From assembly GCF_016595465.1 (NCBI RefSeq), contig NZ_JAENIK010000009.1:310001-374000 (forward strand): a stretch of DNA of 64,000 nucleotides, in the 5' to 3' direction. The notes beneath the pieces are model-generated. The model had not been told where the DNA came from. It worked only from the letters and a program-made list of their open reading frames with translations, and ran no database searches. The translations under genes were made by a program, and so were the position numbers. Position 1 is the stretch's first letter, and every line of letters begins with the position of its first letter. The stretch is from Luteolibacter yonseiensis (lineage in GTDB: Bacteria > Verrucomicrobiota > Verrucomicrobiia > Verrucomicrobiales > Akkermansiaceae). Of this stretch, positions 1-64,000 are shown one piece after another.

Positions 1-1
1 G

Positions 2-3000
2 GATTTCACCTGGACCCAGAGCGCGCCCGGTGACCTCGACTGGAACGATTCCCTGAATTGGAACGCCGGCTCGGTCATGGCCGCTCCGGGGACCAACGCC
101 GACAATCTGTCATTTTTCGCTGATACGGCGACCCCGCTGGCGGCGGGAGCCAGCCAGATCGTCACCAACGTGCCGTCCGCGCTCACCCTGCGCTCGCTGG
201 TCCTGCAGGGGGCCGGGGCCTCCGCGGGCGCGTCGACGGAAATCACCATCGGCACCTCCGCCAGCACGTGGACCATGGACCGTTCCGACACCGGAAACGT
301 CCTCATCACCCTGGAAGGAACGGCCGGCACGGCAGGACTTTCCTACAACGTGGAATCCAACATCGTCCTGGTCAACGATTCGCTCACCATCCAGGGCGGC
401 GGCACGGCGGGATTCCGCTTCAATGGCAGCCTGACACGTGCGGGCCGCGCGCTCCGCAAGGAAGGAACCAGCGTGGCGACCCTTTCCGGCGCCATCACCG
501 GCACCTCGGATTTCGAAGTCTACGCCGGCACCCTCAACATCACCGGCAGCCTCCACACCTCCGCCGCCGCCGGCAAGGTCGTGGCGAGGGGCGCCAATTC
601 CGTGCTGAACCTCAGTGGCACCGGGTTCGCGGGATCGGCCGGCCTCGGGGTGGAGGGAACCAACTCCCTGTTCAACATCACCGGCGCGCTGACGGTCACC
701 GGTACGACCGTTTTCGTGGCACCGGACGCGAACCAGACCGGCACCCTCAACATCACCGGCGGCCTCGTGTCGGCCTCCGGGAAAAACATCTGGCTCGGAT
801 CCGATGGATACAACGGTGCTTCCAACAATACCGGGCATGGAATCCTGAACCTCTCCGGCGGCGGCCTGCTCGACGCCGGAGGCACGGCAGGCACCTTCCG
901 CATCGGTGGCAGCCGGGCGCTGAGCGTCGGCGGCACCGGCACTCTCAATCTCGAGGCCGGTGGCGCCCTCCAGATCAACCGGGCCGTGGGGTTCGGCACC
1001 AACGCCTCCAGCGGCACCCTCAATTTCAACGGTGGAAGCTTCATCGCGGGCGGCGCGGGTGCCACGATTTCCGCGACAAGCGCCGGCCGGATCAATGTCC
1101 GCAACGGAGGAGCGTTCATCAATACGGGCGGTTTCAACATCGCGATCACCGAGGAACTCCAGCATTCCGCCATCTCCGGGGACAATGCGATCGATGGCGG
1201 CCTTTCCAAATCCGGCTTCGGAGTCCTGGCCCTGGCCACGCTCAATACCTACACCGGCCCGACCGTCATCGAGGGGGGCATCCTCAGGTTTCCCAAAACC
1301 ACCAGCCTCTACTCCGGCAACACGGCGGATTGGACCACCGCCAATCTCAACGTGATGTCGTCCGCAACAATCGCTTTCAATGTCGGCGGAGATGGTGAGT
1401 TCGGCGATGCGGACATCACCCTGCTGCTCGCCAATCTCGCATCGAGTTCCGACTTCGGGGACGGCATGAATGATGGTGCCGGCATCGGATTCGACACCAC
1501 CAACGCCCTCTCGGGGTTCACGCTCGCGAACAACATCTCGGACACCGCCGGCCCCGCCGGTGGCTCGCGGTCCCTGGTGAAACTCGGCGCCAACGCGCTC
1601 ACCCTCACCGGAAACAACACCCACACCGGCGGCACCACGGTCCATGGCGGCACCCTGGTGATCGGAAATTCCAACGCCATCGGAAGCGGTGTGCTCACCG
1701 TCGCCACCACCGCCGCCACCACCCTGGTGGCGGGCGTCGATCTGACCGGTGCCGACGCGCTGTCGAATGATGTCGTTCTTTCCACCGCCACACGCATCGA
1801 CGGGACGCACAATCTCGAACTCCGTGGCACCATCACCCGCAACAACTCCGCGTTGGCCAAATACGGCACGGGGAGCCTGACCCTCACCGGTGAGGCATTC
1901 AGCGGCACCGGCGACTTCGAAACCTACGCCGGCACCACCTACATGACGGGCACCTGGGGTGCGGGCTTTTCGGCCGGGAAGGTCACCGCACGCGGTGCCA
2001 CCGGCGGCGTTCTCAACTGGTCCGGCACCGGTTACGCCGGCGGCGTGTATGGCGTGGGAGCCGAGGAAGGCGGAGGCGTCATCAACATCACCGCGGGCCT
2101 GCTGAGCAGCGCGGCCACCACCTCGGCCGTCTTCATCGCGCCGTTCGCCCCCAACTCCTCGGCGATCAACGTCAGCGGAGGCACCCTCGCGGTCACCGGC
2201 AACGGTGCGATCCGGATTGGTGCGGGCGGCTACAATGGAGCCACCGCCAACGGTGTCTCCACCATGACCGTCAGCGGAACCGGTGTGTTCGAGTCGGGCA
2301 CGACCACCGGCGTCTTTGCCGTCGGCAGCAGCGTCGCGGGCAACACGGTCGGCACCGGCACTCTCAATCTCGATCCGGGCGGGACGGTGGCGACAAACCG
2401 GATCATCACTTCCGGATCGGTGGCCTCCGGCACATTCAACTTCAACGGTGGCACCTTCCGTGCGAACGGAACGGAAGCTTCCATCAGCCTCAACGCCGCT
2501 TCAGGGCGGGCCAACGTGCGCAATGGCGGTGCCTTCATCGACAGCAACGGATTTGATATCTCCCTCCCACAGTCGCTGGTCCATTCCAACATCGAGGGCG
2601 ACGCCGCCGGCGATGGCGGTCTCGCCAAAAACGGAACCGGCAAGCTCACCCTTCTCGGGACGAACACCTATACCGGCCCGACACAGGTCAATGCCGGAAA
2701 TCTGGTGATCGGTCACCCGGATTCCATTCCCAATGGGGCGGCCGGCGTCACCGTCGCGGCCGGTGCGGGATTCGGCGTCCATGCCGCCAATTTCACCAGC
2801 GGGCAAATCGAATCGATCGCCAGCAAGGTGGTCTGGAGCGGCACCGGCACCTCCAGTCTGGTGCTCGACACCCAGGGCGGCAACGTGACCGTCGGCGCGG
2901 ATTTCGCCGCAGGCGGCTACAACCTCCTCGCCACGGGCGGAGGCACGCTCACACTGTCCGGCGACGTCTCGGGCGTCACCGTGCTTACCGAGAATGGCAC

Positions 3001-3256
3001 CCAGGTCATCGTTTCGGCGGATGTCGCCATCACCGTGAATTCGTTCAAGGTGGAGGAAGGAACCACCCCTGCCACCAGGAAAGCGGTGATCTCCTTCACC
3101 GCCTCCGGAGCGGTGGACATCTATGCCTCCGGCGATCTCCAAAACTGGGGAACAGCCATCGCCACCGGAGTTTCGGCGTCACCCTTCATCGAGGACAATC
3201 TGGGTCAGGACAAGCGGTTCTACATCCTGGTTCCCGCAGGCGCGCCCGCTCCGTGA
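2..3256 (+). CDS. Autotransporter-associated beta-strand repeat protein, 3' part
   Basis: The reading frame is open to the left edge, so the gene starts outside the window. The visible part is about 1,085 residues, rich in Gly, Thr, Asn and Ala, and made of short beta-strand repeats. At least three units have the signature of autotransporter-associated beta-strand repeats: a leading K-G/L-G motif, then NTYTGPT or NTHTGGTT, then a G-G/N-L-V-I-G step (around residues 380, 505 and 850 counted from position 77). The first and second halves resemble each other (both contain NVRNGGAFI), suggesting internal duplication. The family is known as large secreted or surface adhesin-like proteins, abundant in Verrucomicrobiota. 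No translocator barrel or PEP-CTERM tail is seen. The end, around ASGDLQNWGTA, resembles a small C-terminal beta domain. The specific function is unknown. Confidence 0.85.
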   Translation, partial: DFTWTQSAPGDLDWNDSLNWNAGSVMAAPGTNADNLSFFADTATPLAAGASQIVTNVPSALTLRSLVLQGAGASAGASTEITIGTSASTWTMDRSDTGNVLITLEGTAGTAGLSYNVESNIVLVNDSLTIQGGGTAGFRFNGSLTRAGRALRKEGTSVATLSGAITGTSDFEVYAGTLNITGSLHTSAAAGKVVARGANSVLNLSGTGFAGSAGLGVEGTNSLFNITGALTVTGTTVFVAPDANQTGTLNITGGLVSASGKNIWLGSDGYNGASNNTGHGILNLSGGGLLDAGGTAGTFRIGGSRALSVGGTGTLNLEAGGALQINRAVGFGTNASSGTLNFNGGSFIAGGAGATISATSAGRINVRNGGAFINTGGFNIAITEELQHSAISGDNAIDGGLSKSGFGVLALATLNTYTGPTVIEGGILRFPKTTSLYSGNTADWTTANLNVMSSATIAFNVGGDGEFGDADITLLLANLASSSDFGDGMNDGAGIGFDTTNALSGFTLANNISDTAGPAGGSRSLVKLGANALTLTGNNTHTGGTTVHGGTLVIGNSNAIGSGVLTVATTAATTLVAGVDLTGADALSNDVVLSTATRIDGTHNLELRGTITRNNSALAKYGTGSLTLTGEAFSGTGDFETYAGTTYMTGTWGAGFSAGKVTARGATGGVLNWSGTGYAGGVYGVGAEEGGGVINITAGLLSSAATTSAVFIAPFAPNSSAINVSGGTLAVTGNGAIRIGAGGYNGATANGVSTMTVSGTGVFESGTTTGVFAVGSSVAGNTVGTGTLNLDPGGTVATNRIITSGSVASGTFNFNGGTFRANGTEASISLNAASGRANVRNGGAFIDSNGFDISLPQSLVHSNIEGDAAGDGGLAKNGTGKLTLLGTNTYTGPTQVNAGNLVIGHPDSIPNGAAGVTVAAGAGFGVHAANFTSGQIESIASKVVWSGTGTSSLVLDTQGGNVTVGADFAAGGYNLLATGGGTLTLSGDVSGVTVLTENGTQVIVSADVAITVNSFKVEEGTTPATRKAVISFTASGAVDIYASGDLQNWGTAIATGVSASPFIEDNLGQDKRFYILVPAGAPAP

Positions 3257-3295
3257 GATGCGTCATTTGCCGGATATCATCCCGGCAAAGCCCAA

Positions 3296-3322
3296 CCACC
3301 GCCCCGCATCCCGGGGCGGTGG
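3296..3322 (+). terminator. GC-rich hairpin after the beta-strand repeat gene
   Basis: A perfect 10-bp stem, CCACCGCCCC paired with GGGGCGGTGG, with a 7-nt loop lies 40 bp after the stop codon. No clear U tract follows, so it is a terminator-like or 3'-stabilising hairpin rather than a textbook intrinsic terminator. Confidence 0.6.
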
Positions 3323-3438
3323 CACTTCATCCTGAAACCAACCGCTGAAATCCGTGGGTGACGGGCGTTGCCATCCCGCGCCGGTGCGGGGTGGGACCAT
3401 CGTTGGAGATATCCGCGTGCCATGTGAATTGTCAGAAC

Positions 3439-3719
3439 ATCATACCATTTTTCATCAATAAGGTGACTTGATCCCGAGTCGCGGCTCCGTGGACTGCGTG
3501 CGGCTCGCTGCCGCTTTCATCTGCCAGCTCGCTGGCCGGGACGGAGGTTCGAATTCATAGAGCGCGCCTCCCCTCGTGCGACAGCCTGCGGAGCAATCAA
3601 TGATTCGCTGTGGTTCCGCCGTGTCAGCAAGCTGACTACGGAAAGCGGCAGCGAGCTGCACGCAGTCCAAAAGCTTCGCCGGCTCCAATCGTCACTTTGT
3701 TGCCGGCAACTGGTATGAT
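3439..3719. repeat. Palindromic MITE-like element, 281 bp
   Basis: The two ends form long imperfect inverted repeats. The left arm starts ATCATACCA and runs through GTGACTTGA, GGACTGCGTGC and GGCTCGCTGCCGCTTTC. The right arm is its reverse complement with some mismatches, ending TGGTATGAT. No plausible transposase gene lies inside. It fits a non-autonomous miniature element or a large REP-type palindrome. It occupies most of the gap between the adhesin gene and the next gene. Confidence 0.7.
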
Positions 3720-4052
3720 AGGTAGTTGCGGGGGCATGTTATCCAGGGGATCAAGCGCATGTGAGCGCACGCGGGAAGAATCAGACGGCGGAAAACTTTT
3801 CTCCACCTTGCGGGCCGGGAATTGATGAGCGGACGTAAGGCAAATCCGCCGCTGGCAGCGTGGGGGGAAGGCGTGTGGACGGGGTGGTTCTCCGGCACCC
3901 GGATGGCAGGATTCGGAGCCGTGGCTGTCCTCCTGCTGGAATCTTCAAAAAAACTTGCAACCAACTTCGGTTAGATCAGGGTGTGACCCAATGGGGGCCA
4001 GCGGTATGGCATTCCCTTGGACCTCGGAAAAACCTTAATTTGAAAAGCACGA
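3720..4052. other. Intergenic stretch, no gene seen
   Basis: I see no convincing coding sequence here: the short reading frames lack family resemblance or ribosome sites. The stretch presumably contains the promoter of the membrane-anchored protein gene that follows. No operator or RNA motif was recognised. Confidence 0.5.
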
Positions 4053-5237
4053 ATGAAACCCAAAGTCCCGCTTCTGATTGGTCTGGTATTGGCAATGTCG
4101 GGATTGGCGTTTTTGTATTTCCGGCATGATTCCAAGCCGGTGCCCGCTGATGGAGCATCGGCCTCTTCGCCTGTCGTCACGCGTGACCTCCGGACTGAGG
4201 AAAAACCGGCGGACGGTCCGGACTCGAATTCCCCGATCCCGAAAACGACGGATCCGGCTCCGCCGGAAAAAGCCGGAATGACGCCGGATATGGCAAGGAA
4301 GCTGATTTCCGACTTCGCCGCGGAAAACAAGGATCTGAACTCCCGGGCGGAATTCACTCGAGGGGTCATCAAGGAGTTATGTGAAAGCGGCTATTCCAAG
4401 GAGGCCTGGGATCTGATCGATCCGGGCAATGGAATCGTCCGGAATTTCGGACTCGCATCCTTTTTCGAGAATGCGGACCTGCCGCCTGCGGACCTGCTGG
4501 ACAAGATTGCCAATGTTCCCAGACTCGACATGTTTACCGGTTTCTCCGGATTCTTGAATCGATACCCTCCGGATCAGCTGTCCGCCTTGCTGGACTCGCC
4601 CGAGGTGAAGCGGTTCTACTCCGCCGTGGGTGACGACCTGAAGGCTGTCAACGTCAAGACCGCGGTTTCCGGTGTTTTGCAGATCGCCATGAACAAGATG
4701 GCGCCCGAGGAGCGCGGTGGCACCTACCAGCTGGCGAGGGAGCTGGATTCGAAAGGCCTGCTTGAGGCCCATGATTTCATTCTCATCGTCCAGAGATATA
4801 GCAACAAGAACATATTCGAACAATGGGAGGACATCAAAGCCGTGGATCTGAACGGTTGGTCCAGCAATGTTGTGAAAAAACAACGGCAGGGCATGCTTTC
4901 CGACATGGTGGCGGAGGATGCCCCGGCAGCGGTGAAAGGCATTCTGAATGGCGACGAAGATCGGGCCGGAAACGATCTGGCATGGGCTCTTAAATCGTGG
5001 ACCAATCTCGACTCCCAAGGAGCCGCCGACTGGTATAAATCCAGCCAGGCCTCGTTCAGCGGCAGGCAGCGTGAACTGGTGTCATCGTCTTTCGCCGAGG
5101 CCGCCATCTCTTCCCTCGAATTCGAGAGCGCCAGACAGTGGGCGGAACAAATCGAGGATGCTGAGGCGAGAAGGAAAATCCTCGAAAACGTGGAACAAAA
5201 GAGAATTGAATATGAACAGAAGTCTGTTTCCAAATAG
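4053..5237 (+). CDS. Membrane-anchored hypothetical protein
   Basis: This 394-residue protein starts with a short basic end and one hydrophobic segment (about residues 5-23, ending LAFLYFRH). A Pro/Ser/Asp-rich linker follows (about 25-75), then a mainly helical domain with Trp-containing repeats such as WDLIDPG, WALKSW, ADWYKSS and ARQWAEQIED. This looks like a single-pass or uncleaved-signal protein with a periplasmic helical-repeat domain. Similar repeats built around A-x-x-W are common in large paralogous families of Verrucomicrobiota, but I cannot name a function. The start at 4053 places the hydrophobic segment at the N-terminus, which supports it. It stands alone, with no obvious operon partner. 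Confidence 0.75.
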   Translation: MKPKVPLLIGLVLAMSGLAFLYFRHDSKPVPADGASASSPVVTRDLRTEEKPADGPDSNSPIPKTTDPAPPEKAGMTPDMARKLISDFAAENKDLNSRAEFTRGVIKELCESGYSKEAWDLIDPGNGIVRNFGLASFFENADLPPADLLDKIANVPRLDMFTGFSGFLNRYPPDQLSALLDSPEVKRFYSAVGDDLKAVNVKTAVSGVLQIAMNKMAPEERGGTYQLARELDSKGLLEAHDFILIVQRYSNKNIFEQWEDIKAVDLNGWSSNVVKKQRQGMLSDMVAEDAPAAVKGILNGDEDRAGNDLAWALKSWTNLDSQGAADWYKSSQASFSGRQRELVSSSFAEAAISSLEFESARQWAEQIEDAEARRKILENVEQKRIEYEQKSVSK

Positions 5238-5719
5238 CAGGCGCGGGTTCGTCTTCATATATGGAACTGGCGAACCGCGTTGATTCTTGCGCGGTAAGGC
5301 CGGAGAGATCTTCAAGGAGTCCGGGGTGGAGGACTCCGCAGGACTCAACATCCTGGGCGACCGGCTGGGCGTGCTGGGCCCTGCGGAGGCGGCGGGGCTG
5401 CATGCCCTCATCGCCTGCTCAAAAAAACTCCCTTTGACCGGGCATCAGACGACGGAAGCCGTCGAGAGCGGAACGGTGGCCGGCACTCTTCTAACAGAGG
5501 ATTCGCTTTTCGGAGTCACTCCACTTCCGCACGGCCATGGGATGGCCACCCTGTCGTGCGACGACACATCCGATCCTCTCCGACGCAAGTGGGGCGATTT
5601 GCCGTCGTGACGGTTTATTACACAAGCCAGCCGTTAAAATACAAGCAATCCCGGGAGAGGCGGATAGCGTGATGTCTCCTTGCAATTTCGGACTTCACAA
5701 GAAAAAGCCTGATAACGAC
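5238..5719. other. Intergenic stretch with a possible decayed reading frame
   Basis: A frame from 5287 (TTG) to 5610 could encode 107 residues, but it has no ribosome site, no ATG start and no recognisable motif. It may be a decayed gene. The last 100 bp must contain the promoter of the LamG/PEP-CTERM gene. Confidence 0.4.
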
Positions 5720-6601
5720 ATGATGAAAAATTTGAAAAACTCCCTGATCTCGAAATCGGCTGTGGTCGGGATGACGATGGGTCTCACCGCCGTGACAAAC
5801 GCTGGCACTGTCGCTTACTGGCGGTTCGAAGACGGCCCTCTAGGACAAGTCGCCGCAGGCAACAACGGAGAAGAGGCATACAATAACACGATCACGGACA
5901 GTTCGGGAAACGGCAACCATCTGCGGACCTATGCCACCTTCACTTCCCCTTCCTACATTGCGGCGGTTCCCGGCTCGACCGTTCCCGGTACCGGCGCGTC
6001 GAACGCCTTCTCGCTGGATTTCGCTCCCAATCGGGACATTTACACCGGGGCGGGAAGCTCTTTGCCCGCGGCGTCCTTCACCAACTTCACGATCGAAGCC
6101 TATGTGAGCTTTGACAGTTTGGGATCATGGCAGACCTTCATCGGCCGGGACGACTCCGGCAGCCCGGGGCAGGGGGCGGGTCCGGAATCACTGTTCTACT
6201 TCCAAGCCATGGGCGATGGATCCAACAAGCTCAGGGTCCAAGCCATGGACTCGCTGAATACGATCCATAACGTGTCTTCCATTTCCGCATTGTCTGTGAA
6301 CACATGGTATCATGTGGCGGCGGTTTCCAACGGGACCACGATGGAGCTATATCTCGATGGTGTCCTCCAGGGCAGCACAAGTTTCACGGGCGGCCTTTAC
6401 GATCCGGCGCAGGATACGATCTGGACCATAGGACGCGGGCAGTATGGGGGCAACAACGGCGACTTCCTTGATGGAAAAATCGACGAAGTCAGGTTTTCCG
6501 ACAGCGCGCTGGATTCTTCGCTGTTCCTCAATGTCCCTGAGCCAGGGTGTTTCATGCTCGCGGTGCTCGGGGCCTGTGTGTCATTCAAAAGGCGCCGCTG
6601 A
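5720..6601 (+). CDS. LamG-domain PEP-CTERM secreted protein
   Basis: About 293 residues. The start at 5720 (ATG-ATG) gives a proper signal peptide: a basic end (KNLKNS), a hydrophobic core (VVGMTMGLTAV) and a small-residue cleavage region before GTVAYWRFEDG. The open frame extends upstream to 5537, but those residues are not signal-like. The body is a concanavalin-like LamG/laminin-G-3 fold, shown by AYWRFEDG near the start, FTIEAYVSF in the middle, WYHVAAVSNGTTMELYLDG late and a closing IDEVRFSD. The end, VPEPG, a hydrophobic stretch and KRRR, is a PEP-CTERM exosortase sorting tail, so the protein is exported and processed at the envelope. The ligand is unknown. It converges on the comM remnant. 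Confidence 0.85.
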   Translation: MMKNLKNSLISKSAVVGMTMGLTAVTNAGTVAYWRFEDGPLGQVAAGNNGEEAYNNTITDSSGNGNHLRTYATFTSPSYIAAVPGSTVPGTGASNAFSLDFAPNRDIYTGAGSSLPAASFTNFTIEAYVSFDSLGSWQTFIGRDDSGSPGQGAGPESLFYFQAMGDGSNKLRVQAMDSLNTIHNVSSISALSVNTWYHVAAVSNGTTMELYLDGVLQGSTSFTGGLYDPAQDTIWTIGRGQYGGNNGDFLDGKIDEVRFSDSALDSSLFLNVPEPGCFMLAVLGACVSFKRRR

Positions 6602-6633
6602 TTTTCCTCCCCTGTGTAAGGATTGAATTCACC

Positions 6634-6663
6634 GCCGCAGCTTTTTACCAGACAAGCTGCGGC
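6634..6663. terminator. Hairpin between convergent genes
   Basis: The 9-bp arms GCCGCAGCT and AGCTGCGGC flank a 12-nt loop. The hairpin lies between the stop of the LamG gene (+) and the stop of the comM 3' half (-), so it probably terminates transcription in both directions. No strong U tract is seen on either strand. Confidence 0.5.
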
Positions 6664-6678
6664 GAGAGTTCTATTTCC

Positions 6679-7248
6679 TTAGGAAAACAACTTCCGATCC
6701 AGCGATCGATATTGGATCGCTTCCAGGATGTCGTTCGGACGGATGTCGGGAGCGCCGCCGAGATCGGCCAGGGTGCGGGCGACTTTCAGGATGCGGTCGT
6801 GGGCGCGGGCGGAGAAGTTCATCTGCTCCATGGCGTGTTCCAGGTAGCGGTTCGACTCGGCGTCGAGCTTGCAGTGCTGCCGCACCTGGCGGGAACCCAT
6901 CGCGGAGTTGGTGGAGTTGGAGAATTTCCGGAACCGCTCCTGCTGGATCTCCCTCGCCGCCACCACCCGCTGGCGGATGGTTTCGGATTTTTCACCCATG
7001 TTCGAGTCGGACGACAGGTCGCGGAAATCGACAAGCGGCACCTCCACGTGGAGATCGATGCGGTCTAACAACGGTCCGGAAATGCGCTGGCGGTAGTTTT
7101 CGATCTGGCGTGGCGAGCAACGGCACTCCCGTTTGAGGTCGCCATAGTAGCCACAAGGGCAGGGGTTGAGCGCCGAGACGAGGAGGAACCTCGCGGGGAA
7201 GGTGAGGGAACCGGCGGCGCGCGAGATGGTCACATGGCCGTCCTCCAA
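6679..7248 (-). pseudogene. comM: comM (yifB) 3' half, separated by the inserted element
   Basis: This encodes the C-terminal part of a Mg-chelatase-like AAA+ ATPase of the YifB/ComM family, a hexameric helicase that promotes branch migration during natural transformation. The frame carries conserved C-terminal blocks: EDGHVTISRA, LVSALNPCPCGYYGD, the Cys cluster CRCSP, GPLLDRIDLHVEVP with the arginine finger region, and the lid-helix block SARAHDRILKVARTLADL. It begins at the QPLED motif with no start codon of its own. The missing 5' half lies on the same strand at 45353-46318. The two halves fit exactly at QPLE, so excision of the intervening 38 kb would restore the gene. Confidence 0.93.
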
Positions 7249-7254
7249 TGGCTG
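7243..7254. other. attL: left junction of the mobile element
   Basis: CTCCAA-T-GGCTG here matches CTCCAA-G-GGCTG at 45347-45358 with one mismatch. Outside it lies comM coding sequence; inside it lies the recombinase gene. Joining the inner flanks gives CAGCCATT (45339-45346), CTCC and AATGGCTG (7247-7254), a perfect 8-bp dyad around the core. Dyad symmetry is expected for serine-recombinase sites. The exact crossover dinucleotide within CTCC cannot be read from one junction pair. Confidence 0.85.
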
Positions 7255-7273
7255 CTTGATTTAGGTATTTCAA

Positions 7274-9037
7274 ATGGGTAGAATTCGTGTCATGAACACG
7301 CGAAACCAGAAAAGTAAAAAACAGGAATTACCGGTGGTTGAAGGACCAAAGCGTGCGTATTCCTACATTCGCTTTTCTTCGAAGAAACAGGCAAAAGGGT
7401 CCTCCCTGAGTCGTCAGTTGGAGAAAACACGGAAGTATTGCCGCGAACGTGGGCTGCTTCTTGATGAAAGCATGTCCTATCAGGATTTGGGAGTTTCTGC
7501 GTGGAAGGGTATGAATCTCGACGATCGGAATGGGCTCGGACAACTGGTCGCGGCGTGTCAGGATGGCCTCATTCCACCCGGGTCAGCGATTGTTGTAGAG
7601 GCGATGGACCGGATTTCTCGGCAGCGTCCACGGCGCGTGTCGACGTTGCTCGGTCGATTCCTCGACGAATTTCGTGTGGAGATCCATTTGATTGGTATCG
7701 AGAAGGTCCTCTTGCCGGATGTTCCAACGGCTGCAGAGGAAGGGATGGATCTTATGTATATTGCGATGCTTGCCAGCCGGGCAGCTGAAGAACAGGAGAC
7801 CAAGTCGGACCGGCTCAAGGCTGCCTTTGAGAGAAAACGACGCAAGGTAGCAGATGGTACTAAACTGATGGAAACCAAACCTGGGAAAATGCCCTGGTGG
7901 ATCGTTTATAACGGCAAATCACTTGAATCTCCACCGGACCGGGCGGAGGTGGTTCGATCGATCTATTTATGGACCGCAGATGGCGTCACCGCGCCCGAAA
8001 TTGCCCGCCGGCTGCAGGCGTCTGGAATTCCAACATGGAGACCGGTGACGAAGATCTGGACTTCCGCTAGGGTCCGGGATCTTGTGAGGTCACGGGCACC
8101 CGAGGGTATTCTTTCTGAAACACCCAAGACAGCTGTTAGCGGTCTTACTTACGAAGTTCCGGGTTACTACCCTAAATTGGTAGACGCAGACATTGCTGAG
8201 CGTGCGCGTGCGGCGATGACAGCAAATCGGCGGCAGGCCGGAAGACCCCATGAGATTCGCGCTGAAGGAGAAAGGCCGATCAATATTCTCCGCGGACTGC
8301 TACGGTATGAGGGGCATTGGTGTGCCCATGGAACACGTGCCAACGGAACCGATGGTGCGATGAACGGATATTTCATCGTCTATCTGGAGGAGCTAAAAAA
8401 GACACTCGTATCGATTCCGGCAAGGTTGATCGAGCCGACCTTGCTTGCGGGCCTCGTCGAACTGAAACCCGCTGATCTTGTTCCGCCTCCGGATGAGGTA
8501 GATCCTTATGTGGGCAAACTCGCATCCTTGAAGGAGGAATTGAAGAAGGTTGAAAAGGTGTTGGAGAGCCTCGCCGACAAGGTTGAACAGAATCCCGATA
8601 TCGATACACTGTTGGTCAGGCTCCGCGAGCGGGAAGCTGATCGTAAGCAGCTCAGGGAAGAAATCGGAGAGCTGTCTGTTAAAGTCAAAACGCGACCGTC
8701 CGGGACTGCGCGGGAGACGAAGGAACTGAAATCTTTGATCGATGCAGATATGCGTGAAAATGCAGTGCGTGGACGTATTGCCGAGTTGCTACGGTCTATG
8801 ATCGAACGCATCGATTTTTCTTACAATCCGACAGCTGCAACCGGCGCTGTCAGCCTCTCATTGTTGCAAAAACAGGGGTTATTTATTCCCGATCCCCTGC
8901 CGGCGTCAAAACGGCGTAAGGCACTTTCGATGATCATCCATTTTCGCAGAGGCGGAAGGCGGGCGATCGTAAGGCTAGATCCCGAGAAAATGGCAAAGAT
9001 CGGTCGCCCAGATACCCTTTTCTCCGGTCGCTGCTAA
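7274..9037 (+). CDS. Large serine recombinase (element integrase)
   Basis: This 587-residue protein has a catalytic resolvase domain (residues 27-180) with the nucleophile Ser35 in YIRFSSKKQ and the family arginines in MDRISRQRPRR. A recombinase domain follows (about 195-340, EIARRLQASGIPTWR), then a degenerate zinc-ribbon region (LLRYEGHWCAHG) in which the usual Cys pairs are mostly lost, and a coiled coil (about 415-500). Large serine recombinases integrate and excise elements between short non-identical att sites. The gene starts about 25 bp from attL, the usual position for an element integrase. A second ATG at residue 7 is an alternative start. The protein is slightly larger than typical phage integrases. 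Confidence 0.92.
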   Translation: MGRIRVMNTRNQKSKKQELPVVEGPKRAYSYIRFSSKKQAKGSSLSRQLEKTRKYCRERGLLLDESMSYQDLGVSAWKGMNLDDRNGLGQLVAACQDGLIPPGSAIVVEAMDRISRQRPRRVSTLLGRFLDEFRVEIHLIGIEKVLLPDVPTAAEEGMDLMYIAMLASRAAEEQETKSDRLKAAFERKRRKVADGTKLMETKPGKMPWWIVYNGKSLESPPDRAEVVRSIYLWTADGVTAPEIARRLQASGIPTWRPVTKIWTSARVRDLVRSRAPEGILSETPKTAVSGLTYEVPGYYPKLVDADIAERARAAMTANRRQAGRPHEIRAEGERPINILRGLLRYEGHWCAHGTRANGTDGAMNGYFIVYLEELKKTLVSIPARLIEPTLLAGLVELKPADLVPPPDEVDPYVGKLASLKEELKKVEKVLESLADKVEQNPDIDTLLVRLREREADRKQLREEIGELSVKVKTRPSGTARETKELKSLIDADMRENAVRGRIAELLRSMIERIDFSYNPTAATGAVSLSLLQKQGLFIPDPLPASKRRKALSMIIHFRRGGRRAIVRLDPEKMAKIGRPDTLFSGRC

Positions 9038-9040
9038 CGA

Positions 9041-9979
9041 TCACCAGATCGATGGCTCGGGCCGGGGTGGTTTCAGCGATTGGGGTTCCGGGCTTTTGTC
9101 GGGTTCTTTTCCTTTCCCCGCAAGCAACATAGCTTTAAGCAGCAGTTCCTCTATCGCCCGCATTCCTAGAAATCCATCAGCTGCACGGCGGAGCACACCT
9201 CCAATTTCTTTGTTCCAAGCTGGGATCAATTCTTGGGGGATCTGACGGGCGATGTCCTTGGCGACGTGGGCGTAATCTGCGGGAAGCATGGGAGATAGGA
9301 GGACGATTTCATCCCGGAATCGCTGCCTGAGTTCGGCGTCGATTTCAGCAAGGATTTGTTCCTTGGTTGGAGGTTCTGGCAGAAATAATTCCTTTGAGGA
9401 GTTGAATCCGAGAGTCCGGGCGTTGCCGCGCCAAGCGGATTGCCAAGCGCCACAGCCCATGATCATGACGCGTTCCCGGAGTGTCCGCTCCAGTTCCGCT
9501 TTCTGATCTTTGCCGGAACCCTGGGGAAAGCTTTCAGCCGGAAGTGATTCGATGGGCAGCTTCGTGGCAACTGGCAGCACCCCGTCCAGAAGGTCATGGA
9601 TCTCCAGCCGAACATTTCGAGTCCACTCGCTGGGCGACTGGAGTTTATCAATCTCATCGAGCACAAGAACCCCAGCACCCGGCAGCCGGTCGAGCCAATC
9701 GGCGATCAGTGAGATGGTCCATGGGTCGCCACGTGAGCCAGCGATCATCCACGCCGCGACATTGATGACGAGAGATGGAATTCCAAGTTGTTCTCCAAGG
9801 CGACGTGCGAGATGCGATTTCCCGCTGCCGGACGGTCCGATCAGCAGGCTGTGGGTTCTGGGTAGGACGGACATGCCGGAACGGATTCCTGAAGTGGCGA
9901 TCCTCGCCACCGGGAGGAGTTTTTTGAGCGCGTGTTGTTGCTGAGGTGAAAGGATCATCTTTTCTTTGTATTGAGCCAT
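9041..9979 (-). CDS. AAA+ ATPase of the mobile element
   Basis: This 312-residue protein has a clear P-loop (LLIGPSGSGKSH, about residues 45-56), a Walker B (GVLVLDEIDKL) and a sensor-like MIMGCGAWQ, resembling the ClpX/RuvB-type AAA+ fold. A helical C-terminal lid domain ends in a Pro-rich tail (KPPRPEPSIW). Its partner and substrate are unknown. It converges on the integrase gene (3 bp between stops) and is the last gene of a leftward cluster with the RadC-like gene. It could be a remodelling ATPase acting in replication or maintenance of the element; that is inference only. Confidence 0.75.
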   Translation of the reverse strand: MAQYKEKMILSPQQQHALKKLLPVARIATSGIRSGMSVLPRTHSLLIGPSGSGKSHLARRLGEQLGIPSLVINVAAWMIAGSRGDPWTISLIADWLDRLPGAGVLVLDEIDKLQSPSEWTRNVRLEIHDLLDGVLPVATKLPIESLPAESFPQGSGKDQKAELERTLRERVMIMGCGAWQSAWRGNARTLGFNSSKELFLPEPPTKEQILAEIDAELRQRFRDEIVLLSPMLPADYAHVAKDIARQIPQELIPAWNKEIGGVLRRAADGFLGMRAIEELLLKAMLLAGKGKEPDKSPEPQSLKPPRPEPSIW

Positions 9980-10156
9980 GCCACTTTTTCGGCGGCGTTC
10001 ATCCCTTGGGGGGGCGCGTCCCGTCGATCACTGGCTGTCCAGCCTTACGGCGTGCTCGGTTGCCGTTGCCTCGCCGAGGCGGAGTAATATTCCATCCAAC
10101 TGCCCGGCAAACGATTGTCTGGGACGTTTCCGACAGTGAATTCAGTGGGATGAAAA

Positions 10157-10624
10157 TCAAATCATCCCTCCTTCCCGGAATGAGTAATAAGGAGTTCGCC
10201 CCGGTGCAGGTGCGCCGATAATGACGTGGTCGAGAAGATTGATTTTGAGAAGATCGGCGGCGTCCTTGATAGCCCGCGTGATTCTTGTGTCCGCGCAGCT
10301 TGGTGACGGATCGCCAGAGGGATGGTTATGGACAAGGACAAATCCATGGGCAGCGCGGACAATAACCGGGCGAAATACTTCCCGTGGGTGACATGTCGCC
10401 TCGGCGAGCCCACCAAGGGAGACGAGGTTCCACCCTGTAATTTGCAGCCTGGTGTTGTAGGTGACGACAATCACCCGCTCTTTATCGGCTTCGTATGCAG
10501 GGTCGTTTGTAATGTTGCCCGTGTAGAATCGATAGATGCCTTCGGGAGTGTCAGCGGAGTCGAATGTGAGCCTAGGAGAGGTTTCCACTTGGACAGCTTT
10601 AAAGTCTTTAACGATGAATCTCAT
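10157..10624 (-). CDS. RadC-like JAB-domain protein
   Basis: About 155 residues, with the JAMM metal-binding motif His99-x-His101 followed by Ser109 and Asp112 (VHNHPSGDPSPSCAD), the hallmark of RadC/DUF2466 proteins. These are very common on plasmids and integrative elements. Their biochemical role is not settled; the fold is that of a zinc isopeptidase or deaminase-like enzyme. I chose the start at MRFIVKDF, because the longer frame to 10840 runs over the neighbouring small gene and lacks similarity. It lies downstream of two overlapping small genes in a leftward operon. Confidence 0.85.
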   Translation of the reverse strand: MRFIVKDFKAVQVETSPRLTFDSADTPEGIYRFYTGNITNDPAYEADKERVIVVTYNTRLQITGWNLVSLGGLAEATCHPREVFRPVIVRAAHGFVLVHNHPSGDPSPSCADTRITRAIKDAADLLKINLLDHVIIGAPAPGRTPYYSFREGGMI

Positions 10625-10709
10625 GATGTTGGGAAAGAATTTCCCCTCCCGGACACGATGGTACCGGGAGGGGTGCTTAACGGGCTGGCTGGCAATGAAG
10701 ATGCCGCTC

Positions 10710-10934
10710 TTACGCCGTCTCGCGCTCGCCGGCCGGGGCGGAGATTGTTTCGGGTTCCAGTTCGGCCAGTCCCACTCGGTTCCCATTGTAATCCCGGAGA
10801 ACGAGAGGAAGTGCCCGTCCGCTGTGGATGCGGTCGGCAAGGTCGTGCAGGAGCCACGCGGCCTCCTGCCGCCATCCTTCCGCTTGACCGGGCCTGAATG
10901 CCTCGTTGCCCGTGCCGATTTCGATTCGGATCAC
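10710..10934 (-). CDS. Small conserved element protein
   Basis: 74 residues with the pattern EAAWLLHDLADRI, then LPLVLRDYNGNRVGLAELE. The L-x-D-x-N-G-N-x-V-G phrase recurs in small proteins of plasmids and phages, but no function is known to me. Its start codon overlaps the stop of the upstream 178-residue gene by 4 bp (ATGA), which supports translation coupling and that both are real genes. Confidence 0.65.
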   Translation of the reverse strand: MIRIEIGTGNEAFRPGQAEGWRQEAAWLLHDLADRIHSGRALPLVLRDYNGNRVGLAELEPETISAPAGERETA

Positions 10935-11467
10935 GCGTCCTCCCTTGTAAGATTTTCTCGCATCCTGAGGATCACCGCATGGCTGGTGGGTGCGTCCGGA
11001 TAGACCAGGATTCCGTTAGCGCCTGATCCAGGATTCAGAGGATGAGGGTAGGCCACGATTCGATCGTAATTGGCGAAATTTGGGTTAACGTTCATTGCCA
11101 CAATCTCACGAATCCTCTCCGGGGTCGCAGCCAGGTTGAGAGTTGCGCTCATAGCAAAGGACGACCACCTCTTGTGGTCTGCCGGGACACCATGTAGGAT
11201 GCCAGGGATGACCAACGTGCCTGCCACATCGACGTCGAGGTGGTAGGTCGTGCGCTTTCTTCTTTCTTTGAAGGTGCCAACGCGCCATTTCCCTTTCAGA
11301 GCACCGGAGTAGGCGGGCCGAAATTCCGGTTCAGGCAGGACGTCGATCGTCCGAATTTCACGGCGCATCGTCATCGCGGTTTCGGACACGGAATACAGGG
11401 TGTAGTGTTTCCCAACCTCCAGAGGGATTCGCAGCATCGTTAGAGCTGCTGAATTCGGATTTTCCAT
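10931..11467 (-). CDS. Hypothetical protein, first gene of a leftward operon
   Basis: 178 residues from the ATG at 11467 (MENPNSAALTML); the frame extends further upstream but through low-complexity Pro/Ala sequence. It has a beta-rich middle (YTLYSVSETAMTMRREIRTID, in part) and no membrane segment or catalytic motif that I recognise. It overlaps the next gene by 4 bp and heads the cluster that continues with the small protein and the RadC-like protein. It is probably a cytoplasmic accessory protein of the element. Confidence 0.6.
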   Translation of the reverse strand: MENPNSAALTMLRIPLEVGKHYTLYSVSETAMTMRREIRTIDVLPEPEFRPAYSGALKGKWRVGTFKERRKRTTYHLDVDVAGTLVIPGILHGVPADHKRWSSFAMSATLNLAATPERIREIVAMNVNPNFANYDRIVAYPHPLNPGSGANGILVYPDAPTSHAVILRMRENLTREDA

Positions 11468-12358
11468 AGTGGAATTCCCCATGGCCGTGCTGCCCGCGGC
11501 AGCGAAAGCGGCCGGGGGCGGGGGCGGGCCTTTCGACAAGCACCGGAGGAATGATCGTGCCCGGCTTGTGTGGACTGGAGCACCATTACCGGAGGCAGTC
11601 CGGTATAAAAGGAACCCCGGCCATTCCGGCCGGGGGGGTAGGGTTTCGAGGGCGATCGGTATGTTACACGATTCTAATTACATTTTCCGTTTACCCATAA
11701 GAGATTCAAAGCCTCCGTCCATATTTCCAGACGGGTTTGACCTGGGTGTTATCTCTTTATCGATGTGGGTTCCGGTGGCGCCAATACTCGGAGACCAGTA
11801 GCATTGTGGTGAGCGATCGATCCAAAGCGAAGTCCACCCGGATACTCAATCCGCGTCGGGCGGATGATCTGGGCAACTACAAGGCTGCAGTTATTTGCAC
11901 CGAACTTCGGACAGAAATTTTGGAACCTGCAGGAGTCTATCAATGCGTCCGGGGAATGCACCGATCTGCCGGGATTTCGTCGTTGGGCCTCTCCCGAACC
12001 AACGTAAGGTCGTCACTAATTACAGGGCCTTGAGATTTTCGGTGTGTCTTTCCTGATCAACGTATCGATCTGCGAAGTTCGGAAGTCCCAATCAGAGTGA
12101 TCCTGAGAGGCCCTTGGATATAAAAAGCCAATATTTAAACAAATGTTGCGTCGGGTATCGATAGACATGTTGAGAGGGCAGAATTAATCAGAGCGCAATC
12201 AAATGAGCCAAGGTAGCACGCCATAAGTGCCCCTTGCGCGTCATTTTGGCACATCTATTCGTGCGAGCGAGGCGGGGATGTTCATTTGTTTTTTTCTTAT
12301 TGTGCTTATAATCAGGAGTTTGCGTAATTCTAACTGAAGCGGAACGCATTTTGCTAAA
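11468..12358. promoter_or_regulatory. Divergent regulatory region, no gene seen
   Basis: The 890 bp separate the leftward RadC-like operon from the rightward CBASS operon. Two adjacent hairpins are visible: ACCGGA/TCCGGT (11588-11604) and CCCCGGCC/GGCCGGGG with a 5-nt loop (11615-11635). A candidate promoter for CBASS is TTGTTT at 12286 and TATAAT at 12307, 15 bp apart and 47 bp ahead of the start codon. The rest has stops in all frames and nothing recognisable. Confidence 0.5.
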
Positions 12359-13240
12359 ATGCACGGCGTGAGTTCCCCCGCTATATCATCGTCCCATATC
12401 CTCCCGGCCGCGCCTTTTGAACGCCTCTATGACCATCTTCATTTCGACACGGATTTGAAGAAGCGTTTGGTGTCCCAAATCGCTCTAACCTTCCTACTCC
12501 GATCGAAATTTTCTCCCGGAGACCTGCCTGTTCACGGCATAATTCTTCTTCATGGCCCTCCCGGTACAGGAAAGACCTCGGTTGCGAAGGCCGTGGCTTC
12601 CAAAGCTGCCAGTATCATCAAAGGGAAAAAGCCGATGCGGCTCCTTGAGATTGACCCGCATGCCTTGACCGGCTCCGCGCTCGGAAAAAGTCAGAAGGAA
12701 GTGATGAAGCTCTTCCGGGAAACAATTGTCGAAGAGGCAGCAAAAGGACCTCTGATTGTGCTTCTCGACGAGGTGGAAACCATGGCGGCCAGTCGCCAGA
12801 AGGTCAGTATGGAGGCTAACCCGCTCGATGTACATAGGGCAACCGACGCTGTTCTGACAGGTCTCGACGCAATTGCGTCCACGCATCCCGAGATCATTTT
12901 CATCTGTACCAGTAACTTTCAACAGGCGCTTGATGAGGCGTTCGTCTCTCGTACGGACTTCATGACTTTCGTGGATGTTCCAGGAGACGCCGCTCGTCAT
13001 CAAATTATCGACGATACACTGAAAACCTTGGGTTCTGTGTGGAACGAGATCAATGCCCTGCGGACTCAGCCGAATCTGAAAAAGCTGGTAAAAGCGAGCA
13101 AGGGCATGGACGGCCGCGCCATTTGTAAGCGAATCCTGCTAGCCCTCTCCTTGGATACCTCGCTCGCGTCGAACCCCGGTACACTGACCATCGGTCACCT
13201 CGAAACCGTATTCTCCGAAAATCCCCCCCAAAAATCATGA
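12359..13240 (+). CDS. cap6: CBASS TRIP13/Pch2-like AAA+ ATPase (Cap6)
   Basis: This 293-residue AAA+ protein has Walker A GPPGTGKT (residues 66-73), Walker B PLIVLLDEVE (131-140), sensor-1 FICTSN (181-186) and the SRTD arginine region. In type III CBASS, TRIP13-like ATPases disassemble the active HORMA-cyclase complex and so keep the system silent. The assignment rests on the fold plus the context: it heads a five-gene operon with a HORMA protein, a CD-NTase and NucC, and overlaps the next gene by 4 bp. It is the only gene of the cluster preceded by a promoter-like sequence. The start is the only nearby ATG in frame. Confidence 0.88.
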   Translation: MHGVSSPAISSSHILPAAPFERLYDHLHFDTDLKKRLVSQIALTFLLRSKFSPGDLPVHGIILLHGPPGTGKTSVAKAVASKAASIIKGKKPMRLLEIDPHALTGSALGKSQKEVMKLFRETIVEEAAKGPLIVLLDEVETMAASRQKVSMEANPLDVHRATDAVLTGLDAIASTHPEIIFICTSNFQQALDEAFVSRTDFMTFVDVPGDAARHQIIDDTLKTLGSVWNEINALRTQPNLKKLVKASKGMDGRAICKRILLALSLDTSLASNPGTLTIGHLETVFSENPPQKS

Positions 13241-13719
13241 GTTCAGTAATTGCCCGCAGAATCCGTTCTGCCCCCCACCGGCCAGCAGGAGAAACATGGC
13301 AGATAATTTCGGACCTGCTATGCCAGGGAGACAAAGCCCTGCTCGAGGAACTTGGTGGAGTCGCCGGAATTGTCGCCTCAACAATCGTCGATAAGGAGCC
13401 AAGGGAAGCGCCGATTATCGTCATCGGCAAGGGACCACGGATCCGGTTCTACTGCCTCTACGGTGATGATGCCATCACTGGTGACGACGCAAACGAAGAT
13501 GCGCTTCCAGTGAAGCCGCTGGAGGGATCTTGGGAAATCCATGTCCCATTCCCAGCCGATGAATTGGATTGGGCGCAAGGCGCCCTGAAGAAGCAGTCGA
13601 CGAAGATCAAGGCCTACGACTCAAAAGCCGGCATTGAAAAATCGGGAAGTGAAGCAGCGGTCCAAGCTACCTCCAGTCCATCAACCTCAATCGATCTCGA
13701 CGCCCTCAACCGCCTATGA
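13237..13719 (+). CDS. Unknown 160-aa component of the type III CBASS operon
   Basis: This is the extra gene between the TRIP13-like ATPase and the HORMA protein, overlapping both by 4 bp. It has a folded part (about residues 15-120) with the phrases APHRPAGETW, IIVIGKGPRIRFYCLYG, DDANEDAL and DELDWAQGALKK, then a Ser/Ala-rich flexible tail ending SIDLDALNRL. Some type III systems encode two HORMA proteins (Cap7 and Cap8), one providing a closure peptide for the other. This protein is not an obvious HORMA by sequence, but its position and peptide-like tail would fit a partner or closure-motif donor. That is inference. The family is probably conserved with HORMA-type CBASS. Confidence 0.7.
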   Translation: MSSVIARRIRSAPHRPAGETWQIISDLLCQGDKALLEELGGVAGIVASTIVDKEPREAPIIVIGKGPRIRFYCLYGDDAITGDDANEDALPVKPLEGSWEIHVPFPADELDWAQGALKKQSTKIKAYDSKAGIEKSGSEAAVQATSSPSTSIDLDALNRL

Positions 13720-14216
13720 GCACGACCGTCAAAGTTAACACCTACTCGCATAGTGTCACGCATGTGACTGACAACATCTTGTCAGGTCTAAAAAGGATCA
13801 TTCTGCTGAGCGGCCTGTCTCTCGATAAACTCACTTCCGATTGGAAGGTGCTCGAGGCCGGCATCGGCAAGTGGCTTGAAACCCGGCACCTTAATACGGT
13901 GACTCTGGAGATTTACACGGGGACTTCATCATTGGTCGGACGTTGGGATTTTGACATCAGCTACACTTACACCACCGGCGACGATGGCGATTTGTGGGCG
14001 GATGTCGATGCCATCAAATTCGCCATCAAGAAGGCAGGAGCCATCCCATCCACCTGCATATACCGCGTTATCGCCAACACGAAGGACGGCCGACCTGACG
14101 TCAATGGTTGGTCATCCACTCAATACCTCTCAACCGACGGTTTCACCAAACGCCCAATTGGAACCACTATCGGCGCAACGCATCTTGGGGCAGGAACCAG
14201 CTACTGGTCAAAATAA
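13716..14216 (+). CDS. cap7: CBASS HORMA-domain protein (Cap7)
   Basis: 166 residues matching the bacterial HORMA family in length and landmarks: NTYSHSVTHVTDNIL at the N-terminus, WLETRHLNTVTLEIYT, VGRWDFDISY, then the swapping safety-belt region with DGRPDVNGWSSTQY and a terminal YWSK. In type III CBASS the HORMA protein closes around a peptide on a phage or partner protein and then activates the CD-NTase. It overlaps its upstream neighbour by 4 bp and the CD-NTase start by 1 bp (TAATG), so the stoichiometry is probably set by coupled translation. Confidence 0.88.
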   Translation: MSTTVKVNTYSHSVTHVTDNILSGLKRIILLSGLSLDKLTSDWKVLEAGIGKWLETRHLNTVTLEIYTGTSSLVGRWDFDISYTYTTGDDGDLWADVDAIKFAIKKAGAIPSTCIYRVIANTKDGRPDVNGWSSTQYLSTDGFTKRPIGTTIGATHLGAGTSYWSK

Positions 14217-15094
14217 TGACAATCGAAGAAGCATTTCAGAAATTTAAGTCCCGTCTTGAACTTACCGACGGCGAGCAGAAGGACGCCAGCAAGCGGCAGA
14301 AGCGAGTTCGCGAGGTGATGTCAGAGAATTTTCACGTCGAGGACGACTTTCTCGCCGGTTCATATGCGAGGCATACGAAAACCAAGCCTCTCAAGGATGT
14401 GGATATTTTCTTGGCCCTCGGGAGCAAAGAACGCCACAGGCTCGACGAACCCGCAAAGGATCTGCTTGAGGCAGTGAGGGTTGCGCTGGTTCCAGAGTAT
14501 GGAGAGGATAAAGTTTCCATTGGTCGCAGATGCGTTCAGGTCAGGTTCGGTGGTGATGAAGACGACGACAAGGTCATGAGCATCGATGTCGTTCCGGCCT
14601 TCACCGAAGGAGATAACTACAAGATTGCCGACCCTCAGAGCGAAAAGGATTGGGCCGTCACCAATCCTAAGACTCATGCGGCGAAAGCCACCGCCTGCAA
14701 CAAGGATTTCGATCTCAAGTGGAAGCCTGTTGTCAAAATGGCCAAAAAGTGGAACGAGCACAAAGGCAAGCCCATCAAACCAAGTTTCCTCATCGAGGTG
14801 ATGGCGATAGAACTCCTGAAGGGTCCATTTTCGGGCGGTTATCCCTATGAGCTGAAGGCGCTGTTTGCAGCACTGGAAGCCAGGATTTCGGAAATCTGGA
14901 ATGATCCTGCCGGATTGGGGCCACCTGTGTCGGATAGAATGGATGCGGCCGCTTGTCAGAATGCTCGAAAGGTGCTTGCTGAAACTGGGCAGTCCGTAGA
15001 TCGGGCTATTTATCTGGCGAAAACAGGGAACGTGGGCGGAGCACTACGGATCTGGCGTGACGAAGTTTTTGGAAGCCGATTCTCAATTTCCTGA
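14216..15094 (+). CDS. cdnC: CBASS CD-NTase, CdnC-like oligonucleotide cyclase
   Basis: A 292-residue polymerase-beta-fold nucleotidyltransferase. Gly48-Ser49 (LAGSYARHTKT) is followed by the first metal pair Asp61 and Asp63 (KDVDIFL) and the third carboxylate Asp124 (MSIDVVPAF). With HORMA, TRIP13 and NucC next door it best fits the CdnC/CdnD clades, which make cyclic oligoadenylates such as cAAA; the product cannot be read from sequence. I chose the ATG at 14216 because it overlaps the HORMA stop; the open frame extends to 14108 within the HORMA gene. The enzyme is expected to be activated only when bound to the closed HORMA protein. Confidence 0.9.
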   Translation: MTIEEAFQKFKSRLELTDGEQKDASKRQKRVREVMSENFHVEDDFLAGSYARHTKTKPLKDVDIFLALGSKERHRLDEPAKDLLEAVRVALVPEYGEDKVSIGRRCVQVRFGGDEDDDKVMSIDVVPAFTEGDNYKIADPQSEKDWAVTNPKTHAAKATACNKDFDLKWKPVVKMAKKWNEHKGKPIKPSFLIEVMAIELLKGPFSGGYPYELKALFAALEARISEIWNDPAGLGPPVSDRMDAAACQNARKVLAETGQSVDRAIYLAKTGNVGGALRIWRDEVFGSRFSIS

Positions 15095-15097
15095 AGT

Positions 15098-15847
15098 ATG
15101 GCCAAGAAAAAGACTCAAACTCCGCCTTCGCTCAGCGAGTTGTTCGAAGGCTATCAGAAGGGCCTGATCGCGAACCTCGGAATATCCCGTAAGCTGATCA
15201 CCCATCCGGTAGCGAAAGGCGACGCCACGGAACTCCGGTGGATAAAAATGCTGAGAACCTATCTACCAACGCGGTATCAGGTTGAACGTGCCTTCGTGAT
15301 CGACTCGGACGGAACCCTGAGTCAGCAGCAGGATCTGGTGATCTTCGACAGGCATTTTTCGCTTTTTATCTTCGAGCATGAAGGCGTTGCCTACATTCCT
15401 GCGGAAAGCGTCTATGCCGTGTTTGAGGTGAAGCCAGAAATCACTCCGAAATACATCGGTTACGCCGGTGACAAGGCAGAGAGCGTAAGAAGGCTCAAGA
15501 GGACCTCCGGGCGAATCGTCCAAGCTGGGGGTGATGTCCATACCCCTAAGCCGCCACCTCAGATTCTTGCCGGCATACTCGCCTTGGATTGCAAATGGAA
15601 GGAACCGATGGGGGCGAACTTTAAAGGATATCTCCAAGGGCTGAGTGCAAACAGAGCCTTAAACTTGGGCTGTGTGGCCAGGCACGGGGCTTTCGAAATC
15701 ACTGATGCCACACCCACCTCCTTCACCTGGGATGTCAGTCGGCCCGACACTGCCGTCATGTCTTTCGTACTCACTCTCACCAGATTGCTCCAGAAGATGG
15801 GAACTGTGCCGGCGATTCAGATCGAAGAATATGCGAAACATCTCTAA
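15098..15847 (+). CDS. nucC: NucC endonuclease effector of CBASS 1
   Basis: This 249-residue protein has the NucC (DUF6602) layout: KGDATELRW, YLPTRYQVERAFVIDSDG, then Asp79 in QQDLVIFDRH and Glu110-x-Lys112 in ESVYAVFEVK, the restriction-like D...ExK nuclease site. NucC is a homotrimer that binds a cyclic triadenylate, assembles into hexamers and degrades DNA non-specifically, killing the infected cell. It starts 3 bp after the CD-NTase stop and closes the operon. A second NucC lies at 18889-19662. Confidence 0.92.
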   Translation: MAKKKTQTPPSLSELFEGYQKGLIANLGISRKLITHPVAKGDATELRWIKMLRTYLPTRYQVERAFVIDSDGTLSQQQDLVIFDRHFSLFIFEHEGVAYIPAESVYAVFEVKPEITPKYIGYAGDKAESVRRLKRTSGRIVQAGGDVHTPKPPPQILAGILALDCKWKEPMGANFKGYLQGLSANRALNLGCVARHGAFEITDATPTSFTWDVSRPDTAVMSFVLTLTRLLQKMGTVPAIQIEEYAKHL

Positions 15848-15895
15848 GAGACTGTCTTAATAGATCCCCAAAGACTGTTGACCGGTGGAAGGTGA

Positions 15896-16339
15896 ATGCG
15901 CACCCGTAAGCCCCGGAGAGGTGAAATAAGTTACCGCGAAGTTACAGCGCCTCGGCTACTGCCCAACATGTCCGATCACTGTCGAACCACCCCATCAAAA
16001 ATGATGAATTCTCCATGCACTACTGATCTCCACGAAGAAAGATTCGAATTTACGTTGCTCCGAGTGGACATCGGTCTTGCGGACGAGTTCACAGTTCATC
16101 CTCTCGGTGCCGAGCCGTTCAGTAGTGGTAGTTCATGCATTAGGGACTGCATTTCTTTCAAAACGGAAGGCCATGCCTGGAGGCTACGCCGTTTGGTTTC
16201 CTACAGGGACGAATTCCTACCGGCTGACACTGCTTATCACCGGGCTGAGCAGGAAGGGACAGCCTCTGCCGCCGGTATGACCCGGAGGGATTGGCTCGAT
16301 CAGGCTGTCAAATTCGCGTTGGACCAACGCGCCGAGTAA
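15896..16339 (+). CDS. Hypothetical protein
   Basis: A 147-residue frame with no recognised domain. The part from about residue 45 onward (FEFTLLRVDIGLADEF, in part) looks like coding sequence, and the C-terminus (TRRDWLDQAVKFALDQRAE) is helical. The N-terminus is rich in Arg and Pro and the true start may be the Met near residue 25. The palindrome GCGTTGGACCAACGC forms its last codons (16316-16330). It lies alone between CBASS 1 and the small recombinase; the function is unknown. Confidence 0.45.
   Translation: MRTRKPRRGEISYREVTAPRLLPNMSDHCRTTPSKMMNSPCTTDLHEERFEFTLLRVDIGLADEFTVHPLGAEPFSSGSSCIRDCISFKTEGHAWRLRRLVSYRDEFLPADTAYHRAEQEGTASAAGMTRRDWLDQAVKFALDQRAE
16316..16330. repeat. Palindrome GCGTTGGACCAACGC, copy 1
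   Basis: A 7+1+7 bp perfect dyad at the 3' end of the hypothetical gene. Exact copies occur at 34322 and 41226, one with central T at 36244, and one with a changed outer base and central G at 16364. I found none outside the element by eye. It is a candidate binding site for an element-encoded dimeric protein. Confidence 0.7.
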
Positions 16340-16363
16340 CCGGGCATCTGGTCCTTTCTAAAA

Positions 16364-16378
16364 CCGTTGGGCCAACGC
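16364..16378. repeat. Palindrome variant CCGTTGGGCCAACGC, copy 2
   Basis: This differs from the perfect 15-mer only at the first base and the centre. It lies 48 bp after copy 1 and about 215 bp ahead of the small serine recombinase gene, so this pair could belong to a resolution site. Confidence 0.6.
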
Positions 16379-16591
16379 AGTACGCCCGGGTCCGGTAGAG
16401 TGGGGCGCGGCGCACGAAGTAGCCGCGTGGGGAGAGTCTTCTCCCCGGTCCAAAGTTTCGGGAAGTGTATTCAAAAAATCTCTCTGCCGAAATCCTTCCA
16501 CAGAACCCCGGAAGCACGTTCACGCCACCGCCGGAAAGTGTATTCAGGAAAACAGGTGTTAAAATGAATACGATCGTGATAGTGGTCAGCC

Positions 16592-17311
16592 ATGAAAAGA
16601 GAGAACGCGAGAACCCCGGTGGCGATTCTTGTCCGGGTATCCACCGCCAAGCAGGAAACCGACCGCCAGGTCCATGAACTCCGGGAGGTCGCCACGGCGA
16701 ACAGATGGAAGGTGGTGGAGGTGATCGAAGAACAGGTATCAGGCAATGCCGCCGAGGCGGACCGAGCAGGTATCGAGCGGGCCATGGAACTGGCGCGGTC
16801 GGGATCAATCAGGAAGGTGCTGGTTCACGAGGTTTCCCGGGTGGCCCGCCGGAATTCCACCGCGCACCGGTTTGTGGAGGACCTGGAGGGTTGTGGTGTT
16901 TCCCTGTATTGGCACGCCCAGCGGATTGAAACCCTGCTCCCGTCTGGAAAGCGAAACCCCGCCGCGTCGATCATGTTTTCGTTGTTGGCGGAGATGGCGC
17001 GTAACGAACGTGAAACGCTGGTTGAGCGGATCAAGTCCGGTTTGGAGGAAGCCCGCCGGAAGGGGCACACTCTCGGTCGCCCCGCCGGGTCGGTTCAAAC
17101 CCGGGATGAGATGTTGGCCAAGCACCGGGATGTGGTGCGGCATCTTCGGGCAGGTCATTCAATCCGGCACACTGCCAAGATCACCGGCAAGGGTGTGTCC
17201 ACAGTACAGCGGGTGAAAGCCGCCATGCAACCGGTCTTCGGAAAAGTCGATTATATCGCTGCCGATCAGAGGGGAACGTTTGTCGAGCTTCCAACTCTGA
17301 CTGGAAGGTGA
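16592..17311 (+). CDS. Small serine recombinase (resolvase/invertase family)
   Basis: This 239-residue protein has nucleophile Ser17 in ILVRVSTAKQ, the conserved EVSRVARRN block, the E-helix (AEMARNERETLVERIKSG, partial) and a C-terminal helix-turn-helix (about 185-215, HSIRHTAKITGKGVSTVQR) after a GRPAGS hinge. This is the Tn3-type resolvase or DNA invertase architecture. A possible role is resolving multimers of the element's circular form or of a former transposon. It lies between the two CBASS operons and converges on the second. The two GCGTTGG-type palindromes upstream are candidates for its site, but its true res site cannot be defined here. Confidence 0.88.
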   Translation: MKRENARTPVAILVRVSTAKQETDRQVHELREVATANRWKVVEVIEEQVSGNAAEADRAGIERAMELARSGSIRKVLVHEVSRVARRNSTAHRFVEDLEGCGVSLYWHAQRIETLLPSGKRNPAASIMFSLLAEMARNERETLVERIKSGLEEARRKGHTLGRPAGSVQTRDEMLAKHRDVVRHLRAGHSIRHTAKITGKGVSTVQRVKAAMQPVFGKVDYIAADQRGTFVELPTLTGR

Positions 17312-17345
17312 GGCGGAGGTGCTATTTTAAACACCCCCGCCTCAC
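17308..17345. terminator. Bidirectional terminator between convergent genes
   Basis: GTGAGGCGG and CCGCCTCAC pair across a loop that contains a further AGGTG/CACC pairing and a central TTTT. It begins at the stop codon of the small recombinase and ends 7 bp before the stop of the E2-like gene. Confidence 0.65.
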
Positions 17346-17351
17346 TTTCCA

Positions 17352-17783
17352 TTATCTCCTAGGCATTGGATGTGGGGCTGATTTCCCCAGCCACTTTCCT
17401 TCGAGAAGGTAAAGTTCGTAAAACAAGATCCACTCATGAATCCAAGGAACAATTTTCTCGTGTAAATTGTCAGTGTGTTTCCACGGGGTTTCCACCGGGT
17501 GGTAGAGGCACAGAGATCCATTTCGGTAGAGGTGGATCTCCGTGCTCGAAACGATGTCGGGTTTCAGGATGAAAACCTGGGGTTCCTTTCCGGGTTCATA
17601 CTCGATCCTAACGGTGTAGGTGGCGCAGTCCGGTGTCGGTCGGACTTCTCCGATGCAAGTCAAACGTCGCTTCGAGTATGCACAGCGAAATTCAGGGAAA
17701 TGTGCTGCCATCAGCGCTTTCTGCAGCGCGAATTTTCGATAGCCTTCGACTCCCTTCCCCCAGTTTTTAAAAACGGTCGCCAT
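17352..17783 (-). CDS. E2-like protein of a short type II CBASS
   Basis: This 143-residue protein has a beta-rich UBC-like core (CATYTVRIEYEPG, then QVFILKPD) and the motif GSLCLYHP with candidate catalytic Cys92, followed by VPWIHEWILFYELYLLEGKWLG, quoted here in part as EWILFYEL. This pattern fits the stand-alone E2 of short type II CBASS, which modifies or primes the CD-NTase without a separate E1 or JAB enzyme. It is the last gene of a leftward operon, overlapping the CD-NTase by 17 bp. No E1-like Cap2 or JAB-like Cap3 gene is nearby. Confidence 0.82.
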   Translation of the reverse strand: MATVFKNWGKGVEGYRKFALQKALMAAHFPEFRCAYSKRRLTCIGEVRPTPDCATYTVRIEYEPGKEPQVFILKPDIVSSTEIHLYRNGSLCLYHPVETPWKHTDNLHEKIVPWIHEWILFYELYLLEGKWLGKSAPHPMPRR

Positions 17784-18882
17784 AGAAACTGTGGGGTAGG
17801 TTACGGACTCCAGCAGATCCGATACCTACGATGCTGGAGGTTTTTGCGGTCCCCGCGGTGATGGTTGCTGCGACGGCTTTAAGGCGTGCTGCCTTTTCTT
17901 TGTCTTCCTTGGCTTTGTCGTAGTCGCGGAAGTAACCGTCACTTTGAAAGACCCACTCCCACGCATCGCGGGCGCTTTTGTTATCTTGGTGATCCGGTGT
18001 GTCCAGAACTCCGAGATTTTCGAGCGCCTCCTCGATTTTTGAAAGGAATTCGGTGACGTTGTCATCCGCGTCGGTGCGGGTGATGGGCGGCTTGTCCGGG
18101 TGAGCAAGGTTCAGGATCACTTTGTTGTCTTCAAGGCGGTCCTTGAGCTCCTCAAGCAATCGTCGGAAGGCCAGATCAAGACGGGAGTGGAATGCCGGCT
18201 GGCATTCGACAACGAGCATCGTGAGTTTCATGCCGTTTGGCATGTCCCAGTTGTAACGGCTGCGGCAAAAGCGTTTCAGGAGTTGGATCAACCGACGCAT
18301 CTGCGTGCCATGGCCTTCGACGTCCGTGTTGCGGGATTTGACCTCATTGTTGAACCAGTGATTGAGTTGGGTTGGATCGGATTCCGTCCAGCCAAATTCA
18401 CCGGCGAGTTCCCGCACCATGTCGCCGTTGTCCTTTTCGTATTTCCGGTAAACGGGGAAATCGATGTGATGGCGCTCCTCGTCGCCCTCCTTGTAATAAA
18501 CGCGGATGGCATTGGCGGCCATGTTGGGCTGTTTTGCGAAACGCGCATCCTTGAGCGCTTCCAGCACGTGCTCCTTGACCTGGGTGGAGGTGAGTTCGTT
18601 GCCGTCGTCATCGACCAGTTCGTCCCGCCATAATACGAGGCCGTCATCGATGTCGTATTCCTCATTGACGAATTTCGTCTGAATGATGGTCCGAACCGCA
18701 GATGATCCCTGGGGTTTGAACGAGCTTTGGGAAATGGAGAGTCCGTCAATCCGCTTGGGTAGCCGCAAAATCAGGCGGTCCCGATTGGAATCACGGTGGG
18801 CGAAGAGCTTTTCTTTGAATCCCTTGGGGAGACGGACTTTTTCCTCACGGAAGGCTTCGATTTGTTCTGAATAGTCAAACAT
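17767..18882 (-). CDS. CBASS 2 CD-NTase (cGAS/DncV-like cyclase)
   Basis: A 371-residue nucleotidyltransferase with the motif FKPQGSSAVRT (Gly59-Ser60), the metal pair Asp77 and Asp79 in EEYDIDDG, and a third carboxylate, Asp141, in HHIDFPVYR. A helical C-terminal half follows, as in CD-NTases. It sits 6 bp after NucC 2 and overlaps the E2 gene, so all three are probably co-transcribed. Since NucC responds to cyclic triadenylate, this enzyme is predicted to make cAAA. Its C-terminus ends SFYGDRF, not in glycine, which is worth noting because E2-linked CBASS enzymes are often joined through a terminal Gly. Confidence 0.88.
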   Translation of the reverse strand: MFDYSEQIEAFREEKVRLPKGFKEKLFAHRDSNRDRLILRLPKRIDGLSISQSSFKPQGSSAVRTIIQTKFVNEEYDIDDGLVLWRDELVDDDGNELTSTQVKEHVLEALKDARFAKQPNMAANAIRVYYKEGDEERHHIDFPVYRKYEKDNGDMVRELAGEFGWTESDPTQLNHWFNNEVKSRNTDVEGHGTQMRRLIQLLKRFCRSRYNWDMPNGMKLTMLVVECQPAFHSRLDLAFRRLLEELKDRLEDNKVILNLAHPDKPPITRTDADDNVTEFLSKIEEALENLGVLDTPDHQDNKSARDAWEWVFQSDGYFRDYDKAKEDKEKAARLKAVAATITAGTAKTSSIVGIGSAGVRNLPHSFYGDRF

Positions 18883-18888
18883 GGTGTA

Positions 18889-19662
18889 TTAGGCGGTGAT
18901 GGTTTTGGCGAGTTGGTTTGCGTAGGCGGACCAGTCAACGGCTGGGACCGTTGCACAGGCCTGGAGACGGCTGAGAAGGCGGAAGGCGAAGTAAGCCAGC
19001 GAGTTTTCGGGAGGGCCGTAGGTGAGTCCTCCCCCTTCCTTGAAGGTGTCAAAACAGGCGCCGTTGGCGGCGAATCCGCAATCGAGAGCCATCGGTCCGC
19101 TGAGTGCGGAGTGATTTTCAAGGAACGAAGCTCCAAGGCCGTCGGCCCATTCCACGTCGATGGCCAAGATTCCAGCAATGATGTGCTGAGGCTCTTTGGC
19201 GGGATAAACGCCACCTGCGTGAACAATGGGGATCGAAGTGCGGTGGAGTTTCCTCACCGATGCTGCTTTATCCCCGGCGTATTCGAGGTATCCCTTGTTG
19301 ATGGTTGGTTTGCACTCGAACACGGCGTAAACGCTTTCCGCAGGGACGTAGCGATGTTTGTCACTGTCCATCAATGTAGGGGTGTATTGACGGTCGAAGA
19401 CGACGACATCAATGGAGTCGCTGGTGTCTCCGCGGGAGTCGATGACCATCGCCTTGTCGACCGTGTAGCGGTCAGGAAGGTAATGGCGTAGGAAGTCGAT
19501 GAAGTGCTGTTCGTTGACCTCTCCTTTGTCGCCCTGGTGGCGGATTCGGTTTGAGGAGCGGAGGCTTGCCTCAAGGCAGACCTGTTCGCTGGCGAAGGAT
19601 TCTTGGAGAAAGAGGACTCCTGCGTCCTCATCCGTTGGCTTGTTTTCGATGGTTTGGATCAT
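18889..19662 (-). CDS. nucC: NucC endonuclease effector of CBASS 2
   Basis: A 257-residue NucC homologue: KGEVNEQHF, HYLPDRYTVDKAMVIDS, Asp85 in SIDVVVFDRQ, and Glu116-x-Lys118 in VYAVFECK. It shares many landmark phrases with the first NucC (AESVYAVFE, YAGDKA, SVR-L-RTS, ILA-D--W) but is clearly a different protein. It is the first gene of the leftward CBASS 2 operon and lies back to back with the sigma-factor gene, so the roughly 90 bp at 19663-19755 must contain two promoters. Expected role: DNA degradation and abortive infection after cyclic triadenylate binding. Confidence 0.9.
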   Translation of the reverse strand: MIQTIENKPTDEDAGVLFLQESFASEQVCLEASLRSSNRIRHQGDKGEVNEQHFIDFLRHYLPDRYTVDKAMVIDSRGDTSDSIDVVVFDRQYTPTLMDSDKHRYVPAESVYAVFECKPTINKGYLEYAGDKAASVRKLHRTSIPIVHAGGVYPAKEPQHIIAGILAIDVEWADGLGASFLENHSALSGPMALDCGFAANGACFDTFKEGGGLTYGPPENSLAYFAFRLLSRLQACATVPAVDWSAYANQLAKTITA

Positions 19663-19755
19663 AATTTAAGGCGAGGGAGTTCCCTGCTACATACTTATGA
19701 TGAGCTGACCTCAAAAATTGCCGTCGCCAGCGAACTTTTTTTTGGATAGCGTCGT

Positions 19756-20376
19756 TTGGTGAGCTCGAAAGAGGCAAACGAACTCCGATTGGGGGCGATG
19801 ACGGAAGCCGAACTCCATGATCTCATGGATCGGACAACCGCGTATGCTGCCCGGCTGATTTCCGGCAGGCGCTGGAGATTCGGGAGTGGCGGCTTCTTGC
19901 CGGGGGGGCGTTCGGCTTCGGATCTCACTCAGGCCGCCTTTGAAAACATTCTCGACGGCGGAAAGTGGGACGAGGACAAGCCTTTATGGCTTGTTTTGCA
20001 GGGATATGTCCGAGGCTTGGTCGGGAATCTCTCAACTTCTTCCGAGAACCGCCTGGTTTCGGGGATTGATGACAAACGATCGTTGGAGGAGGATAGCTGG
20101 AGGTCTGCGGTTGAGCAAATTGCTTCCGATGATTCTCACCCCGCCGAAAACCTGCAGCGTATGGAAGACGACGACGTGATGCTCGACGTCGTCGATGCCT
20201 TTGAAGTCGGATCTCCCGAAAGGAGGATCGTGGAAGCCGTCCTCAACGGTGCTTCAAAGCGGGCGGAGGTTCTGGAAGAATCCGGCTTGAAGGCGGCGGA
20301 ATATGAAGCGGCAAAAAAACGATTGCGTCGTTCTCTCGAAGATTTCCGGCAACAACGGGCCGCAGGGCATCATTAA
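19756..20376 (+). CDS. Sigma-70-family-like sigma factor
   Basis: Up to 206 residues. The N-terminal half has a region-2-like pattern (ASDLTQAAFENIL, LWLVLQGYVRGLVGN) and the C-terminal half a region-4-like helix set (ERRIVEAVLNG, EYEAAKKRLRRSLEDF), as in divergent ECF-type sigma factors. The frame can start at TTG 19756 or, with a better G-rich ribosome site, at ATG 19798 (MTEAELHDLMD). It precedes an unknown 150-residue gene and an ImmA/IrrE peptidase. A sigma factor placed with a stress-activated peptidase suggests a damage- or phage-responsive switch, but that is inference. Confidence 0.65.
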   Translation: MVSSKEANELRLGAMTEAELHDLMDRTTAYAARLISGRRWRFGSGGFLPGGRSASDLTQAAFENILDGGKWDEDKPLWLVLQGYVRGLVGNLSTSSENRLVSGIDDKRSLEEDSWRSAVEQIASDDSHPAENLQRMEDDDVMLDVVDAFEVGSPERRIVEAVLNGASKRAEVLEESGLKAAEYEAAKKRLRRSLEDFRQQRAAGHH

Positions 20377-20393
20377 AAGGTAAGGAGGATGCA

Positions 20394-20846
20394 ATGAACG
20401 GAAAAAAAGAAAGAACCGGAACGGACATGGTCGAAGACCTTTCGGCTCTCGTGTACGAAACGGATGCCTTTCCTTCGACTGAGAAAGCCAAGGAGATTTT
20501 GGCGGAGGAAGGCATCGATACGACTTCGTTGAATTCGTGGGCTTCTGAAAAACTCAAAGGGATCAAGGCCCGTCAAAGGATGGCGTTGGCAAGGGAGAGG
20601 CGGCTTGCTTTTGAGGAAAGGTTTAAAACGTTGGGTCGCTCGTTTTCGGGCACGGCCTCGGCATTGAGGAAGAAGGTTTTGGATAAAATACGTATTCTCG
20701 GTGAGTCGGATCCCGAAGGGGCACAGGTTTTTTGCCGGAAATTCGAGGATGTTCCTGATGAGGACCTCGCTGACTTGGATGCGGAATTATCGCTGTTGGA
20801 AGAGCTGGAGGGAGAGAGTGAGGGTTTCGATGAAAAAGGATCCTGA
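20394..20846 (+). CDS. Unknown protein between sigma factor and ImmA-like peptidase
   Basis: A 150-residue acidic, mostly helical protein. It has an N-terminal part with ALVYETDAFPSTEKAKEIL, a basic middle (KARQRMALARERRLAFEERF, part) and a very acidic end (DEDLADLDAELSLLEELEGE). A ribosome site (AAGGAGG) is visible just ahead of its ATG. Its stop overlaps the start of the ImmA-like gene by 17 bp. It may be the substrate or regulator of the peptidase, analogous to the repressors cut by ImmA/IrrE; no domain is recognised. Confidence 0.65.
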   Translation: MNGKKERTGTDMVEDLSALVYETDAFPSTEKAKEILAEEGIDTTSLNSWASEKLKGIKARQRMALARERRLAFEERFKTLGRSFSGTASALRKKVLDKIRILGESDPEGAQVFCRKFEDVPDEDLADLDAELSLLEELEGESEGFDEKGS

Positions 20847-21594
20847 GCGGATCAAGGCGGGTGCCGCCGCCTTTCGTATTCTTTCTGAATTCGGATTTCC
20901 TCATCCTCGGGAAATCGATTTGAAGGATTTGGCCATGGATAGGAAGGTCTTCGTCCGTGAGGGAGAAATCAAGGGAGCCGAGGGGCGTTTGCTGAGGAAG
21001 GGCAAGAACGGTGTGATTCACATCCGGAAGGATATCGGTTCCGAAGGTCGCCGTCGGTTTACGATTGCCCATGAGTTGGGGCATTGGGAGCTGCACGCGG
21101 CTTACTCCCAATTTCTCTGCGATGCGGAAGACATGAGGGATTACGGTCGGTCTCCTCTTGAGGTGGAGGCGAATTGTTTTGCCGCCGAGCTTCTAATGCC
21201 GAATTCCCATTTTCGAGCTGCTTGCGGGAACCAAGAGCCCTCCATGGCCTTGATTGAATCGCTGGCCGATGATTTTCAAACGACTTTGACCTCCACCGCC
21301 ATACGATTTGCCGATGTAAGCAAGAGGCGTGTCGTGGTTGTCTATTATCAGAACAATGTCGTTCGGTGGAGCTATTCAGATCCTAAGAAAAACCTGCCAT
21401 TCGTGGTGTCGGGAAGACCTGTTCCGAATTTCAGTTCGGCCACATTGGACACGAGTGAGGTGGCAAACCGAATGGATCATTATGAGGACGCGGACTGGTT
21501 TCCCCAATTATCGTGGGGCAAGGAAGATGTGAATGAGGAAACCAAAAGGATGGGTTCCTTGAAGGGTGGGTTAACTTTGTTGTGGTTCTGTTGA
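20830..21594 (+). CDS. ImmA/IrrE-family metallopeptidase
   Basis: 254 residues from the ATG at 20830. The zinc motif HELGH is at residues 81-85 (FTIAHELGHWELH), with the downstream Glu in LEVEANCFAAELLMP, the standard ImmA/IrrE (COG2856) signature. A C-terminal domain (about 160-254) is probably a sensor part. Such peptidases cut HTH repressors on DNA damage and control mobile elements or repair genes. Here the upstream partners are a sigma factor and an acidic unknown protein, so a sigma/anti-sigma version of the switch is possible. Confidence 0.85.
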   Translation: MKKDPERIKAGAAAFRILSEFGFPHPREIDLKDLAMDRKVFVREGEIKGAEGRLLRKGKNGVIHIRKDIGSEGRRRFTIAHELGHWELHAAYSQFLCDAEDMRDYGRSPLEVEANCFAAELLMPNSHFRAACGNQEPSMALIESLADDFQTTLTSTAIRFADVSKRRVVVVYYQNNVVRWSYSDPKKNLPFVVSGRPVPNFSSATLDTSEVANRMDHYEDADWFPQLSWGKEDVNEETKRMGSLKGGLTLLWFC

Positions 21595-21628
21595 GACGGA
21601 ACCTTTGCCTTTTGGGCGGAATGTTGAT

Positions 21629-22276
21629 TCAGCGGAGTTTGCCGGGGTCGGCGAGCAATCCGGCCGCCTCAAATTTCCGCAGGAGATCCCGCTGACGGTC
21701 ACCCATTTTGTCGTTTTTGCTCTGGTTCAGCCGCAACGGCATGAGTTCGAGGTTGGCGATCACATTGTCCAGTCCGGGCACGATGGCGCGGGGAATGATG
21801 TGGTCAACGGATAGGATGTCTCCGGTGTAGGGGCCTTTACGCACCTTGGGCGATCGGCCCCTCCGCATGGCCTCAATGTCCTCGGCGGTGGTGCTGCCCA
21901 GCTTCTCAAGGATGTCGAGGTTCCTCAGGATCGCTGCTGTGGTGACTTTCCCTTTTTCGGTTCCACTCCAGCCGATTTTCTCGATGGCTCCGGCGACGAT
22001 TGCCGTCGGATCTTTGCCAGCTTGTTTGGCGGTGTAGAGTATTGCCGTGATTTTGAGGATGCGGGAGTTGCTGCCGCGGTTTTTGAGTGTCGCGAGCTTC
22101 GCCGGGTCGATCAGGGATTTGATCATCCCGGATTCGATCGTGTCCATGGCGTCAGTTGCCGACGCTTCTTGGACATGGGGGGGGTGTGAACTGGTCTTGG
22201 GGTTTTCTACCTCGCTCGGGTCACAGGCCGTGAGGATGGCCAGCAGGACCAAGGTGATAGCGCGGAGTGAAAGCAT
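21629..22276 (-). CDS. HNH-nuclease-like lipoprotein
   Basis: A 215-residue protein with a lipoprotein signal (hydrophobic LVLLAI, lipobox LTAC with Cys18) and an HNH-type endonuclease domain at the C-terminus: SVDHIIPRA, then NLELMPLRLNQSKNDKMGDRQ. An exported, membrane-anchored HNH nuclease is unusual. It could attack incoming DNA in the periplasm (inference). The gene starts 4 bp from a 14-copy heptanucleotide repeat, which replaces its normal ribosome-site region. Confidence 0.75.
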   Translation of the reverse strand: MLSLRAITLVLLAILTACDPSEVENPKTSSHPPHVQEASATDAMDTIESGMIKSLIDPAKLATLKNRGSNSRILKITAILYTAKQAGKDPTAIVAGAIEKIGWSGTEKGKVTTAAILRNLDILEKLGSTTAEDIEAMRRGRSPKVRKGPYTGDILSVDHIIPRAIVPGLDNVIANLELMPLRLNQSKNDKMGDRQRDLLRKFEAAGLLADPGKLR

Positions 22277-22280
22277 CGGA

Positions 22281-22378
22281 ATGAGGAATGAGGAATGAGG
22301 AATGAGGAATGAGGAATGAGGAATGAGGAATGAGGAATGAGGAATGAGGAATGAGGAATGAGGAATGAGGAATGAGGA
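22281..22378. repeat. Heptanucleotide tandem repeat (ATGAGGA)14
   Basis: Fourteen perfect copies of ATGAGGA fill 98 bp directly upstream of the HNH lipoprotein start (on its coding strand, TCCTCAT repeats). The unit is not a multiple of three, so slippage would change the spacing and frame of anything reading through it. The tract separates the HNH gene (-) from the Pycsar-like operon (+). Confidence 0.95.
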
Positions 22379-22584
22379 TAGAAGATTCTGCCATCGCCGG
22401 AAACCCTGTAGTGAAAAATCCCGCCACCGGATCGGCGGGGGAGAAAATCAACTGGGCACTCGTGGATAGAGGACGGTACGAAAACGATGGATACGCATCA
22501 ACGTATCGAGATTTCAGGATGCGTTCAAATGAGTAGTTGCGTTGTATCGCGCATCTGGTATGGTCAAGCGATTTTTCCACCAAC

Positions 22585-24063
22585 ATGTTGGCCCCCACCT
22601 TTACCCCCACCCAAAACCGGCTTGTCGAAGCTGCTACGTTTCGATCAATTTCCCAGACCAATCCTTTTTGGTTTGGCAATCTTGCCCACCTCTATTTGGA
22701 ACTTCGGCTCAATCTCGATGAACTCGAAGGAGCGGAATCCAGTCGCAAGGCCCAACAAGCCCATGAATACATCCGAAAGGCGGCTGAGGTGTGCCACGTG
22801 GTGGCGGGTCAACTGAATGGCCAGGTTCTGGAAATCCACGGCAGAACGATCCATATCGGGCTGGAATATTCGTCGTCCGCTGAAATCGGGGAGAGGATGA
22901 AGGAAGCGTCCGGCTTGATCCACATCCTGCTCGGTCGAACTTATGGTAGTGGTGGACCGGACGGTTGGCGGATCGCTGGCGATCATGCTGCGACGCTAAC
23001 TGTGACGAGCGAAGGCATCCATCAGGATACATCGCTTGTGTCCCTCAGTCCAGCCGCGAACTTTCCGGCAAAGCAGCTTGCGCGGAAAAAAGTGCCTCGA
23101 TGGTATGCGGGTTTGAACCTCGATCAGAAATGGGCGGTCTATTCACTTGATGAGCTGGCCGAGACTTGCAAATCCCGGAAACGTGTTGATGAGATTTTTC
23201 CAGGGCAGCGTAACCTCGTTCAGTTGGTTGAAGCGGCAAACGCACAAACGATCAACTTCTCATCTTCAAAGGCAATCCGGCAAATCAGCGCCCAAGCAGC
23301 ACCACTTGGTAACCCTGGAGCAAACGACCTCTATTCTTGTTACGGCTTTGTCCTGAGTATGGATCTGGACGGCTTTACCAAGCGCGTCGCCCGGGCGGCC
23401 GTTGGATCGATGGATGACAAGCGTAAGCTTGCAGAGGACTTTCTCGACATCATGCGTCGTGCCGCGGCATTCGCCGAGCGTCACCCGGATACTTTCATCC
23501 AGTTTCCTTTTGCGGGAGACAACGCCATCTTCGCCGTGACTGCAGAAAATCTGGAAGATTACAAGGCAAGAAAAAAGGTGACGCCAGTCAAGACAGCGGT
23601 TGAATGGGAACAGGCGATGGGTGACCGAGCACGCGATGCTGGCTACGGCGGCTGGGGTCAGAGTCTCGCCGGAGGAGGAACCCCACATGGAAACAGCAAA
23701 GGGAACCTCCACGTCGCGGGAATTCTCCTTGGCGGCAGACGGTTCCTCATAGGTATTGGGCCGGGAATGCGGCACGCCCGGCAAGGCTTTGTCCACGTGG
23801 ATCCATCTCCAAAAGAGCTGGCAATGTATCGACCCGACATCGCGGACCTACACGAGCGCCTTAAAAAGGAATTCTACGATTGCCCCACACCACTTTCTGA
23901 TCGGTCTTCCAATTATAAAAAGGCCCAGCTCTCGAATTTGAGCAAGGCTCTATCAGAGGTGGAAGCAGAACGTGTCCGGGTCGTTCAGAGTGTTGCACAG
24001 CCCAAAATCGTTCTGCCTTCTGCTGCGGTTATAACTCATCGACCTTTCGGCGGACTGAAATGA
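22585..24063 (+). CDS. pycC: Nucleotide cyclase, PycC-like (Pycsar)
   Basis: A 492-residue protein from the ATG at 22585; the frame extends to 22537. The C-terminal half has the class III cyclase metal motif with Asp260 and Asp262 (FVLSMDLDGFT), the second metal motif with Asp312 (FPFAGDNAIFAV) and a GPGMRHARQGF region. An N-terminal domain (about 30-165) includes a weakly similar AGDHAATLTV phrase and may be a degenerate second cyclase-like domain. In Pycsar, such cyclases make cCMP or cUMP on phage infection to open a membrane effector. The PycTM-like gene two places on supports this; the nucleotide specificity is not readable. Confidence 0.78.
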   Translation: MLAPTFTPTQNRLVEAATFRSISQTNPFWFGNLAHLYLELRLNLDELEGAESSRKAQQAHEYIRKAAEVCHVVAGQLNGQVLEIHGRTIHIGLEYSSSAEIGERMKEASGLIHILLGRTYGSGGPDGWRIAGDHAATLTVTSEGIHQDTSLVSLSPAANFPAKQLARKKVPRWYAGLNLDQKWAVYSLDELAETCKSRKRVDEIFPGQRNLVQLVEAANAQTINFSSSKAIRQISAQAAPLGNPGANDLYSCYGFVLSMDLDGFTKRVARAAVGSMDDKRKLAEDFLDIMRRAAAFAERHPDTFIQFPFAGDNAIFAVTAENLEDYKARKKVTPVKTAVEWEQAMGDRARDAGYGGWGQSLAGGGTPHGNSKGNLHVAGILLGGRRFLIGIGPGMRHARQGFVHVDPSPKELAMYRPDIADLHERLKKEFYDCPTPLSDRSSNYKKAQLSNLSKALSEVEAERVRVVQSVAQPKIVLPSAAVITHRPFGGLK

Positions 24064-24575
24064 AACGCGCCTATCCACAGCACACCAGCCACGGGATGCA
24101 TTATCGTCGCTCGTTGTACGAGAGGCTGATCGCTCCCCGTGGCGGAAATCGGAGAAGTCCCAAAATAATTGGAGGAATCAAACACGATGGCGGGCAGTCA
24201 GACATCATTATTGCAAACCATGGTAATCCACTTATTTCATCCCCGTGGGTCAACTGCAGAGAGCCGTGGGTTCGGCGTAGCGTGGACTGGCATTTTCTGA
24301 ATTTCGGCGCGAAACACCCTAAGACTCAGTTTTGTTGGGTGCTCGACCTGGAATGGAAAGATCACTTCCGTGAGAGACTCGATGCGGACGAGGCTCCCGA
24401 AGTTCTTTGCGAGGACGCGGCCCACTGGCAGGTGGAAGCGATGAGGCGAGTTCTCTCCCGGCACTGGCATGGATGGAAACAGGGCATCGACGAATGGCCT
24501 AGGGAGTGGGTGGATTATTCCCACGGTAGAGCTGGCGTTGAGGAGTATTTGGAGGGACGATACCGCGCAGTATGA
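24060..24575 (+). CDS. Unknown middle protein of the Pycsar-like operon
   Basis: A 171-residue protein overlapping both the cyclase and the membrane effector gene by 4 bp (ATGA), so it belongs to the operon. It is rich in Trp, His and Arg. Visible phrases are HGMHYRRSLYERL, KHDGGQSDIIIANHG, WVLDLEWKDHFRE and WPREWVDYSHGRAG. No membrane segment or known catalytic motif is seen. Two-gene cyclase-effector operons are the usual Pycsar form, so this may be a regulator, sensor or ancillary effector not yet described. Confidence 0.75.
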   Translation: MKRAYPQHTSHGMHYRRSLYERLIAPRGGNRRSPKIIGGIKHDGGQSDIIIANHGNPLISSPWVNCREPWVRRSVDWHFLNFGAKHPKTQFCWVLDLEWKDHFRERLDADEAPEVLCEDAAHWQVEAMRRVLSRHWHGWKQGIDEWPREWVDYSHGRAGVEEYLEGRYRAV

Positions 24576-25330
24576 GACAATTGTTAGGATTATTGCTTAA
24601 TGGGCTGGACCAACCGGTTTCCGTGGCATCACCCCGGATGGAAGCCCACGATTCCCCTGAGGGAGTCGACCTTGCGGCGAAGCTCAGCTTTGAAGCTACG
24701 GTCGCCCAAATGTCGCGTGGGTTTGAGAACACCCAGCGTGTCATCCAGTTCATGGACGCGAAAGCCGGCGCGGTGATCGCGCTGTGCTTGGGCATCTTCA
24801 TCCTGACAGGGAAGCTGGTCGTTGGCGTCTATGACCGCCTGGGCGAAGGAATGCTGACCTCCCACCATGCACCAGTTAATTTCATGATCTGGGGGATGAC
24901 TGCGATTGTCGTAGGGGTGGGACTGACGGGGTTTATTTCTCTCCATTTCGCTTTTGGCGCGGTAAAACCCAACGGCCTCCCACAGCCGGAGCATTTCACG
25001 ACTTTGTTCCCCGCGGCCAAGAAACCTTGGGAGCAGCCTGATCTCACGAATTATATGGGGAGGGCGGTGGCAGGTGAAAACCAGCACTTTGTCCTTGATG
25101 AATTCCGACGCCAGCTGCTGGCGCTGGGAGACATCGTGTTTCGGAAGATCAATTGCCTGAAGACCGCAATCTTCTTCCTTTGGTGGCAGGGGTTGTTCTC
25201 CTTCCTTCTGTTGGTTTTTATCGGTGTAGTGGTGGGTTTCGGTCTATACCCGAAGAAGGCGGACCTTCCACCCAAGCCGTTCCCCGTAACCATTTTGCCT
25301 GCCGGTTCGATTCAAGGAGCAAACCCGTAA
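24572..25330 (+). CDS. PycTM-like transmembrane effector
   Basis: A 252-residue membrane protein with hydrophobic helices at about residues 63-82, 100-124 and 196-222. The motif QRVIQFMDAKAGAVIALCLG (residues about 49-68) matches the conserved D-x-K-A start of the Pycsar effector (DUF5706/PycTM) family. This family binds a cyclic pyrimidine nucleotide and damages the inner membrane to abort infection. It is the third gene of the operon, overlapping the middle gene by 4 bp. Confidence 0.82.
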   Translation: MRQLLGLLLNGLDQPVSVASPRMEAHDSPEGVDLAAKLSFEATVAQMSRGFENTQRVIQFMDAKAGAVIALCLGIFILTGKLVVGVYDRLGEGMLTSHHAPVNFMIWGMTAIVVGVGLTGFISLHFAFGAVKPNGLPQPEHFTTLFPAAKKPWEQPDLTNYMGRAVAGENQHFVLDEFRRQLLALGDIVFRKINCLKTAIFFLWWQGLFSFLLLVFIGVVVGFGLYPKKADLPPKPFPVTILPAGSIQGANP

Positions 25331-25334
25331 AGCC

Positions 25335-26261
25335 TCAGAGGCCATCGTGAAACTCAACGATCTCACCAATTTTAAAAGCGAACATTTTTGGCGGTGCTGA
25401 GTCCGCATAAGCCGTGACGAGGAATGAGTCGAGGGTTTCATGCTTATCATCCCAAGTTCCGCCGAAGCTCACCGGGATATTTCCTTTCCATCTGGCTCTT
25501 GGGAACAGTGGGGACCTCATGTTGTTTCCGGCTGATACTCGAAAATATTTCAAATTCGGTTCTGTAGGGTCGTCCTCCATGTAATTTGGGTCCGCGTAGC
25601 CTGTGGCCCGTCCACGATATTGCGTCGGTGCCATAATGTTCAGCCCGAAATGTCTGCACAGGGAGTCGCTTACATTTTCAACTTTCCATAAGAGGTTGCT
25701 TTTAGGTTCCTTCCGAGTTTCGTAACGCCAAAGATGCAATTCTAAGCTCACCAGGATCTCCGGATGACGAATTCGGCTTCGAATATCAAGGATATGCTGA
25801 GTGGATAACCCCTTCAATTTTGAGCCTACCCTCTGATAGAATATAAGGTCGCGGGCTTGGTGAGGAGCATCCCCGCTCGGGTCGATCCGAATGACCACGA
25901 CACCTCGACCAGGATCTTGAGGAAATGGAAGAAGCCGAACGCCGATCCGCGAAACAGGAGGACTCACCAGTGAGTGTATCACGTCTTCAAGCCACCCTTG
26001 CAGCCCTCCTTTTATGGAGAAATCAGCCCCCTCATCAAATTTGATCGGCTGGCCGGGGCTTGGATCATGGCAACCAATCACAAGGTAACCACCGCTGTAG
26101 TTGGCAAAGGCTGAGACGTAGCAAGAAAGGTTCTGCAGAACCTTCCCTTCATCCGTCAGCCACCTGGCTGCTTTGAAATCTAGCCATTCGGACTCAACGG
26201 GCGGCAGGTTTTCAACGTAACCAAGGTCCCACTCGTGAAGGGGTTTTAGTTGAGAAATCAT
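25335..26261 (-). CDS. AlbA_2 (Schlafen-like) domain protein
   Basis: A 308-residue protein with an N-terminal AlbA_2 domain: VESEWLDFKAA (about residues 22-32), FANYSGGYLVIGCHD (about 52-66), and later VVVIRIDPS and FYQRVGSKLKGLS. The C-terminal half is beta-rich and unassigned. Related proteins are ATP-binding or nucleic-acid-processing factors frequent in defence islands. Its gene starts 9 bp after the stop of the MmeI-like enzyme and is probably co-transcribed with it. Confidence 0.75.
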   Translation of the reverse strand: MISQLKPLHEWDLGYVENLPPVESEWLDFKAARWLTDEGKVLQNLSCYVSAFANYSGGYLVIGCHDPSPGQPIKFDEGADFSIKGGLQGWLEDVIHSLVSPPVSRIGVRLLPFPQDPGRGVVVIRIDPSGDAPHQARDLIFYQRVGSKLKGLSTQHILDIRSRIRHPEILVSLELHLWRYETRKEPKSNLLWKVENVSDSLCRHFGLNIMAPTQYRGRATGYADPNYMEDDPTEPNLKYFRVSAGNNMRSPLFPRARWKGNIPVSFGGTWDDKHETLDSFLVTAYADSAPPKMFAFKIGEIVEFHDGL

Positions 26262-26270
26262 CGGTCGTGG

Positions 26271-29084
26271 TCAGTTCGGGGACTCTTTCTGGGCTTTTTT
26301 CGGTCTCTTCGTTTTCGATGCCGCAAGGAGTTCGTCTTCGTTGGCGATAAGGCCCTCGTACAGCTTGAAGAGGTATTCAACGCGTTCACGATCACTCTGA
26401 AATCCGGTGGCGCGGTAGCATTTGTCTACGGCGCGATCTAACGTTTCGTGTGCCTTTGCGAGCAAAGGGGGCATGCTAACCGGATCATACAAATCTGCTA
26501 GATTGGAATCAGGAAACTGCGCCCTGGCTTCCAAAACTGCCTGCCCCGCTCTCTCCACAGCGGATTTTTGGGGCGCGGTAGGTGTCGGCCACGGAAAATT
26601 GTTGTAAACCAACTGCGTTGAATACCGGTATCTACTTTCGAGTCGCCCGCAGATTTGTTTCATCCATGCCATGTGAAGGCCCGACGCCAAAATCCCAAAG
26701 TGGTAAGGCGTAGCACCGGGAATTGCAGAGCAACTATTATGGATAACGTTCTCGGGGCCGAAGTAACCAAAGGGCACGTAGTGCCGGTTCTCTGAGGTGT
26801 GCTGAGGCACCACCATAAATTCGGTGGTTGGTTGCCTAATTTCTGCAAACAGTGAAGGTTGGTTGGCCATCCGCTGTGTGGGCAATTTTGGGCTGGACAG
26901 ACGAAATTCTTTTACTCGCTGGAGGCGATCCTTGATACCCCCAATTGTCCTAAGATCGGCGGGTGTGGCATTCAAGAGCCAGAGGCACCAGCGAGCTTTG
27001 TTATATAAATATTCTTCTGCGCAAAGAAGCGGTCGGATATATTTGTCGGCACCCGGATTTTGATTGAGGAAGTCACCACGATCTTCTTCTTCAATGATCA
27101 AGCCGCCCCCATCTGTGGGCTTGTTGCCATAAACGCAGCGAGGTACATCCTGAAGGGGCTTGTTCCTGGATCTTACTGCCAGATCTGCGCCCTCAATTAA
27201 ATAAGGACTGATATTGGAGGCATTTTGCACAGTCACTGCTCCGCCGGCATCAAAGATCTTTTTATCAGGGCGATCGTATGCTCCAAAGCCGATAATCACT
27301 ACGTGCACGTTCGCTCTGCCTCGGGCCTCGCTGAGCCATTTGAATGTCCGGTAACCAAAATGGATTTTAATTTTGAAGCGATTGAAAAGCTCGCTCCAGT
27401 AGATTCCGGGCTGTTCGCCTTGCGTAATTGAATTTGTCGATACGAAAGCCACGCTGATTTTCGTCCCTTGGATGTATTGGGCAGCAAGACGGTACCAGGC
27501 TGTTACGAAATCTAATACTCCAGACCCTTTTAATCCTCCCCAAGCTCTTTCAACGTCTTGTCCTTGCTCTGGCGTCATCAGGTGCTTGCCCACAAACGGT
27601 GGATTGCCCAGAATGAAGGAGCACTTGTCCTTTGCAACTACGGACTCCCAAGGAATTTGCAGCGCATTTCCGGCCACGATGTTAGCAGCGTCGGTCAGAG
27701 GGAGCCGGAGGAAGTAGCGTCCCAGCTCCTTCGACAAGTGCATATTCGCCTGATGGTCCATCAGCCACATGGCCACGCGAGCAATTTCAGCGGGAAAGTG
27801 GCCAATCTCAATTCCGTGGAATTGAGAGACGCGGACCCGGGTGAGCAACTCGATGTCGGTTATTGTCTGGTTTGCCTGGCCGGTAAGTTGGAGTTCGTGT
27901 TTGATGACCTCGGTTTCGAGAGCGCGAAGCTCGCGGTAAGCGATGATGAGGAAGTTTCCGCATCCGCAGGCGGGGTCGAGAAAGTTCAACGTAGCGATTT
28001 TGTCGTGGAAGGCGCGGACACGACGCAGCCGTTCCTTTTTGTCCTTCAGCGGTAGAATGACTGCTAGCTCCGCCCGCAGGTTGTCCATGAACAGCGGGTT
28101 GATCACCTTCAATATGTCGGGTTCGCCGGTGTAGTGGGCCCCGACTTGACGACGTTCCTTAGGCTCCATTACCCCTTGGAACATCGAGCCGAAAATGGCT
28201 GGACTGATTCGAGACCAGTTCAAGTCGGTCGTTGCGAGCAGTGTTTCCCGCATCTTGCTGTCGGTCCCAGCGAAGGGAAGGTGGTCGGCAAAGAGTCTTC
28301 CGTTTACGTAAGGAAAGGCGTGAAAATGCTCACCCAAGGTTTTCTGACGTTTGTCTTCGTGGGTGTTCAGGACCGAAAATAGCTGAGCCAATTGTGCCCC
28401 AAGGTCGCTGCCATCGTCGCGAGTTTCATTGAGGAGGAAGCTAGCGAATTGGTTGGCTTCGAAAATCTGAGTGTCCTCGGCAAATAGGCAGAAAAGTATG
28501 CGGGTGAGGAACTGATCGAGTTGTTCCGAAGGATATCCACCCTCTAGCAGCGCGTCGTGGAGTTCAGCCATTTTCTCGGCCGCCTCGATGTTCACCGGGT
28601 CTTGAGGTTTGATTTCGACCTGGCGCATGCCGGCGAGAAATCCAAATGCTTCAACATTTTTCGGAAGGTCTTCGAGCTTGATCTCCCACTGCTTTCCTTC
28701 GTCGAGGTCGTGAAGTGCGATGCGGGCGAAATCTGAAAGGATCAGGTAGCGCGGGACTTCAACGCGCCTCCCGGAATTGATCAGCTCCTGTATGTATCCC
28801 ATGGCCTGGCTTTCCGCCTTGCCGAGATCTTTGCCGGCCGATTTGTGCTCCGCCATCAGCACGCCCTTCCAAAGTAGGTCGATAAAGTGTTTGCCCTGTC
28901 CCTCGAGCTTCTTCACCGGGTCCTCAAATGAGGCGACTTCCCGGCGCGTGCGACCGAAAACCTGAAAAAAACCGTCCCAAAAGGATTTTGCCTCGGCGTG
29001 TTCTCGGGTTTCCCCCTGCCACTCGTTCGCGAATTTCTGGGCGCGGTTTCGGATTTCGGCGAGTGAGAGTGTGAGCATTGCCAT
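26271..29084 (-). CDS. MmeI-like single-chain restriction-modification enzyme
   Basis: A 937-residue protein in MmeI (type IIL) order. An N-terminal PD-(D/E)xK nuclease has Asp in HFIDLLWKG and the EHK of LMAEHKSAGKDL (about residues 66-80). A helical spacer follows, then an adenine methyltransferase with motif I FLDPACGCGNFLI (about 370) and motif IV NPPF (about 487), and a C-terminal target-recognition region (about 620-870). Such enzymes cut at a fixed distance from an asymmetric site and protect DNA by methylating one strand. The recognition site cannot be predicted here. Length matches the family (about 920). Confidence 0.88.
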   Translation of the reverse strand: MAMLTLSLAEIRNRAQKFANEWQGETREHAEAKSFWDGFFQVFGRTRREVASFEDPVKKLEGQGKHFIDLLWKGVLMAEHKSAGKDLGKAESQAMGYIQELINSGRRVEVPRYLILSDFARIALHDLDEGKQWEIKLEDLPKNVEAFGFLAGMRQVEIKPQDPVNIEAAEKMAELHDALLEGGYPSEQLDQFLTRILFCLFAEDTQIFEANQFASFLLNETRDDGSDLGAQLAQLFSVLNTHEDKRQKTLGEHFHAFPYVNGRLFADHLPFAGTDSKMRETLLATTDLNWSRISPAIFGSMFQGVMEPKERRQVGAHYTGEPDILKVINPLFMDNLRAELAVILPLKDKKERLRRVRAFHDKIATLNFLDPACGCGNFLIIAYRELRALETEVIKHELQLTGQANQTITDIELLTRVRVSQFHGIEIGHFPAEIARVAMWLMDHQANMHLSKELGRYFLRLPLTDAANIVAGNALQIPWESVVAKDKCSFILGNPPFVGKHLMTPEQGQDVERAWGGLKGSGVLDFVTAWYRLAAQYIQGTKISVAFVSTNSITQGEQPGIYWSELFNRFKIKIHFGYRTFKWLSEARGRANVHVVIIGFGAYDRPDKKIFDAGGAVTVQNASNISPYLIEGADLAVRSRNKPLQDVPRCVYGNKPTDGGGLIIEEEDRGDFLNQNPGADKYIRPLLCAEEYLYNKARWCLWLLNATPADLRTIGGIKDRLQRVKEFRLSSPKLPTQRMANQPSLFAEIRQPTTEFMVVPQHTSENRHYVPFGYFGPENVIHNSCSAIPGATPYHFGILASGLHMAWMKQICGRLESRYRYSTQLVYNNFPWPTPTAPQKSAVERAGQAVLEARAQFPDSNLADLYDPVSMPPLLAKAHETLDRAVDKCYRATGFQSDRERVEYLFKLYEGLIANEDELLAASKTKRPKKAQKESPN

Positions 29085-29243
29085 GGGTTATGAAGGAGTA
29101 AGGGGATTTCTGCAAGAGACAGGTTATCGAAGTCATTTTCCCATTAGGGAAGGATCACTGAGATACGATCACTGGAAGGTGGGCACATTCCTTGGGCCAA
29201 AGAACTGCCGGACGGTGCCTGCTTTTCGTCTGGTTATTCAGGC

Positions 29244-29873
29244 TTACTTGCTGCCGGGAAGCGGTAACCATTGGGGACGTTCCACTACCAGCTCGACAGT
29301 CACCCACCGGCGCTCGCCGGTGGGGTTTGTTTCCATCATCTGGTACGTGCCTGCCGGAAGCATTTGCAGGTGAACCTTGGTGGGCACTCTCCACGAATTT
29401 GATTTCCGGTCGGCGATCGCCTCCTGATGAACGATGTCGGCTATCCTGTCGCTTTGACGGACGATCTTCGCGGTGATACTGGCGGTCTGGTCTTGCTGTG
29501 CCCGGTCAGCGAGTGAATTTTGATACCCCGCCGCACCGAAAACAGTCGCGACAATGATCGCTGTCGTCGCGGCCCACTGCCACCGGGGGGAAGACTCGCG
29601 CTTGCCCCTGATCCCTTGTTTCCCAAATTGTGCAGGTGACACTTTGTCCCTGTTGAGAAAGGAATGGATCTCCGATGTTTGGCGGTATACCCGCAGTTCG
29701 CCCAGCAGCCGCGGCAATCCTAACTGGTGGGAGTGGAGGCTTGATGCATCCAGCTGGGCTCCCACAACCTCCTTATATTCCTCGGGTGTAGCCGCAAGGA
29801 CACGGGTGCTTATCTCGCGAGGGGATAACCCTCTGAGTTCGGCGACGGAAGGAATGGGAGCCAGCTTTTGCAT
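29244..29873 (-). CDS. Single-pass membrane protein next to the ParA-like gene
   Basis: A 209-residue protein: a cytoplasmic N-terminal part (about 1-98), one hydrophobic segment (WAATTAIIVATVFGAAGY, about 100-117) and a C-terminal part with alternating strands (VHLQMLPAGTYQMME, RRWVTVELVVE). It lies 4 bp downstream of the StbB/ParA-like gene in the same leftward unit. The order small DNA-binding protein, ATPase, third protein resembles plasmid stability modules such as StbABC. No sequence match is claimed. Confidence 0.6.
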   Translation of the reverse strand: MQKLAPIPSVAELRGLSPREISTRVLAATPEEYKEVVGAQLDASSLHSHQLGLPRLLGELRVYRQTSEIHSFLNRDKVSPAQFGKQGIRGKRESSPRWQWAATTAIIVATVFGAAGYQNSLADRAQQDQTASITAKIVRQSDRIADIVHQEAIADRKSNSWRVPTKVHLQMLPAGTYQMMETNPTGERRWVTVELVVERPQWLPLPGSK

Positions 29874-29877
29874 CGGA

Positions 29878-30705
29878 TCAGACGGTTTGATCGGTTTTCT
29901 TGGATTTGGCTTTCTCCGAAGGGTCGTCAGGTGGCAGGACCTGCTGGTATGGGGGCGCGAGCAGTTCAGGGGCTACTTTTCGGACAGCTTCCTCCACCTT
30001 CGGGTATGAGTCATTCCAGTAGTCTCCAATCACGTGTAAGCCGGACAAAGCAGGGCCGCCAGCGGCCGCATATTCCGAAATCTCAGCGAACGGGACCGGC
30101 AATTGCTGGCCGATTTCGCGGGCCTCGTCTTCTTCCAGCATCTCCATCTGGAATACGTGATTCGGCTTCAGGTCGGAAAGTGCTTTGTAGAGGTCAATCG
30201 GCTCGGTCTGTTCAGTGGGCTCCGCCCCGAAGTTAACCTGGATCCAACGGTCTGGTTTAATATCCTCGTAGGCTTCGATGGCGCCCCCAAGGACGAGGTT
30301 GTTTTTACGGACCGGAGCAATCCCGATGACGGTGCAATAACGAAGGGCACCCGAACGAAGCAGATTATAAATCCCCTTCGTTTTCCCACCCTTGGCGGGC
30401 AGATCAATGATGATTGGGCGACCTTCATCAATCGCTTTCTGGACAATGAGGGGTAAAACCGCACGAGCCTCCTCGATGGAGTTGATATCCCACGAGAAGA
30501 CCTCCGGGTTTTCCAGATACTTGCCCTTCTCTGTTGGGTGCGGAATCAGGATTTGGTTCAGAAGCCCGGGATTCACATCCAGGGCGATGACCAGCGGTTT
30601 AACCCCGAGCAGGCTGCAGATGTAGTAAAAGAATGCGAGGATGGCGGATTTATACGCTCCTCCCTTCGTGTTCATCGCAATAAATACGATTGGTTTCAGT
30701 TTCAT
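29878..30705 (-). CDS. ParA/StbB-like P-loop ATPase
   Basis: 275 residues from the ATG at 30705 (MKLKPIVFIAMNTKGG). The P-loop TKGGAYKS has the deviant Walker A lysine of the ParA/MinD superfamily, but with Tyr where Gly is usual. A Walker B-like segment is RPIIIDLPAKGG. The C-terminal end is acidic-basic and flexible (SEKAKSKKTD). Likely role: segregation or positioning of the element's extrachromosomal form, or coupling of the relaxosome, as for StbB or MobD. It overlaps the upstream 74-residue gene by 4 bp. The frame upstream of 30705 is the neighbour's shadow. Confidence 0.72.
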   Translation of the reverse strand: MKLKPIVFIAMNTKGGAYKSAILAFFYYICSLLGVKPLVIALDVNPGLLNQILIPHPTEKGKYLENPEVFSWDINSIEEARAVLPLIVQKAIDEGRPIIIDLPAKGGKTKGIYNLLRSGALRYCTVIGIAPVRKNNLVLGGAIEAYEDIKPDRWIQVNFGAEPTEQTEPIDLYKALSDLKPNHVFQMEMLEEDEAREIGQQLPVPFAEISEYAAAGGPALSGLHVIGDYWNDSYPKVEEAVRKVAPELLAPPYQQVLPPDDPSEKAKSKKTDQTV

Positions 30706-30926
30706 AGTATTTGGCGTTTGTTGTTGAATCCCTCGCGCAGGCAATAATTCCTCACACCTTGGCCTGTGACTCTGATCCCGAGATCCTGGGACAGCCGTCG
30801 GGCCATGGCATAATAGGGAATTCGTGCCTCCGCCCAATCCCGCAACCGGGCGTCGAATGCCCTCAGACCGCCCCATTCGAGGCGGGTCGGGTTGGCTTGA
30901 TTGGTTTGTTCGGGTTGTTTCGACAT
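30702..30926 (-). CDS. Small probable DNA-binding partner of the ParA-like ATPase
   Basis: 74 residues from the ATG at 30926 (MSKQPEQTNQ). The basic C-terminal part, YYAMARRLSQDLGI followed by VTGQGVRNYCLREGF, has helix-turn-helix spacing. It overlaps the ATPase gene by 4 bp, as is typical for partition operons, and is divergently placed from a ribbon-helix-helix-like gene. Its operator might be in the 90-bp divergent gap (30927-31017) or the GATTT array further on. Confidence 0.55.
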   Translation of the reverse strand: MSKQPEQTNQANPTRLEWGGLRAFDARLRDWAEARIPYYAMARRLSQDLGIRVTGQGVRNYCLREGFNNKRQIL

Positions 30927-31017
30927 AGCTACTTTCGCTGCTTTTTGGTTACGTAACACAGGACATGGCGTCAAGCAAGATTGACTTGGCTTCTTCAATT
31001 AATGAAAGAATTGCCGC

Positions 31018-31398
31018 ATGAAAGAGCCACAGCCTCACGATAAGCCGGCGAATTCCCGCAATGAACGTCCCGAAACGTCAATGAGGGTGACCCTATCTCT
31101 CGGGAAAGACGCCTATGACCGTCTGGATCGCCTGTCCCGTGCACTTTCAACCTACGTCCCAGGTGGGGTGTCGCGTTCCGCGGTGCTTCGTGGCCTTTTG
31201 GAATTCGCCGAAGAGGCCGCACTTTCCGTTGCTGAGACCAGATTGCTGATGCTTAACGCCTCTATCAACAATCCTGTCGGAATTCCAAGCCCGGACTTTA
31301 AGCCTTCCGCTGACAATCGCCAGCCGCTGGTGGAGGAAGTGAAATTATGGTTCGACCTGAAGGAAAAGATTTTTGCTCAAACCAAATCGGCAAATTAA
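31018..31398 (+). CDS. Ribbon-helix-helix-like DNA-binding protein
   Basis: A 126-residue protein. The segment SMRVTLSLGKDAYDRLDRLS, then VSRSAVLRGLLEFAEEA has the strand-helix-helix pattern of the MetJ/Arc family. The C-terminal half is unassigned. Such proteins act as plasmid partition factors, relaxosome accessory proteins (MobC-like) or autoregulators. It converges on the 279-residue gene, overlapping its stop by 4 bp. Confidence 0.6.
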   Translation: MKEPQPHDKPANSRNERPETSMRVTLSLGKDAYDRLDRLSRALSTYVPGGVSRSAVLRGLLEFAEEAALSVAETRLLMLNASINNPVGIPSPDFKPSADNRQPLVEEVKLWFDLKEKIFAQTKSAN

Positions 31399-32234
31399 TG
31401 CTTCACACGGAATCGATCCAAATTCACCGGGGCCTTGGTCGTGAAATCCGTTTTGATAGAGCCGTCCTCGTTTCGAGGGATGCTGGCCAGAACCTCATCC
31501 GGCGTGCGTTCAGATGTTCCTTGGCGTCGAGGGGCCACGTCAGTTGACGAATCGGATGCAGATTCGCCAGACTTCTTAGCGGTCGGAGCCTTTGACTCAA
31601 CGGGATCCTGCCCGGTAGATGCAGGTCTTGGGTATTCGGCGCGGGCATTCCCACCTCGATCATCCGTTGAAAGCATTGCGCTTACGCTGGGGGAAGCGAA
31701 GGCAGACCGGCCGCCCGTAGCCTCCGACCCAGGGGCAAGTTCTTTTTCGGGTTGGAATCTTAACCCGCTATAAGAAACCGGACGAGGCCGCCAGCCATTC
31801 AGAATCATCTCGTCGGTTGGGTCTCCGTTTTCATCGCGCCACCGTTGCATGGCGAGTTCGTAGTCGGGGCCTTTCGCGCTGCCCCTGCCCAGAGGTGGAA
31901 GATGCAACCACTTCCGGGTTTTGGACAGCAGCGCCTGGGTTTTTTTCAATTTGGGGTCCGCGAGCGGGCCTTTTCCTTGGTCGGGTTTGAACCGGGAACC
32001 GGAGGTGGCACCACCTTCCGCCAGTAGAGCATCGAAGATTTTTAGTTCGTCGAGGTAGTCCCGAAGTTCAACGGTTTTCCGGAACCGCAGAATCGTGTAA
32101 ACACAGAGAGGCCGAATTTTCTCTTCCCAGAGAGTCTCACGAGGATCCTGCCGGGTGGCATCTCGATTCACGAATCCCTGAAATGCGGCCCGGGTGTCGA
32201 ATGTCGTAGGGTCTGGAATAGCTGGGGATTTCAT
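31395..32234 (-). CDS. Hypothetical protein beside the GATTT array
   Basis: A 279-residue protein with an N-terminal helical part (TRAAFQGFVNRDATRQD, then IRPLCVYTILRFRKTVELRDYL in part), a Trp-containing middle (KTRKWLHLPPLG) and a long Ser/Pro/Glu-rich tail. No known domain is recognised. Its start codon lies at the edge of the phased GATTT array (32227 onward), so its promoter is inside the array. That makes it a candidate for autoregulated binding, as is common for centromere-binding partition proteins (inference). Confidence 0.6.
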   Translation of the reverse strand: MKSPAIPDPTTFDTRAAFQGFVNRDATRQDPRETLWEEKIRPLCVYTILRFRKTVELRDYLDELKIFDALLAEGGATSGSRFKPDQGKGPLADPKLKKTQALLSKTRKWLHLPPLGRGSAKGPDYELAMQRWRDENGDPTDEMILNGWRPRPVSYSGLRFQPEKELAPGSEATGGRSAFASPSVSAMLSTDDRGGNARAEYPRPASTGQDPVESKAPTAKKSGESASDSSTDVAPRRQGTSERTPDEVLASIPRNEDGSIKTDFTTKAPVNLDRFRVKH

Positions 32235-32461
32235 GGGATTAGGCCAAGATTTGGAAGGGTTGGCAGGGATTTGCCTGCGATTAGATCGGGAGCACGCCGG
32301 ATTTGAGGTGATTTGATCAAGAATTAACTAGATTTCTTCGCGATTTAAATACGATTTATCATGGATTTACCACGATTTCAAGCGATGTTATCTTGATGCC
32401 AAGGTATTACTTCGAGATTTACTGAGATTTTCAGGATTCTTCGGGGATTATCCTAGGATTT
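32227..32461. repeat. Helically phased GATTT array (candidate centromere or curved DNA)
   Basis: GATT(T/A/C)-type motifs begin at 32227, 32237, 32248, 32268, 32279, 32300, 32310, 32331, 32342, 32353, 32364, 32374, 32416, 32426, 32435, 32446 and 32457, with weaker matches (GAATT, GATG) at 32321, 32384 and 32395. The step is 10 or 11 bp, or 20-21 where one is missing, over about 22 turns (mean about 10.45 bp). Short T-tracts in phase with the helix predict strong intrinsic curvature or a filament-type binding site. Confidence 0.85.
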
Positions 32462-32599
32462 TATCGATCGGCGCATGCCGCCCTCATCAGCCGGGTCGCC
32501 CCCGAGAGGCTGGTTTGGGATAATCGGCAGAAACGGTAGTGATGGCGGTAAAAAATCCGGCACCGTCCGTTATTTTTCATTGATTATTCAATGGGTTAT

Positions 32600-32810
32600 G
32601 GTATCGTCCGGGTGTCCGGACGATACCCGGGTTGGTGTCCACAAAGGACGCCACGGGGGAGCCTTCCGTCAGGAAGGGAGGGCGTCAGCCCCGGGTTCAA
32701 GGGGTGCGCCCCTGCCCTCGGAGAGCAAAAAGGGGCTCGGTGACGCGGTAGCGAAACGAACTATTCAGGAAAAACGCAGTTTTGACTAGGAATAGCGAGC
32801 CCCTTTCTTG
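32600..32810. other. Candidate oriT: hairpin-rich region ahead of the relaxase gene
   Basis: The region has a perfect 11-bp inverted repeat, GTATCGTCCGG and CCGGACGATAC with loop GTGT (32601-32626); then CCTTCC-GTCA-GGAAGG (about 32662-32677); then AGGGG-TGCG-CCCCT (32700-32713); then AAAAGGGGCTCG (32728-32739) paired with CGAGCCCCTTTC (32796-32807) across 56 bp. No gene is seen. Position directly upstream of the candidate relaxase and the density of inverted repeats suggest an origin of transfer; the nick site is not identified. Confidence 0.5.
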
Positions 32811-32863
32811 TCATTCATTACTCTATACTGGCCAATTCTGTTGGCTTGGTTTATAAGGCTCGC

Positions 32864-34984
32864 ATGAAACGAAAAGGCCCTGATAAAGGAAGCAAGGTGC
32901 GGGGAAATCCCAATGGTAAAACATTAAGCCCAACATCGAAGACGGTTACGTCCGAAGACATGCTTGAACACATGGGAATAGTGCTGCGCCTGATGAAGGA
33001 CGCAGCATCCACTCAGAGGCATCACGTTTCCAGACTGCGGAAAGAACTGGGGCTCCCTCCAAATGCCGCCCTGCCGGATGCCGTTGGCGACAAAGATGGG
33101 CATTCCAGGGATTATTTCCCGACGGTTCCAGAGATTGATGGCGATACTCTGAAAGATGTGGAGCGGAAAGAGGCGGCGTGTGGGCTGCTGCTGGAAGAAG
33201 GTTCGGTCATCGCAGGTCTCAGAATTTACCGCGCCAAAGCAGGTTCTGGAGAGGACGACGCCTGGTTGGCAAAATCCATTCCGGTTGAGGGAGGCCGGGA
33301 ATGGGTCAACCACAACAAAAAGCTGATTAAAGAGCGAGCCACCTATAGCGAATTGAATCGTCTGATTGTGACCGCTGGCGAGGCAATCGGAGAGCGTAAA
33401 GGCGAGGACGTCGGTAGGCGGAAGGAGAAGATCAGGTATGCCACATCGCCTCTCAAAACAATCACGGCACGGTTGATGCCCCACGAGGCCGAAATCCTCT
33501 TTGGCAGCTTGTCCGGGAACGGACTCGACCGGGCGATGGATTCGCTCAAAAAGGATTTTGAGCATGAAATTGGATGCGAAGTCGCGTCTATGGCGGTTCA
33601 CCGGATGAGGAACAACGACCTTCACGTTCATGTCCAGTACACGATGGTGCTGGAGGTTGAGATGCCCAAGAAGGCGTATGGTCCTCTGAAGAATGAGTGG
33701 GAAAAGAAAGCGGTCGATTGCGCAAGGCAGTCCTTGTTTGCTGAGGGCAAACGCGACTTCCCGGCGGCAGTGGGAAAACGAAAAAAGCTGCTGATCGAGC
33801 AGGGCGTGATTCCGCCTCCTCCGAAAAGGACTCGATTTGAAAAGCAGAAAGGGAACCGGAATCTCAAGACGAATTCCCTTTTGGGTTACTCCTTCAAATT
33901 CAAGCTGAATATGCTTCGAGCGGCCCAAGCTTTTCCGGAGGAAACAGAGCTGGCTGAAAAAATCGCGCAACGGGGTGACAAAAAGGGCGATTTCAGGGAT
34001 AAGTTCCTCTTCCGGACCGATGAGGAGATTCAGGCTGAAAGACTCGATTATTGGCTGGAACGACGGTGGCGGGAATCGGTGGCGGCTGAGGTCCCGGAAG
34101 AAATTCGGGCGCGGCTTCCGGCCGCCGCACTGGAGGAGGCAAGAAAATATGCGATCCACGGCACGACGCAGGTAGAAGCTTTCCACCTCGAACTTCACCG
34201 GGATGCGACGGAGAAGCAGTTAGTGGATTCTGAGACGCAGTTGACCCGAATATTGGATGAGGCTGCTGATCTGGAAATCCGGATGGCGAATCTGGCGGCG
34301 GAATTACAGAGACAAAATCTAGCGTTGGACCAACGCGTTATCGAGGTGGAGGGTCGCGAGAATTCCGTTTTGCAAAGCGAGAACGACGCTGAGTTGCGGG
34401 GAGTCCGCGCTGCATTTGGTAAGCTGTTTCCGGAGTCCGCTCCGGTGGCGAATACCCCTGAGGGTATCATCGAGGAAATAAAGATCGGGATCGAGGACGC
34501 GGCCCAGGCCGCTGTGGAGAATCAGATGCTGGAGGCACTTGAGCCTCCGAGTTTGGAAGCGGTAGCTGAAAAAATGGGCTTCGGCCCGGAACCGAACGCT
34601 GAGGGACTATTTCGCCTGCCTGAGGGAGGCCTTCACCCCGAACGGGTGCTCATCACCGACCGGACATTTGTTCGATCGTTTCCCACGCTGGGAATGGATT
34701 CCCCGCAGAAGGGTGAAGGAGTAGTGGAGCTGCTAGCGACAGAAGAGACGAGAGAATCGATCAAACGCTCAAGATCTCAACTACTCGCCCAGTTACTGAA
34801 ATGGTTCCCAAACAAAGCGATTGCGCTCGCCAACGAGGCTCTGGGGGACCGCGCCGGCAAGTTTCTCAGAGAGCTATTGCATCTGGACGCGCCGAAGACT
34901 CCGGCGAAGAAGGCCGGCTTGGCAAAAAAGGCCAAGGATGATTCTCCAGACGGGAATGATCCTTCGTCTCATGAGGGCCAGTAA
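32864..34984 (+). CDS. Candidate relaxase / mobilisation protein
   Basis: 706 residues from the ATG at 32864, with AAGG upstream. The middle has a histidine motif VHRMRNNDLHVHVQYTM (His254-x-His256) preceded by FEHEIGCEVASMA, resembling the HUH/three-His metal site of MOB_V/Pre-type relaxases. A long coiled coil follows (about 440-520), then a C-terminal Lys-rich tail. RSF1010 MobA/RepB is similar in length, but I see no clear primase domain. Expected role: nicking at oriT and piloting single-stranded DNA during mobilisation. The palindrome GCGTTGGACCAACGC (34322) lies in its coiled-coil codons. It is the least certain backbone assignment. Confidence 0.55.
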   Translation: MKRKGPDKGSKVRGNPNGKTLSPTSKTVTSEDMLEHMGIVLRLMKDAASTQRHHVSRLRKELGLPPNAALPDAVGDKDGHSRDYFPTVPEIDGDTLKDVERKEAACGLLLEEGSVIAGLRIYRAKAGSGEDDAWLAKSIPVEGGREWVNHNKKLIKERATYSELNRLIVTAGEAIGERKGEDVGRRKEKIRYATSPLKTITARLMPHEAEILFGSLSGNGLDRAMDSLKKDFEHEIGCEVASMAVHRMRNNDLHVHVQYTMVLEVEMPKKAYGPLKNEWEKKAVDCARQSLFAEGKRDFPAAVGKRKKLLIEQGVIPPPPKRTRFEKQKGNRNLKTNSLLGYSFKFKLNMLRAAQAFPEETELAEKIAQRGDKKGDFRDKFLFRTDEEIQAERLDYWLERRWRESVAAEVPEEIRARLPAAALEEARKYAIHGTTQVEAFHLELHRDATEKQLVDSETQLTRILDEAADLEIRMANLAAELQRQNLALDQRVIEVEGRENSVLQSENDAELRGVRAAFGKLFPESAPVANTPEGIIEEIKIGIEDAAQAAVENQMLEALEPPSLEAVAEKMGFGPEPNAEGLFRLPEGGLHPERVLITDRTFVRSFPTLGMDSPQKGEGVVELLATEETRESIKRSRSQLLAQLLKWFPNKAIALANEALGDRAGKFLRELLHLDAPKTPAKKAGLAKKAKDDSPDGNDPSSHEGQ
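34322..34336. repeat. Palindrome GCGTTGGACCAACGC, copy 3
   Basis: An exact copy of the 15-mer at 16316, here inside the coiled-coil region of the relaxase-like gene (codons for ALDQR). Confidence 0.75.
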
Positions 34985-35379
34985 TTGTGGGAAACAAAAA
35001 CCCGCCTTCGATGGGGAGGCGGGTTGGTGTTCCGGGTGGTTGTTCCCCGATTTGGTTGCCGGTTTGTGCTCCGAAGGTTGTTCCAGGATTTCAGGATCCA
35101 TGATTCCAATGTGGCAAGTTCCGCAGATGTTTCAGGTTGGATCTCCCCAGGGTATCCCAGTTGGGCTACGCGTTCGGGACCACGCGGCGTGCATGGGTAA
35201 GCGTCGATCGTGGAAATGTCCCGGCCGAGTGCCTCGGCAATGGCGATCGTGTTTCGAATGGTACTGATCCACGCGCCTCCGTTTCTGGGCCACGAGGGTG
35301 CGCCTCCTCGGTCAGCGGTCCGGTCGAACCAGAAGCTGCCAAAAATCGAAACGGGTTTTCGAGTGTATTTCCTTTTCAA
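34969..35379 (-). CDS. Small protein, paralogue of the gene at 35638
   Basis: Up to 136 residues, the start uncertain (TTG at 35379, possibly further upstream). The core FGSFWFD, GGAPSWPRNGGAWIST and NTIAIAEALGRD matches FGSRWYD, GGTPSWHSNSGAW and NAIAIAESLGRD in the other protein, which supports both as real genes. The last 20 or so residues are encoded by the terminator-like hairpin at 35001-35023, so the natural C-terminus may have been changed. Function is unknown. It converges on the relaxase-like gene. Confidence 0.5.
   Translation of the reverse strand: MKRKYTRKPVSIFGSFWFDRTADRGGAPSWPRNGGAWISTIRNTIAIAEALGRDISTIDAYPCTPRGPERVAQLGYPGEIQPETSAELATLESWILKSWNNLRSTNRQPNRGTTTRNTNPPPHRRRVFVSHNYWPS
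35001..35023 (-). terminator. Intrinsic terminator, leftward
   Basis: Stem CCCGCCT/AGGCGGG, followed on the minus strand by GTTTTTGTTT. It lies at the junction of the convergent relaxase-like gene and the small paralogue gene. Confidence 0.7.
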
Positions 35380-35543
35380 TATCTCGGACTTTAGCGGGGT
35401 GAAATATTTGGGTTTTAAATAGGCGCAAAGAATTTTTATAAATATTCGGTTGCATTGGATGTCAGGATGCGTTAAGTCTTTCTCGTCCTCCGGAAACGGG
35501 GGATGACTCCAGAACTGGCGTAAGTGAGTTCGACTAGTCTTTT

Positions 35544-35619
35544 CCCCCTGTCATGGGGGATGGCCCGTAGTTAAACAAAAAATAGCTCCATATGCCGAAA
35601 GTTCCCCCTGTCTTGGGGG
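35544..35619. repeat. Twin hairpins CCCCCTGTC(A/T)TGGGGG
   Basis: CCCCCTGTCATGGGGG (35544-35559) and CCCCCTGTCTTGGGGG (35604-35619) are near-identical hairpins 60 bp apart, each preceded by TT. They lie in the 260-bp space between the two paralogous small genes, which otherwise holds no gene. Confidence 0.7.
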
Positions 35620-35622
35620 TTG

Positions 35623-35655
35623 AAAATTCCACCGCATTTATTGCGGTGGAATTTT
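35623..35655. terminator. Strong hairpin terminator
   Basis: A perfect 14-bp stem AAAATTCCACCGCA/TGCGGTGGAATTTT with a 5-nt loop. It overlaps the stop codon of the leftward 88-residue gene and is A/T-flanked on both sides, so it can work in both directions. Confidence 0.85.
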
Positions 35656-35904
35656 TCGTTTTAGGAGATCATTGAGTTTTTGCGTGTCCCTACCCAGGGA
35701 CTCGGCAATAGCTATGGCATTGTGGACAACTTCGATCCATGCACCGCCGTTGACCCATGCCCCAGAATTGCTGTGCCATGATGGCGTACCGCCGATCGGT
35801 GCGTCCGGGTCGTACCAGCGGCTACCAAAAACTGAGTAAGCTTTTCGGAGGTATTTGCGTCCTTGATAATCTTCCCACGCTTGTCGCGCCCTATCGACAT
35901 CCAC
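35638..35904 (-). CDS. Small protein, paralogue of the gene at 34969
   Basis: 88 residues with a GTG start (VDVDRARQAWEDYQ), 15 bp after the stop of the upstream 92-residue gene. It shares the FGSRWYD / GGTPSW / NAIAIAESLGRD core with its paralogue. It is probably cytoplasmic and globular; function is unknown. The pair may reflect a duplication inside the element, with each copy closed by its own hairpin. Confidence 0.65.
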   Translation of the reverse strand: MDVDRARQAWEDYQGRKYLRKAYSVFGSRWYDPDAPIGGTPSWHSNSGAWVNGGAWIEVVHNAIAIAESLGRDTQKLNDLLKRKIPPQ

Positions 35905-35919
35905 CGTATTGACGATGGC

Positions 35920-36198
35920 CTAAACGTCGTCGGGCAGCATGTCGTCGCCAAATCTCCTTGCTCCTCCCGGGCCAGTACCATACCCGACGCTGGCGATCCT
36001 GCGGTGGCATGTGACGACCGCAGCCGGGACTCCGGCACGGGAGAATGCAATCCGGGCGTCCTTGGCGATCATCCGGGCGTAAACGTCGTAGGGGGTAACG
36101 GTGTCGGATGGGGTGCCGATGCAAATCAGTGCCTGGTCGTCGCGGATGACTGGATTGACGCTGACTAGGTTGTTTTCGGTCGTTGTGTGGTATTCCAT
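35920..36198 (-). CDS. Small hypothetical protein near oriV
   Basis: 92 residues from the ATG at 36198 (MEYHTTTENNLVSVNP). It contains ALICIGTPSDTVTPYDVYARM and SRAGVPAAVVTCHRRIASVGYG (in part), suggesting a Rossmann-like or alpha/beta fragment. The frame upstream of 36198 runs through repeats and is probably not coding. It is followed closely by the 88-residue gene, so the two form a leftward unit whose promoter lies in the oriV region. Confidence 0.6.
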   Translation of the reverse strand: MEYHTTTENNLVSVNPVIRDDQALICIGTPSDTVTPYDVYARMIAKDARIAFSRAGVPAAVVTCHRRIASVGYGTGPGGARRFGDDMLPDDV

Positions 36199-36243
36199 CC
36201 CTGTTGCCTTCGGACTGGGGTGGCAACGCCGCCGGAAACGGCA

Positions 36244-36258
36244 GCGTTGGTCCAACGC
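36244..36258. repeat. Palindrome GCGTTGGTCCAACGC, copy 4
   Basis: Same 7+1+7 dyad with T at the centre. It lies in the non-coding oriV region, about 45 bp upstream of the 92-residue gene. Confidence 0.75.
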
Positions 36259-36279
36259 CAAGCAGGGCGTCCCCCACGC

Positions 36280-36440
36280 CCAACCTGCCGGGATGGTTCG
36301 GACGTTTCCGTGATGACGCCCCCGCGCCACTCTGTGGGGACGGTTCGGAGTGTCCGGGATGACCTCTCCACGCTACCTGTCGGGACGGTTCGGACGTGTC
36401 AGGGTGTTCGTCCCCGCGCCACCTGCCAGGACGGTTCGGC
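36280..36440. repeat. Four tandem repeats of about 46 bp
   Basis: The anchor GGA(C/T)GGTTCGG starts at 36291, 36338, 36383 and 36429, spaced 47, 45 and 46 bp, and is preceded each time by a CCTGTCGG- or CCTGCC-like stretch. The copies have diverged between anchors. They may be a second iteron set or decayed duplicated sequence. Confidence 0.7.
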
Positions 36441-36795
36441 AGCACCGGCGTCCGCACGGGGATGATGGCTCAGCTCGCCGTGGCGCGGATGCGTTCAGGG
36501 GTGATCTTCTCCCCGCAGGGGGGTGGCCTTGGCGGCTCTGTGCCCTTGTTGTTGTCTTGCTCTTGGTCCCGGAGGGCGGTAGCCTGACCGGGCAGAGGCG
36601 CTAGCCTCGGTCCCGTTTTTGGGGCGGGCGATGGACCTGCCGCCTCAAGCGGCTGGGCCTGTCGGCCCGCCTTGGCAATATTGGAATTGTTGACAATATT
36701 GGAGCGAAGAGGAAAAGGGGCCCCATTTGTTACACAAGTATATAACTGTGTGTTGGTTGTGAATCATGAAAAATTCGTTAAATTTGTGCCGATAC

Positions 36796-36872
36796 GCCGA
36801 ACCTTTCGGGGCGATAGGCCGAATCTTTCGGGCCGATAGACCGAACTATTCGGGGCGATAAGCCGAACTATC
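36796..36872. repeat. 22-bp iterons, three and a half copies
   Basis: Direct repeats of the form GCCGAAC-TTTCGG-GCGATAG at 36796, 36818 and 36840, with a half copy at 36862 that overlaps the repC stop codon. RSF1010 oriV likewise has three and a half iterons (20 bp) bound by RepC, which supports a replication role. Confidence 0.85.
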
Positions 36873-37764
36873 TAACGGACGGTGGAAGGAGTGATTTGGG
36901 GGATTTGGGACGAAAAACGGTTGCCTTGGCGGAGTCGCCCCTGCCAACCAGTGAGACCTTCCATCCGGCAGGAGCAAAGGATTTCAGGGAGGCGGTAAGC
37001 GCTCTCCATTGATCGGGGGTGGCTGTCTGATCGTCGGAAAGGGCGAAGACACTCTGGGCAAGAACTGTAACCCGGATGGTCCGCTCCTGGCCCTCGCGGA
37101 GAAGTAGTACGAATCTTGAGTAGAGGATTTGCGAGATTTGACTATTCAGCGATCGCCTCTCCGCTATCCACTGGACGGCCATACCGGCGTTGGTGTTGCC
37201 GGCGATCACGGCGGCGGACAGGCGGTTGAGGAGGATCGTGATGTTGCTGTCCCGCTCGCCGGGACCGAGGAGTTTTCGGTGGATGGCAATGAGCCTTGAG
37301 AACTGACTCCCCTCCGGATTGAGATAATGAATGTTGGTGTTTTCAAGACGCCTGAAGCATTCGTTGAGGCGATCATAGCTTCGCCCGTTGGTGCCCCATC
37401 CGAGAAGGGTCAAGATCTCGTGACGTGTCGCCACGGCGGCGAGGATGTCATCATCCATTCGGACGCCCTCTTCTTTGAGGATGCTGCGGATCTTGGATCC
37501 TCCTCGTACGGTTTTGCGGCGATCAGCGGGAGCCATGATGGCAAGGAGCGCCATGAGGACGGATTCGTCATCGGCGTCGAGCTCCCAGGGACAGATGATC
37601 TCGAGCCGGTAGGGGTTTGTCGAACCAGGTGGGCTGTTGTGGATGATTTCACGACGTGCCCGCCTGTTGGCGGGCATTTTAGGTAGCGGCCTGAACAACG
37701 AGACGGCCGCGAGGTGACCGTGGTGTATCGCGAACCGATATAGTTCTTTGGTATCCGCGGTCAT
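36868..37764 (-). CDS. repC: IncQ-like replication initiator RepC
   Basis: A 298-residue winged-helix-type initiator. Features resembling IncQ RepC are NPYRLEIICPWELDADDESVLMAL (in part), a central ALLAIMAP, LTLLGWGTNGRSYDRL with the helix-turn-helix-like NECFRRLENTNI, and a second domain with RLIAIHRKLLG and LSQSVFAL-type segments. It overlaps the repA-like gene start by 4 bp and the iterons follow its stop, as in IncQ plasmids. Its expected role is to bind the iterons and open the AT-rich region. I rate the family fit as good, supported by synteny more than by catalytic motifs. Confidence 0.75.
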   Translation of the reverse strand: MTADTKELYRFAIHHGHLAAVSLFRPLPKMPANRRARREIIHNSPPGSTNPYRLEIICPWELDADDESVLMALLAIMAPADRRKTVRGGSKIRSILKEEGVRMDDDILAAVATRHEILTLLGWGTNGRSYDRLNECFRRLENTNIHYLNPEGSQFSRLIAIHRKLLGPGERDSNITILLNRLSAAVIAGNTNAGMAVQWIAERRSLNSQISQILYSRFVLLLREGQERTIRVTVLAQSVFALSDDQTATPDQWRALTASLKSFAPAGWKVSLVGRGDSAKATVFRPKSPKSLLPPSVR

Positions 37765-38699
37765 GACCGGGCCGTGTCGGTGGAGGGATCATCCAAGACA
37801 CCTCCGATCCGGGGCCGGTTGGCAGCGGGTCTTGTTGCCGATTGGGCAGGTGTAGTGATTGGGACCGGTACACCCGTGCTGTTCTTCCGAAACCACTGCG
37901 GGTCGTGCATCATTCCATGATTGATTTTGGTCTGCTCGAGGATGACGTAATGGCTGCGCTGCTCCTCAGAGATTCCATGTTTGGCCGCTTTTTGTTGCGA
38001 CGGCTTTCTGACCGACCACGCAGTGCGGGCGGCGAAGGAAATAGCCACCGATCCGCGTTCCGTCCCGGCGGCGTCAAGGTCATCCCGGGCGGCTTGCATG
38101 CCCGCTTTGTTTGTATGGTGGATGAGTAGCCCGCCAGCTCCCCAATCACTCAGCTTGTCTTCGATGCCCACGAAAAATTCCGTCATCTGAATCGCGTCAT
38201 TTTCATTGGTACCCGGAGGCAGAAATCTGGATAGCGTGTCAAAAACCACGAGGACGGGAGGAATTGCCTTACCATTGGCGTCTTCGGGGAGGATAATCCC
38301 GTAATCCATCGTGGGCTCCAGAAACCGGGCATTACAGACCACCAGGTTGTGACAGTAGGCTTCGAAGGCGGCTCCAGCGGTGAGCTGCAAATGTTGGCAG
38401 ATAGAATACAACCGAGCTTCAAGGTCGATGATGTCATCCTCCCGTGAGATGAATACCACCGGTCGCCCTCCTGGCACCGCTGGCCCCCAGAGGCCCCCGA
38501 GCACCGGCAGGCCTGCGGCGATCTGCACACAAGCAACGAGTGTCATGAACGATTTGGATGCTCCTCCAACCGCGGTGATCACCCCGAGTCTGCCCGGATA
38601 TATGCCGGGCAAAATATAAGGACGTTCCGGTTGGGCAACGAGAGCGGCGAGACGGTTCACGGCTCTTTCGGTTAGTTTTCCTGGAGGGATTGATGGCAT
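37761..38699 (-). CDS. repA: IncQ-like replicative helicase RepA
   Basis: 312 residues from the ATG at 38699 (MPSIPPGKLTERAV). P-loop GGASKS at residues 45-50 (VITAVGGASKSFMT), Walker B VLVVFDTLSRFLPPGTNEND (about 145-164), a sensor HHTNKAG and an arginine-rich end match the RSF1010 RepA/AAA_25 hexameric helicase family. Upstream in-frame residues come from the leader and are not protein-like. The gene precedes repC with a 4-bp overlap. A conserved hairpin leader (38753-38769) and the terminator of the upstream gene lie ahead of it. Confidence 0.85.
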   Translation of the reverse strand: MPSIPPGKLTERAVNRLAALVAQPERPYILPGIYPGRLGVITAVGGASKSFMTLVACVQIAAGLPVLGGLWGPAVPGGRPVVFISREDDIIDLEARLYSICQHLQLTAGAAFEAYCHNLVVCNARFLEPTMDYGIILPEDANGKAIPPVLVVFDTLSRFLPPGTNENDAIQMTEFFVGIEDKLSDWGAGGLLIHHTNKAGMQAARDDLDAAGTERGSVAISFAARTAWSVRKPSQQKAAKHGISEEQRSHYVILEQTKINHGMMHDPQWFRKNSTGVPVPITTPAQSATRPAANRPRIGGVLDDPSTDTARS

Positions 38700-38752
38700 G
38701 GTGTGTTGTGTAGTTTCGGGAACACGATCAGAGGCGAAAGAAGGGCGCGGGC

Positions 38753-38769
38753 CGGGAAACCGGGCCGGG
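38753..38769 (-). promoter_or_regulatory. Recurrent leader hairpin, copy ahead of repA
   Basis: GGCCGG-GAAA-CCGGGCC followed by GGGGCAGCGCG (plus-strand reading). The same motif occurs ahead of three other leftward genes (39687, 41625, 43512), each time after a terminator and 30-70 nt before a start codon. Confidence 0.6.
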
Positions 38770-38803
38770 GCAGCGCGTGCCAACCGCAGGAAAAAACAAA
38801 AAA

Positions 38804-38826
38804 CCGCCGTCCGATAAGGACGGCGG
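38804..38826 (-). terminator. Intrinsic terminator of the RepA-like paralogue gene
   Basis: A perfect 9-bp stem CCGCCGTCC/GGACGGCGG with loop GATAA, followed on the minus strand by TTTTTTGTTTTTT. Confidence 0.9.
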
Positions 38827-38864
38827 GCATTCGGGCGATGACTGATCTATTGAATTGTTGACCT

Positions 38865-39656
38865 TCAGGCCCCGGCTTTGATTGTTTTCTCCGGTTGATC
38901 GATAGCCAGGTCGACACTGTTCATCCCGAACCACAGTGGTTCCTCGACTGCCGGGTCGTTTGACTTGATACTGCTGACAATTCCCACCAGTTCGAGTTCA
39001 CTCGGCGGGAGATACGGGGCTTCTGCCTGCTCAGGATGAGTGACCGTCCAGATACGACGCGCAGTATCCTCAATAAGCGAACCCCCGCGCTCCGGTGGAT
39101 TCGAGCGGACAAGAAGTAGGGCAGCTCCATGCCGACTGGCCTCGGCACACACGGTGCGCAGGAAGTCACCTACTGCAGAAGGGTCGTTGAAATCGAGGTT
39201 CGGGACGAAGTGAGCCACATCGTCGATGATGATCAGGCGAGGTGGGTTCTCGGGGTCGACGGGCAACGCTTCAAGTCCGCCCGCCATGAAGGCGTTGGCG
39301 TCACAGATGATGAGATTATCCTTGAGCAGCTGCGCTTCATTTGACCCCTCCTGAATATCTAATTGGCCAAGGAGACCAACTAATCGGCGTGTGCGCGAGG
39401 ATGGAGTATCCTTCAGAGTCAAATAAACTACCGATTGTCCGCCCACACAATCGAGCCCAAACATGCCTTTCAGCGGTGTCCACCCTATCGCAATTTCCAC
39501 CGCAGCTCGAAGCATGAGGTGCGAGGTGATGTAGGCCGGACCGTCGAGTATTCCAAACTCGCCGGCTTGAATTCCGGAAATCACGTCCTCATCCACGAAG
39601 AGGGAGTCGTTGAGGGTGGCTGGAGTGTTGGGGATATTTGTGGTTGGTGGTGTCAT
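38865..39656 (-). CDS. RepA-like ATPase paralogue lacking the P-loop
   Basis: A 263-residue protein aligned along its length with the neighbouring RepA: FGILDGPAYITSHLM replaces VITAVGGASKSFMT; MFGLDCVGGQSVVYLTLKD matches LWGPAVPGGRPVVFISRED; ICDANAFMAGGLE and RLIIIDDVAHFVP match the later strands. The Walker A Gly-Lys-Ser is absent, so ATP hydrolysis is unlikely, while Walker B (IIIDDVAHF) is partly kept. It may be a regulatory or structural subunit of the helicase ring. It has its own terminator and leader, so it is expressed separately. Confidence 0.7.
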   Translation of the reverse strand: MTPPTTNIPNTPATLNDSLFVDEDVISGIQAGEFGILDGPAYITSHLMLRAAVEIAIGWTPLKGMFGLDCVGGQSVVYLTLKDTPSSRTRRLVGLLGQLDIQEGSNEAQLLKDNLIICDANAFMAGGLEALPVDPENPPRLIIIDDVAHFVPNLDFNDPSAVGDFLRTVCAEASRHGAALLLVRSNPPERGGSLIEDTARRIWTVTHPEQAEAPYLPPSELELVGIVSSIKSNDPAVEEPLWFGMNSVDLAIDQPEKTIKAGA

Positions 39657-39686
39657 GACGAAATCAGGGGCGGCAGAAGACTTGGA

Positions 39687-39703
39687 ACGGGAAACCGGGC
39701 CGG
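39687..39703 (-). promoter_or_regulatory. Recurrent leader hairpin, copy ahead of the RepA-like paralogue
   Basis: ACGG-GAAA-CCGGGCCGGGGCAGCGCG (split reading) recurs here 30-45 nt before the start codon at 39656 and after the terminator of the TPR gene. Confidence 0.6.
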
Positions 39704-39738
39704 GGCAGCGCGGGTCAAACCGGAGGAGAAAAGAAAAA

Positions 39739-39762
39739 CCCCACCTCCGTGAGGAGATGGGG
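39739..39762 (-). terminator. Intrinsic terminator of the TPR membrane protein gene
   Basis: Stem CCCCACCTCC/GGAGATGGGG with one mismatch and a 4-nt loop, followed on the minus strand by TTTTTCTTTTC. Confidence 0.85.
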
Positions 39763-39770
39763 TTGGTTGG

Positions 39771-41588
39771 TCACCGAAGATTGGCCGCCGCCGCGGCCTG
39801 GTCGATGAGAGGATTGTCGGGATAAATATCCCGGGCCTTTGCAAGCCACCGGCGGGCCGTCTCGTCGTCATCGGCTTCTTGGGCGACGACGATTCCGAAT
39901 GCCACCATTTGTAGGTGGTGGCGGTAGGTGGTGTTGTGGATTACCCGCTGGATTACCTGCACCGCTTCCTGTCTCCTGCCGAGTTTCCGCAGGGCAACGG
40001 CTTTGCCGTAATTGGCAGTCAGCAGGCGTTCGGTTTCCTTTTCTTTCTCCAGAGCGATGTCGTATTGGGTGACGGCCTCTTCATAGCGTTCCATGCGCGA
40101 CAGCGCTTGCGCGTAACCCACGCGGGAGATCCATGGCGCGGTTTGAAGGGCATCTTCAAAAATGGGCAGGGCTTGCCCCGGTTTGTCCTGAGCGACCAGC
40201 CCATCCGCAAGGTTGATCTGGTTCATGACCATGAGGGGGCGCACTGCGATGGATGCCAGTGCCATATCCACCGGTTGCTGTGAGCGGGCGGACACGAGGC
40301 TCATCGTAAAGACGCCTGCGATCCGGTTTACGGCGATTATTAGCAACCCGGCGGCTGCAAGGATTGGGAAAACCTTTCTCGAATCGGGTTCCAGGAGTTC
40401 CAGGGTCTTCCTTCCCAGGAGGAATGATCCGGCCGCCAGTGCCAGACTCCATCCTATGGAAGGGACCAGGGTGTAGTAATCGCCAAGGGGGCCAGCGTAG
40501 AGCGGGACGAAGTTGCCCGAGGGAAATGCTCCGATGATACCCATCGCAAGCCCGAGTGCGATCAAACCGGAAAGCTTACACGATTTCCGGATGCCGATCC
40601 AGGCAAGTGCCGGGATGGAAACCAGATAAGCTGCGAGGAAAACCCATCCCCAGATGAGGGATGCGGTTGAAACGGATTTTCCCGGGATGTAGCTGCCGCC
40701 GATTTCCAAAGTTCCGAATGGCCAAAACCACATGAGGCTGTGCCTCCAGAAAAACCATGCTGAGGCGGAAAAAACCTGCATCCGGCTGGTGTCGGGGCTG
40801 AACAGGACGGAATGCCCTGCACCGTCGCTAATAGCTCCGGTATGGTGCCGGAGGAAAAGCCACCCGACGACGACGGAAACCCACAACCCCAGCATCGCGG
40901 CCCCCTTGTTTGCAGCCTCGGAGGAAAGATCCTTCTGTAGCCACCGCAGTGCCAAATAGGCAGCAAACATCCCGGGAAGAGCCACGATTGAATCATAGCA
41001 AAGCAGTCCGGCAGCAAATAACAGGACTCCACCGACACCGTAGCGGATCTTCCGTCCGGTGGTCTCGGCCATGAGGAATTTGTCAGCGTAGACAAAGGCA
41101 AAGCATCCAAACGCCACCGCCATGGCGATATTCTGAGCGGACACCCATACCGCACTCGATGTTCCGGCCGCAGATAGAAGCCAAAAGCCGGCGCAGGTAA
41201 GCGCGAGCCATTCATCCCGGGAGACGCGTTGGACCAACGCAAAAATTCCGAAGGCAGCAACGATGCTGTAGAGGAATCCGAAGGTGCGGGCGGCAGTTAG
41301 AGCAGCCTGAACCGTTTCCGGTTTCGCGGGATCAGACGCGCTGGCAATCAAGCCGAACGTCAGATTTTTCAAGGGCCGGTAATATGCGATGCTGTCTTTG
41401 TAAGCCATCGAAGCAACGGGGGAAATCCCCTTCGCCAGCATGTCTTGGGAATAAATGATTGCCGCGGAGTCATCCGAGAAAGGCGGTGAACCCCGGCCCG
41501 GCCATACCGAAAGGAGGAAAATGAGGGACAGAATTCCGAGAACGGTGAGTGGTTTCGGGCAGGGTGTGGTTTGTGTGGGGCTGGTCAT
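39771..41588 (-). CDS. Polytopic membrane protein with C-terminal TPR domain
   Basis: A 605-residue protein. It has about ten or more hydrophobic helices between residues 15 and 430, for example LGILSLIFLLSVW, TFGFLYSIVAAFGIFAL and GLIALGLAMGIIGAF. Then tetratricopeptide repeats follow (about 455-600: ADGLVAQDKPGQALPIFEDA, then RMERYEEAVTQYDIALEKE). The topology resembles GT-C glycosyltransferase-like or TMTC-type proteins, though no DxD or DE catalytic motif was located. It is cargo rather than backbone. It carries palindrome copy 5 in its codons and has its own terminator and leader hairpin. Confidence 0.75.
   Translation of the reverse strand: MTSPTQTTPCPKPLTVLGILSLIFLLSVWPGRGSPPFSDDSAAIIYSQDMLAKGISPVASMAYKDSIAYYRPLKNLTFGLIASASDPAKPETVQAALTAARTFGFLYSIVAAFGIFALVQRVSRDEWLALTCAGFWLLSAAGTSSAVWVSAQNIAMAVAFGCFAFVYADKFLMAETTGRKIRYGVGGVLLFAAGLLCYDSIVALPGMFAAYLALRWLQKDLSSEAANKGAAMLGLWVSVVVGWLFLRHHTGAISDGAGHSVLFSPDTSRMQVFSASAWFFWRHSLMWFWPFGTLEIGGSYIPGKSVSTASLIWGWVFLAAYLVSIPALAWIGIRKSCKLSGLIALGLAMGIIGAFPSGNFVPLYAGPLGDYYTLVPSIGWSLALAAGSFLLGRKTLELLEPDSRKVFPILAAAGLLIIAVNRIAGVFTMSLVSARSQQPVDMALASIAVRPLMVMNQINLADGLVAQDKPGQALPIFEDALQTAPWISRVGYAQALSRMERYEEAVTQYDIALEKEKETERLLTANYGKAVALRKLGRRQEAVQVIQRVIHNTTYRHHLQMVAFGIVVAQEADDDETARRWLAKARDIYPDNPLIDQAAAAANLR
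41226..41240. repeat. Palindrome GCGTTGGACCAACGC, copy 5
   Basis: An exact copy of the 15-mer, inside the TPR membrane protein gene (codons for ALVQR on the minus strand). Confidence 0.75.
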
Positions 41589-41624
41589 GACGTGAGTAGG
41601 TCACGATCCATGGAGGCTTGAAGG

Positions 41625-41640
41625 CGCGGTCCGGGAAACC
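41625..41640 (-). promoter_or_regulatory. Recurrent leader hairpin, copy ahead of the TPR gene
   Basis: A perfect stem GTCCGG-GAAA-CCGGAC followed by CAGCGC, about 40 nt before the start codon at 41588 and after the terminator of the preceding gene. Confidence 0.65.
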
Positions 41641-41676
41641 GGACCGTGCCAGCGCTTCCCCACAATAAAAAGAAAA

Positions 41677-41701
41677 CCCCGCTTCCAGCGAGGAAGCGGG
41701 G
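41677..41701 (-). terminator. Intrinsic terminator of the four-helix membrane protein gene
   Basis: A perfect 10-bp stem CCCCGCTTCC/GGAAGCGGGG followed on the minus strand by TTTTCTTTTTATT. Confidence 0.9.
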
Positions 41702-41729
41702 TAAACGATTTTGTGGTCAGATCATAATG

Positions 41730-42500
41730 CTACGTGTCCTTACGTGTAGGCACGATGATGTATTCTTTCGGCATTTGCTGATACTTTCTCCAAATGGGAA
41801 CGTCACGGGTTGTTCCCTGCTTCATCAGTTCGGCGAGGTTTCGAACGTTTTTCCGGGCATAGATCATAGCCTCATAGGTGAACGAACAAAATCTCATCCA
41901 TAGGGTCACCACCACCCCCGCTAGCAGACCAACGATTGACACGCCGATCAGGATGGGAATGTGCAGGTGATCGACTTGCGCAGCGTAAATGACGACGGCA
42001 ACCAACGTGCCGCAAATCGCCCCCGTAATGTGGAGGATCATGTAGGCGAGTTCCTCGATTCTATCCAGATTTCGGGGGACCTTACCGGCAGCTACATCCC
42101 TGTGCGCCAAATCTGAAGCGCGATTTACCCTCCCAATATTGATTGCGACGATACCTCTGCGAATGAGACTGAGAGCAGTGAACCCAACAATGACTTTGAA
42201 CAAGACTGCGACGAATCCCGTTAGATAAGCGGACACCCTTCCTTCGGCCCCTAATAGTTCAAATAGATTTCCGCACCAGCGTAGGGCCACAAGCAGAAAA
42301 ACAATTTGCACACATCGATATGTCCAAGTTTTTTGCCGGATCGAATTCAGGCGGTTCCGCAATGGCTCCGGCATCGGCAGCAGTTTCTGAGGGTCAATCG
42401 TCGGGGAATTTCCATTCTCCGCAGCCCTCCGACGTAGTTTACTTAAAAAATCGCCGTCCTGTTCTTCGGCTTTTGCTTGATCGTCAACTTTTTCGCTCAT
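41730..42500 (-). CDS. Membrane protein of unknown function
   Basis: A 256-residue protein: a charged N-terminal tail (about 1-60), then four hydrophobic segments (about 64-80 CVQIVFLLVALRW, 90-115 with FVAVLFKVIVGFTALSL, 152-172 LHITGAICGTLVAVVIY and 178-200 IPILIGVSIVGLLAGVVV), and a basic C-terminal tail. No family is recognised. The membrane topology would allow a role as an effector or envelope protein, but there is no supporting neighbour gene. Its stop is followed by a strong terminator. Confidence 0.6.
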   Translation of the reverse strand: MSEKVDDQAKAEEQDGDFLSKLRRRAAENGNSPTIDPQKLLPMPEPLRNRLNSIRQKTWTYRCVQIVFLLVALRWCGNLFELLGAEGRVSAYLTGFVAVLFKVIVGFTALSLIRRGIVAINIGRVNRASDLAHRDVAAGKVPRNLDRIEELAYMILHITGAICGTLVAVVIYAAQVDHLHIPILIGVSIVGLLAGVVVTLWMRFCSFTYEAMIYARKNVRNLAELMKQGTTRDVPIWRKYQQMPKEYIIVPTRKDT

Positions 42501-42577
42501 GGATTTATGATTTTTGAAGAAATTCGGCGCCGTTCCCGATTTTTGGATTTTCCAGGGATTCAGCTCCTAGTGACGGG

Positions 42578-43480
42578 TTATCTGCGACGGCGGAGGGCAA
42601 ACGGGATTCCGGCAAGGGTGAGCAGCGCAACCGAGGGCTCGGGGATCTGGGTGGTAATCCAGCCGGAGTTTTGGAGTGCCTGAATGTCAGCCTCGGTAAG
42701 TCCCGCCTGCTGGCCGATACCAACTTGGCTTGCCGGGTCGGTTCCGATGGCGCGGATCAGTTCGCGCAGCGCGACAGATTCCAGGCTGTATTCGTCCCCG
42801 GCTGTCACCCCGTCAAAACCCATGCCCCACAGTCCCCGGGATGTATCCCATTTGACCGTTCCATCGAACCACACCGCCCCGGCGGTGGGACCGATGCCGA
42901 TGCTGAACGGACCGGTCGCGTTGAAGCCGCCGGTCGGTCCACTGTAGGTGAGACTGCCATTGATGGTGGAATTACGGATGTCACCGCGCTGAAAAAGCGC
43001 GGTTGCGTTTCCGGCGGCGGCGTTGACCGCATCGTTCCAAGAGGGCACGTATCCGACGCCAAGGGTGGTGATGGCCACATCCGCCGGACGACCTTTTGCG
43101 ATGGAACTTCCACTGCCGAATTGCCGAAGACCCACGTAGATTCTGATTTCATCGGCAATCCACGTCTCCTTTGCGAGGCGAGTGAAATCACCGGTGGAGG
43201 GGTTGTTAATGGTATAGGACGCGGAGAGGCTTGCGATGGTCGTCAACCCGAGCCCATCGCTGTTGGTCCAGGTCGCGCTTCCTGTGGCGGTGCGGGTGCC
43301 GAGGGTCGCAAGCTGGCCGTCAGCGAGTCGCGCACTCAGGGTGTGGGCGGCGGATTCGATTGCGGTCCGGGCGGCGGTTCCAAAACCGAAATAGCCGTTA
43401 TCGTAGGAGTAATCGACAACGATCGTAACCGCCGGAGCGGAGGTGGCGGTAAGAAGAAAGGTGAGAAGGAATCGGTGCAT
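42578..43480 (-). CDS. PEP-CTERM protein, degenerate metalloprotease-like
   Basis: 300 residues from the ATG at 43480 with a signal peptide (RFLLTFLLTATSAPA). The body resembles the PEP-CTERM-linked metalloprotease-like (NF038122-type) family: VVDYSYDNGYFG near the start, YVGLRQFG in the middle and SLESVALRELIRAIG where a SVALHELGHALG zinc motif is expected. Both zinc His residues are missing, so it is probably inactive as a protease. The C-terminus IPEPSVALLTLAGIPFALRRRR is, in its parts, a PEP motif, helix and basic tail for exosortase. It is unusual cargo on a mobile element. A variant of the leader hairpin precedes it. Confidence 0.75.
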   Translation of the reverse strand: MHRFLLTFLLTATSAPAVTIVVDYSYDNGYFGFGTAARTAIESAAHTLSARLADGQLATLGTRTATGSATWTNSDGLGLTTIASLSASYTINNPSTGDFTRLAKETWIADEIRIYVGLRQFGSGSSIAKGRPADVAITTLGVGYVPSWNDAVNAAAGNATALFQRGDIRNSTINGSLTYSGPTGGFNATGPFSIGIGPTAGAVWFDGTVKWDTSRGLWGMGFDGVTAGDEYSLESVALRELIRAIGTDPASQVGIGQQAGLTEADIQALQNSGWITTQIPEPSVALLTLAGIPFALRRRR

Positions 43481-43511
43481 TGTGGGATGTTGTTGAGAAC
43501 GACCTGTCAGG

Positions 43512-43525
43512 CCGGGCAACCGGCG
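43512..43525 (-). promoter_or_regulatory. Recurrent leader hairpin, diverged copy ahead of the PEP-CTERM gene
   Basis: GCCGG-GCAA-CCGGC is a shorter relative of the GAAA-loop hairpins, 32 nt before the start codon at 43480. Confidence 0.45.
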
Positions 43526-43625
43526 TGATGGGGTTCTTAGTTAAGGTGATTTCCCCACGCGGTGTCAACTGACCACATTGGGTTTTCTGCTGAGCCTCTA
43601 ACCTCGCGGGTGATACAATCCACCG

Positions 43626-43901
43626 ATGCCCAAACCGGAACCTGACCAAAAACCGCCGTGGCCGGCCGATGCCGATCACGCGTTTGTTGCGTCATTCTTG
43701 GTGCTTCTCAAACAGGCCAGGGAAGACCAAGGGCTAAGCTTGCGGGAACTGGCCGCCAAGACGGGCATTGACCACGGGATCATCGGTCGTGGCGAGAGGA
43801 TGGAACGAATTCCTTCGATTGTCACCATGCGCCGCTGGGTACGCGGGCTTGGCTTGGACTGGCAGGAAGTCTACCGGGACGCAGAAAATGCCGGTTTGTA
43901 G
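43626..43901 (+). CDS. XRE-family transcriptional regulator
   Basis: A 91-residue protein with a helix-turn-helix of the Cro/C1 type: FLVLLKQAREDQGLSLRELA (part), AKTGIDHGIIGRGERM and IPSIVTMRRWVRGLGLDW. Such small regulators usually control the genes next to them; here it is divergent from the PEP-CTERM gene and faces the 227-residue gene. It is one of the few repressor candidates of the element. Confidence 0.85.
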   Translation: MPKPEPDQKPPWPADADHAFVASFLVLLKQAREDQGLSLRELAAKTGIDHGIIGRGERMERIPSIVTMRRWVRGLGLDWQEVYRDAENAGL

Positions 43902-43992
43902 CAGGAAGGCCGGACATAGTCGAAACTGTTATCCAAGACCCCCGGATCTGGACTCTCGGTCTCTGAACTGCCAGAGTATCGTTGGTTCTCTC

Positions 43993-44676
43993 TCAGTGGG
44001 CGCTCTGTGGGCCGCTTATACTCAGCTCCTTCAAACGAGCGCGAACCTTCTCCCAAGCTTCACTCCCGAAAATACGAGCGAAGTAGTCTTCGGTGTCTGT
44101 GATTCGATCATGGGAGACAAGACGACGACCTACCTCGCGGTCGATCTCGAAGGTTAGCCTGTCGTTTTCGAACTGATCGGCAATATCAGTGAGGTGATAG
44201 GCTCTCAATATGTGGACGAATAGTGTGTCACGAATTTTGTCTAACAGCTCATCAAGTTCTTTTGAAATATCCTGATAGTCTTCAGGTCCGTCCCCTTTTG
44301 CCCAGTATTCGTCAGTCTTCAATCCATCTCGCCTTTCGAACTCACGCAGCTTTCCGGCGAGATCCGCGAGTTGGCCGCGGCTAAAAGCAACCGAGGTGGC
44401 ATCTTGGCATATGCCCTCTACCGCGTAGGCCGCGTGGAAAATAACATGCTCAGGAAGGAAATTCGGGTGCCTCGCCACCTCGCAGGCCTGGAGCATGGTG
44501 AGGTGAGCGAGCCTGGCTGAATCATCGGGTGTACGGTCAGCCTGCGGAATACGCCTGAGCTTCTGGGCAGCCCCAACTAACTCTGTGAGACTGCCTTCAA
44601 CATTATCTAGATCCCGCTTGATGACAGAAGGATCAATGTTGAGAAAAATATCCAGCATTCGCTCGGTGTGAAGCAT
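43993..44676 (-). CDS. Hypothetical protein near the right end of the element
   Basis: 227 residues from the ATG at 44676 (MLHTERMLDIFLNID). The frame continues upstream under the IS66 remnant, so the insertion may have removed its original promoter. It is mostly helical and charged, with DLDNVEGSLTELVGAAQKL, PEHVIFHAAYAVEG and DIADQFENDRLTFEID. There is no signal peptide or membrane helix. Function is unknown. Confidence 0.6.
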   Translation of the reverse strand: MLHTERMLDIFLNIDPSVIKRDLDNVEGSLTELVGAAQKLRRIPQADRTPDDSARLAHLTMLQACEVARHPNFLPEHVIFHAAYAVEGICQDATSVAFSRGQLADLAGKLREFERRDGLKTDEYWAKGDGPEDYQDISKELDELLDKIRDTLFVHILRAYHLTDIADQFENDRLTFEIDREVGRRLVSHDRITDTEDYFARIFGSEAWEKVRARLKELSISGPQSAH

Positions 44677-44799
44677 GGGGGTAGTTTGCTTCCTCGCCGA
44701 AATTTCCACAAGATCCGAGTGCCGGAGTTCGGTATGCGGAGTAAACGCTGCTCTCTCTGAATCCTTCCGCACCGTACCGGATCGCCCCAGTCTGACCGG

Positions 44800-45000
44800 A
44801 TGTCCTCCAAGACCATCCCCAAACCGTGGCGCGTCGCCGACTTGACCTTCATCGAAATCGAGATCACCCACCCCACCGACAGGCAACTGCGGGTCGAGTT
44901 CGACTGCGGGCTGCGCCTCGTCATCGCCGACGAACGACAGATCCCTCTCGCCGCCCGCCTTATCGAAACGTTGCGTGCCGGGAAGGGAGGTCTCAAGTGA
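44800..45000 (+). pseudogene. IS66-family TnpA-like remnant
   Basis: A 66-residue frame resembling the accessory TnpA of IS66 elements in its C-terminal half: HPTDRQLRVEFDCGLRLVI followed by ADERQIPLAARLIETL. The stop overlaps the TnpB start (GTGA), the usual IS66 arrangement. No complete IS with TnpC or inverted repeats is present, so it is a leftover fragment. Confidence 0.6.
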
Positions 45001-45263
45001 TAGGCTTTCCCTCCGGCGTGCGGGTGCATCTAGCGATCGAACCCCACGACATGCGCAAGTCCTTCAACGGTCTCGCCGCCGTCGCCGGACATCTCGCGGT
45101 CCGGGGACTGGAAAGCGGAGCCCTCTTCGCCTTCACCAACAAACGGCGAAACCGTCTCAAAGTCCTCTACTACGACCGCACGGGCGTCTGCGTGCTCTCG
45201 AAAAGGCTTGAGACCGGCACATCCACCCGGCCCGCTCCTTCGTCCGCCGGGGCCTCCACCTGA
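44997..45263 (+). pseudogene. IS66-family TnpB, 3'-truncated
   Basis: 88 residues with the TnpB core: FPSGVRVHLAIEPHDMRKSF, then ALFAFTNKRRNRLKVLYYD and RTGVCVLSKRLETGT. The C-terminus then diverges (STRPAPSSAGAST) from the family pattern and the protein is short of the usual 110-120 residues, suggesting a frameshift or truncation. It starts with GTG. It lies about 85 bp from attR. Confidence 0.85.
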
Positions 45264-45328
45264 CAGTGGTCTCCTATGGCATGCTGTGGAACGCGCATTT
45301 GACCAAATCCACGCGCAAAACAAAGTCA

Positions 45329-46318
45329 TTAAATTCCACAGCCATTCTCCAAGGGCTGGCGCAGCACTTCGAGCGTCTGCCTGCGGAACTCGGGCAGCTC
45401 GTCGAGGAAAAGCACGCCGTGGTGCGCCAGCGAGACCTCGCCGGGGCCGGGGTTCTGTCCGCCACCCAGCAGGCCCGCGTCCGAGATGGTGTGGTGCGGC
45501 GCGCGGAAGGGGCGGGTTGTTATAAATGATTTCTTGGAATCGAGCATGCCCGTCACCGAGTGGATCTTGGTGGTCTCGATGGCGTCGTCCTCCGTCATGT
45601 CCGGCATGATGGTGGGGATGCGCTTGGCGAGCATGGATTTCCCGGTGCCCGGCGGCCCGACCATGATGATGTTGTGTCCTCCGGCGGCGGCGACCTCCAG
45701 CGCCCGCTTGACGTGGTGCTGGCCCTTCACCTCGTCGAAATCCACCTCATAGCTGCGGTGGGAGTTGAAGAACGCCCGGCGGTCCAGTTGGTAGGGCGGG
45801 ATGATGACGTCGCCATTGAGGAAATCCCACGCCTGCTTGAGGTTGCGGATCGGGAAGACCTGGATGCCGTCGATGACGGCGGCCTCCGGGGCGTTCGCCT
45901 CCGGCACCAGCAGCCTCGCCCGCCCGCGCTTCTTCGCCTCCAGCGCGATGGCGAGCACCCCCTTCACCGGACGCACCGCGCCGTCGAGGCCCAGCTCGCC
46001 GACGACACAGCAGTCCTCGGCGTCGAAGGGCTTGGTGCCGCTCGCCGCGACCATGGCGAGGGCGATGGGCAGATCGAACGACGGCCCCTCCTTTTTCAAG
46101 TCCGCCGGAGCGAGGTTCACCGTTTTCACCCCGTCATCCAGAGCCAGCGCGGATGCGCCGATGGCGGAGATCACCCGCTGCGACGACTCACGCACCGCGG
46201 CATCCGGCAGTCCGACGATGATGACTACCGGCTTCTCCGCCCCACGGGCGTTGACCTCGACTTCGACTTCCAGGGCATCGACACCGCGCAACGCGGCTGA
46301 AAATAAGCGGGTAATCAT
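45329..46318 (-). pseudogene. comM: comM (yifB) 5' half
   Basis: The frame starts at [16 protein letters not shown] (ATG at 46318) and has the ComM N-terminal domain ([18 protein letters not shown], in part; [20 protein letters not shown], in part), Walker [16 protein letters not shown] and Walker [12 protein letters not shown]. Native sequence ends at QPLE (about 45353); eight further codons (ending NGCGI) come from the element before a stop at 45329. The protein would lack sensor, arginine-finger and lid regions and is expected to be inactive. The 3' half is at 6679-7248. Confidence 0.95.
45347..45358. other. attR: right junction of the mobile element
   Basis: CTCCAA-G-GGCTG matches attL with one mismatch. 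Immediately to the right comM coding sequence resumes on the minus strand (EVLRQPLE). To the left, CAGCCATT completes the dyad that pairs with AATGGCTG at attL. Confidence 0.85.
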
Positions 46319-46391
46319 GCGAACACCTGGACATTGAAAGTCCTTTTCACCAGTGGCAAGCGGAAAGAAGAGGCAGCGTGATTGCACGAAT

Positions 46392-49300
46392 TCACTTTGC
46401 CTTACCGAGAAGCTCCCTGACCTTCTTCTTGGCCTGGTTCCATTCTCCACGATTTTGGAAGACCACCTGGCCTTCCTGATTAATCACTACCGTGAGCCAG
46501 TATTGCGCACCAAACGCCTTGCTCATGGCTTCTTTTTCCGACTCGATGGCCACTGGAAGTTTGAAATCCGGGAAATCACTCGCCAGGAATTCCGCGACTT
46601 CCTCCCGGGGCCATGCTCCGTGGACAACGATGATCTCCAGCTCTTGATCCTGAATCTCTTCCCGAAATCTTTGCAACTGTGGGAGGATGTTGGAGGAGAA
46701 TTTCAGAGGACGATCCAGTCCGACAATTGAAATGAGCCTTACCTTCCCCGGCCGACTTTCCGGGAGAGCCGCGGAGTGGAACCAACTCTGCGCTTTGAGA
46801 GGTGGCGCGGGTTTTCCCACGAAGTCGATGAGGGTTTCCCGTTCCCAGGGCGCAGGCCTGTCCGACGGTTTGACCACGACGTCCCCGCCACCCGTTCTCA
46901 CCCGCACTTCGGCATGGAACATGAATTCTCCTTGCGACCGCTTGGTGGCCTGCACGAACAGCCATCCTTTCACCAAGCCCCTCAAGACGAACTTCCCATC
47001 AGAATCCGAGATTGCAGTTGCATCTCTTGTTTGAAATTCACCCGACGCCTGCACCTTCGCTCCCGACACCGGATTTCCTGAAGCGTCCACGACTTTGCCC
47101 GTCATTGTCGCATCAGCAGGATACAGCAGGATCGGCTCAAGCTCCACCGCCTGCCCTGCTTTGAATCCCGCAAACGACGAATTACTCCCGTAGCCATTTT
47201 TCGATCCATAGAAAATGATCTGCTTGCCGGGTATGACCTTCTTCGTTTGAAAACGACCGTCTTTATCCGTGATAGCCTTGACTGGTACTCCTGCGGCCTC
47301 CGTTCCGTTCCAATGCACCATAGCCCCGGCAATGGGTTTACCCTCCACATCCACCACACGGCCGGATGCACTGGCGAATCCGCCAGCCATCAGCACCAGT
47401 TTCACATCGCTCCCGACCGGATAGGTCGCCCCGCCAGGTGAACTAAGACCATCTGATTCCGCCAAAAGTCCTGCTGTTTCAATTCCAGCAGGCAAGTCTA
47501 TTGAGAACTTGCCCGCCGCATCAGTGACCACTTTGGGAGGGCCGAATGCGCTGACGGTCGGCGAAACGCAAGTCACATTCGCCCCTGCGACCGGCTGCCC
47601 CGATTCATTTACCACCAGCCCACTGATCCTGCTTTCACGTGGGAGCGCGAAGTCAGCGGTGTAAGTTCCGCCGTTTTCCACTTCCACGCTCTGTGAAAGT
47701 TGATTGGTATCTTTGTTGGCGCTGGAATATCCATCCGGCACAAGACCAGCAAGATAGACTTTCCGCATCCCTGCTGGCACCCGAATTTGAAATCCTCCGC
47801 TTCGGTCTGTTCTCCCGGTCCAGCTCGCAAGAGGGAGTGAATCTTTAGGAGAAACCACGCAAACCAGCATATCACCCACCGCCGCACCTGTGTCCGAAAG
47901 TGTTATTTTCCCAGTGATCAAACCACCTTCCAAAATATTGGGATTCACTTCCTTTCGGAACTCTCCGGTTTTCAGATTCAATTCTGTTGGATCGGCCGTC
48001 CAATCGGCTTTCAACTTATCATTCAGACGAACTTGAAGCGCATAGTCAGCAGGGATCAATCGTTGCAATTCATATCGCCCCTTTGCGTCAGTCAATGTTT
48101 CGGCTGTGACACCACCGTGAACATAACCGGAATTTTCAAGGATGTTAACCTTCGCTCCGCTCACTGGAGTGCCATCCGGAAGCAGGACGGTTCCCCAAAC
48201 CGTCACAGCGGGATTCAGCTGTAATTCAATCTCACCTTTCTTCTCCTCAGGCCGATATTGGAACGCTTGATGGTTGTGGCCGGGGATCTGCTCATACTTC
48301 GGGTTATCGTGATCCACGAAATATAGCCCCGCAGGCAGGCCTTCAATGGAACATCGCCCATTCCCGTCGGTAACCGCATTCCAAAAGCCAGCGGGAAGGA
48401 GAGGAAGCCGCCCCCAGAATTTCGGTCCTTCCAAATCATCCCCGCTGTAAACCGGGATCTGAGCCCTGACCACACGAAGCCGCAGATTGGAAATAGGCGT
48501 CCGCTTCTCGTCCAAGAGGCGAAAGCGCAATGGCAATCCCTGGGTCAATCTGATCTCCAGCGATGAATTGGCAGGAGGAATCTGTCTTGAAACCGCTCCA
48601 TATCCCGACAGGGCGTGTTTGACGACCAGATGAATCGTTAGATATTCCGTCACACGCCACTCCGGCCGGATTGGGATTTTCAGCTCTCCGGCTCCGTCGG
48701 TTTTCCCCGCCAGGGCCATCCGCTCTATCAGCTCTCCTTCTACAGTTTCCATCACCGCTGAATATACCTCCGCATCAGCCGCAGGTGCTCCTTCGGAAGA
48801 GATGACGTGACAGGTAAAGGTATCGGCTGCCGGATTTATCGTAATTTCCCGCTCTTTCCCGGGCTTGGGCGGTTGGGTTAGCCCGACCGCTGCCAACCCC
48901 AACAAGATCATCGCGGAGCCATATCCTGCCCACCGGTTGCGTTTTCCCGTGAATCTTCCAATTCCCATCATCCTCCGCCGCAGGTCTTGAGGGCTTTCCA
49001 CCACACTCACAATCCCTGCATACCCCGAGCGCGGCTTCGTGTTCTGATCCAGCAACCGCAACAACATCTCCCCGTAGTCCCCCACGTGCTTCGCTCCTGC
49101 CCTGCGCAATACCCAGGCATCCGTCGCCCTCTCGCTCTCTATCCGTGTCCGATGAAATGCCCACCACACCAACGGGTTGAACCAATGAACCGCTTGTAAC
49201 AGTGCCAGCGCCAGATTCACCCAGAGATCCCGACGCCGCCAATGCCCCAACTCGTGAAGAAGCACCAGCCGGAGCTCTGTCTCGGACAGCCGTTCCAGCG

Positions 49301-49934
49301 TCGCTGGAGGCACGAGTATCTGCGGACGAAAAAGCCCGAACAACGCCGGAGCCCCGACCGCCTCCGTCACCACCAACCGTGGCAGCTTCCGCCAGCCACA
49401 TTCCCTTCCCAGCGCTTCCAGCAGAGCTTCCAACCCGTTTTTTCCCAAGTGGAATGGAACCGCCAATCTTTTCACCCGTCTGCCGAAACGCATGGTGAGA
49501 AGCGAGCCGATGGCAAGAACGGCGACGACTCCGCATATCCAAATGCCGAAGGCCATTTCCCAGATCGTCAATGGTCGCCATGCTTGCGCAACAGGGCTTG
49601 ACCGGATCTCGTTTCGCAGCGGCGGGTCATTCGATGCCGAAGCCGCAAGGACGAGGGGAAGCGAGTCAATGACAGGGGAGGCATCCACAGGAAATGTCGG
49701 AACAACGGGCGATCCCGCTTGCTGCGTCTTCGCCACCGTCAACACGCGTTGCCACGAAACCGGACTCGTCGGCAAAGCCGGCATCAGCAATCGCACTGCC
49801 ACCAACAGCCACAGGCCATGCCTCCATCCTGCCGGAATGCGCCGCCCCGCCAGCCATAACAGCCCGCCCGTCAACACCGCCACGATTGCGGCATCCCGCG
49901 ACACCAACAAAAGAGTTTCCATCCAGTTGTTCAC
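46392..49934 (-). CDS. M56-family (BlaR1-like) sensor with Ig-like repeats and thioredoxin-like tail
   Basis: A 1,180-residue protein. The N-terminal membrane-embedded M56 peptidase (about 1-310) has four helices and the zinc motif [13 protein letters not shown] (about residue 228). Residues about 360-1000 hold a long series of carboxypeptidase-regulatory-like beta domains (repeated PVSGAKV, PVAGANV, PIAGAMV phrases). The last 180 residues look like a TlpA/redoxin domain, but the CxxC pair is replaced ([11 protein letters not shown]). In BlaR1/MecR1 systems the M56 protein senses a signal outside and cuts a BlaI repressor. It overlaps the BlaI-like gene by 4 bp. The unusual extracellular part suggests another signal than beta-lactam. 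Confidence 0.85.
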
Positions 49935-50326
49935 AGCTTCTGTCCTTTCCCGTTTTGGTTTTCAGGAAGCAGTTTGCGCAGCGCATCGATTTCCTCCACG
50001 CTCAAGGGGCGCTGCCCCTTCACCAACTGAGCCAACATCGGCACCAGAGAACCGCGGCTTATTCGGTCGAGAAATGAACTCGTTTCGGCCCGTACAGCGT
50101 CCTGCCGCATAATCTCCGGGAAATAGAGAAAGCGGTTTCCTTCCGATTCCGAACGCAGCACTCCTTTTTTGACTAAGCGAGCCAACAGTGTTTTTACCGT
50201 TTGAGATTTCCAAGACTCCACCTCGCCAAGGGCATGCGTCACTTGTTGCGCCGTCACCGGAGGAGCCGCCCAAACGACTTCCATGACCTTCCACTCCGAT
50301 TCAGAAATCCGCGATATGTTTGACAT
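49931..50326 (-). CDS. blaI: BlaI/MecI/CopY-family repressor
   Basis: A 131-residue protein with a winged helix (SESEWKVMEVVWAAPPVTAQ, then SQTVKTLLARLVKKGVL) and a C-terminal dimerisation part (VPMLAQLVKGQRPLSVEEID). It is the first gene of a two-gene operon with the M56 protein and probably represses it through the direct repeats just upstream. Confidence 0.92.
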   Translation of the reverse strand: MSNISRISESEWKVMEVVWAAPPVTAQQVTHALGEVESWKSQTVKTLLARLVKKGVLRSESEGNRFLYFPEIMRQDAVRAETSSFLDRISRGSLVPMLAQLVKGQRPLSVEEIDALRKLLPENQNGKGQKL

Positions 50327-50364
50327 GACTACATGCGTAGACGTTTTCGACTACGGATGTAAAC
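50327..50364 (-). promoter_or_regulatory. Probable BlaI operators and promoter
   Basis: Two copies of GACTAC-NNNN-GTA(G/A)AC, at 50327-50342 and 50349-50364, begin 22 bp apart right at the blaI start codon. Each is an imperfect dyad of the TACA/TGTA type recognised by BlaI/MecI repressors. The spacing of about two helical turns fits binding of two dimers on one face. Confidence 0.65.
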
Positions 50365-50989
50365 AATTTTTCTCCCACAGGTCAAAAAACCGTCCTTAAT
50401 AGGATCGTTTTCTTGTTCCGAGGGAGATTGATCACTCACAGGAATCCGTGCTTCGATCCACCTCAACAGGAGGGATGAACAACACGGCAGCTGTAAGCCG
50501 CCATCTCCTCTGCATCGGGCATTTTTGGGCGTTCGAAACAATTTCACAGATGATCCCCCGGCGTCGTTCAGAAACAGAATTTTCCAATTGTCCAAGGTCT
50601 GAAATTGTTTCACATCTGTCTAACTGTTGGCAACTTACGGTGTGGCAAAAGTCTTTCCCACGATGATGACCACCGGCTTCTCCGCCCCACGGGCGTTGAC
50701 CTCCACTTCGACTTCCACGGCGCGGTGGCAAGCGGGAAAGGCGATGGGGGATTGAAAATCCGGCGGTGAAAATTACCTGCGAGATCTTCCACTGCCTGCC
50801 AAATCCTTGAGCACATCCCGTCTGTCTGGCGTCATCACTACAACCACGAGCGTCCCCACGGCAACTTGTCTAACAAACAACCGGGGGCTAAGGAGGCGAG
50901 CCCGACATGGTTGCATCTCCAGCACCATCGGAGAATCATGAGAAGCTGAATCGGATCTTGATCCCGCGGGTGCTTCCACTCATTGTTTC
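50365..50989. other. Intergenic stretch with a comM fragment and a 12-bp inverted repeat
   Basis: It contains GAAACAATTTCA (50535-50546) and its inverted copy TGAAATTGTTTC (50602-50613), each next to a CACAGATG/CACATCTG-like block, and the comM-derived fragment at 50660-50720. No functional gene is seen. The promoter of the peptidase E gene must lie in the last 100 bp. Confidence 0.55.
50660..50720 (-). pseudogene. Fragment of a comM 5' region
   Basis: About 60 bp nearly identical (a few mismatches) to comM codons at 46215-46274, including the block encoding [10 protein letters not shown]. Short flanking words such as GTGGCAAGCGG also recur near 46355 and 50727. It looks like the scar of a duplication or rearrangement around the M56-BlaI pair. 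Confidence 0.75.
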
Positions 50990-51646
50990 ATGAGAAGAAT
51001 GCACCTCTACCTCTCATCCTATCTTATCGGCGATCAAGGCCACAAACTGGCGCAGCTGGCGCAAGGCAAGACTGCTCTTGTCGTTTCCAACGCACTTGAT
51101 TTCTCGAATGACCCGGGGCGTCTCAGGTCTGGAATGGAGCGGGAAATCGGCCGGCTGGCCAGCCTCGGAATTCCTGCGGAAGCTCTTGATCTCCGGGACT
51201 ATTTCGTTTCGCAGGACATCCTTGCCGGGAAGATCGCCTCAGCCGGCATGTTGTGGGTGCTCGGAGGCAACACCTTCTTGCTGCGCAAGGCCATGCATCT
51301 CAGCGGACTCGACCAATTGATACATGGCATGATTGGCGACGGGCATTTCCTCTACGGAGGCTATAGCGCCGGCATTTGCGTTCTTTCCCCTTCATTGAGA
51401 GGCATCCACCTTGCTGATGAACCGGAAGCCTGTTCCCACGGATATGAGCACCCCACAATATGGGAGGGACTGGGAGTTATCGACTACTACATTGTGCCTC
51501 ACTACCGATGCGACCACTTCGAATCGGAAAGCATGGAGGCTGTCGTGGACTACTACCGTGAGCACGATCTTCCCTATCGGGCAATTGCGGATGGCGAAGT
51601 CATCCTCGACACAACTCACAACAGGGAACCGGGTCTCCGGGAGTAA
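50990..51646 (+). CDS. pepE: Peptidase E-like (S51) dipeptidase
   Basis: A 218-residue protein with the S51 layout: MLWVLGGNTFLLRKAM (oxyanion region), the nucleophile Ser in GGYSAGICVLSPS, and the later His in IVPHYRCDH. These cytoplasmic serine enzymes cut N-terminal Asp dipeptides or, in related groups, cyanophycin. The exact substrate is not clear here. Starts at 50990 and 50999 are both possible. It is a single gene. Confidence 0.85.
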   Translation: MRRMHLYLSSYLIGDQGHKLAQLAQGKTALVVSNALDFSNDPGRLRSGMEREIGRLASLGIPAEALDLRDYFVSQDILAGKIASAGMLWVLGGNTFLLRKAMHLSGLDQLIHGMIGDGHFLYGGYSAGICVLSPSLRGIHLADEPEACSHGYEHPTIWEGLGVIDYYIVPHYRCDHFESESMEAVVDYYREHDLPYRAIADGEVILDTTHNREPGLRE

Positions 51647-51736
51647 TGGTTTCCCGGTGACCACACAACCTTGCATACGGCTTTGACTCCGTCCATGCGG
51701 TCTTCGTGACCGAGTGGTTGGTAAAAGAGCGGGCCC

Positions 51737-52696
51737 TTACTTCTTCACAACCCAGATGTTCCGGTATCTCACCGGATTTCCATGGTCCTGCAAAAGGATG
51801 GGCCCCGGTTGGTCGTTGTCGGGGAGGACGGCTCCGCCGGTGGGGCCGGGGAGTTCGAGGTCCTTGTGGACGACGACGCCGTTGTGGCGGACGGTGACGG
51901 TGGCTTTCTTCTTCTTCTCGTCCTTGTTGAACCTGGCGGCGGTGAAGTCGATGTCGTAGGTCTGCCAGGCGAGGGGCGGATAGCACATGTTCTCGGACGG
52001 CTGGGCGGTCTGGTAGATGCCGGCGCATTCGTTGTCCTTCCCTTCGAGGCCGAAGCTGTCGAGCATCTGGATTTCGTAGCGCCCTTGCAGGTAGAGACCG
52101 CTGTTGCCGCGTTCCTGGCCGCGGGCGGAGGGCATGTAGGGGAGGCGGAATTCGATGTGGATGCTGAAGTCGCCGAAGGTCTCGGTGGTGCGGGCGCCCT
52201 GGGTGAGGAGTCCGTCCGCGCCGGCCTTGGATTTGTCGAAGAGGTTGGCTCCCTCGCCGAAGAGGACGACGGCGCCCTTGGGGGGCTTCATGCCGAGGGT
52301 GGGGGACTGGCGGTCGACGCGGGCGAGTTCGACGGGTTTGCCGGCGGGGCCCTTGAGGGTGAATTTTTTCCCATCCACCTCGCCCTTCACGTCCGCGCCA
52401 TCGAATTTCACCGGGCCGGATGCGGATTCGCGGCTGCCCTCGCCGTGGGTGACCGACGCCCATTTCCCTTCCCAGCCCGCGCCGGGAAGCCCGCGCTTGT
52501 AGCACACGGCTTCGAACTTGCCGTCGCCGAGGGCGATGACGCGGATGCCGAGTCCTTTCTGACTGCCTTTCGCCTCGAGCGCGTATTCGCCCTGGATCGG
52601 GAAATCGGCGTCGGTGGATGCCGGGTCCGTGTAGGAGGCGTGTTGGGCCGCGAGGGTGGTGGCGAGCAACGGGAGCAGGAAGAAGGCGGGTTTCAT
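51737..52696 (-). CDS. DUF1080 (3-keto-disaccharide hydrolase-like) secreted protein
   Basis: A 319-residue protein with a signal peptide (KPAFFLLPLLATTLAAQ) and a C-terminal concanavalin-like DUF1080 domain (about 150-319): LFGEGANLFDKSKA, FSIHIEFRLPY, GNSGLYLQGRYEIQMLDSFG, AWQTYDIDFTA and LLQDHGNPVRYRNIWV. The family, very common in Verrucomicrobiota and Planctomycetota, includes 3-keto-glycoside hydrolases acting in the periplasm. The N-terminal domain (about 30-145) is a beta-rich extension. It stands alone. Confidence 0.9.
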   Translation of the reverse strand: MKPAFFLLPLLATTLAAQHASYTDPASTDADFPIQGEYALEAKGSQKGLGIRVIALGDGKFEAVCYKRGLPGAGWEGKWASVTHGEGSRESASGPVKFDGADVKGEVDGKKFTLKGPAGKPVELARVDRQSPTLGMKPPKGAVVLFGEGANLFDKSKAGADGLLTQGARTTETFGDFSIHIEFRLPYMPSARGQERGNSGLYLQGRYEIQMLDSFGLEGKDNECAGIYQTAQPSENMCYPPLAWQTYDIDFTAARFNKDEKKKKATVTVRHNGVVVHKDLELPGPTGGAVLPDNDQPGPILLQDHGNPVRYRNIWVVKK

Positions 52697-53333
52697 GGTG
52701 GGAGGAGGATCAAGTGATTGGAGAGACTTTCAAGCGGAAATCCCGTGGTTGGAATTCCATGTCCCGGTTCCTGAGGATCAGTCCGCCCGGCGGCGATTGC
52801 GGTTGGGGAGTCCGTCGTGAACCTCCCTAGCGTGGATTGCTTGGGGGGGATGGTTCCAAGGCCTGTGATGAAAACCAGGTGGCTGCCATGAATCGAAGGA
52901 ATGGACACGGCGGTTGGAAGCCGCCGACCACGATCCATCTGTCCGGTGGTTATGGTATTCCACTCATGATTTAATGAACGCGATCCATCAATGAAGGTAA
53001 ATAGGATGGATGACCTGATGATATGGAAGCGATGGTGATTTTCGCGAGTGTCCGTTCCGGGAGGCGGGCGGCGGTCCATTCCAGCCGATCATGGTTCATG
53101 AATTCGCTTGGCATGCGGGAGATGATTGTCTAGGTGTGCATCTAACGGATAGATGGCGCGCAGGATATATTTATTGTCGGCGATCACGACCCTTTCATTC
53201 ACCGCTGCGGTTGCCGCGGGGGCTCCGTTCATCGTCCCCCGGGTGACTGCCGGCCCCGCTCCCTCCTTTCCTGCCGCGTGAACGCGCGGCGGCCCATTTT
53301 CAATCCTTCCCCAACTCCCCACCCTACCAAGCG
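52697..53333. other. Intergenic stretch, no gene seen
   Basis: About 640 bp between divergent genes. The short frames have no ribosome site or recognisable protein motif. No clear repeats or terminators were found beyond weak GC-rich inverted repeats. Confidence 0.5.
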
Positions 53334-54299
53334 ATGCTCTTTATCAGATTCTCCGTCCTCATGCTCTGCGCGGTTCTGACGTCCTGCACCACCATGGACC
53401 GGCTTACTTTTTCGAATTATTCGATGATGCATAGCACGGATGATCCCGGATCTCCTCCCAACAATTTCCACGCGCCTCCCAAGTTGAGTGACGGACTGGC
53501 CTTGAACTATGCGAACCATGTCGAGCTGATCATGCGCTGCAATTCCACCAACAGCAGGATCTCCCGCGAGGCTTCGGCGACGGCGCAGATCGCGCTGGCC
53601 GCGTTCGCGGGAGCCGGCGCCGCCTTCAGCTATAGTGAGAAGACCATCGCGGTCCTGGGGCTGGGCAGTGCGGCGGTTCCCCAGTTCCAGGACATCTTCA
53701 ACGCGAAGGGCAGGGCGGAGGTCTACAACCAGGCGGCGGACATGATCCAGACCGGAGTGATGGAGTATTACTCGCATAATGGAAATCCCTCCGAGCATGA
53801 GTTCACGCCGAATGGCTTGACCCTGGTCAAGCGGGTCTCGGCGGCGATCAGCCTCGTAAACGCCGTGCTGAACAAGCAACTGCCGAACCGCAAGCAGATG
53901 CTGGAGGCCACCGAGGAAATGACACCTGAGGGAGCCGCGCCGCAGAAGGCAGGCGAAACTCCCGTGAACCAGGCCGTCCCCGCGTCCGTCGGGAAAACCA
54001 CTGTGGTGGAGAGACAGGTTCCGGTGGTCATCAATACCGTAGAAGGGGAGAGACTTCGTGAAGAGGCCAAAAGGCGGGCGGAGCTGGACGCGCTGCAAGC
54101 TTCGACCATCCAGGCTTTCATAAAATGGAAGGATACAAAATCCGATGCGGATGGGGCCGCCATCCTGGGGAAACTGGAAGCGGATTCCAAGAAATTCGAA
54201 CCCACGAAAAGGGGGCTTCTGAAATTCATCCGGGCAACCAGCGACAAGGCCACCCTGCAGACCATCAGTGATGAATTCAATTTTCCTGCCGAACCCTGA
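53334..54299 (+). CDS. Lipoprotein of unknown function
   Basis: A 321-residue protein with a lipoprotein signal (LMLCAVLTSC, acylated Cys18). The mature part is helical, with a Gly/Ala-rich hydrophobic stretch (IALAAFAGAGAAFSY) and a charged C-terminal helix bundle (GERLREEAKRRAELDALQA). It is placed 19 bp before the DUF2272 protein gene and very likely co-transcribed. It may anchor or regulate that enzyme at the membrane (inference). Confidence 0.75.
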   Translation: MLFIRFSVLMLCAVLTSCTTMDRLTFSNYSMMHSTDDPGSPPNNFHAPPKLSDGLALNYANHVELIMRCNSTNSRISREASATAQIALAAFAGAGAAFSYSEKTIAVLGLGSAAVPQFQDIFNAKGRAEVYNQAADMIQTGVMEYYSHNGNPSEHEFTPNGLTLVKRVSAAISLVNAVLNKQLPNRKQMLEATEEMTPEGAAPQKAGETPVNQAVPASVGKTTVVERQVPVVINTVEGERLREEAKRRAELDALQASTIQAFIKWKDTKSDADGAAILGKLEADSKKFEPTKRGLLKFIRATSDKATLQTISDEFNFPAEP

Positions 54300-54318
54300 C
54301 CCCCCATTTTGAAACCAT

Positions 54319-55719
54319 ATGAAAAATCTGGAAACCGCGTTGATTGATCCCGAACCGGCCGATTCGGAGGCTTTGGAAAATTTTCTCCTGGCCCAGCAGA
54401 ATCAGGAGCTGAGGGAGTTCGTGGGGTTCGTGTTGGGGGTGAGCGAGAAAAACCCTGCCGAGCGTTTCAACACTTGGAGTTATATGGACAATGATGATGC
54501 CAACAAATTGCCGGCTTTGTCTGTCCAGGAGATCGAGGATGTTCCCGGCGCGGATGACTCCGTGCGGAGGCTGCTGGGCGGCCGCCATCTGTTGTATTAC
54601 GGACCGGCGAGTCTCGGCGGGCGGCAGAAGCTGATCCTCATTTCCCGCCCGGGCGAGCGGTTGGTCCTGAGGGGGAAGATGTCACACTTCGGAGGCGCGG
54701 CGGATACCGGCATGGCGGCGACGGAAGGCCTGGCGCTGGTGAGCGAGAGAAACTTCGCGGCGGTCATCCAGCTTCACCGGGCGAAGGTGTCCGAGAAAGG
54801 TGGCGCGCAGGCCCTTTTCGTGAACCCGAATGCGGTTGGAAAGCCGTTGGGTCACAACCTGAATCCCAAGGCCTACTATCTCGCCATGCGCTGGAAGGAC
54901 CACGGGCTTGCCAGGGCCATCCTTCATCACGCGGATACCGTGGTCGAGGTGGGGAATCTCCTGACGGGGAATTTCCTCCGCGCCACTCCGGTCGATTTCG
55001 GGCCCGCCACCTGGACCGGAAGAATCGCGGATCTTTCCCCGGGGCTCGCGGACGCGCTGGAGCTGGTGACGGACCAGGAATGCTGCGTGAGGATCAGCCT
55101 GCCACAGGGAGCGGCCGTCGCGAAGGCCGGTCCGGCGGACGGTTACAAGCTGAACCTCGTCACCATCGCATCACGGCAGCAGATGGATTTCGGAGGACAC
55201 GGTGAAGCTGAGGAGCCATTGAAGAGCCAGATCGCCCTTTATTGGAAGGCCGTGGACAACCAGCAGCATTCGACAGAGGAATGGTGGTCGGCCGCTTTCA
55301 TCTCCTGGTGCGTGAAGGAGGCCGGAGCGACTGATGCGGAATTCGAGTTCAGCGGCCTCCACGCCCGGTATGTGCACCGGGCGATCACCTCTCCGAATGC
55401 CGCGTTCCGGGGGATGGATATTTCGGATGCCGCCGCCAGGCCCGAGCCGGGAGATATCATCAACCACAATTTCAAGAGCGGCACCGTGACCTTCGAGGAT
55501 GCGGGGAACCGGAACGATTTCCACTCCCATAGCGCGATCGTCGTGGAAAAGGGGGAGGATGCGCACGGGCGGTTCGTGCGGACCATCGGAGGAAACGAGG
55601 CGACCCGGGAGCATCAGTCCGGCACCGTCGGCGACAGCATCATCCGCCTGGAGGCGGACGGGCGGATCAAGGACCGCGACACCCACCGGTTCATCGCCTT
55701 GATCAAGACGCTCAAATGA
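54319..55719 (+). CDS. DUF2272-domain protein
   Basis: A 466-residue protein. The C-terminal DUF2272 domain (about 295-466), an NlpC/P60-like cysteine-amidase-type fold, has a probable catalytic Cys in WWSAAFISWCVKEAG and His in FHSHSAIVVE. The N-terminal 290 residues are unassigned (GGRHLLYYGPASL, RWKDHGLARAILHHADT). No signal peptide is seen, so it is cytoplasmic or non-classically exported. It forms an operon with the upstream lipoprotein. Confidence 0.78.
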   Translation: MKNLETALIDPEPADSEALENFLLAQQNQELREFVGFVLGVSEKNPAERFNTWSYMDNDDANKLPALSVQEIEDVPGADDSVRRLLGGRHLLYYGPASLGGRQKLILISRPGERLVLRGKMSHFGGAADTGMAATEGLALVSERNFAAVIQLHRAKVSEKGGAQALFVNPNAVGKPLGHNLNPKAYYLAMRWKDHGLARAILHHADTVVEVGNLLTGNFLRATPVDFGPATWTGRIADLSPGLADALELVTDQECCVRISLPQGAAVAKAGPADGYKLNLVTIASRQQMDFGGHGEAEEPLKSQIALYWKAVDNQQHSTEEWWSAAFISWCVKEAGATDAEFEFSGLHARYVHRAITSPNAAFRGMDISDAAARPEPGDIINHNFKSGTVTFEDAGNRNDFHSHSAIVVEKGEDAHGRFVRTIGGNEATREHQSGTVGDSIIRLEADGRIKDRDTHRFIALIKTLK

Positions 55720-55802
55720 TCGTGCGGCGTCGGCCCGGAGGTGGCTTTCGGAAAACGCCTCCGGGACGTCATTGGAATTTCAGCCCTTGAGTCTGGGCCG
55801 GG

Positions 55803-57056
55803 ATGTTCCAGAGTCCGGGCGTGAAGATTGAAGTCATCAACACCGGCACCGAACTCTTGTTGGGAAACACGCTGAACACGCACGGCGCGTGGTTCGGCCG
55901 CGAATTGTTCCAGCTCGGCCTGCGCATTTCCCGCCAGACGACCGTGCCGGATGGCGATGCGATCCGCGAGGCTCTGGCGGAGTCGCTCGTCCGGGCTGAC
56001 GCGGTGATTGTCACCGGCGGGCTGGGACCCACCAGCGACGACCTCACCCGCGAGATCACCGCGGAGGTGCTGGGGCTGGAGCTGATCACGGACGAGGCGG
56101 CGCTGCGCTCGCTGGAGGGTTTTTTCACCTCACGCGGCCGGACGATGGTGGCGGCGAATCTCAAGCAGGCGCTCTGCCCGGTGGGTGCGGACATCCTGCC
56201 GAACGCCAACGGCACCGCCCCCGGCATCTATGTGCCGCCACGGCTGAACGGGCGGTCGAACGCCGCGGTGTTCCTGCTGCCGGGGCCGCCGCGCGAGCTT
56301 TACCCGATGTTCCATGCGGAGGTCCCACCGAGGTTGCGCGCGCTCTCGGGCGTGGAGAAAATCAACGAGGCGCTGGTGTTGAAATTCACCGGCGTCGGCG
56401 AGAGCGATTTCCACCATGGCATCGACGCCCGGTTGTCGGAGATCCCCGGCCTGGAATACGGCTACTGCGCGCACATCGGCGAGGTGGACCTGCGTCTGAT
56501 CGGCGACGCCGAGGCGATCCGCGAGGCGCGGGAGATCACACTGGCGCATTTCGAACCCCATCTCATCAGCGAGAACGGGGCATCCTTGGAAAAAACCGTG
56601 GTCCGCCTGCTCAAGCAGCGCGGTATGACCCTGGCCACCGCCGAGAGCTGCACGGGCGGACTGATCTCCAACCGGATCACCAACGTGCCGGGATCGAGCG
56701 AAGTCTTCACCCACGGCTACGTCACCTACGCGAACGAGGCGAAGAGGGCGATGCTGGGAGTGCCCGCGGCGGATTTGGAAACCCATGGCGCGGTGAGCGA
56801 GCAGGTGGCTCGTGCGATGGCGGAGGGCGCGCTGCGGGAAAGCGGCGCGGGCATCGCCGTCGCGGTGACGGGCATCGCGGGTCCCGGCGGCGGCACCGAG
56901 GAAAAACCCGTGGGTACGGCGTGGTGCGGGCTGGCGGTGAAAGGCGGCGAAACCCGGACATTCAAATTCTACCATCCGCGCGGCCGCAAGGACTTCAAAC
57001 AGTCCGTCAGCCAGTCCGCGCTGGAGGCGGTGAGGCGACGGTTGAAGGAACTTTGA
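55803..57056 (+). CDS. cinA: CinA-family protein
   Basis: A 417-residue protein with the CinA two-domain structure. The N-terminal MoCF-like part (about 7-180) has IEVINTGTELLLGNTLN, VIVTGGLGPTSDDLTRE and LLPGPPRELYPMF; the C-terminal NMN deamidase domain (about 255-417) has TLATAESCTGGLISNRIT (the Ser of AESCTGG) and VTGIAGPGGGTEEKPVGTAW. It acts in pyridine-nucleotide recycling and is named for competence-linked induction. A GTG at residue 7 is another possible start. It is a single gene. Confidence 0.93.
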   Translation: MFQSPGVKIEVINTGTELLLGNTLNTHGAWFGRELFQLGLRISRQTTVPDGDAIREALAESLVRADAVIVTGGLGPTSDDLTREITAEVLGLELITDEAALRSLEGFFTSRGRTMVAANLKQALCPVGADILPNANGTAPGIYVPPRLNGRSNAAVFLLPGPPRELYPMFHAEVPPRLRALSGVEKINEALVLKFTGVGESDFHHGIDARLSEIPGLEYGYCAHIGEVDLRLIGDAEAIREAREITLAHFEPHLISENGASLEKTVVRLLKQRGMTLATAESCTGGLISNRITNVPGSSEVFTHGYVTYANEAKRAMLGVPAADLETHGAVSEQVARAMAEGALRESGAGIAVAVTGIAGPGGGTEEKPVGTAWCGLAVKGGETRTFKFYHPRGRKDFKQSVSQSALEAVRRRLKEL

Positions 57057-57170
57057 GGACGGATGTTTTTCACACGATTTGCCGTGCAGGGAAGCGGGGC
57101 GGCTGATAGATGAATCCCACTCCGTGATGCCCCGGCCGGGGCCGGCCGGAATCCCTCCCCATCATCCGCC

Positions 57171-58295
57171 ATGATCTCCCGACAACTCCTGTCCACATTC
57201 CCCCGTCTTTTCCTCGCGATGTCCGTGATGAGCGGTGTCGCGTCCGCCGACGCGCTGGATGATCTGCTGGCTCCTTCCACCGATGCCGCGAGCCTGGTGG
57301 ACCCCAAGGCGACCGCCTCCTGGAACACCATCGTGGACGCGCTCCTCAAGAACGAGCTCGCCAGGGTGGGCGAGCTGGGCAATGTGTTCCTGGACAGCGA
57401 CATCACCCCGAGCCCCTATCAGCTGCTGGGCGTGAAGGTGATGATCGGCCTGGCGGATGCGGAGAACCCGACGGTTTCCGACGACGCCGCGCTCACCATC
57501 GAGTCGGAAGGACTCGCCTCGGAACGGGCCAAGATCATCGCCAAATACGCGCGTCTCCAGGAAACCGTGAAAGTCGCCAACGACCGGATCAACAAGCTGA
57601 CGAACCACCGCACGAACGCGGTCCAGGAAGGAACCGCCGCCTACATGGAGTGCGTGCGCTGCGACGAGATCATCAACCAGGCGAATGCCGAGATCGATGC
57701 GATGAAGCCCTCCATCGAGGGACACAAGCGCAAGGAGGACGACGCGAAACTGCGCCAGCGGACCCGGCTGAAGTCGGATGCCATCCAGTTGCTCGACATG
57801 CTGACTGAGGCGGACGAGATCGAAGCCGCGTTCGGCATCACGAACGTCTATCTGCGGGTCGTCGGCAGCGATCTCGATGTGGCGAAGAAACAACAGGACG
57901 TGATCCGCATGCAGGGGGTGCAGCAGAAGGCCATCAAGATCGCCTCGGTGATCGAGGCCCAGCAGAAGGGCCTGGTGGGGGAGAGGAAATTCTGGGCGGC
58001 GTGCGAGGCCGCGAAGCAGGGTTTTTCAAAAGTACAGTTGCAGTCGGATGACGAGGTGCTCACACGGATGGTGGGCAGACGTCTGGCCAGCGACACCCTC
58101 GCGATCGATGCCGCCATTTCCAAGGCGGAATCCGAAGCGGCGGCCATCCGCAAGCTGGCGAAGACCGACGCGCTCAAGGCTTCCGTGACCTTGGATAAAT
58201 TCAGGGTTTCCTATCCGGACTGTCCCCACACGGACACCCTCGCGATCGAGATCGCCGGGGAGCGCAGCGCGCAGTTGAAGAAGAGAAACGGTTGA
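57171..58295 (+). CDS. Secreted coiled-coil protein
   Basis: A 374-residue protein with a signal peptide (FPRLFLAMSVMSGVASA). The rest is largely alpha-helical with heptad patterns (KIIAKYARLQETVKVANDRI, in parts; HKRKEDDAKLRQRTRLKSD) and two closely spaced Cys (ECVRCDE). It ends with a tail resembling bacterial outer-envelope helical repeat proteins (SYPDCPHTDTLAIEIAGE). No function is known. A GC-rich palindrome (CCCCGGCCGGGG) lies upstream. Confidence 0.7.
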   Translation: MISRQLLSTFPRLFLAMSVMSGVASADALDDLLAPSTDAASLVDPKATASWNTIVDALLKNELARVGELGNVFLDSDITPSPYQLLGVKVMIGLADAENPTVSDDAALTIESEGLASERAKIIAKYARLQETVKVANDRINKLTNHRTNAVQEGTAAYMECVRCDEIINQANAEIDAMKPSIEGHKRKEDDAKLRQRTRLKSDAIQLLDMLTEADEIEAAFGITNVYLRVVGSDLDVAKKQQDVIRMQGVQQKAIKIASVIEAQQKGLVGERKFWAACEAAKQGFSKVQLQSDDEVLTRMVGRRLASDTLAIDAAISKAESEAAAIRKLAKTDALKASVTLDKFRVSYPDCPHTDTLAIEIAGERSAQLKKRNG

Positions 58296-58619
58296 GGGGG
58301 GAAATCGAAACGCGGAGGATGCGGAGTGCGCGGAGGAAGAAGCGGAGGCAGAGATGGTGTGGTCGGAGCATGGTTGATGACCCCCGGTCCACCGGTTTTT
58401 CAGTCCTTTACGATGTCCGGAGTTCGCGCTTTAGCGGACCGCTCCAGCGTGCTCTTCCGGTTTCAGCGTGTTTTTCCGAATCGTAATCCGGATTTCGTGA
58501 AAGGGCGGAGTTCTGTGAACATGCTGTGGCCCGGAAAGGGCTGGAGTCTGGTGAAAGAGCAAGCTGGCGCTGTCAGCTGAAGCTTGAACTCCGGACAGCG
58601 TGTCATTCCAACCGCGCGC
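58296..58619. other. Intergenic stretch containing a palindromic element
   Basis: The space between two convergent genes is mostly taken up by the inverted-repeat element at 58415-58596; the first 120 bp show nothing recognisable. Confidence 0.6.
58415..58596. repeat. MITE-like element, 182 bp
   Basis: Terminal inverted repeats GTCCGGAGTTC and GAACTCCGGAC are perfect over 11 bp, with further partial pairing inside (GCTTTAGC versus GCTGAAGCTT). No gene is inside. It is a different family from the element at 3439. Confidence 0.65.
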
Positions 58620-60686
58620 TTACTTCTTCTCCGGAATCTCCTTGGTGAACAGCTCCTTGAGGTAGCCCGAGGTCAGCAGTTCCGGCGTGACGACGGCATC
58701 TTTTTTCGGGACCTGGAGGACGTTCACCGGGATGGCGGTGCGGCCGAGTTCCTGGAGCTTGGCCTCGATCTTCGGATCCGGGTTGGTCTTGTCCGCCTTG
58801 AGGGCGACGACGCCTTTCTGCTTCATCAGGGCGATGACTTCCTTGGTGTAGGCGGTCTTCTTGTTCACCTGGCAGGTGGCGCACCATTGCGCGGTGAAGT
58901 CGATGTAGACGGGCTTCCCTTCGGCGAGCAGCGCGTCCACCCGTTCCTGCGACCAGGGTTCCCACACGAGCGCGGATTTCTCCGGGGGCTTGGCGAGGAG
59001 AAATCCGCCGCCGGCGAAAATCACGGTGAACGCCATGGCGATCCAGCGGGTGTTGCGCGGGCGGTGGGGGAGATTCCAGCGGCCGTAGATCCACGCGGCC
59101 ACCGCGATGGCGGTGAGACCGAGGATCGGGCCGAGCATGTTGTCGAGGCCGATCTGTCCGGCGTAAACCCACAGCAGGTAGCCCGCGGTGGCGAAGAGCA
59201 GGAACGACATCGCCTGCTTGAAGCTCTCCATCCATACTCCCGGACGGGGGAGGTATTTCAGCAGATCCGGGAAGATGGAGAGGATCAGATAAGGAAGCGA
59301 CAGGCCGATGGCCATGGCGGTGAAGGATGAGAAAAACTGTACGGCGGGCAGTGTGATCGTGGCGCCGATGGCGGGGCCGAGGAAGGGGCCCGAGCAGGGG
59401 GTGGCGACGACGGTGGCGAGCACGCCGGAGAAGAACGAACCGCCGAGCCCTTGCTTGGATTGCAGCGAACCGCCGACGGAGGTCGCGGAGGTTCCCAGTT
59501 CGAACAGGCCGAACATGTTCAGGGCGAGCACGAACATGAGCAGAATGAGCGTGAACATCACCCACGGGTTCTGGAGCTGGTAGCCCCAGCCGGTGGCCGC
59601 GGCACCCGCTCCGGTCGCGGCGCGGGCGGCGAAGAGGATGCCGCTGAGGACTCCGAAGGATACGAGCACGCCGACGGCGAAGGCCACGCCGTGGAACGCG
59701 ATTTTTCTGCGATCCGAGCCGGCCTGTTGGACGAAGCCCATGATCTTGAGCCCGATGACGGGGAAGACACAGGGCATCAGATTCAGGATCAACCCGCCGA
59801 GGAACATGCCGCCGAGAATGGGCAGGTAGGCGGAAAACGGCAGCGGCTTGGCGGGCGGGCTGCCGATGGCTGTCGCCGGGATGGCGAACGAGGCCGCGCC
59901 GGTGAGGATTCCCGAGATGGATGTGCCCTGTGGCACGGCGTTTTCAAAGGCATCGATCTTGATCCGCTTGAGCGTGACGAGCCACGCGTCTCCGTCGTGC
60001 GTGATGGACCCGCCCGCGCTGGCGGGTTGGGCGAAGCGTTCGTTCGGGATGAAATCGGCGGGCGCGCCGGTGATGCCGGGATCGGTGATGCGGAGCTGGA
60101 TGTCGCCGCCTTCCGAGTGCGCGGAGCTTTTGATCTTCGGTGAGACGACCGGCTGGCTTTTCCGGGCACCGGCGAAAAGCGCCTGCTGGGCCGGATCCAC
60201 CTCGGTGCGGGGGCCGGTGGTGAGGGTGACCGACAGCGATTTGTCCTCGTTGATGCAGCTGTCCTTGCAGATCTGCCACGAGGCGTTCGCGGTGAAGGTC
60301 AGTGTCTTACCGGACTCCAGGGTGGAAGGCGCGGTGATGTCCACCAGGAAAACGGGACTGCCGGAGTAGACGAAGCTTTTCCCGAAGTAGCCGTCCTTCA
60401 CCTCCGGCACCGGCCACTGGATGGGACCCGCGGTGAATCCGTCCGGCAGCTTCCACTCGATGGCAGGCGGTAGCTCCACGCCGCCGGAGTTCTTGTAATA
60501 GCTGTGCCACTCCTCCGGATGGGAGAGCTGGAGGGCGATGGTGAAGGTTTCTCCCTGCGAAACGGTGGTGGCCTCGGAGACCAGGCTGGCTTCCGAGGAG
60601 GCGCCGCCGCCACCGAGGCTGAACTGCGCACCCGCGCGGGTGGTGAAAACGAGGAGGGCGAGGAAAAGCAGGAGATGCCGTGACAT
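58620..60686 (-). CDS. dsbD: DsbD-like thiol:disulfide interchange protein
   Basis: 688 residues from the ATG at 60686 with a signal peptide (HLLLFLALLVFTTRAGA). It has the three DsbD parts. The periplasmic alpha domain (about 30-290) has the Cys pair in WQICKDSCINED. The membrane beta domain (about 315-560) has NLMPCVFPV and ATPCSGPF. The C-terminal thioredoxin-like gamma domain has QWCATCQVNKK. It moves electrons from cytoplasmic thioredoxin to periplasmic disulfides. The upstream in-frame extension is leader sequence. It converges on the coiled-coil gene. Confidence 0.92.
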   Translation of the reverse strand: MSRHLLLFLALLVFTTRAGAQFSLGGGGASSEASLVSEATTVSQGETFTIALQLSHPEEWHSYYKNSGGVELPPAIEWKLPDGFTAGPIQWPVPEVKDGYFGKSFVYSGSPVFLVDITAPSTLESGKTLTFTANASWQICKDSCINEDKSLSVTLTTGPRTEVDPAQQALFAGARKSQPVVSPKIKSSAHSEGGDIQLRITDPGITGAPADFIPNERFAQPASAGGSITHDGDAWLVTLKRIKIDAFENAVPQGTSISGILTGAASFAIPATAIGSPPAKPLPFSAYLPILGGMFLGGLILNLMPCVFPVIGLKIMGFVQQAGSDRRKIAFHGVAFAVGVLVSFGVLSGILFAARAATGAGAAATGWGYQLQNPWVMFTLILLMFVLALNMFGLFELGTSATSVGGSLQSKQGLGGSFFSGVLATVVATPCSGPFLGPAIGATITLPAVQFFSSFTAMAIGLSLPYLILSIFPDLLKYLPRPGVWMESFKQAMSFLLFATAGYLLWVYAGQIGLDNMLGPILGLTAIAVAAWIYGRWNLPHRPRNTRWIAMAFTVIFAGGGFLLAKPPEKSALVWEPWSQERVDALLAEGKPVYIDFTAQWCATCQVNKKTAYTKEVIALMKQKGVVALKADKTNPDPKIEAKLQELGRTAIPVNVLQVPKKDAVVTPELLTSGYLKELFTKEIPEKK

Positions 60687-60748
60687 GGGAGAATAAGGTG
60701 GGCGACTCTGGGACGCCCGAGGGCGTGGAATAGTCCGAAAAAAAACGG

Positions 60749-60773
60749 GACGCCCAGAAACTGGACGTCCCGT
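60749..60773 (-). terminator. Intrinsic terminator of the glycine-zipper gene
   Basis: Stem GGGACGCCCA/TGGACGTCCC (one mismatch) with loop GAAAC, followed on the minus strand by GTTTTTTTTCGG. It lies downstream of the 82-residue lipoprotein gene. Confidence 0.85.
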
Positions 60774-60795
60774 GGGGAAAATGAAGCCGAAACTA

Positions 60796-61044
60796 TCAAT
60801 AGCCGCGGCGTTCCTGGTCGCGGGCGTTTCCGTAGAGACCACCGGCGGTGCCACCCACGGCGGCACCCAGCAGCGCGCCTTCCGCGGTGCGGCCGGACTG
60901 GTGGCCGATGATCGCGCCCGCGCCCGCGCCGAGGAGACCTCCGGTGGCGATGCCGCGCTGGGTGTCCGGACCGGCAGGCGAGGTGCAGTTGGAGAGGGTC
61001 ATGGCGGCGACGGCGCTGGTGATGGCGATGATGGTGGTTTTCAT
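60796..61044 (-). CDS. Glycine-zipper lipoprotein
   Basis: 82 residues with a lipoprotein-like signal (IIAITSAVAAMTLSNC) and a glycine-zipper core (GIATGGLLGAGAGAIIGHQ, GALLGAAVGGTAGGLYG), as in small YMGG/SlyB-like envelope proteins. The start is the ATG at 61044. Upstream residues in the longer frame are not signal-like. It is probably an outer-membrane stress or structural lipoprotein. Confidence 0.8.
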   Translation of the reverse strand: MKTTIIAITSAVAAMTLSNCTSPAGPDTQRGIATGGLLGAGAGAIIGHQSGRTAEGALLGAAVGGTAGGLYGNARDQERRGY

Positions 61045-61206
61045 AGGTCTGGGATGTTGATTGATGGTTAGGACGGGCTGGGGAATTTTCAAGGTGTTTT
61101 CCGCGCGCGTCGTTGTTTCAAGATTCGTCGTGAAAATGAAATATTCATCCATTTTTTTACGAGTTTGGCGCTTCATGCGTTTTCGTGATTCTGACTACTG
61201 TGCCGC

Positions 61207-61611
61207 ATGACGCTCGAAGTCTCCACGCCGGCCCTGCTTTTCCCCGCGATCAGCCTGCTGTTCCTGTCATTCACGAACCGGTTCCTGCACCTCTCGGCGC
61301 TGATCCGCACGCTGCACACCGACTGGCTGGAAAGGGGGGACGCCACGCTGCGCGCGCAGATCGACAACCTGCGGCGGCGGCTGACATTGATCCGCACGAT
61401 GCAATTGTTCGGCGCGGTCAGCCTGTTCCTGTGTGTGGTCTCGATGCTCGCGGTGATCGGCGGGCACAAGCTGTCCGCATCCTGGGCGTTCCTCGCGGCG
61501 CTGGTCCTGATGGCCTTCTCGCTGGCCTGCCTGATCTACGAGGTGTGGATTTCCGGCGGAGCCCTGCGGATCCTCTTGAACGCGGTGGAGGGCAAGGACG
61601 GGGGCGAATGA
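61207..61611 (+). CDS. DUF2721 membrane protein
   Basis: A 134-residue protein with three hydrophobic helices (about 9-22, 66-84 and 92-112) around LSALIRTLHTDW and LRRRLTLIRTMQLFGA, the pattern of the DUF2721 family of inner-membrane proteins with unknown role. It is divergent from the glycine-zipper gene. Confidence 0.85.
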   Translation: MTLEVSTPALLFPAISLLFLSFTNRFLHLSALIRTLHTDWLERGDATLRAQIDNLRRRLTLIRTMQLFGAVSLFLCVVSMLAVIGGHKLSASWAFLAALVLMAFSLACLIYEVWISGGALRILLNAVEGKDGGE

Positions 61612-61696
61612 GGCGGATGATCCGCGGGGCGCGTGTGTCGGCAAGGGAATCAAAATGGGATTCCCTTCGGCTCCGGGATGGTGTTGGTTTCGTCTC

Positions 61697-62227
61697 ATGC
61701 GCACCGTGGACGACTGGTTGGCTTCCGAGGAAACCGGAGAGGCGTTCTCGCATTGTGTGAGGTGCAGGCTTCCCCTGGTGGAAATCGCCGAGCCGTGGCT
61801 GGTGAACAAGGAGATCATGGGCGGCGAGTGCGTGCTGGAATACGCGGTCTGCCAGCCGTGCAGAGATGCGGTGACGGCGGAATTTTCGGAAGAATCGAAG
61901 AAGTCCGTGCGGGATTTCCTGGAGAAGGAGATCGACTGGGACGAGCGGCTGATGGAGTTCATGGCATCCCACGATGCGACGGACCGGTTCGAGTCATGCA
62001 TCGCCTGCCTCACCCCGCGGCGGGTGTTGGAGGGCTATGGCTTGTCCGCGTTGTTTGATTCCGGCGGGAAACTCGTTCTGGGACCGCTGCCCTTGTTGAT
62101 CTGCCTGCCGTGTGTCGGGAAGATGACGGCATCCTTGTCGGACGCGAGCCGGTCGGTATGGCGGAGATTCCTGGAGAAAAATTTCGACGGGCCACCCGGC
62201 GACGCGGGTTTTCCGGGGATGCTGTGA
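61697..62227 (+). CDS. Small protein with four CxxC pairs
   Basis: 176 residues from the ATG at 61697 (MRTVDDWLASEETG). It has four Cys pairs, CVRC, CQPC, CIAC and CLPC, arranged as two similar halves (about 15-55 and 105-145), which would bind two zinc ions. No known family is recognised. The halves look like an internal duplication. It follows the DUF2721 gene by 85 bp. Confidence 0.7.
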   Translation: MRTVDDWLASEETGEAFSHCVRCRLPLVEIAEPWLVNKEIMGGECVLEYAVCQPCRDAVTAEFSEESKKSVRDFLEKEIDWDERLMEFMASHDATDRFESCIACLTPRRVLEGYGLSALFDSGGKLVLGPLPLLICLPCVGKMTASLSDASRSVWRRFLEKNFDGPPGDAGFPGML

Positions 62228-62317
62228 GTTTTGACTTTGATACACATCCCGGACGGCGGAGATCCGCGTGCGACAGGAGGACATGGCGAGGTAATGTGGA
62301 GAACGTGGAGCGGCGGG

Positions 62318-62528
62318 ATTCTTCAGCACCAACGGTGCGAAATGAGATAGCCCATGGCAACGCCATGGGAAAAGGTCCCCCGAAATAGATCGGAGTCCTG
62401 AAGGGACTCGATCAACGGAGGATTGGCGCGTCATGGATGCCGTCCTTACAGGACTCCATATGCTTTGTGGTCCATTCCCAGGGCGTTGCCCTGGGCTGTC
62501 ACATTCCGCACCTTTGGTGCTGAAGAAT
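62318..62528. repeat. MITE-like element, 211 bp
   Basis: Inverted repeats of about 52 bp: the left arm has ATTCTTCAGCACCAACGGTG, then a GCCCATGGCAACGCC block; the right arm is its reverse complement with several mismatches (CCCAGGGCGTTGCC, then GGTGCTGAAGAAT). No gene is inside. It belongs to a third family, different from those at 3439 and 58415. Confidence 0.75.
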
Positions 62529-62549
62529 GCCGGCGAACCAGGTCCTCCC

Positions 62550-62753
62550 GTCAGAGGTTCCGTCAGAGGTTCCATCAGAGGTTCCATCAGAGGTTCCATC
62601 AGAGGTTCCATCAGAGGTTCCGTCAGAGGTTCCGTCAGAGGTTCCGTCAGAGGTTCCGTCAGAGGTTCCGTCAGAGGTTCCGTCAGAGGTTCCGTCAGAG
62701 GTTCCGTCAGAGGTTTCGTCAGAGGTTCCATCAGAGGTTCCATCAGAGGTTCC
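62550..62753. repeat. 12-bp tandem repeat, 17 copies
   Basis: (G/A)TCAGAGGTTCC repeated 17 times without interruption, varying only at the first base and once inside (GGTTTC). It lies between convergent genes right after the MITE-like element. Frames through it encode simple tetrapeptide repeats but lack coding signals, so I treat it as a non-coding minisatellite. Confidence 0.95.
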
Positions 62754-62834
62754 GTCAGCATCTCATGCCGCGCGTCGATCTCCATCGGCTGAATGGATGC
62801 GAAAGCCTGGCTCGCGGCCCGCAGGCTTCCGCTT

Positions 62835-64000
62835 TCAACCGTAGGCGAGCGCTTCCTCGAAGACCGCGAGGAGGTGGCCGATCGGTTCGAGGCCGGTGGA
62901 GACGCGGAGGAGGTTCGCGGAGACGCCGCAGCCTTCCGCCCATTCCAGTTCGGTGTAGTGGGCGAGCAGGGTGTACGGGCAGACGAGGGTGAAGTAGGTG
63001 CCGAAGCTGGGGCCCTTGCTGACACGCAGCGCGTCGTAAACCTTCGGAGTCTTCTTCTGGTTCTTGAGCACGAAGGAAAGCAGGCCGCCGTAGCCGCCGC
63101 CGGGGCGCATGACCTTGTCGTAGTTTTCCTTCTGGGTGAGCGACGGGTGCCAGACTTCCGCCACGGCGGGGTGCGCGGCGAGCCATGAGGCCAGCGCGGT
63201 GCCGTTCGCGTTCACGGTTTCCATCCGCTTCGTGTAGCCGCGCATGTTGGACAGGAGGACCTCGGCATCGCCGATGTAGAGCGGCGAGCTGTCGGTGGAG
63301 TCCGCCCGCAGGGATTCACGCAGGGCGTTCGCCACGGGCGAGCTGGCGCGCACGGAGGCGGCGCCGGCCATGATGTCGCCCTCGCCGGAGATCCATTTGG
63401 TGAGGCTGCCGGTCACGACGTCCGCGTATTTCAGAGAGTCGACGTTGTAGGGACCCGCTGCGGAATCATCCACGATGAGCGGCGTGTTGCCGTCCTCACA
63501 GGCCTTCGCCACGCGGTGGAGGTCCACCGTGCGGAGCAGGGGATTGCTCGGGATTTCCGTGAAGACACCCGCGAACTCGCCCTGGCGGATGCGCATGAGC
63601 GCCTCGTCGAACGACTCGCCGGTGGCGTCGTTCAGATAGACCACGCCGTGGCCGAAAAGTTCCTGGACCTTGAGACTGTCCACGTAAGGGAATTCCATCT
63701 GGAGCGTCTTCTTGCCCTCGTGCAGGCCCGGCAGCGCGCGCAACACGGCGGTGACGGCGGCCATTCCGCTGGTGAAGATGAAGGTGTCTTCCGGGGCGGC
63801 GCCGGTGTATTTTGAAAGCGCGCGGGAAATGAGGTGGGACTTGTTTCCCTCGCGCAGGTTCCCATCCAGGAAGTCCTGCGCCTGCCTGCTGCTGACGACT
63901 TCTCCGGCGAACCGCCAGTAGGCGTCCGCCGTCGCCTTGGCCTTGGCCGGCACGATGAGGACCTGCAGTCCGTGGAAACTGGTGATCCGGACGGCGGTCT
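62835..64000 (-). CDS. Cys/Met-metabolism PLP-dependent enzyme, 5' end outside the window
   Basis: The frame is open to the right edge, so the start lies beyond it; the GTG at 63953 is an internal codon in my reading. The PLP fold is clear: FIFTSGMAAVTAVLRAL (cofactor-binding loop), TEIPSNPLLRTVDL, LIVDDSAAGPYNVD (in part) and the Schiff-base Lys in VTGSLTKWISGEGDIM. The C-terminus has LLRVSTGLEPIGHLL. It belongs to the cystathionine gamma-synthase or beta-lyase group; the exact reaction is not readable. Confidence 0.88.
   Translation of the reverse strand, partial: TAVRITSFHGLQVLIVPAKAKATADAYWRFAGEVVSSRQAQDFLDGNLREGNKSHLISRALSKYTGAAPEDTFIFTSGMAAVTAVLRALPGLHEGKKTLQMEFPYVDSLKVQELFGHGVVYLNDATGESFDEALMRIRQGEFAGVFTEIPSNPLLRTVDLHRVAKACEDGNTPLIVDDSAAGPYNVDSLKYADVVTGSLTKWISGEGDIMAGAASVRASSPVANALRESLRADSTDSSPLYIGDAEVLLSNMRGYTKRMETVNANGTALASWLAAHPAVAEVWHPSLTQKENYDKVMRPGGGYGGLLSFVLKNQKKTPKVYDALRVSKGPSFGTYFTLVCPYTLLAHYTELEWAEGCGVSANLLRVSTGLEPIGHLLAVFEEALAYG

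Follow-up and report, generated by a model that had tools for sequence, protein, structure and literature searches.

A 38.1-kb element carrying a large serine recombinase within comM of Luteolibacter yonseiensis

The divided comM gene and its junctions

The window, i.e. the whole stretch of 64,000 nucleotides of Luteolibacter yonseiensis that was analysed (GCF_016595465.1 NZ_JAENIK010000009.1:310001-374000), holds comM in two parts on the minus strand with a long insert between them, whose features are collected in Table 1. When the halves are joined at a word repeated at both ends of the insert the result is a frame of 511 codons with no stop, and excision in silico of 38,104 bp (7243 to 45346) likewise leaves a single comM frame; with the rejoined ComM as tblastn query, residues 319-511 align at 7260-6682. 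The break falls in a Leu-Glu codon pair, residues 326-327, shortly 3' of the ComM Walker B region. Each junction has a 12-bp word, CTCCAATGGCTG at 7243-7254 and CTCCAAGGGCTG at 45347-45358, and the two agree at 11 of the 12 positions.

Table 1. Features of the divided comM gene and of the insert, in window coordinates
Feature	Position	Strand	Basis or comment
comM 3' part, residues 327-511, separated from its own start	6679..7246	-	tblastn with rejoined ComM; single intact frame
Left attachment junction: core CTCC 7243-7246, exchange dinucleotide TC 7244-7245	7243..7254	.	
Recombinase-side attP arm AATGGCTGCTTGATT	7247..7261	+	CTTGATT common to the G088 element (same spacing) and present upstream of the recombinase gene in G024 as well
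Large serine recombinase (integrase), 587 aa	7274..9037	+	Pfam, PHROG, G088 homolog
AAA ATPase	9041..9979	-	Counterpart of 46% identity in the comM element of G088
CBASS operon 1: TRIP13, unknown, HORMA, CD-NTase, NucC nuclease	12359..15847	+	Pfam, PADLOC
Small serine recombinase (DNA-invertase-like)	16592..17311	+	Homologs adjoin comM 3' junctions in G021 and G088
CBASS operon 2: DncV-like CD-NTase and second NucC	17767..19662	-	PADLOC among bases
CapP-like M78 peptidase (CBASS regulator type)	20701..21594	+	
Pycsar-like genes: 508-aa protein, an unknown, PycTM-like membrane protein	22537..25330	+	PycTM E=1.1e-9
Schlafen AlbA_2 domain protein	25335..26261	-	
MmeI-type (type IIL) restriction-methylation enzyme	26271..29084	-	
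ParA/MinD-like ATPase	29878..30876	-	Sequence KPIVFIAMNTKGGAYKSAILA... read by eye; no profile match
Possible relaxase, 712 aa, HUH-like motif LHVHVQYTMVL	32846..34984	+	Motif; one genus homolog
Four tandem 22-bp iterons (...GCCGAACtaTTCGGGgCGATAg...), putative oriV	36783..36867	.	Spacing 22, 22
IncQ-type RepC-like initiator	36868..37764	-	IncQ RepC homology; weak Pfam RepC
RepA-type helicase (AAA_25)	37761..38783	-	64% identical to G062 comM element
Truncated IS66 TnpB remnant, element right end	45000..45263	+	Pfam TnpB_IS66 4.5e-20
Right attP arm CAGCCATT and right core CTCC (45347-45350)	45339..45350	.	
comM 5' part, residues 1-327, ATG at 46318	45347..46318	-	Pfam Mg_chelatase 6.9e-63, ChlI 1.7e-37

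Fusing the inner ends of the insert yields an attP dyad, ATTAAATTCCACAGCCATT-CTCC-AATGGCTGCTTGATTTAGG, in which arm positions 3-10 all pair (8/8) and positions 15-19 pair in addition; an equal pairing count within 12 nt is reached at just 0.4% of random window positions. The attP word CAGCCATTCTCC has a single occurrence in the window and no second copy, and the predicted circle junction reads ...CAGCCATTCTCCAATGGCTGCTTGATT... Strand exchange by serine integrases takes place at a central dinucleotide. The exchange point here is TC at 7244-7245 and 45348-45349 on the plus strand (GA on the comM strand), with the remainder of the 12-bp word being attB/attP likeness outside the exchange dinucleotide. 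Restoration of comM through a 3' end brought by the element itself was considered and rejected, there being no comM 3' copy inside the element in this window.

The gene adjoining the attP arm has a Resolvase N-terminal domain (Pfam, E=3.4e-18) and a Recombinase domain (E=1.5e-8), and its PHROG match is the integrase family phrog_95 (E=2.4e-55). An earlier note on this DNA had proposed an element splitting comM at 7243-45358, a near-identical flanking word, an attP that could be rebuilt from the junctions and a large serine recombinase gene next to it; the in-frame rejoining, the junction comparison, the thirteen paired dyad positions (eight inner and five outer) and the two domains in 7274-9037 bear out each of these. 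A 53% identical homolog lies at the same comM site in another species (G088); apart from it, a search of 387 genomes of the order yielded nothing at E<1e-60. Within the genus the only other relative is that of G024, which has the conserved CTTGATT arm yet does not adjoin comM. A protein scan of named genomes gave no match, recombinases in plasmid records are at most 26-30% identical, and among solved structures there was no sequence match, so that neither search brought up a close relative that has been characterised. Since the searches find only the G088 and G024 relatives, the integrase subfamily is rare. Judged from its sequence, this recombinase presumably catalyses the insertion into comM.

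A plasmid-like backbone and its defence cargo

The RepC-like protein is 29% identical to IncQ RepC over 92%, the RepA-type helicase is encoded adjacent to it, and the iterons, whose length falls in the 20-22 bp range of tandem IncQ iterons, sit just outside the end of repC. These three features the window element has in common with IncQ-type plasmids, from which it differs in being integrated, in the remoteness of the relationship (about 28-30% identity), in having no RepB primase identified and in a possible relaxase outside recognised families. Closer kin are found in a comM element of the genus, that of G062, whose RepA and RepC homologs are 55-66% identical; in a search by RepC of 73 genus genomes, high similarity was confined to these two elements. 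The ParA/MinD-like ATPase is, from its sequence, probably a partition or mobilisation protein. The 712-aa protein may conceivably be a relaxase: its one homolog in the genus keeps the HUH-like motif, its structure model is of low confidence (pLDDT 39), profile scans of 32846-34984 returned no family, and plasmid records hold no relative of it.

Genes for phage capsid, portal, terminase or tail were absent from the Pfam scan of nearly all sizeable ORFs and from the PHROG scan of ten proteins, tnsABC-tniQ-tnsF genes were absent among the scanned element proteins, and no Rfam family was found inside the element. With its IncQ-like RepC/RepA, iterons, ParA-like protein and possible relaxase, the insert is most readily understood as an integrated plasmid.

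Much of the remainder is defence cargo. CD-NTase, NucC, HORMA and TRIP13 occur together in the first CBASS operon, whose proteins are 92-98% identical (tblastn) to those of an operon in the comM element of a third species, G077, an identity that points to recent exchange of cargo between elements using different comM sites. In the Pycsar-like group the 508-aa protein has a cyclase-like motif, MDLDGFT...FAGDNAIF, read by eye; profiles gave the cyclase reading no support.

comM in related genomes

Uninterrupted comM is present in 49 of 72 same-genus genomes (24/36 plus 25/36; three of these are cut only by a contig end); in nearly all of them ComM shares 75-92% identity with the rejoined protein, and in one 69%. 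The named neighbour genomes are Akkermansiaceae metagenome genomes, several of them labelled Luteolibacter. The core codons are preserved in the intact genes, which thus show an empty attB, and the single ORF disposes of the idea, put forward in the earlier note as a check, that the two pieces are separate native genes. That note had also named the lack of an empty site in close relatives with collinear flanks as grounds for refutation: empty sites with intact core codons are there in other genomes of the genus, but collinearity of the flanks is partial. In a few relatives genes 55803 and 58620 are found near comM and to the same side of it as here, yet comM in the window appears to run in the opposite direction relative to them, and its direct neighbours differ from those in the fetched relatives. 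In the host genome itself the comM fragments are present and a second full-length comM is not; comEC and dprA are open frames, so that comM is the visible lesion within the DNA-uptake genes checked.

The G088 element provides an independent case at the same codons. There comM residues 1-326 are at C14:149506-150483, the recombinase gene follows 93 bp past them at 150576-152279, and comM resumes at 227765 with residue ~323, without change of contig or strand, the insert being of 77 kb. Its junctions have the core AGAG/GGAA around GA, with an attP-like dyad GGCAATC-GGAG-GATTACC, and in the recombinase-side arm of both elements CTTGATT stands nine bases past the core. Read on the recombinase strand, the core is TC in the window element and GA in that of G088, and the two elements have opposite orientations relative to comM. 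Central dinucleotides dictate the orientation in which serine integrases insert their DNA. The opposite orientations are accounted for by the reversed core dinucleotide, as a serine integrase requires, for what two cases are worth, and the earlier reading of a serine-integrase insertion gains from this related recombinase at the same codons.

Other positions in comM have also been cut. In G062 and G006 a recombinase ~30% identical to that of the window adjoins a break in comM close to codon 220, where Walker A lies; a recombinase zinc-ribbon fragment adjoins a cut at codon 356 in G012; and in the complete genome of G077 an 80-kb insert splits the gene at codons 350-357.

A different kind of observation concerns the 3' end of the gene. 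In many relatives an intact comM is followed downstream by 3' fragments of the gene, which share its strand wherever both are on one contig and start mainly near codons 321, 350 and 454-483. At the DNA level they are mostly 82-96% identical to comM of the same genome and mostly 75-82% to that of other species. Several codon-321 fragments share an upstream element-end motif, AGTGNTGAAAnCCAnCAGCCGTC, and the codon-350 fragments share another. The start of a BRO-N gene lies no more than about 30 bp from a comM stop codon at nine loci, at four of them with a further comM 3' fragment directly after it. Metagenome assemblies are the source of many of these contigs, and the pattern is present too in the single-contig G004, G077 and G083.

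Tandem remnants of this kind are as expected from repeated insertion of gene-restoring units; no active unit was found among the arrays examined. The ssrA islands of Dehalococcoides and SCC elements, serine-recombinase elements with one shared site and tandem target 3' ends, resemble the comM remnants of the genus (PMC3146451), but they restore their target whereas the window element breaks comM. It seems to us an evenly balanced matter whether comM in this Akkermansiaceae genus is a crowded multi-site landing gene, where at least three integrase types cut at about codons 220, 326 and 356 with exchangeable plasmid and defence modules, and where smaller units insert repeatedly with a replacement 3' end and leave cassette-like tandem remnants, one with BRO-N; the window element would then represent the variant that breaks the gene, within a lifestyle that mostly restores it.

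Entry into comM, its rivals and its parallels

The junctions, the geometry of a single exchange, the empty site and the related element at the same codons are there to be read in the DNA. With high confidence we take them to mean that a single exchange, carried out by the integrase, brought into comM a 38.1-kb integrative element, probably a plasmid with an IncQ-like replicon, a large serine integrase and several defence systems. The element would arrive in a cell as a circle that would replicate or be maintained via its plasmid module, and the integrase would insert this circle into comM by exchange at the GA dinucleotide in the Leu-Glu codons. A directionality factor would let it excise again as a circle, replicable and mobilisable, with restoration of comM. 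While broken, comM would allow less integration of transforming DNA, and with it a lower chance of removal of the element by homologous recombination. Excision and mobilisation are presumed for this strain, in which neither a circle nor an excised copy was seen. We know of no tests of natural transformation in this group; by analogy with AbaR in Acinetobacter, the insertion would lower natural transformation in this strain. In Acinetobacter loss of comM lowers natural transformation and removal of AbaR raises it 300-1000-fold (PMC7508600), and protection from removal by homologous recombination is a published rationale for other comM insertions (PMC4774983).

Did the island arrive whole? A serine-integrase element may later have absorbed plasmid, IS66 and defence modules, with only the outer shell being mobile and the composite now stuck. 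The internal small serine recombinase at 16592-17311, whose homologs adjoin comM junctions elsewhere, would fit such a history, as would the IS66 remnant at the right end, the two NucC-CBASS operons and the occurrence of the first of them in a different comM element. Against it are the intact integrase, the attP-like ends and the stop-free comM halves, which suggest recent insertion, and we consider a composite history possible with the balance tilting away from it.

Transposition is a different matter. AbaR/Tn6022 and Tsy likewise split comM close to Walker B (PMC10293859, PMC7508600), moving by Tn7-like transposition or a tyrosine recombinase with TnsF where the window element has a serine integrase. 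As comM near this position is the target of Tn6022 and Tsy (PMC10293859), a transposon of that type might be supposed to have placed the island, the serine recombinase being a mere passenger. Among the scanned element proteins, though, there is no Tns, TniQ or tyrosine recombinase; the ends have neither terminal inverted repeats nor a duplicated target longer than the short core; and the serine recombinase gene occupies the extreme end of the element, with a homolog at the same codons in G088 and a core-dependent orientation, all of which makes the supposition highly improbable. Recombination between comM remnants, or homologous exchange, with no part for the integrase deserves just as little credence, for though remnants are frequent in the genus and the region has undergone rearrangement, no more than 11-12 bp are common to the junction words, the element lacks a comM 3' end, and its ends form a dyad of att type.

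Integrase-mediated insertion, the reading that we favour, places the element in a class that is already known. The comM/YifB Mg-chelatase-like gene is the target of 12.4% of predicted site-specific large serine recombinases (LSRs), the leading target gene named, and competence genes are enriched among LSR targets (Durrant et al. 2022, PMC10083194). Those elements share with this one a large serine recombinase and insertion inside the same gene family, the likeness being at gene-family level; it differs in its Akkermansiaceae host, IncQ-like replicon and several defence systems. In the prophage WO variant sr1WO of Wolbachia, too, a large serine recombinase splits a Mg chelatase gene and attP was predicted by joining inner ends (PMC9203015), so that the type of split gene and the derivation of attP are as here, but sr1WO is a phage with structural genes and the window insert shows none in the scans made. 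The AbaR islands, named as the comM precedent in the earlier note, remain apt as a known comM target but are not the sole precedent, serine-integrase cases being well known (PMC10083194, PMC9203015).

New in this case are the group of hosts, precise att sites for a rare subfamily of integrases and an IncQ-like replicon with stacked defence cargo. The conflict between mobile elements and natural transformation is now extended to Verrucomicrobiota, with exact attB and attP, and disruption of comM is tied to an integrating plasmid rich in anti-phage systems, one CBASS operon having passed between two distinct elements that target comM. The new integrase, together with its predicted attP/attB pair, is a possible genetic tool for a poorly tractable group. 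As for the comM 3' arrays of the relatives, they would show a conflict between host and element that was settled by keeping comM whole.

Element cargo and the downstream side of comM

In another species, comM is split at codon 356 by an 80-kb element whose CBASS operon shares 92-98% identity with the one in the window (Table). Nine loci (L205, L206, L215, L217, L218, L220, L223, L228 and L230) each have a BRO-N antirepressor-like gene whose start lies ~30 bp or less from a comM stop codon. Genes other than comM also directly precede related BRO genes, one of them looking like the end of cas6e, and in a further locus (L212) the BRO gene is flanked by a 340-bp direct repeat.

Other comM fragments and recombinases

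The host genome holds more degraded comM fragments far from comM and a second large serine recombinase, also not near comM. In one locus (L049) a comM 3' fragment is fused to the apparent 5' end of a DNA cytosine methylase gene, with a small serine recombinase adjoining, an arrangement which suggests recombination between comM and the methylase gene via their similar att-like words.

comM remnants at both ends of the gene

Upstream of comM the window retains a 5' remnant (residues 15-36); similar remnants in two same-genus relatives (G002 and G022) end near codon 36 and are followed by the same word, GTGGGAAAGACTTT, and therefore the comM 5' end holds a further site. On the other side, 3' of intact comM, same-strand tandem 3' remnants beginning near codons 321, 350 and 454-483 occur at many loci in this genus, as if gene-restoring elements had inserted repeatedly.

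Table. Coordinates of comM remnants and associated features (G000, host genome; L, fetched stretches; C, contigs)
Feature	Location	Coordinates
Tandem comM 3' remnants	L045	2022-8435
Tandem comM 3' remnants	L047	3771-18122
Tandem comM 3' remnants	L043	6525-11598
comM 5' remnant	Window	50656-50721
Degraded comM fragment	G000:C13 (L008/L009)	301723-302125
Degraded comM fragment	G000:C9 (L008/L009)	205130-205360
Second large serine recombinase	G000:C13 (L001, L010)	232944-233249
comM 3' fragment fusion	L049	6071-7613
CBASS operon of 80-kb element	L101	12196-15678

What the first reader, a model, noticed from the sequence alone, without database searches (positions are those of the whole stretch)
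32227..32461. GATTT array in perfect helical phase over about 22 turns
About 20 GATT-type motifs recur every 10-11 bp between a partition-like module and the candidate oriT. Chance phasing at this precision is very unlikely. It could be a centromere recognised by the ribbon-helix-helix protein or the 279-aa protein, or an intrinsically curved nucleoprotein scaffold for replication or transfer.
Basis: seen in the sequence. Interest (0 to 1): 0.75.

Follow-up and report, generated by a model that had tools for sequence, protein, structure and literature searches.

The report
Helically phased array beside transfer origin
A run of about 20 short GATT-type words, one per turn of the DNA helix, is real and not due to chance; it sits between a ParA-type gene module and mobilisation genes of an integrated plasmid-like element, and related elements carry equally phased arrays made of different words, which suggests a protein-coated centromere or transfer-control site like the one on plasmid R388.

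Summary
Confirmed: 32227-32470 holds 24 consecutive slots of about 10.4 bp, 13 of them exact GATTT. The 17 GATT words are in phase (resultant 15.95/17, period 10.45; 0/500 shuffles; strongest 10-11 bp signal in the window). The array lies inside a roughly 38-kb element that splits comM and carries a large serine recombinase and IncQ-like RepA/RepC genes with iterons. It overlaps the start of the 279-aa gene (geneA) and ends 20 bp before a 19-bp motif identical in a second Akkermansiaceae element. Of four homologous geneA loci, three have significant 10.5-11 bp arrays at the same place, with different words (TGTC/CACT, AATCGG, CAATTATG); one is negative. The same test picks out the known StbA sites of R388 and the TraK region of R751. 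Gene order matches stbABC/traKLM. Best reading: a centromere-like, oriT-adjacent array coated by geneA's product with the ParA, setting stability against transfer. The RHH protein is less likely to be the general binder: two homologous loci show no RHH gene there. Strong curvature is predicted here but not at all loci. GeneA has no detected homology to StbA/TraK, so this is a functional analogy, not family membership. Binding and function are untested.

The parts
32227..32470 (+). array of 24 GATTT-type units at ~10.4 bp
31395..32234 (-). geneA: 279-aa protein, low-confidence helical N-terminal domain plus long disordered tail; proposed array-binding protein
   Evidence: homologs in L005, L031, L033, L034 are always the gene next to the array position; model pLDDT 50
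31018..31398 (+). ribbon-helix-helix protein (126 aa), just under the Pfam RHH_1 cut-off
   Evidence: positional homolog in L005; none found at this place in L031/L034
30702..30926 (-). 74-aa protein; weak, non-significant alignment to the R388 StbA N-terminal domain over 44 columns
29878..30705 (-). ParA-like ATPase (275 aa), Walker A KGGAYKS
   Evidence: homologous to L005 and, via it, L034 ParA
29244..29873 (-). geneC: 209-aa protein after ParA with one moderately hydrophobic stretch
32491..32509 (+). CCGGGTCGCCCCCGAGAGG, identical in L005; part of the candidate oriT
32600..32627 (.). 12/12 inverted repeat, 4-bp loop, not terminator-like; candidate oriT hairpin
32864..34984 (+). candidate relaxase (706 aa, DLHVHVQ motif), 36% identical to a large protein next to the L031 module; no Pfam family
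36790..36868 (.). 22-bp iterons (3.6 copies), candidate oriV, distinct from the array
36868..37764 (-). RepC/RPA-like replication initiator
   Evidence: below curated cut-off; the L034 counterpart passes the RepC cut-off
37761..38783 (-). RepA-like AAA_25 ATPase
7274..9037 (+). large serine recombinase
6679..6999 (-). 3' comM fragment (Mg_chelatase_C); reading extends to about 7250
45329..46318 (-). 5' comM fragment (ChlI + Mg_chelatase)

Best explanation
The array is the cis site of an oriT-adjacent partition/transfer-control module of an integrated, IncQ-like mobilizable element. Copies of the 279-aa protein (geneA) bind one per helical turn on the same face of the DNA, through a short core (GATT here), and coat the roughly 24-unit array as an extended nucleoprotein complex. 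Because the first unit overlaps the geneA start, this coating would also autoregulate geneA. The ParA-like ATPase acts on the coated array, with the following membrane-type protein, to position the excised, replicating element and to set when it is maintained versus mobilised, as StbA/StbB do on plasmid R388. Shown: the array, its phase, its place, and conserved phasing with changed words at three of four homologous loci. Inferred: who binds, and the function.
For: Phase far beyond shuffles. Homologous geneA loci in G356, G354 and G605 have a significant 10.5-11 bp array exactly upstream of geneA, on the mob side: L005 5.00 @10.65 (0/300), L033 4.94 @10.90 (0/300), L034 3.46 @10.50 (0/300). 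Scanned blind, that interval is top-ranked in L034, top two in L005 at 240 bp, and top in L033 at 130 bp. The words differ, so phase rather than sequence is conserved. The same test finds the StbA-bound stbDRs of R388 (4.78 @10.75, 0/200) and the traJ-traK region of R751 (3.92 @10.60, 0/200) as their plasmids' best 130-bp windows. R388 StbA binds two sets of five 9-bp repeats spaced by 2 bp upstream of stbA beside oriT, and StbB is ParA-like (PMC3098194). ParA has the KGGXXK[T/S] motif described there for the RP4/pTF-FC2 group. Gene C has a membrane-type segment in L005 and L031, as in StbC and TraM. A 19-bp motif next to the array is identical in G356, and its 17-bp core occurs once in each of only two of 387 order genomes. 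The element has rep genes and iterons and is inserted in comM.
Against: No binding data. GeneA shows no detectable homology to StbA or TraK and its structure model is low-confidence with no fold match. L031 has geneA, a P-loop gene and a related candidate relaxase but no significant array (111/300; 129/200). R46, which has stbABC, is also negative in the test. In the window an RHH gene and a 74-aa gene lie between geneA and ParA and could be the binders. The 706-aa protein is not a confirmed relaxase and the nic site is unknown.
Confidence: 0.6

Rival explanations
1. A type Ib-like centromere bound by the ribbon-helix-helix protein 31018-31398 (as ParG on parH or omega on parS), with geneA as a separate factor.
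For: An RHH gene lies between ParA and geneA in the window and in L005. RHH proteins coat tetramer boxes or heptads (PMC7308502; PMC9499535), and ParR contacts 10-bp repeats (PMC5016525).
Against: No RHH gene was found at this place in L034 or L031, although L034 has a clear array. The RHH gene is divergently oriented rather than in an operon with ParA. A small RHH gene elsewhere could have been missed.
Confidence: 0.2
2. Mainly a DNA-structure element: intrinsically curved DNA that folds the oriT region or a promoter, with no dedicated array-binding protein.
For: A wedge model predicts path/end-to-end 3.6 against 1.17 +/- 0.095 in shuffles (0/150); GATTT is among the most curving words in this geometry (5 of 400 random-word arrays equal or better). 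The wedge parameters were recalled, not looked up.
Against: The L034 array is phased but not predicted to be curved (1.14, 30/150); the R388 and R751 sites, known to be protein-bound, are not significantly curved either.
Confidence: 0.12
3. A replication-origin or regulatory iteron array (Rep protein or host factor binding).
For: The element carries RepC/RepA-like genes, and a phase near 11 bp is also seen in the iterons.
Against: Separate 22-bp iterons lie beside the repC-like gene (36790-36868), 4.3 kb away. In L034 the second-best phased window abuts its repC-like gene, while the array stays beside geneA.
Confidence: 0.06

Closest known systems
R388 stbABC operon with stbDRs
   Same: oriT-adjacent array of short direct repeats on an 11-bp spacing upstream of the first gene; ParA-like second gene; third gene with a hydrophobic segment; the same Fourier test detects it
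   Different: about 24 degenerate units in one block instead of 2 x 5 9-mers; geneA has no detectable similarity to StbA; extra RHH and 74-aa genes; unlike relaxase; integrated element of Verrucomicrobiota
RP4/R751 traKLM and pTF-FC2 mobCDE
   Same: ParA-like gene with KGGXXK[T/S]; site-binding protein beside oriT; pTF-FC2 is IncQ-type (background knowledge), as are the rep genes here
   Different: no detectable homology of geneA to R751 TraK
TP228 parFGH and pSM19035 delta/omega partition systems
   Same: ParA plus an array of very short boxes coated by a small DNA-binding protein
   Different: spacing about 8 bp (background knowledge) or 7 bp rather than a full helical turn; binder is RHH, which is not constant here
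R1/pB171 parC with ParR
   Same: direct repeats of 10-11 bp, one per helical turn
   Different: motor is actin-like ParM, not ParA; binder RHH

Membership tests
StbABC/TraKLM/MobCDE module | direct repeats phased at about 11 bp upstream of the first gene | tested here: met
StbABC/TraKLM/MobCDE module | ParA-like second protein with KGGXXK[T/S] or SGXXGK[T/S] | tested here: met
   KGGAYKS in window, KGGPGKS in L005, KGGASKS in L034; L031 is diverged
StbABC/TraKLM/MobCDE module | first protein homologous to StbA/TraK | tested here: not met
   hhalign prob 0.4% and 0.05%; the 74-aa protein only 3%
StbABC/TraKLM/MobCDE module | three adjacent genes in one operon | tested here: inconclusive
   order array position-A-ParA-C holds in window, L005, L031, L034, but extra genes (RHH +, 74 aa) interrupt it in the window and L005 and there is a gap in L031
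StbABC/TraKLM/MobCDE module | adjacent to oriT | tested here: inconclusive
   conserved 19-mer, hairpin and candidate relaxase gene adjoin; nic site not known
StbABC/TraKLM/MobCDE module | first protein binds the repeats; stability and transfer phenotypes | not testable with these tools
   needs EMSA and mutants
Type Ib ParA/RHH partition (parFGH, delta-omega) | RHH centromere-binding protein encoded with ParA at every locus | tested here: not met
   not found at this place in L031 and L034
IncQ-type replicon | RepC initiator, RepA helicase and 20-22-bp iterons | tested here: met
   the window RepC-like hit is below the curated cut-off, the L034 hit passes

The most novel reading that the evidence does not exclude
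A previously undescribed family of oriT-adjacent ParA modules in Verrucomicrobiota, with a new DNA-binding protein family (geneA), in which helical phase rather than sequence of the centromere-like array is conserved between elements, while the recognised word and the neighbouring relaxase-like gene are exchanged.
Probability: 0.4. Interest if true: 0.65.

Novelty: new variant of a known kind. Interest (0 to 1): 0.55.

Why it matters
It gives a simple, word-independent signature (10.5-bp Fourier power beside a ParA/mob junction) that also recovers the experimentally known R388 and R751 sites, and so a way to find partition/transfer-control sites whose sequences cannot be aligned. It extends the stb/traKLM plan to integrated IncQ-like elements of Verrucomicrobiota and offers a natural series of arrays with different words at a constant phase for testing how a centromere and its binding protein co-evolve.

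Tried and rejected
Candidate relaxase and ParA versus PLSDB by tblastn: no match. Candidate relaxase versus 289 phylum genomes: only itself. 17-mer in IMG/VR: two chance hits inside coding sequence. 19-mer in GTDB contigs: 11 hits, of which only L014 (the same MAG as G356) has the module. Relaxase profile in IMG/VR: nothing. GeneA profile across 388 phylum genomes: nothing convincing outside the family. Short geneA-domain proteins in G568 (L032, L035) are chromosomal genes beside TonB-receptor-like genes; no phased array was seen upstream of L032. L052 (shares a C-terminal stretch with the candidate relaxase) has no module. GeneA structure and Foldseek: uninformative; candidate relaxase model: useless. 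Extra ParA profile hits in five genomes at E of about 1e-4 cover only the Walker A region and were not followed. A simple sigma-70-type promoter scan of the interval found nothing.

Full report
Observation. Between 32220 and 32470 there are 17 GATT words (13 GATTT), all on the + strand, with a resultant of 15.95/17 at a period of 10.45 bp; 500 dinucleotide shuffles gave at most 9.6 and 3000 random placements of 17 words at most 13.3. A slot model finds 24 consecutive units from 32227 to 32466. In an unbiased scan of the 64 kb for 10-11.2 bp Fourier power the array ranks first (10.2); the runner-up (4.4) is the 22-bp iteron block at 36.7-36.9 kb. The array is unique in the genome.

Setting. The array lies in an element of roughly 38 kb that splits comM: the 3' part is at 6.7-7.2 kb and the 5' part at 45.3-46.3 kb, with a large serine recombinase at 7274-9037. 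The G356 relative also lies beside a comM 3' fragment. The element carries RepC-like and AAA_25 RepA-like genes and iterons. Order around the array: gene C (29244-29873, -), ParA (29878-30705, -), 74 aa (30702-30926, -), RHH (31018-31398, +), geneA (31395-32234, -), array, 19-bp motif, 12-bp inverted repeat, candidate relaxase (32864-34984, +).

Relatives. GeneA homologs beside mob-type genes were found in four genomes of the family: G356 (L005; the same record is in GTDB as an Akkermansiaceae MAG), G344 (L031), G354 (L033, contig ends after geneA) and G605 (L034). ParA is homologous in window, L005 and L034; L031 has a P-loop protein in the ParA position with no detectable homology. Three of the four have significant 10.5-11 bp periodicity upstream of geneA on the mob side: L005 5.00 @10.65 (0/300 shuffles), L033 4.94 @10.90 (0/300), L034 3.46 @10.50 (0/300). 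L031 is negative (1.67, 111/300). The repeated words differ: TGTC/CACT in L005; AATCGG (complement of CCGATT, so the window's core in the other orientation) in L033; CAATTATG in L034. In blind scans of each locus the array interval ranked first in L034, first and second in L005 at 240 bp, and first in L033 at 130 bp. The candidate relaxases of window and L031 are related, whereas those of L005, L033 and L034 show no detectable similarity to them or each other, so the array-geneA-ParA module appears to travel with different mobilisation genes. The relaxase assignment itself rests on position and an HxH-type motif, not on a family hit.

Conserved neighbour. CCGGGTCGCCCCCGAGAGG directly after the array is identical in L005. 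Its 17-bp core occurs once each in G000 and G356 and in no other of 387 genomes of the order. L034 has a split version (GGTCGC...CCGAGAG) after its array.

Yardsticks. The same test on plasmids with experimentally studied sites: R388 trwA-stbA 4.78 @10.75 (0/200), R751 traJ-traK 3.92 @10.60 (0/200), R46 not significant. In R388 and R751 those sites are the best 130-bp windows of the plasmid. In R388 StbA binds two sets of five 9-bp repeats spaced by two bases upstream of stbA next to oriT, is needed for stability and restrains transfer; StbB is a ParA-like ATPase needed for transfer (PMC3098194). StbB-like proteins of the RP4/pTF-FC2 group have KGGXXK[T/S], as here (KGGAYKS).

Which protein. 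GeneA is the gene next to the array position in every locus. An RHH gene is present between geneA and ParA only in the window and L005. GeneA has a predicted helical N-terminal region and a long disordered tail, at low confidence, and no detectable relation to StbA, TraK or any solved structure. The 74-aa protein aligns weakly with the StbA N-terminal domain (prob 3%), a lead only. Hence the claim is 'works like stb/traKLM', not 'is a member'.

Curvature. A wedge model (parameters recalled from memory) predicts very strong curvature for this array (3.6 vs 1.17, 0/150), in the top about 1% of random words in the same geometry, but not for L034 (30/150), and not significantly for R388 and R751. 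Curvature may help here but is unlikely to be the conserved feature.

Verdict. Observation confirmed; interpretation partly supported. It is a new variant of a known kind, with a concrete word-independent signature and a testable binder. The main gaps are the absence of any binding data, the unproven relaxase/oriT, one negative homolog (L031) and the small number of loci (five in all).

Noticed in passing
window 22278-22378: 14.4 exact copies of the heptamer GGAATGA next to two small minus-strand ORFs; perfect heptad array of unknown role.
   Followed up: no
window 7.2-45.3 kb: comM is split by a large-serine-recombinase element; G356 (L005) has a comM 3' fragment beside its element too, with the junction at a slightly different codon, so comM looks like a hotspot in this genus.
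   Followed up: partly
window 36790-36868: 22-bp iterons (3.6 copies, CGATAGGCCGAACCTTTCGGGG) abutting the repC-like gene: candidate oriV of an IncQ-like replicon.
   Followed up: partly
window 38865-39656: A second, more diverged AAA_25 RepA-like gene beside the first, possibly a duplicated helicase gene.
   Followed up: no
L032 and L035 (G568): The geneA N-terminal domain also occurs as short stand-alone chromosomal proteins (about 115-135 aa) beside TonB-receptor-like genes.
   Followed up: partly
L031 (reverse complement 9091-9660): Repeated non-coding blocks between geneA and the ParA-position gene, with recurring peptides in several frames; may stand in for the phased array in that element.
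   Followed up: no
window 62548-62758: 17.6 copies of a 12-bp repeat inside a coding sequence (PLTE repeats).
   Followed up: no

Follow-up and report, generated by a model that had tools for sequence, protein, structure and literature searches.

Does a repA-repC gene pair laid out as in the IncQ plasmid RSF1010, but lying inside an integrated element of Luteolibacter yonseiensis, serve to replicate that element once it has been excised? We addressed this question in a window of 64,000 nucleotides, the whole stretch of DNA analyzed here, to which all coordinates refer unless a different locus is named. We consider it probable that this region serves as the replication module of an integrative mobilizable element of 38 kb that excises and replicates via RepC and RepA.

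The element and its insertion in comM

The replicon belongs to an integrated element whose two ends lie cleanly within comM. This element of approximately 38.1 kb (7243–45352), delimited by the split comM, the att cores, and GC content, interrupts comM (yifB), a gene of the Mg-chelatase family, on the minus strand: the N-terminal half (45347–46450) ends at 45347, the C-terminal half (6679–7248) starts at 7248, and the 6-bp core TTGGAG occurs at both breaks (left att core, 7243–7248; right att core, 45347–45352; both on the minus strand). When the halves were rejoined, comM spanned the junction in alignments to all five intact comM loci from the same genus, with 0–2 gapped letters. GC content was 54.8% in the element vs. 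60.8% in the remaining window. The start of the integrase gene, at 7274, is 26 bp inside one element end, and the product, a large serine integrase of 587 amino acids (7274–9037, plus strand), scored over cut-off against the Pfam models Resolvase (PF00239, E = 3.4e-18) and Recombinase (PF07508, E = 1.5e-8). The preliminary description had placed the replicon within a serine-integrase element, and these Pfam matches, the TTGGAG cores, and the five comM alignments bear this out, leaving an element with its own att ends and its own integrase, as an integrative mobilizable element should have.

A homologue of this integrase with 51% identity was present in one genome of the same genus (G024), and in a second one (G006) another, different serine recombinase adjoined a comM fragment. 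We found no second copy of the element: RepC occurred in two of 387 genomes of the phylum, and the other occurrence was a different island, located at guaA.

IncQ-type replication genes, putative origin, and helicase paralogue

Both replication genes are on the minus strand, with repC (36868–37764) and repA (37761–38699) overlapping by 4 bp (37761–37764, ATGA on that strand), precisely the overlap first described. The repA gene starts with ATG at 38699, and a TTG start at 38783 is possible for the same ORF. RepA, a predicted replicative helicase of the RSF1010 RepA type, matched RSF1010 RepA (PDB 1g8y, E = 2.8e-19) and AAA_25 (Pfam, 82.2 bits), consistent with an RSF1010-family helicase with a deviant P-loop. 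This P-loop reads GGASKS, with serine in place of the glycine before the lysine, whereas GKS was found in 47 of the 52 survey rows (of the other five, three had no match, one had a match elsewhere, and one was the window itself). In RepA, the aspartate of Walker B is present and the HH motif and KxN at the C-terminus are conserved, and the repA and repC ORFs are both intact. The window RepA was 26–31% identical to the aligned RepA set, and relatives were present in 793 of 72,556 plasmid records.

RepC, the putative iteron-binding initiator, aligned with the Pfam RepC model over nearly its full length at 21.6 bits, just below the cut-off of 22.8. By tblastn, RepCs from three plasmids shared 28–29% identity with it over 92%, and the two of these plasmids that were fetched are both typed as IncQ1; the match to IncQ1 RepC (29% over 92%) had E = 8e-12, so that the initiator of an IncQ-type replicon can be recognized here even with a Pfam score under the cut-off. 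A structural model of RepC (pLDDT 79, pTM 0.80), for which the input was 31 homologues, all from the genome survey, out of 41 RepC references, was compared by VIA-align with RctB (Z = 14.0, 4.1 Å over 238 residues), RepE (Z ∼10), and Pi (Z = 9.9), all of them winged-helix proteins that initiate replication, and as modeled RepC adopts the RepE/Pi/RctB initiator fold. Given the 1g8y match, the plasmid relatives, the RepC identity, and the initiator fold, RepA and RepC are to be regarded as IncQ-type by homology, beyond mere arrangement. A RepC search of viral contigs and a first scan of genome contigs with RepA alone yielded nothing useful.

Downstream of repC follow, in this order, iterons, an AT-rich block, and a GC-rich block, the layout of an IncQ oriV. 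The iteron array starts at the TAG stop of repC; the tandem scan reported 3.73 copies of 22 bp at 36790–36871 (minus strand) with a score of 35, whereas 200 dinucleotide-shuffled versions of this stretch scored 13.5 at most, and direct repeats comprised three in-register copies at 22-bp spacing (36783–36867). The units are imperfect, and TATCG is present in all four repeats on the repC strand. Across the surveyed loci, a TAHC core in at least two copies was found in 24 of 39 arrays; the opposite strand gave 5 of 39, and shuffling the letters gave 193 of 780, and because of these proportions the core is suggestive, not decisive, as an iteron signature. The AT-rich block of the putative oriV (36721–36780) has 33% GC, a value reached by 0.3% of the 60-bp stretches of the element. 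The GC-rich block of 180 bp (36481–36660, 65–70% GC) contains stems and is a candidate single-strand initiation region, with a mildly unusual DNA fold at 36450–36720 (z = −2.47). Four 18-bp repeats spaced by 45–47 bp were listed at 36285–36440. The three and a half iterons and the AT- and GC-rich blocks of the preliminary description were thus recovered, the former as 3.7 copies far above shuffles. A 15-bp motif has been described as conserved in IncQ oriVs (PMC7557826); the region held no match to it at up to three mismatches, the best agreeing in 10 of 15 letters, and at least 12 letters were matched in 21 of 51 survey rows.

Upstream of repA lies repA2 (38865–39656, minus strand), encoding a RepA paralogue (E = 2.4e-12 to RepA, 29% identity). 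RepA2 retains the RG pair and the aspartate of Walker B, but the lysine of Walker A, the ED glutamate, and the HH motif are gone; judged by sequence, the protein is apparently unable to hydrolyze ATP. Between repA2 and repA is an intrinsic-terminator-like hairpin (38804–38826, minus strand; 9-bp stem plus T tract, a consensus match only), and a second terminator-like hairpin precedes repA2, which is therefore placed between two hairpins. An insertion, NLVVCNARF in one and NLIICDANAF in the other, is common to both window RepAs and absent from the other aligned RepAs. In a tree that left out L031 and rows shorter than 231 amino acids, the two were sisters with support of 100/96, on branches of 3.05 and 8.46 for which the program warned of long branches. 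Given the common insertion and the sister position, RepA and RepA2 likely arose by duplication within this lineage. A search of the 387 genomes of the phylum detected RepA2 in no genome other than its own.

Missing primase, mobilization region, and related islands

The preliminary description had proposed searching for a primase gene elsewhere in the element, and none was detected, so that the RepB expected of an IncQ-type replicon is missing from the list of recognized genes. The RepB primase model PF16793 had no match anywhere in the genome, including the element, nor in any control genome, while two IncQ proteins scored E = 1e-30 and 1e-66 with the same model. In phmmer searches, no window ORF reached an E-value below 0.5 with the two separate RepB proteins, or below 0.1 with the MobA-RepB fusions. 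We also rejected a RepB primase hidden in the 712-amino-acid putative relaxase described below, in which no primase was found by Pfam, PDB, NCBIfam, or phmmer. The claim that the region mirrors RSF1010 therefore stands for RepA/RepC homology, iterons, and AT/GC blocks, and falls short in the missing RepB and 15-bp motif, the imperfect iterons, and the GGASKS P-loop.

The 712-amino-acid protein (32846–34984, plus strand) is a putative divergent relaxase on the basis of an HxH motif, VHRMRNNDLHVHV, and one homologue. It had no Pfam match over cut-off and no NCBIfam, PHROG, or PDB match. The homologue, 593 amino acids long (L012, 10898–12679, E = 4e-12), carries VHREKDGDLHVHF, shares VHRxxxxDLHVHx with the window protein, and is encoded in the neighborhood of genes for ParA and a membrane protein. 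The motif of the 712-amino-acid protein resembles the three-histidine motif of MOBP/MOBQ relaxases, and that of pTC-F14 MobA reads HKDTDNLHL. A single-sequence structure model was useless (pLDDT 42.9, pTM 0.22), and searches of plasmids and viral contigs gave no useful close relatives of the putative relaxase. Nearby are genes for a ribbon-helix-helix protein (31018–31398, plus strand; RHH_1 at 19.8 bits, cut-off 20.5), a ParA/MobD-like ATPase with KGGAYKS (29878–30705, minus strand), and, beside the latter, a membrane protein in the place of MobE (29244–29873, minus strand), assigned by position and one hydrophobic stretch. Profile comparison related the ATPase weakly to proteins of the MobD type (hhalign, E = 0.019, probability 2.4%) and gave E = 0.16 for the ribbon-helix-helix protein against MobB-type proteins; the membrane protein had no significant sequence match to MobE, and sequence comparisons with Mob proteins of IncQ-2 yielded negative or very weak results. 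In gene order, the membrane protein, ParA-like ATPase, and small ORF, transcribed away from the ribbon-helix-helix gene, resemble the pTC-F14 genes that we take to be mobE, mobD, and mobC, divergent from mobB. Of the integrated mobilizable plasmid first proposed, the integrated IncQ-type replicon with clean ends is retained together with putative mobilization genes, with Mob homology negative or very weak.

To place the module among its relatives, we surveyed 84,980 genomes with the RepA alignment (79 loci) along with viral contigs (32 loci), which with L011 and L017 made 113 loci analyzed. The survey HMMs were each built from few sequences, and absence means not detected at E = 1e-4; L031, in the same place as L017, was omitted from all counts except the P-loop tally. 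RepA and RepC were adjacent in 50 distinct places besides the window. Downstream of repC, the best repeat had a period of 22 (or 44) in 35 of 48 evaluable loci, compared with 2 of 110 control stretches taken from these loci, and the 13 loci failing this test included three with period 21 and a score of at least 15 and one with period 22 and a score below 14. Loci with full flanks carried the L011-type tyrosine integrase in 21 of 24 cases, this integrase plus guaA in 20, and RepB in none (0/24); for all 50 loci, many of them cut by contig ends, integrase plus guaA was found in 26 and RepB in two. Given that 26 of 50 loci carry the tyrosine integrase and guaA, the module appears to have been repeatedly kept in integrated elements, and by their gene content these loci are of the GIsul2/IncP-island type. 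The window had no match to the L011-type tyrosine integrase or guaA, and so lacks the tyrosine integrase at guaA that marks GIsul2 and IncP islands; its own type of serine integrase, for which this search was made, was matched only in the window locus among the surveyed RepA-RepC loci.

GIsul2 and IncP islands at guaA are listed with RepA, or with RepA and RepC (PMC5704250), and circular forms of GIsul2 have been detected by PCR (PMC9376610). Like the window element, these islands are integrated, with RepA and RepC beside an integration module. They differ in using a tyrosine integrase and the guaA 3′ end in place of a large serine integrase and a site inside comM; the window element also has a different putative relaxase region and an additional RepA that is decayed. 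With the IncQ plasmids (RSF1010, pTC-F14, IncQ-3), the window shares a RepA of the hexameric-helicase family, RepC, AT/GC blocks, and, in the fetched plasmids, 22-bp iterons directly after repC; the exception was pRAS3.2, with no 22-bp array in the scanned stretch. It differs from them in lacking RepB or a MobA-RepB fusion and the 15-bp motif, in being integrated, and in its 38-kb size. Another point of comparison is SGI1, which has an integrase of the tyrosine type. This mobilizable island integrates at trmE (PMC8409611) and shows plasmid-like replication after excision via Rep and an iteron-type oriV; its Rep is related to IncN2/N3, and the abstracts make no mention of an IncQ-type RepA helicase (PMC7826253; PMC7433901). 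The RepQ plasmids of Rhodobacterales and Gammaproteobacteria have a repA-repQ tandem described as homologous to IncQ repA-repC, a cloned repQ fragment replicated autonomously in Phaeobacter, and the RepQ homologues of Betaproteobacteria are reported as always chromosomal (PMC9025767); the RepQ plasmids covered there are mostly extrachromosomal, unlike the integrated window element. Searches of an open-license literature library listed no serine-integrase- or comM-borne IncQ-type replicon, an absence that is no proof. Integrated RepA-RepC islands are already known, and an IncQ-type replicon in an integrated element is of a known kind; its new features are a serine integrase, insertion in comM, the lack of a primase combined with an odd P-loop, and the decayed helicase paralogue.

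Probable replication after excision and alternative explanations

We propose that the element likely replicates after excision. The integrase would excise it as a circle, RepC would bind the 22-bp iterons and open the AT-rich block, and RepA would be loaded there as helicase. Because RepB is missing, priming would come from the host or from an unrecognized protein, and RepA2, if made, would most likely tune or brake RepA. Such a transient plasmid form could prevent loss of the circle and aid transfer and inheritance, while the relaxase-like protein may offer the circle to the transfer pore of a helper. SGI1, an iteron-Rep island of another type, offers a precedent for replication after excision.

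The main rival is that of a decaying remnant, an element that is only an integrated island in which repA, repC, and oriV no longer drive replication. The absence of a primase, the altered P-loop of RepA, the loss of Walker A in RepA2, the imperfect iterons, and the absent 15-bp motif are all compatible with decay; however, repA and repC are intact and keep their 4-bp overlap, the Walker B aspartate, HH, and KxN are conserved, and primase-less modules are the rule in integrated islands, as the RepB count in full-flank loci indicates. On this balance we regard decay as unlikely. A bolder proposal accepts the missing primase as a feature: a primase-free IncQ branch specialized for integrated elements, in which the host replisome primes and the ATPase-dead duplicate RepA2, expressed as its own unit between terminators, has been recruited as a regulator or as a mixed-hexamer subunit of the SKS-type RepA. 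We hold this to be speculative and rather unlikely.

RepA, RepC, and the iterons could also serve regulation or incompatibility, by exclusion of IncQ-like plasmids or control of excision and transfer genes, and not self-replication. In iteron plasmids, the iterons are able to work as decoys in trans, and repA2 as its own unit between two terminator-like hairpins is what a regulator might look like, but a helicase would be unneeded in such a role, and yet RepA adjoins RepC in 50 loci besides the window; this explanation seems to us very unlikely. Finally, the region may not be a true integrative element but a plasmid caught in the chromosome through recombination, either homologous or IS-mediated. 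A putative IS66 TnpB-like ORF fragment near the right end (44826–45263) would fit this scenario, but an integrase 26 bp from the end, a common 6-bp core, a precise comM join, and the different serine recombinase beside the comM fragment in G006 all oppose it. Given that the element ends are too precise, we rejected chance trapping of a plasmid as highly improbable. Excision followed by RepC/RepA-driven replication is the reading that we retain as probable.

In the textbook view, IncQ replication depends on three proteins, of which RepB makes the plasmid independent of priming by the host. Our survey and the window suggest that a large integrated RepA-RepC branch does without RepB, and the priming of such modules is therefore a directly testable question. 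In the window, the module is also found in combination with a serine integrase and with a helicase paralogue that appears to have been inactivated.

Defence genes carried by the element

The element (7243-45352) is a defence island: at 25335-29084 it encodes an MmeI-type restriction enzyme of type IIG as well as a Schlafen AlbA_2 protein. A complete type III CBASS set lies at 12359-15847, comprising a CD-NTase (E 1e-113), two HORMA proteins, TRIP13 (E 1e-105), and NucC (E 6e-88). Another CBASS-like set, at 17352-19662, combines an E2-like protein with a DncV-like cyclase and a protein of the DUF6602 family, the family to which Pfam also assigns NucC of the first set. Within 22537-25330, a 508-aa protein had no family match and, judged by eye, resembles a cyclase, and two genes downstream of it we detected a PycTM-like protein (E 1e-9). 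These two proteins possibly represent a Pycsar pair.

Related loci and additional repeats

The AAA ATPase at 9041-9979 has a homologue at L013 17825-18739 (26% identity, E 2e-19), on the same contig of genome G498 as the homologue of the putative relaxase; neither a RepA nor a RepC match was detected in the 40 kb of this contig examined. In a genome of the same genus (G006, contig C310), a comM fragment is immediately followed by a different serine recombinase (L029 9733-11089), and this genome has a further comM hit besides the fragment. On the far side of the GC-rich block of the putative oriV, four 18-bp repeats (36285-36440; reference copy CTGTGGGGACGGTTCGGA) are spaced 45-47 bp apart.

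guaA islands in distant bacteria

The int-repA-repC-iteron stretch of a guaA island in genome G316 (L011 5673-10495) shares 93-99% identity with its counterpart in Chelativorans (L046) and 90-99% with that in Saccharophagus (L041), whereas guaA itself yielded no BLAST match. Given that the island stretch is 90-99% identical while guaA is not matched, sequence comparison indicates that this island moved recently between these distant bacteria.
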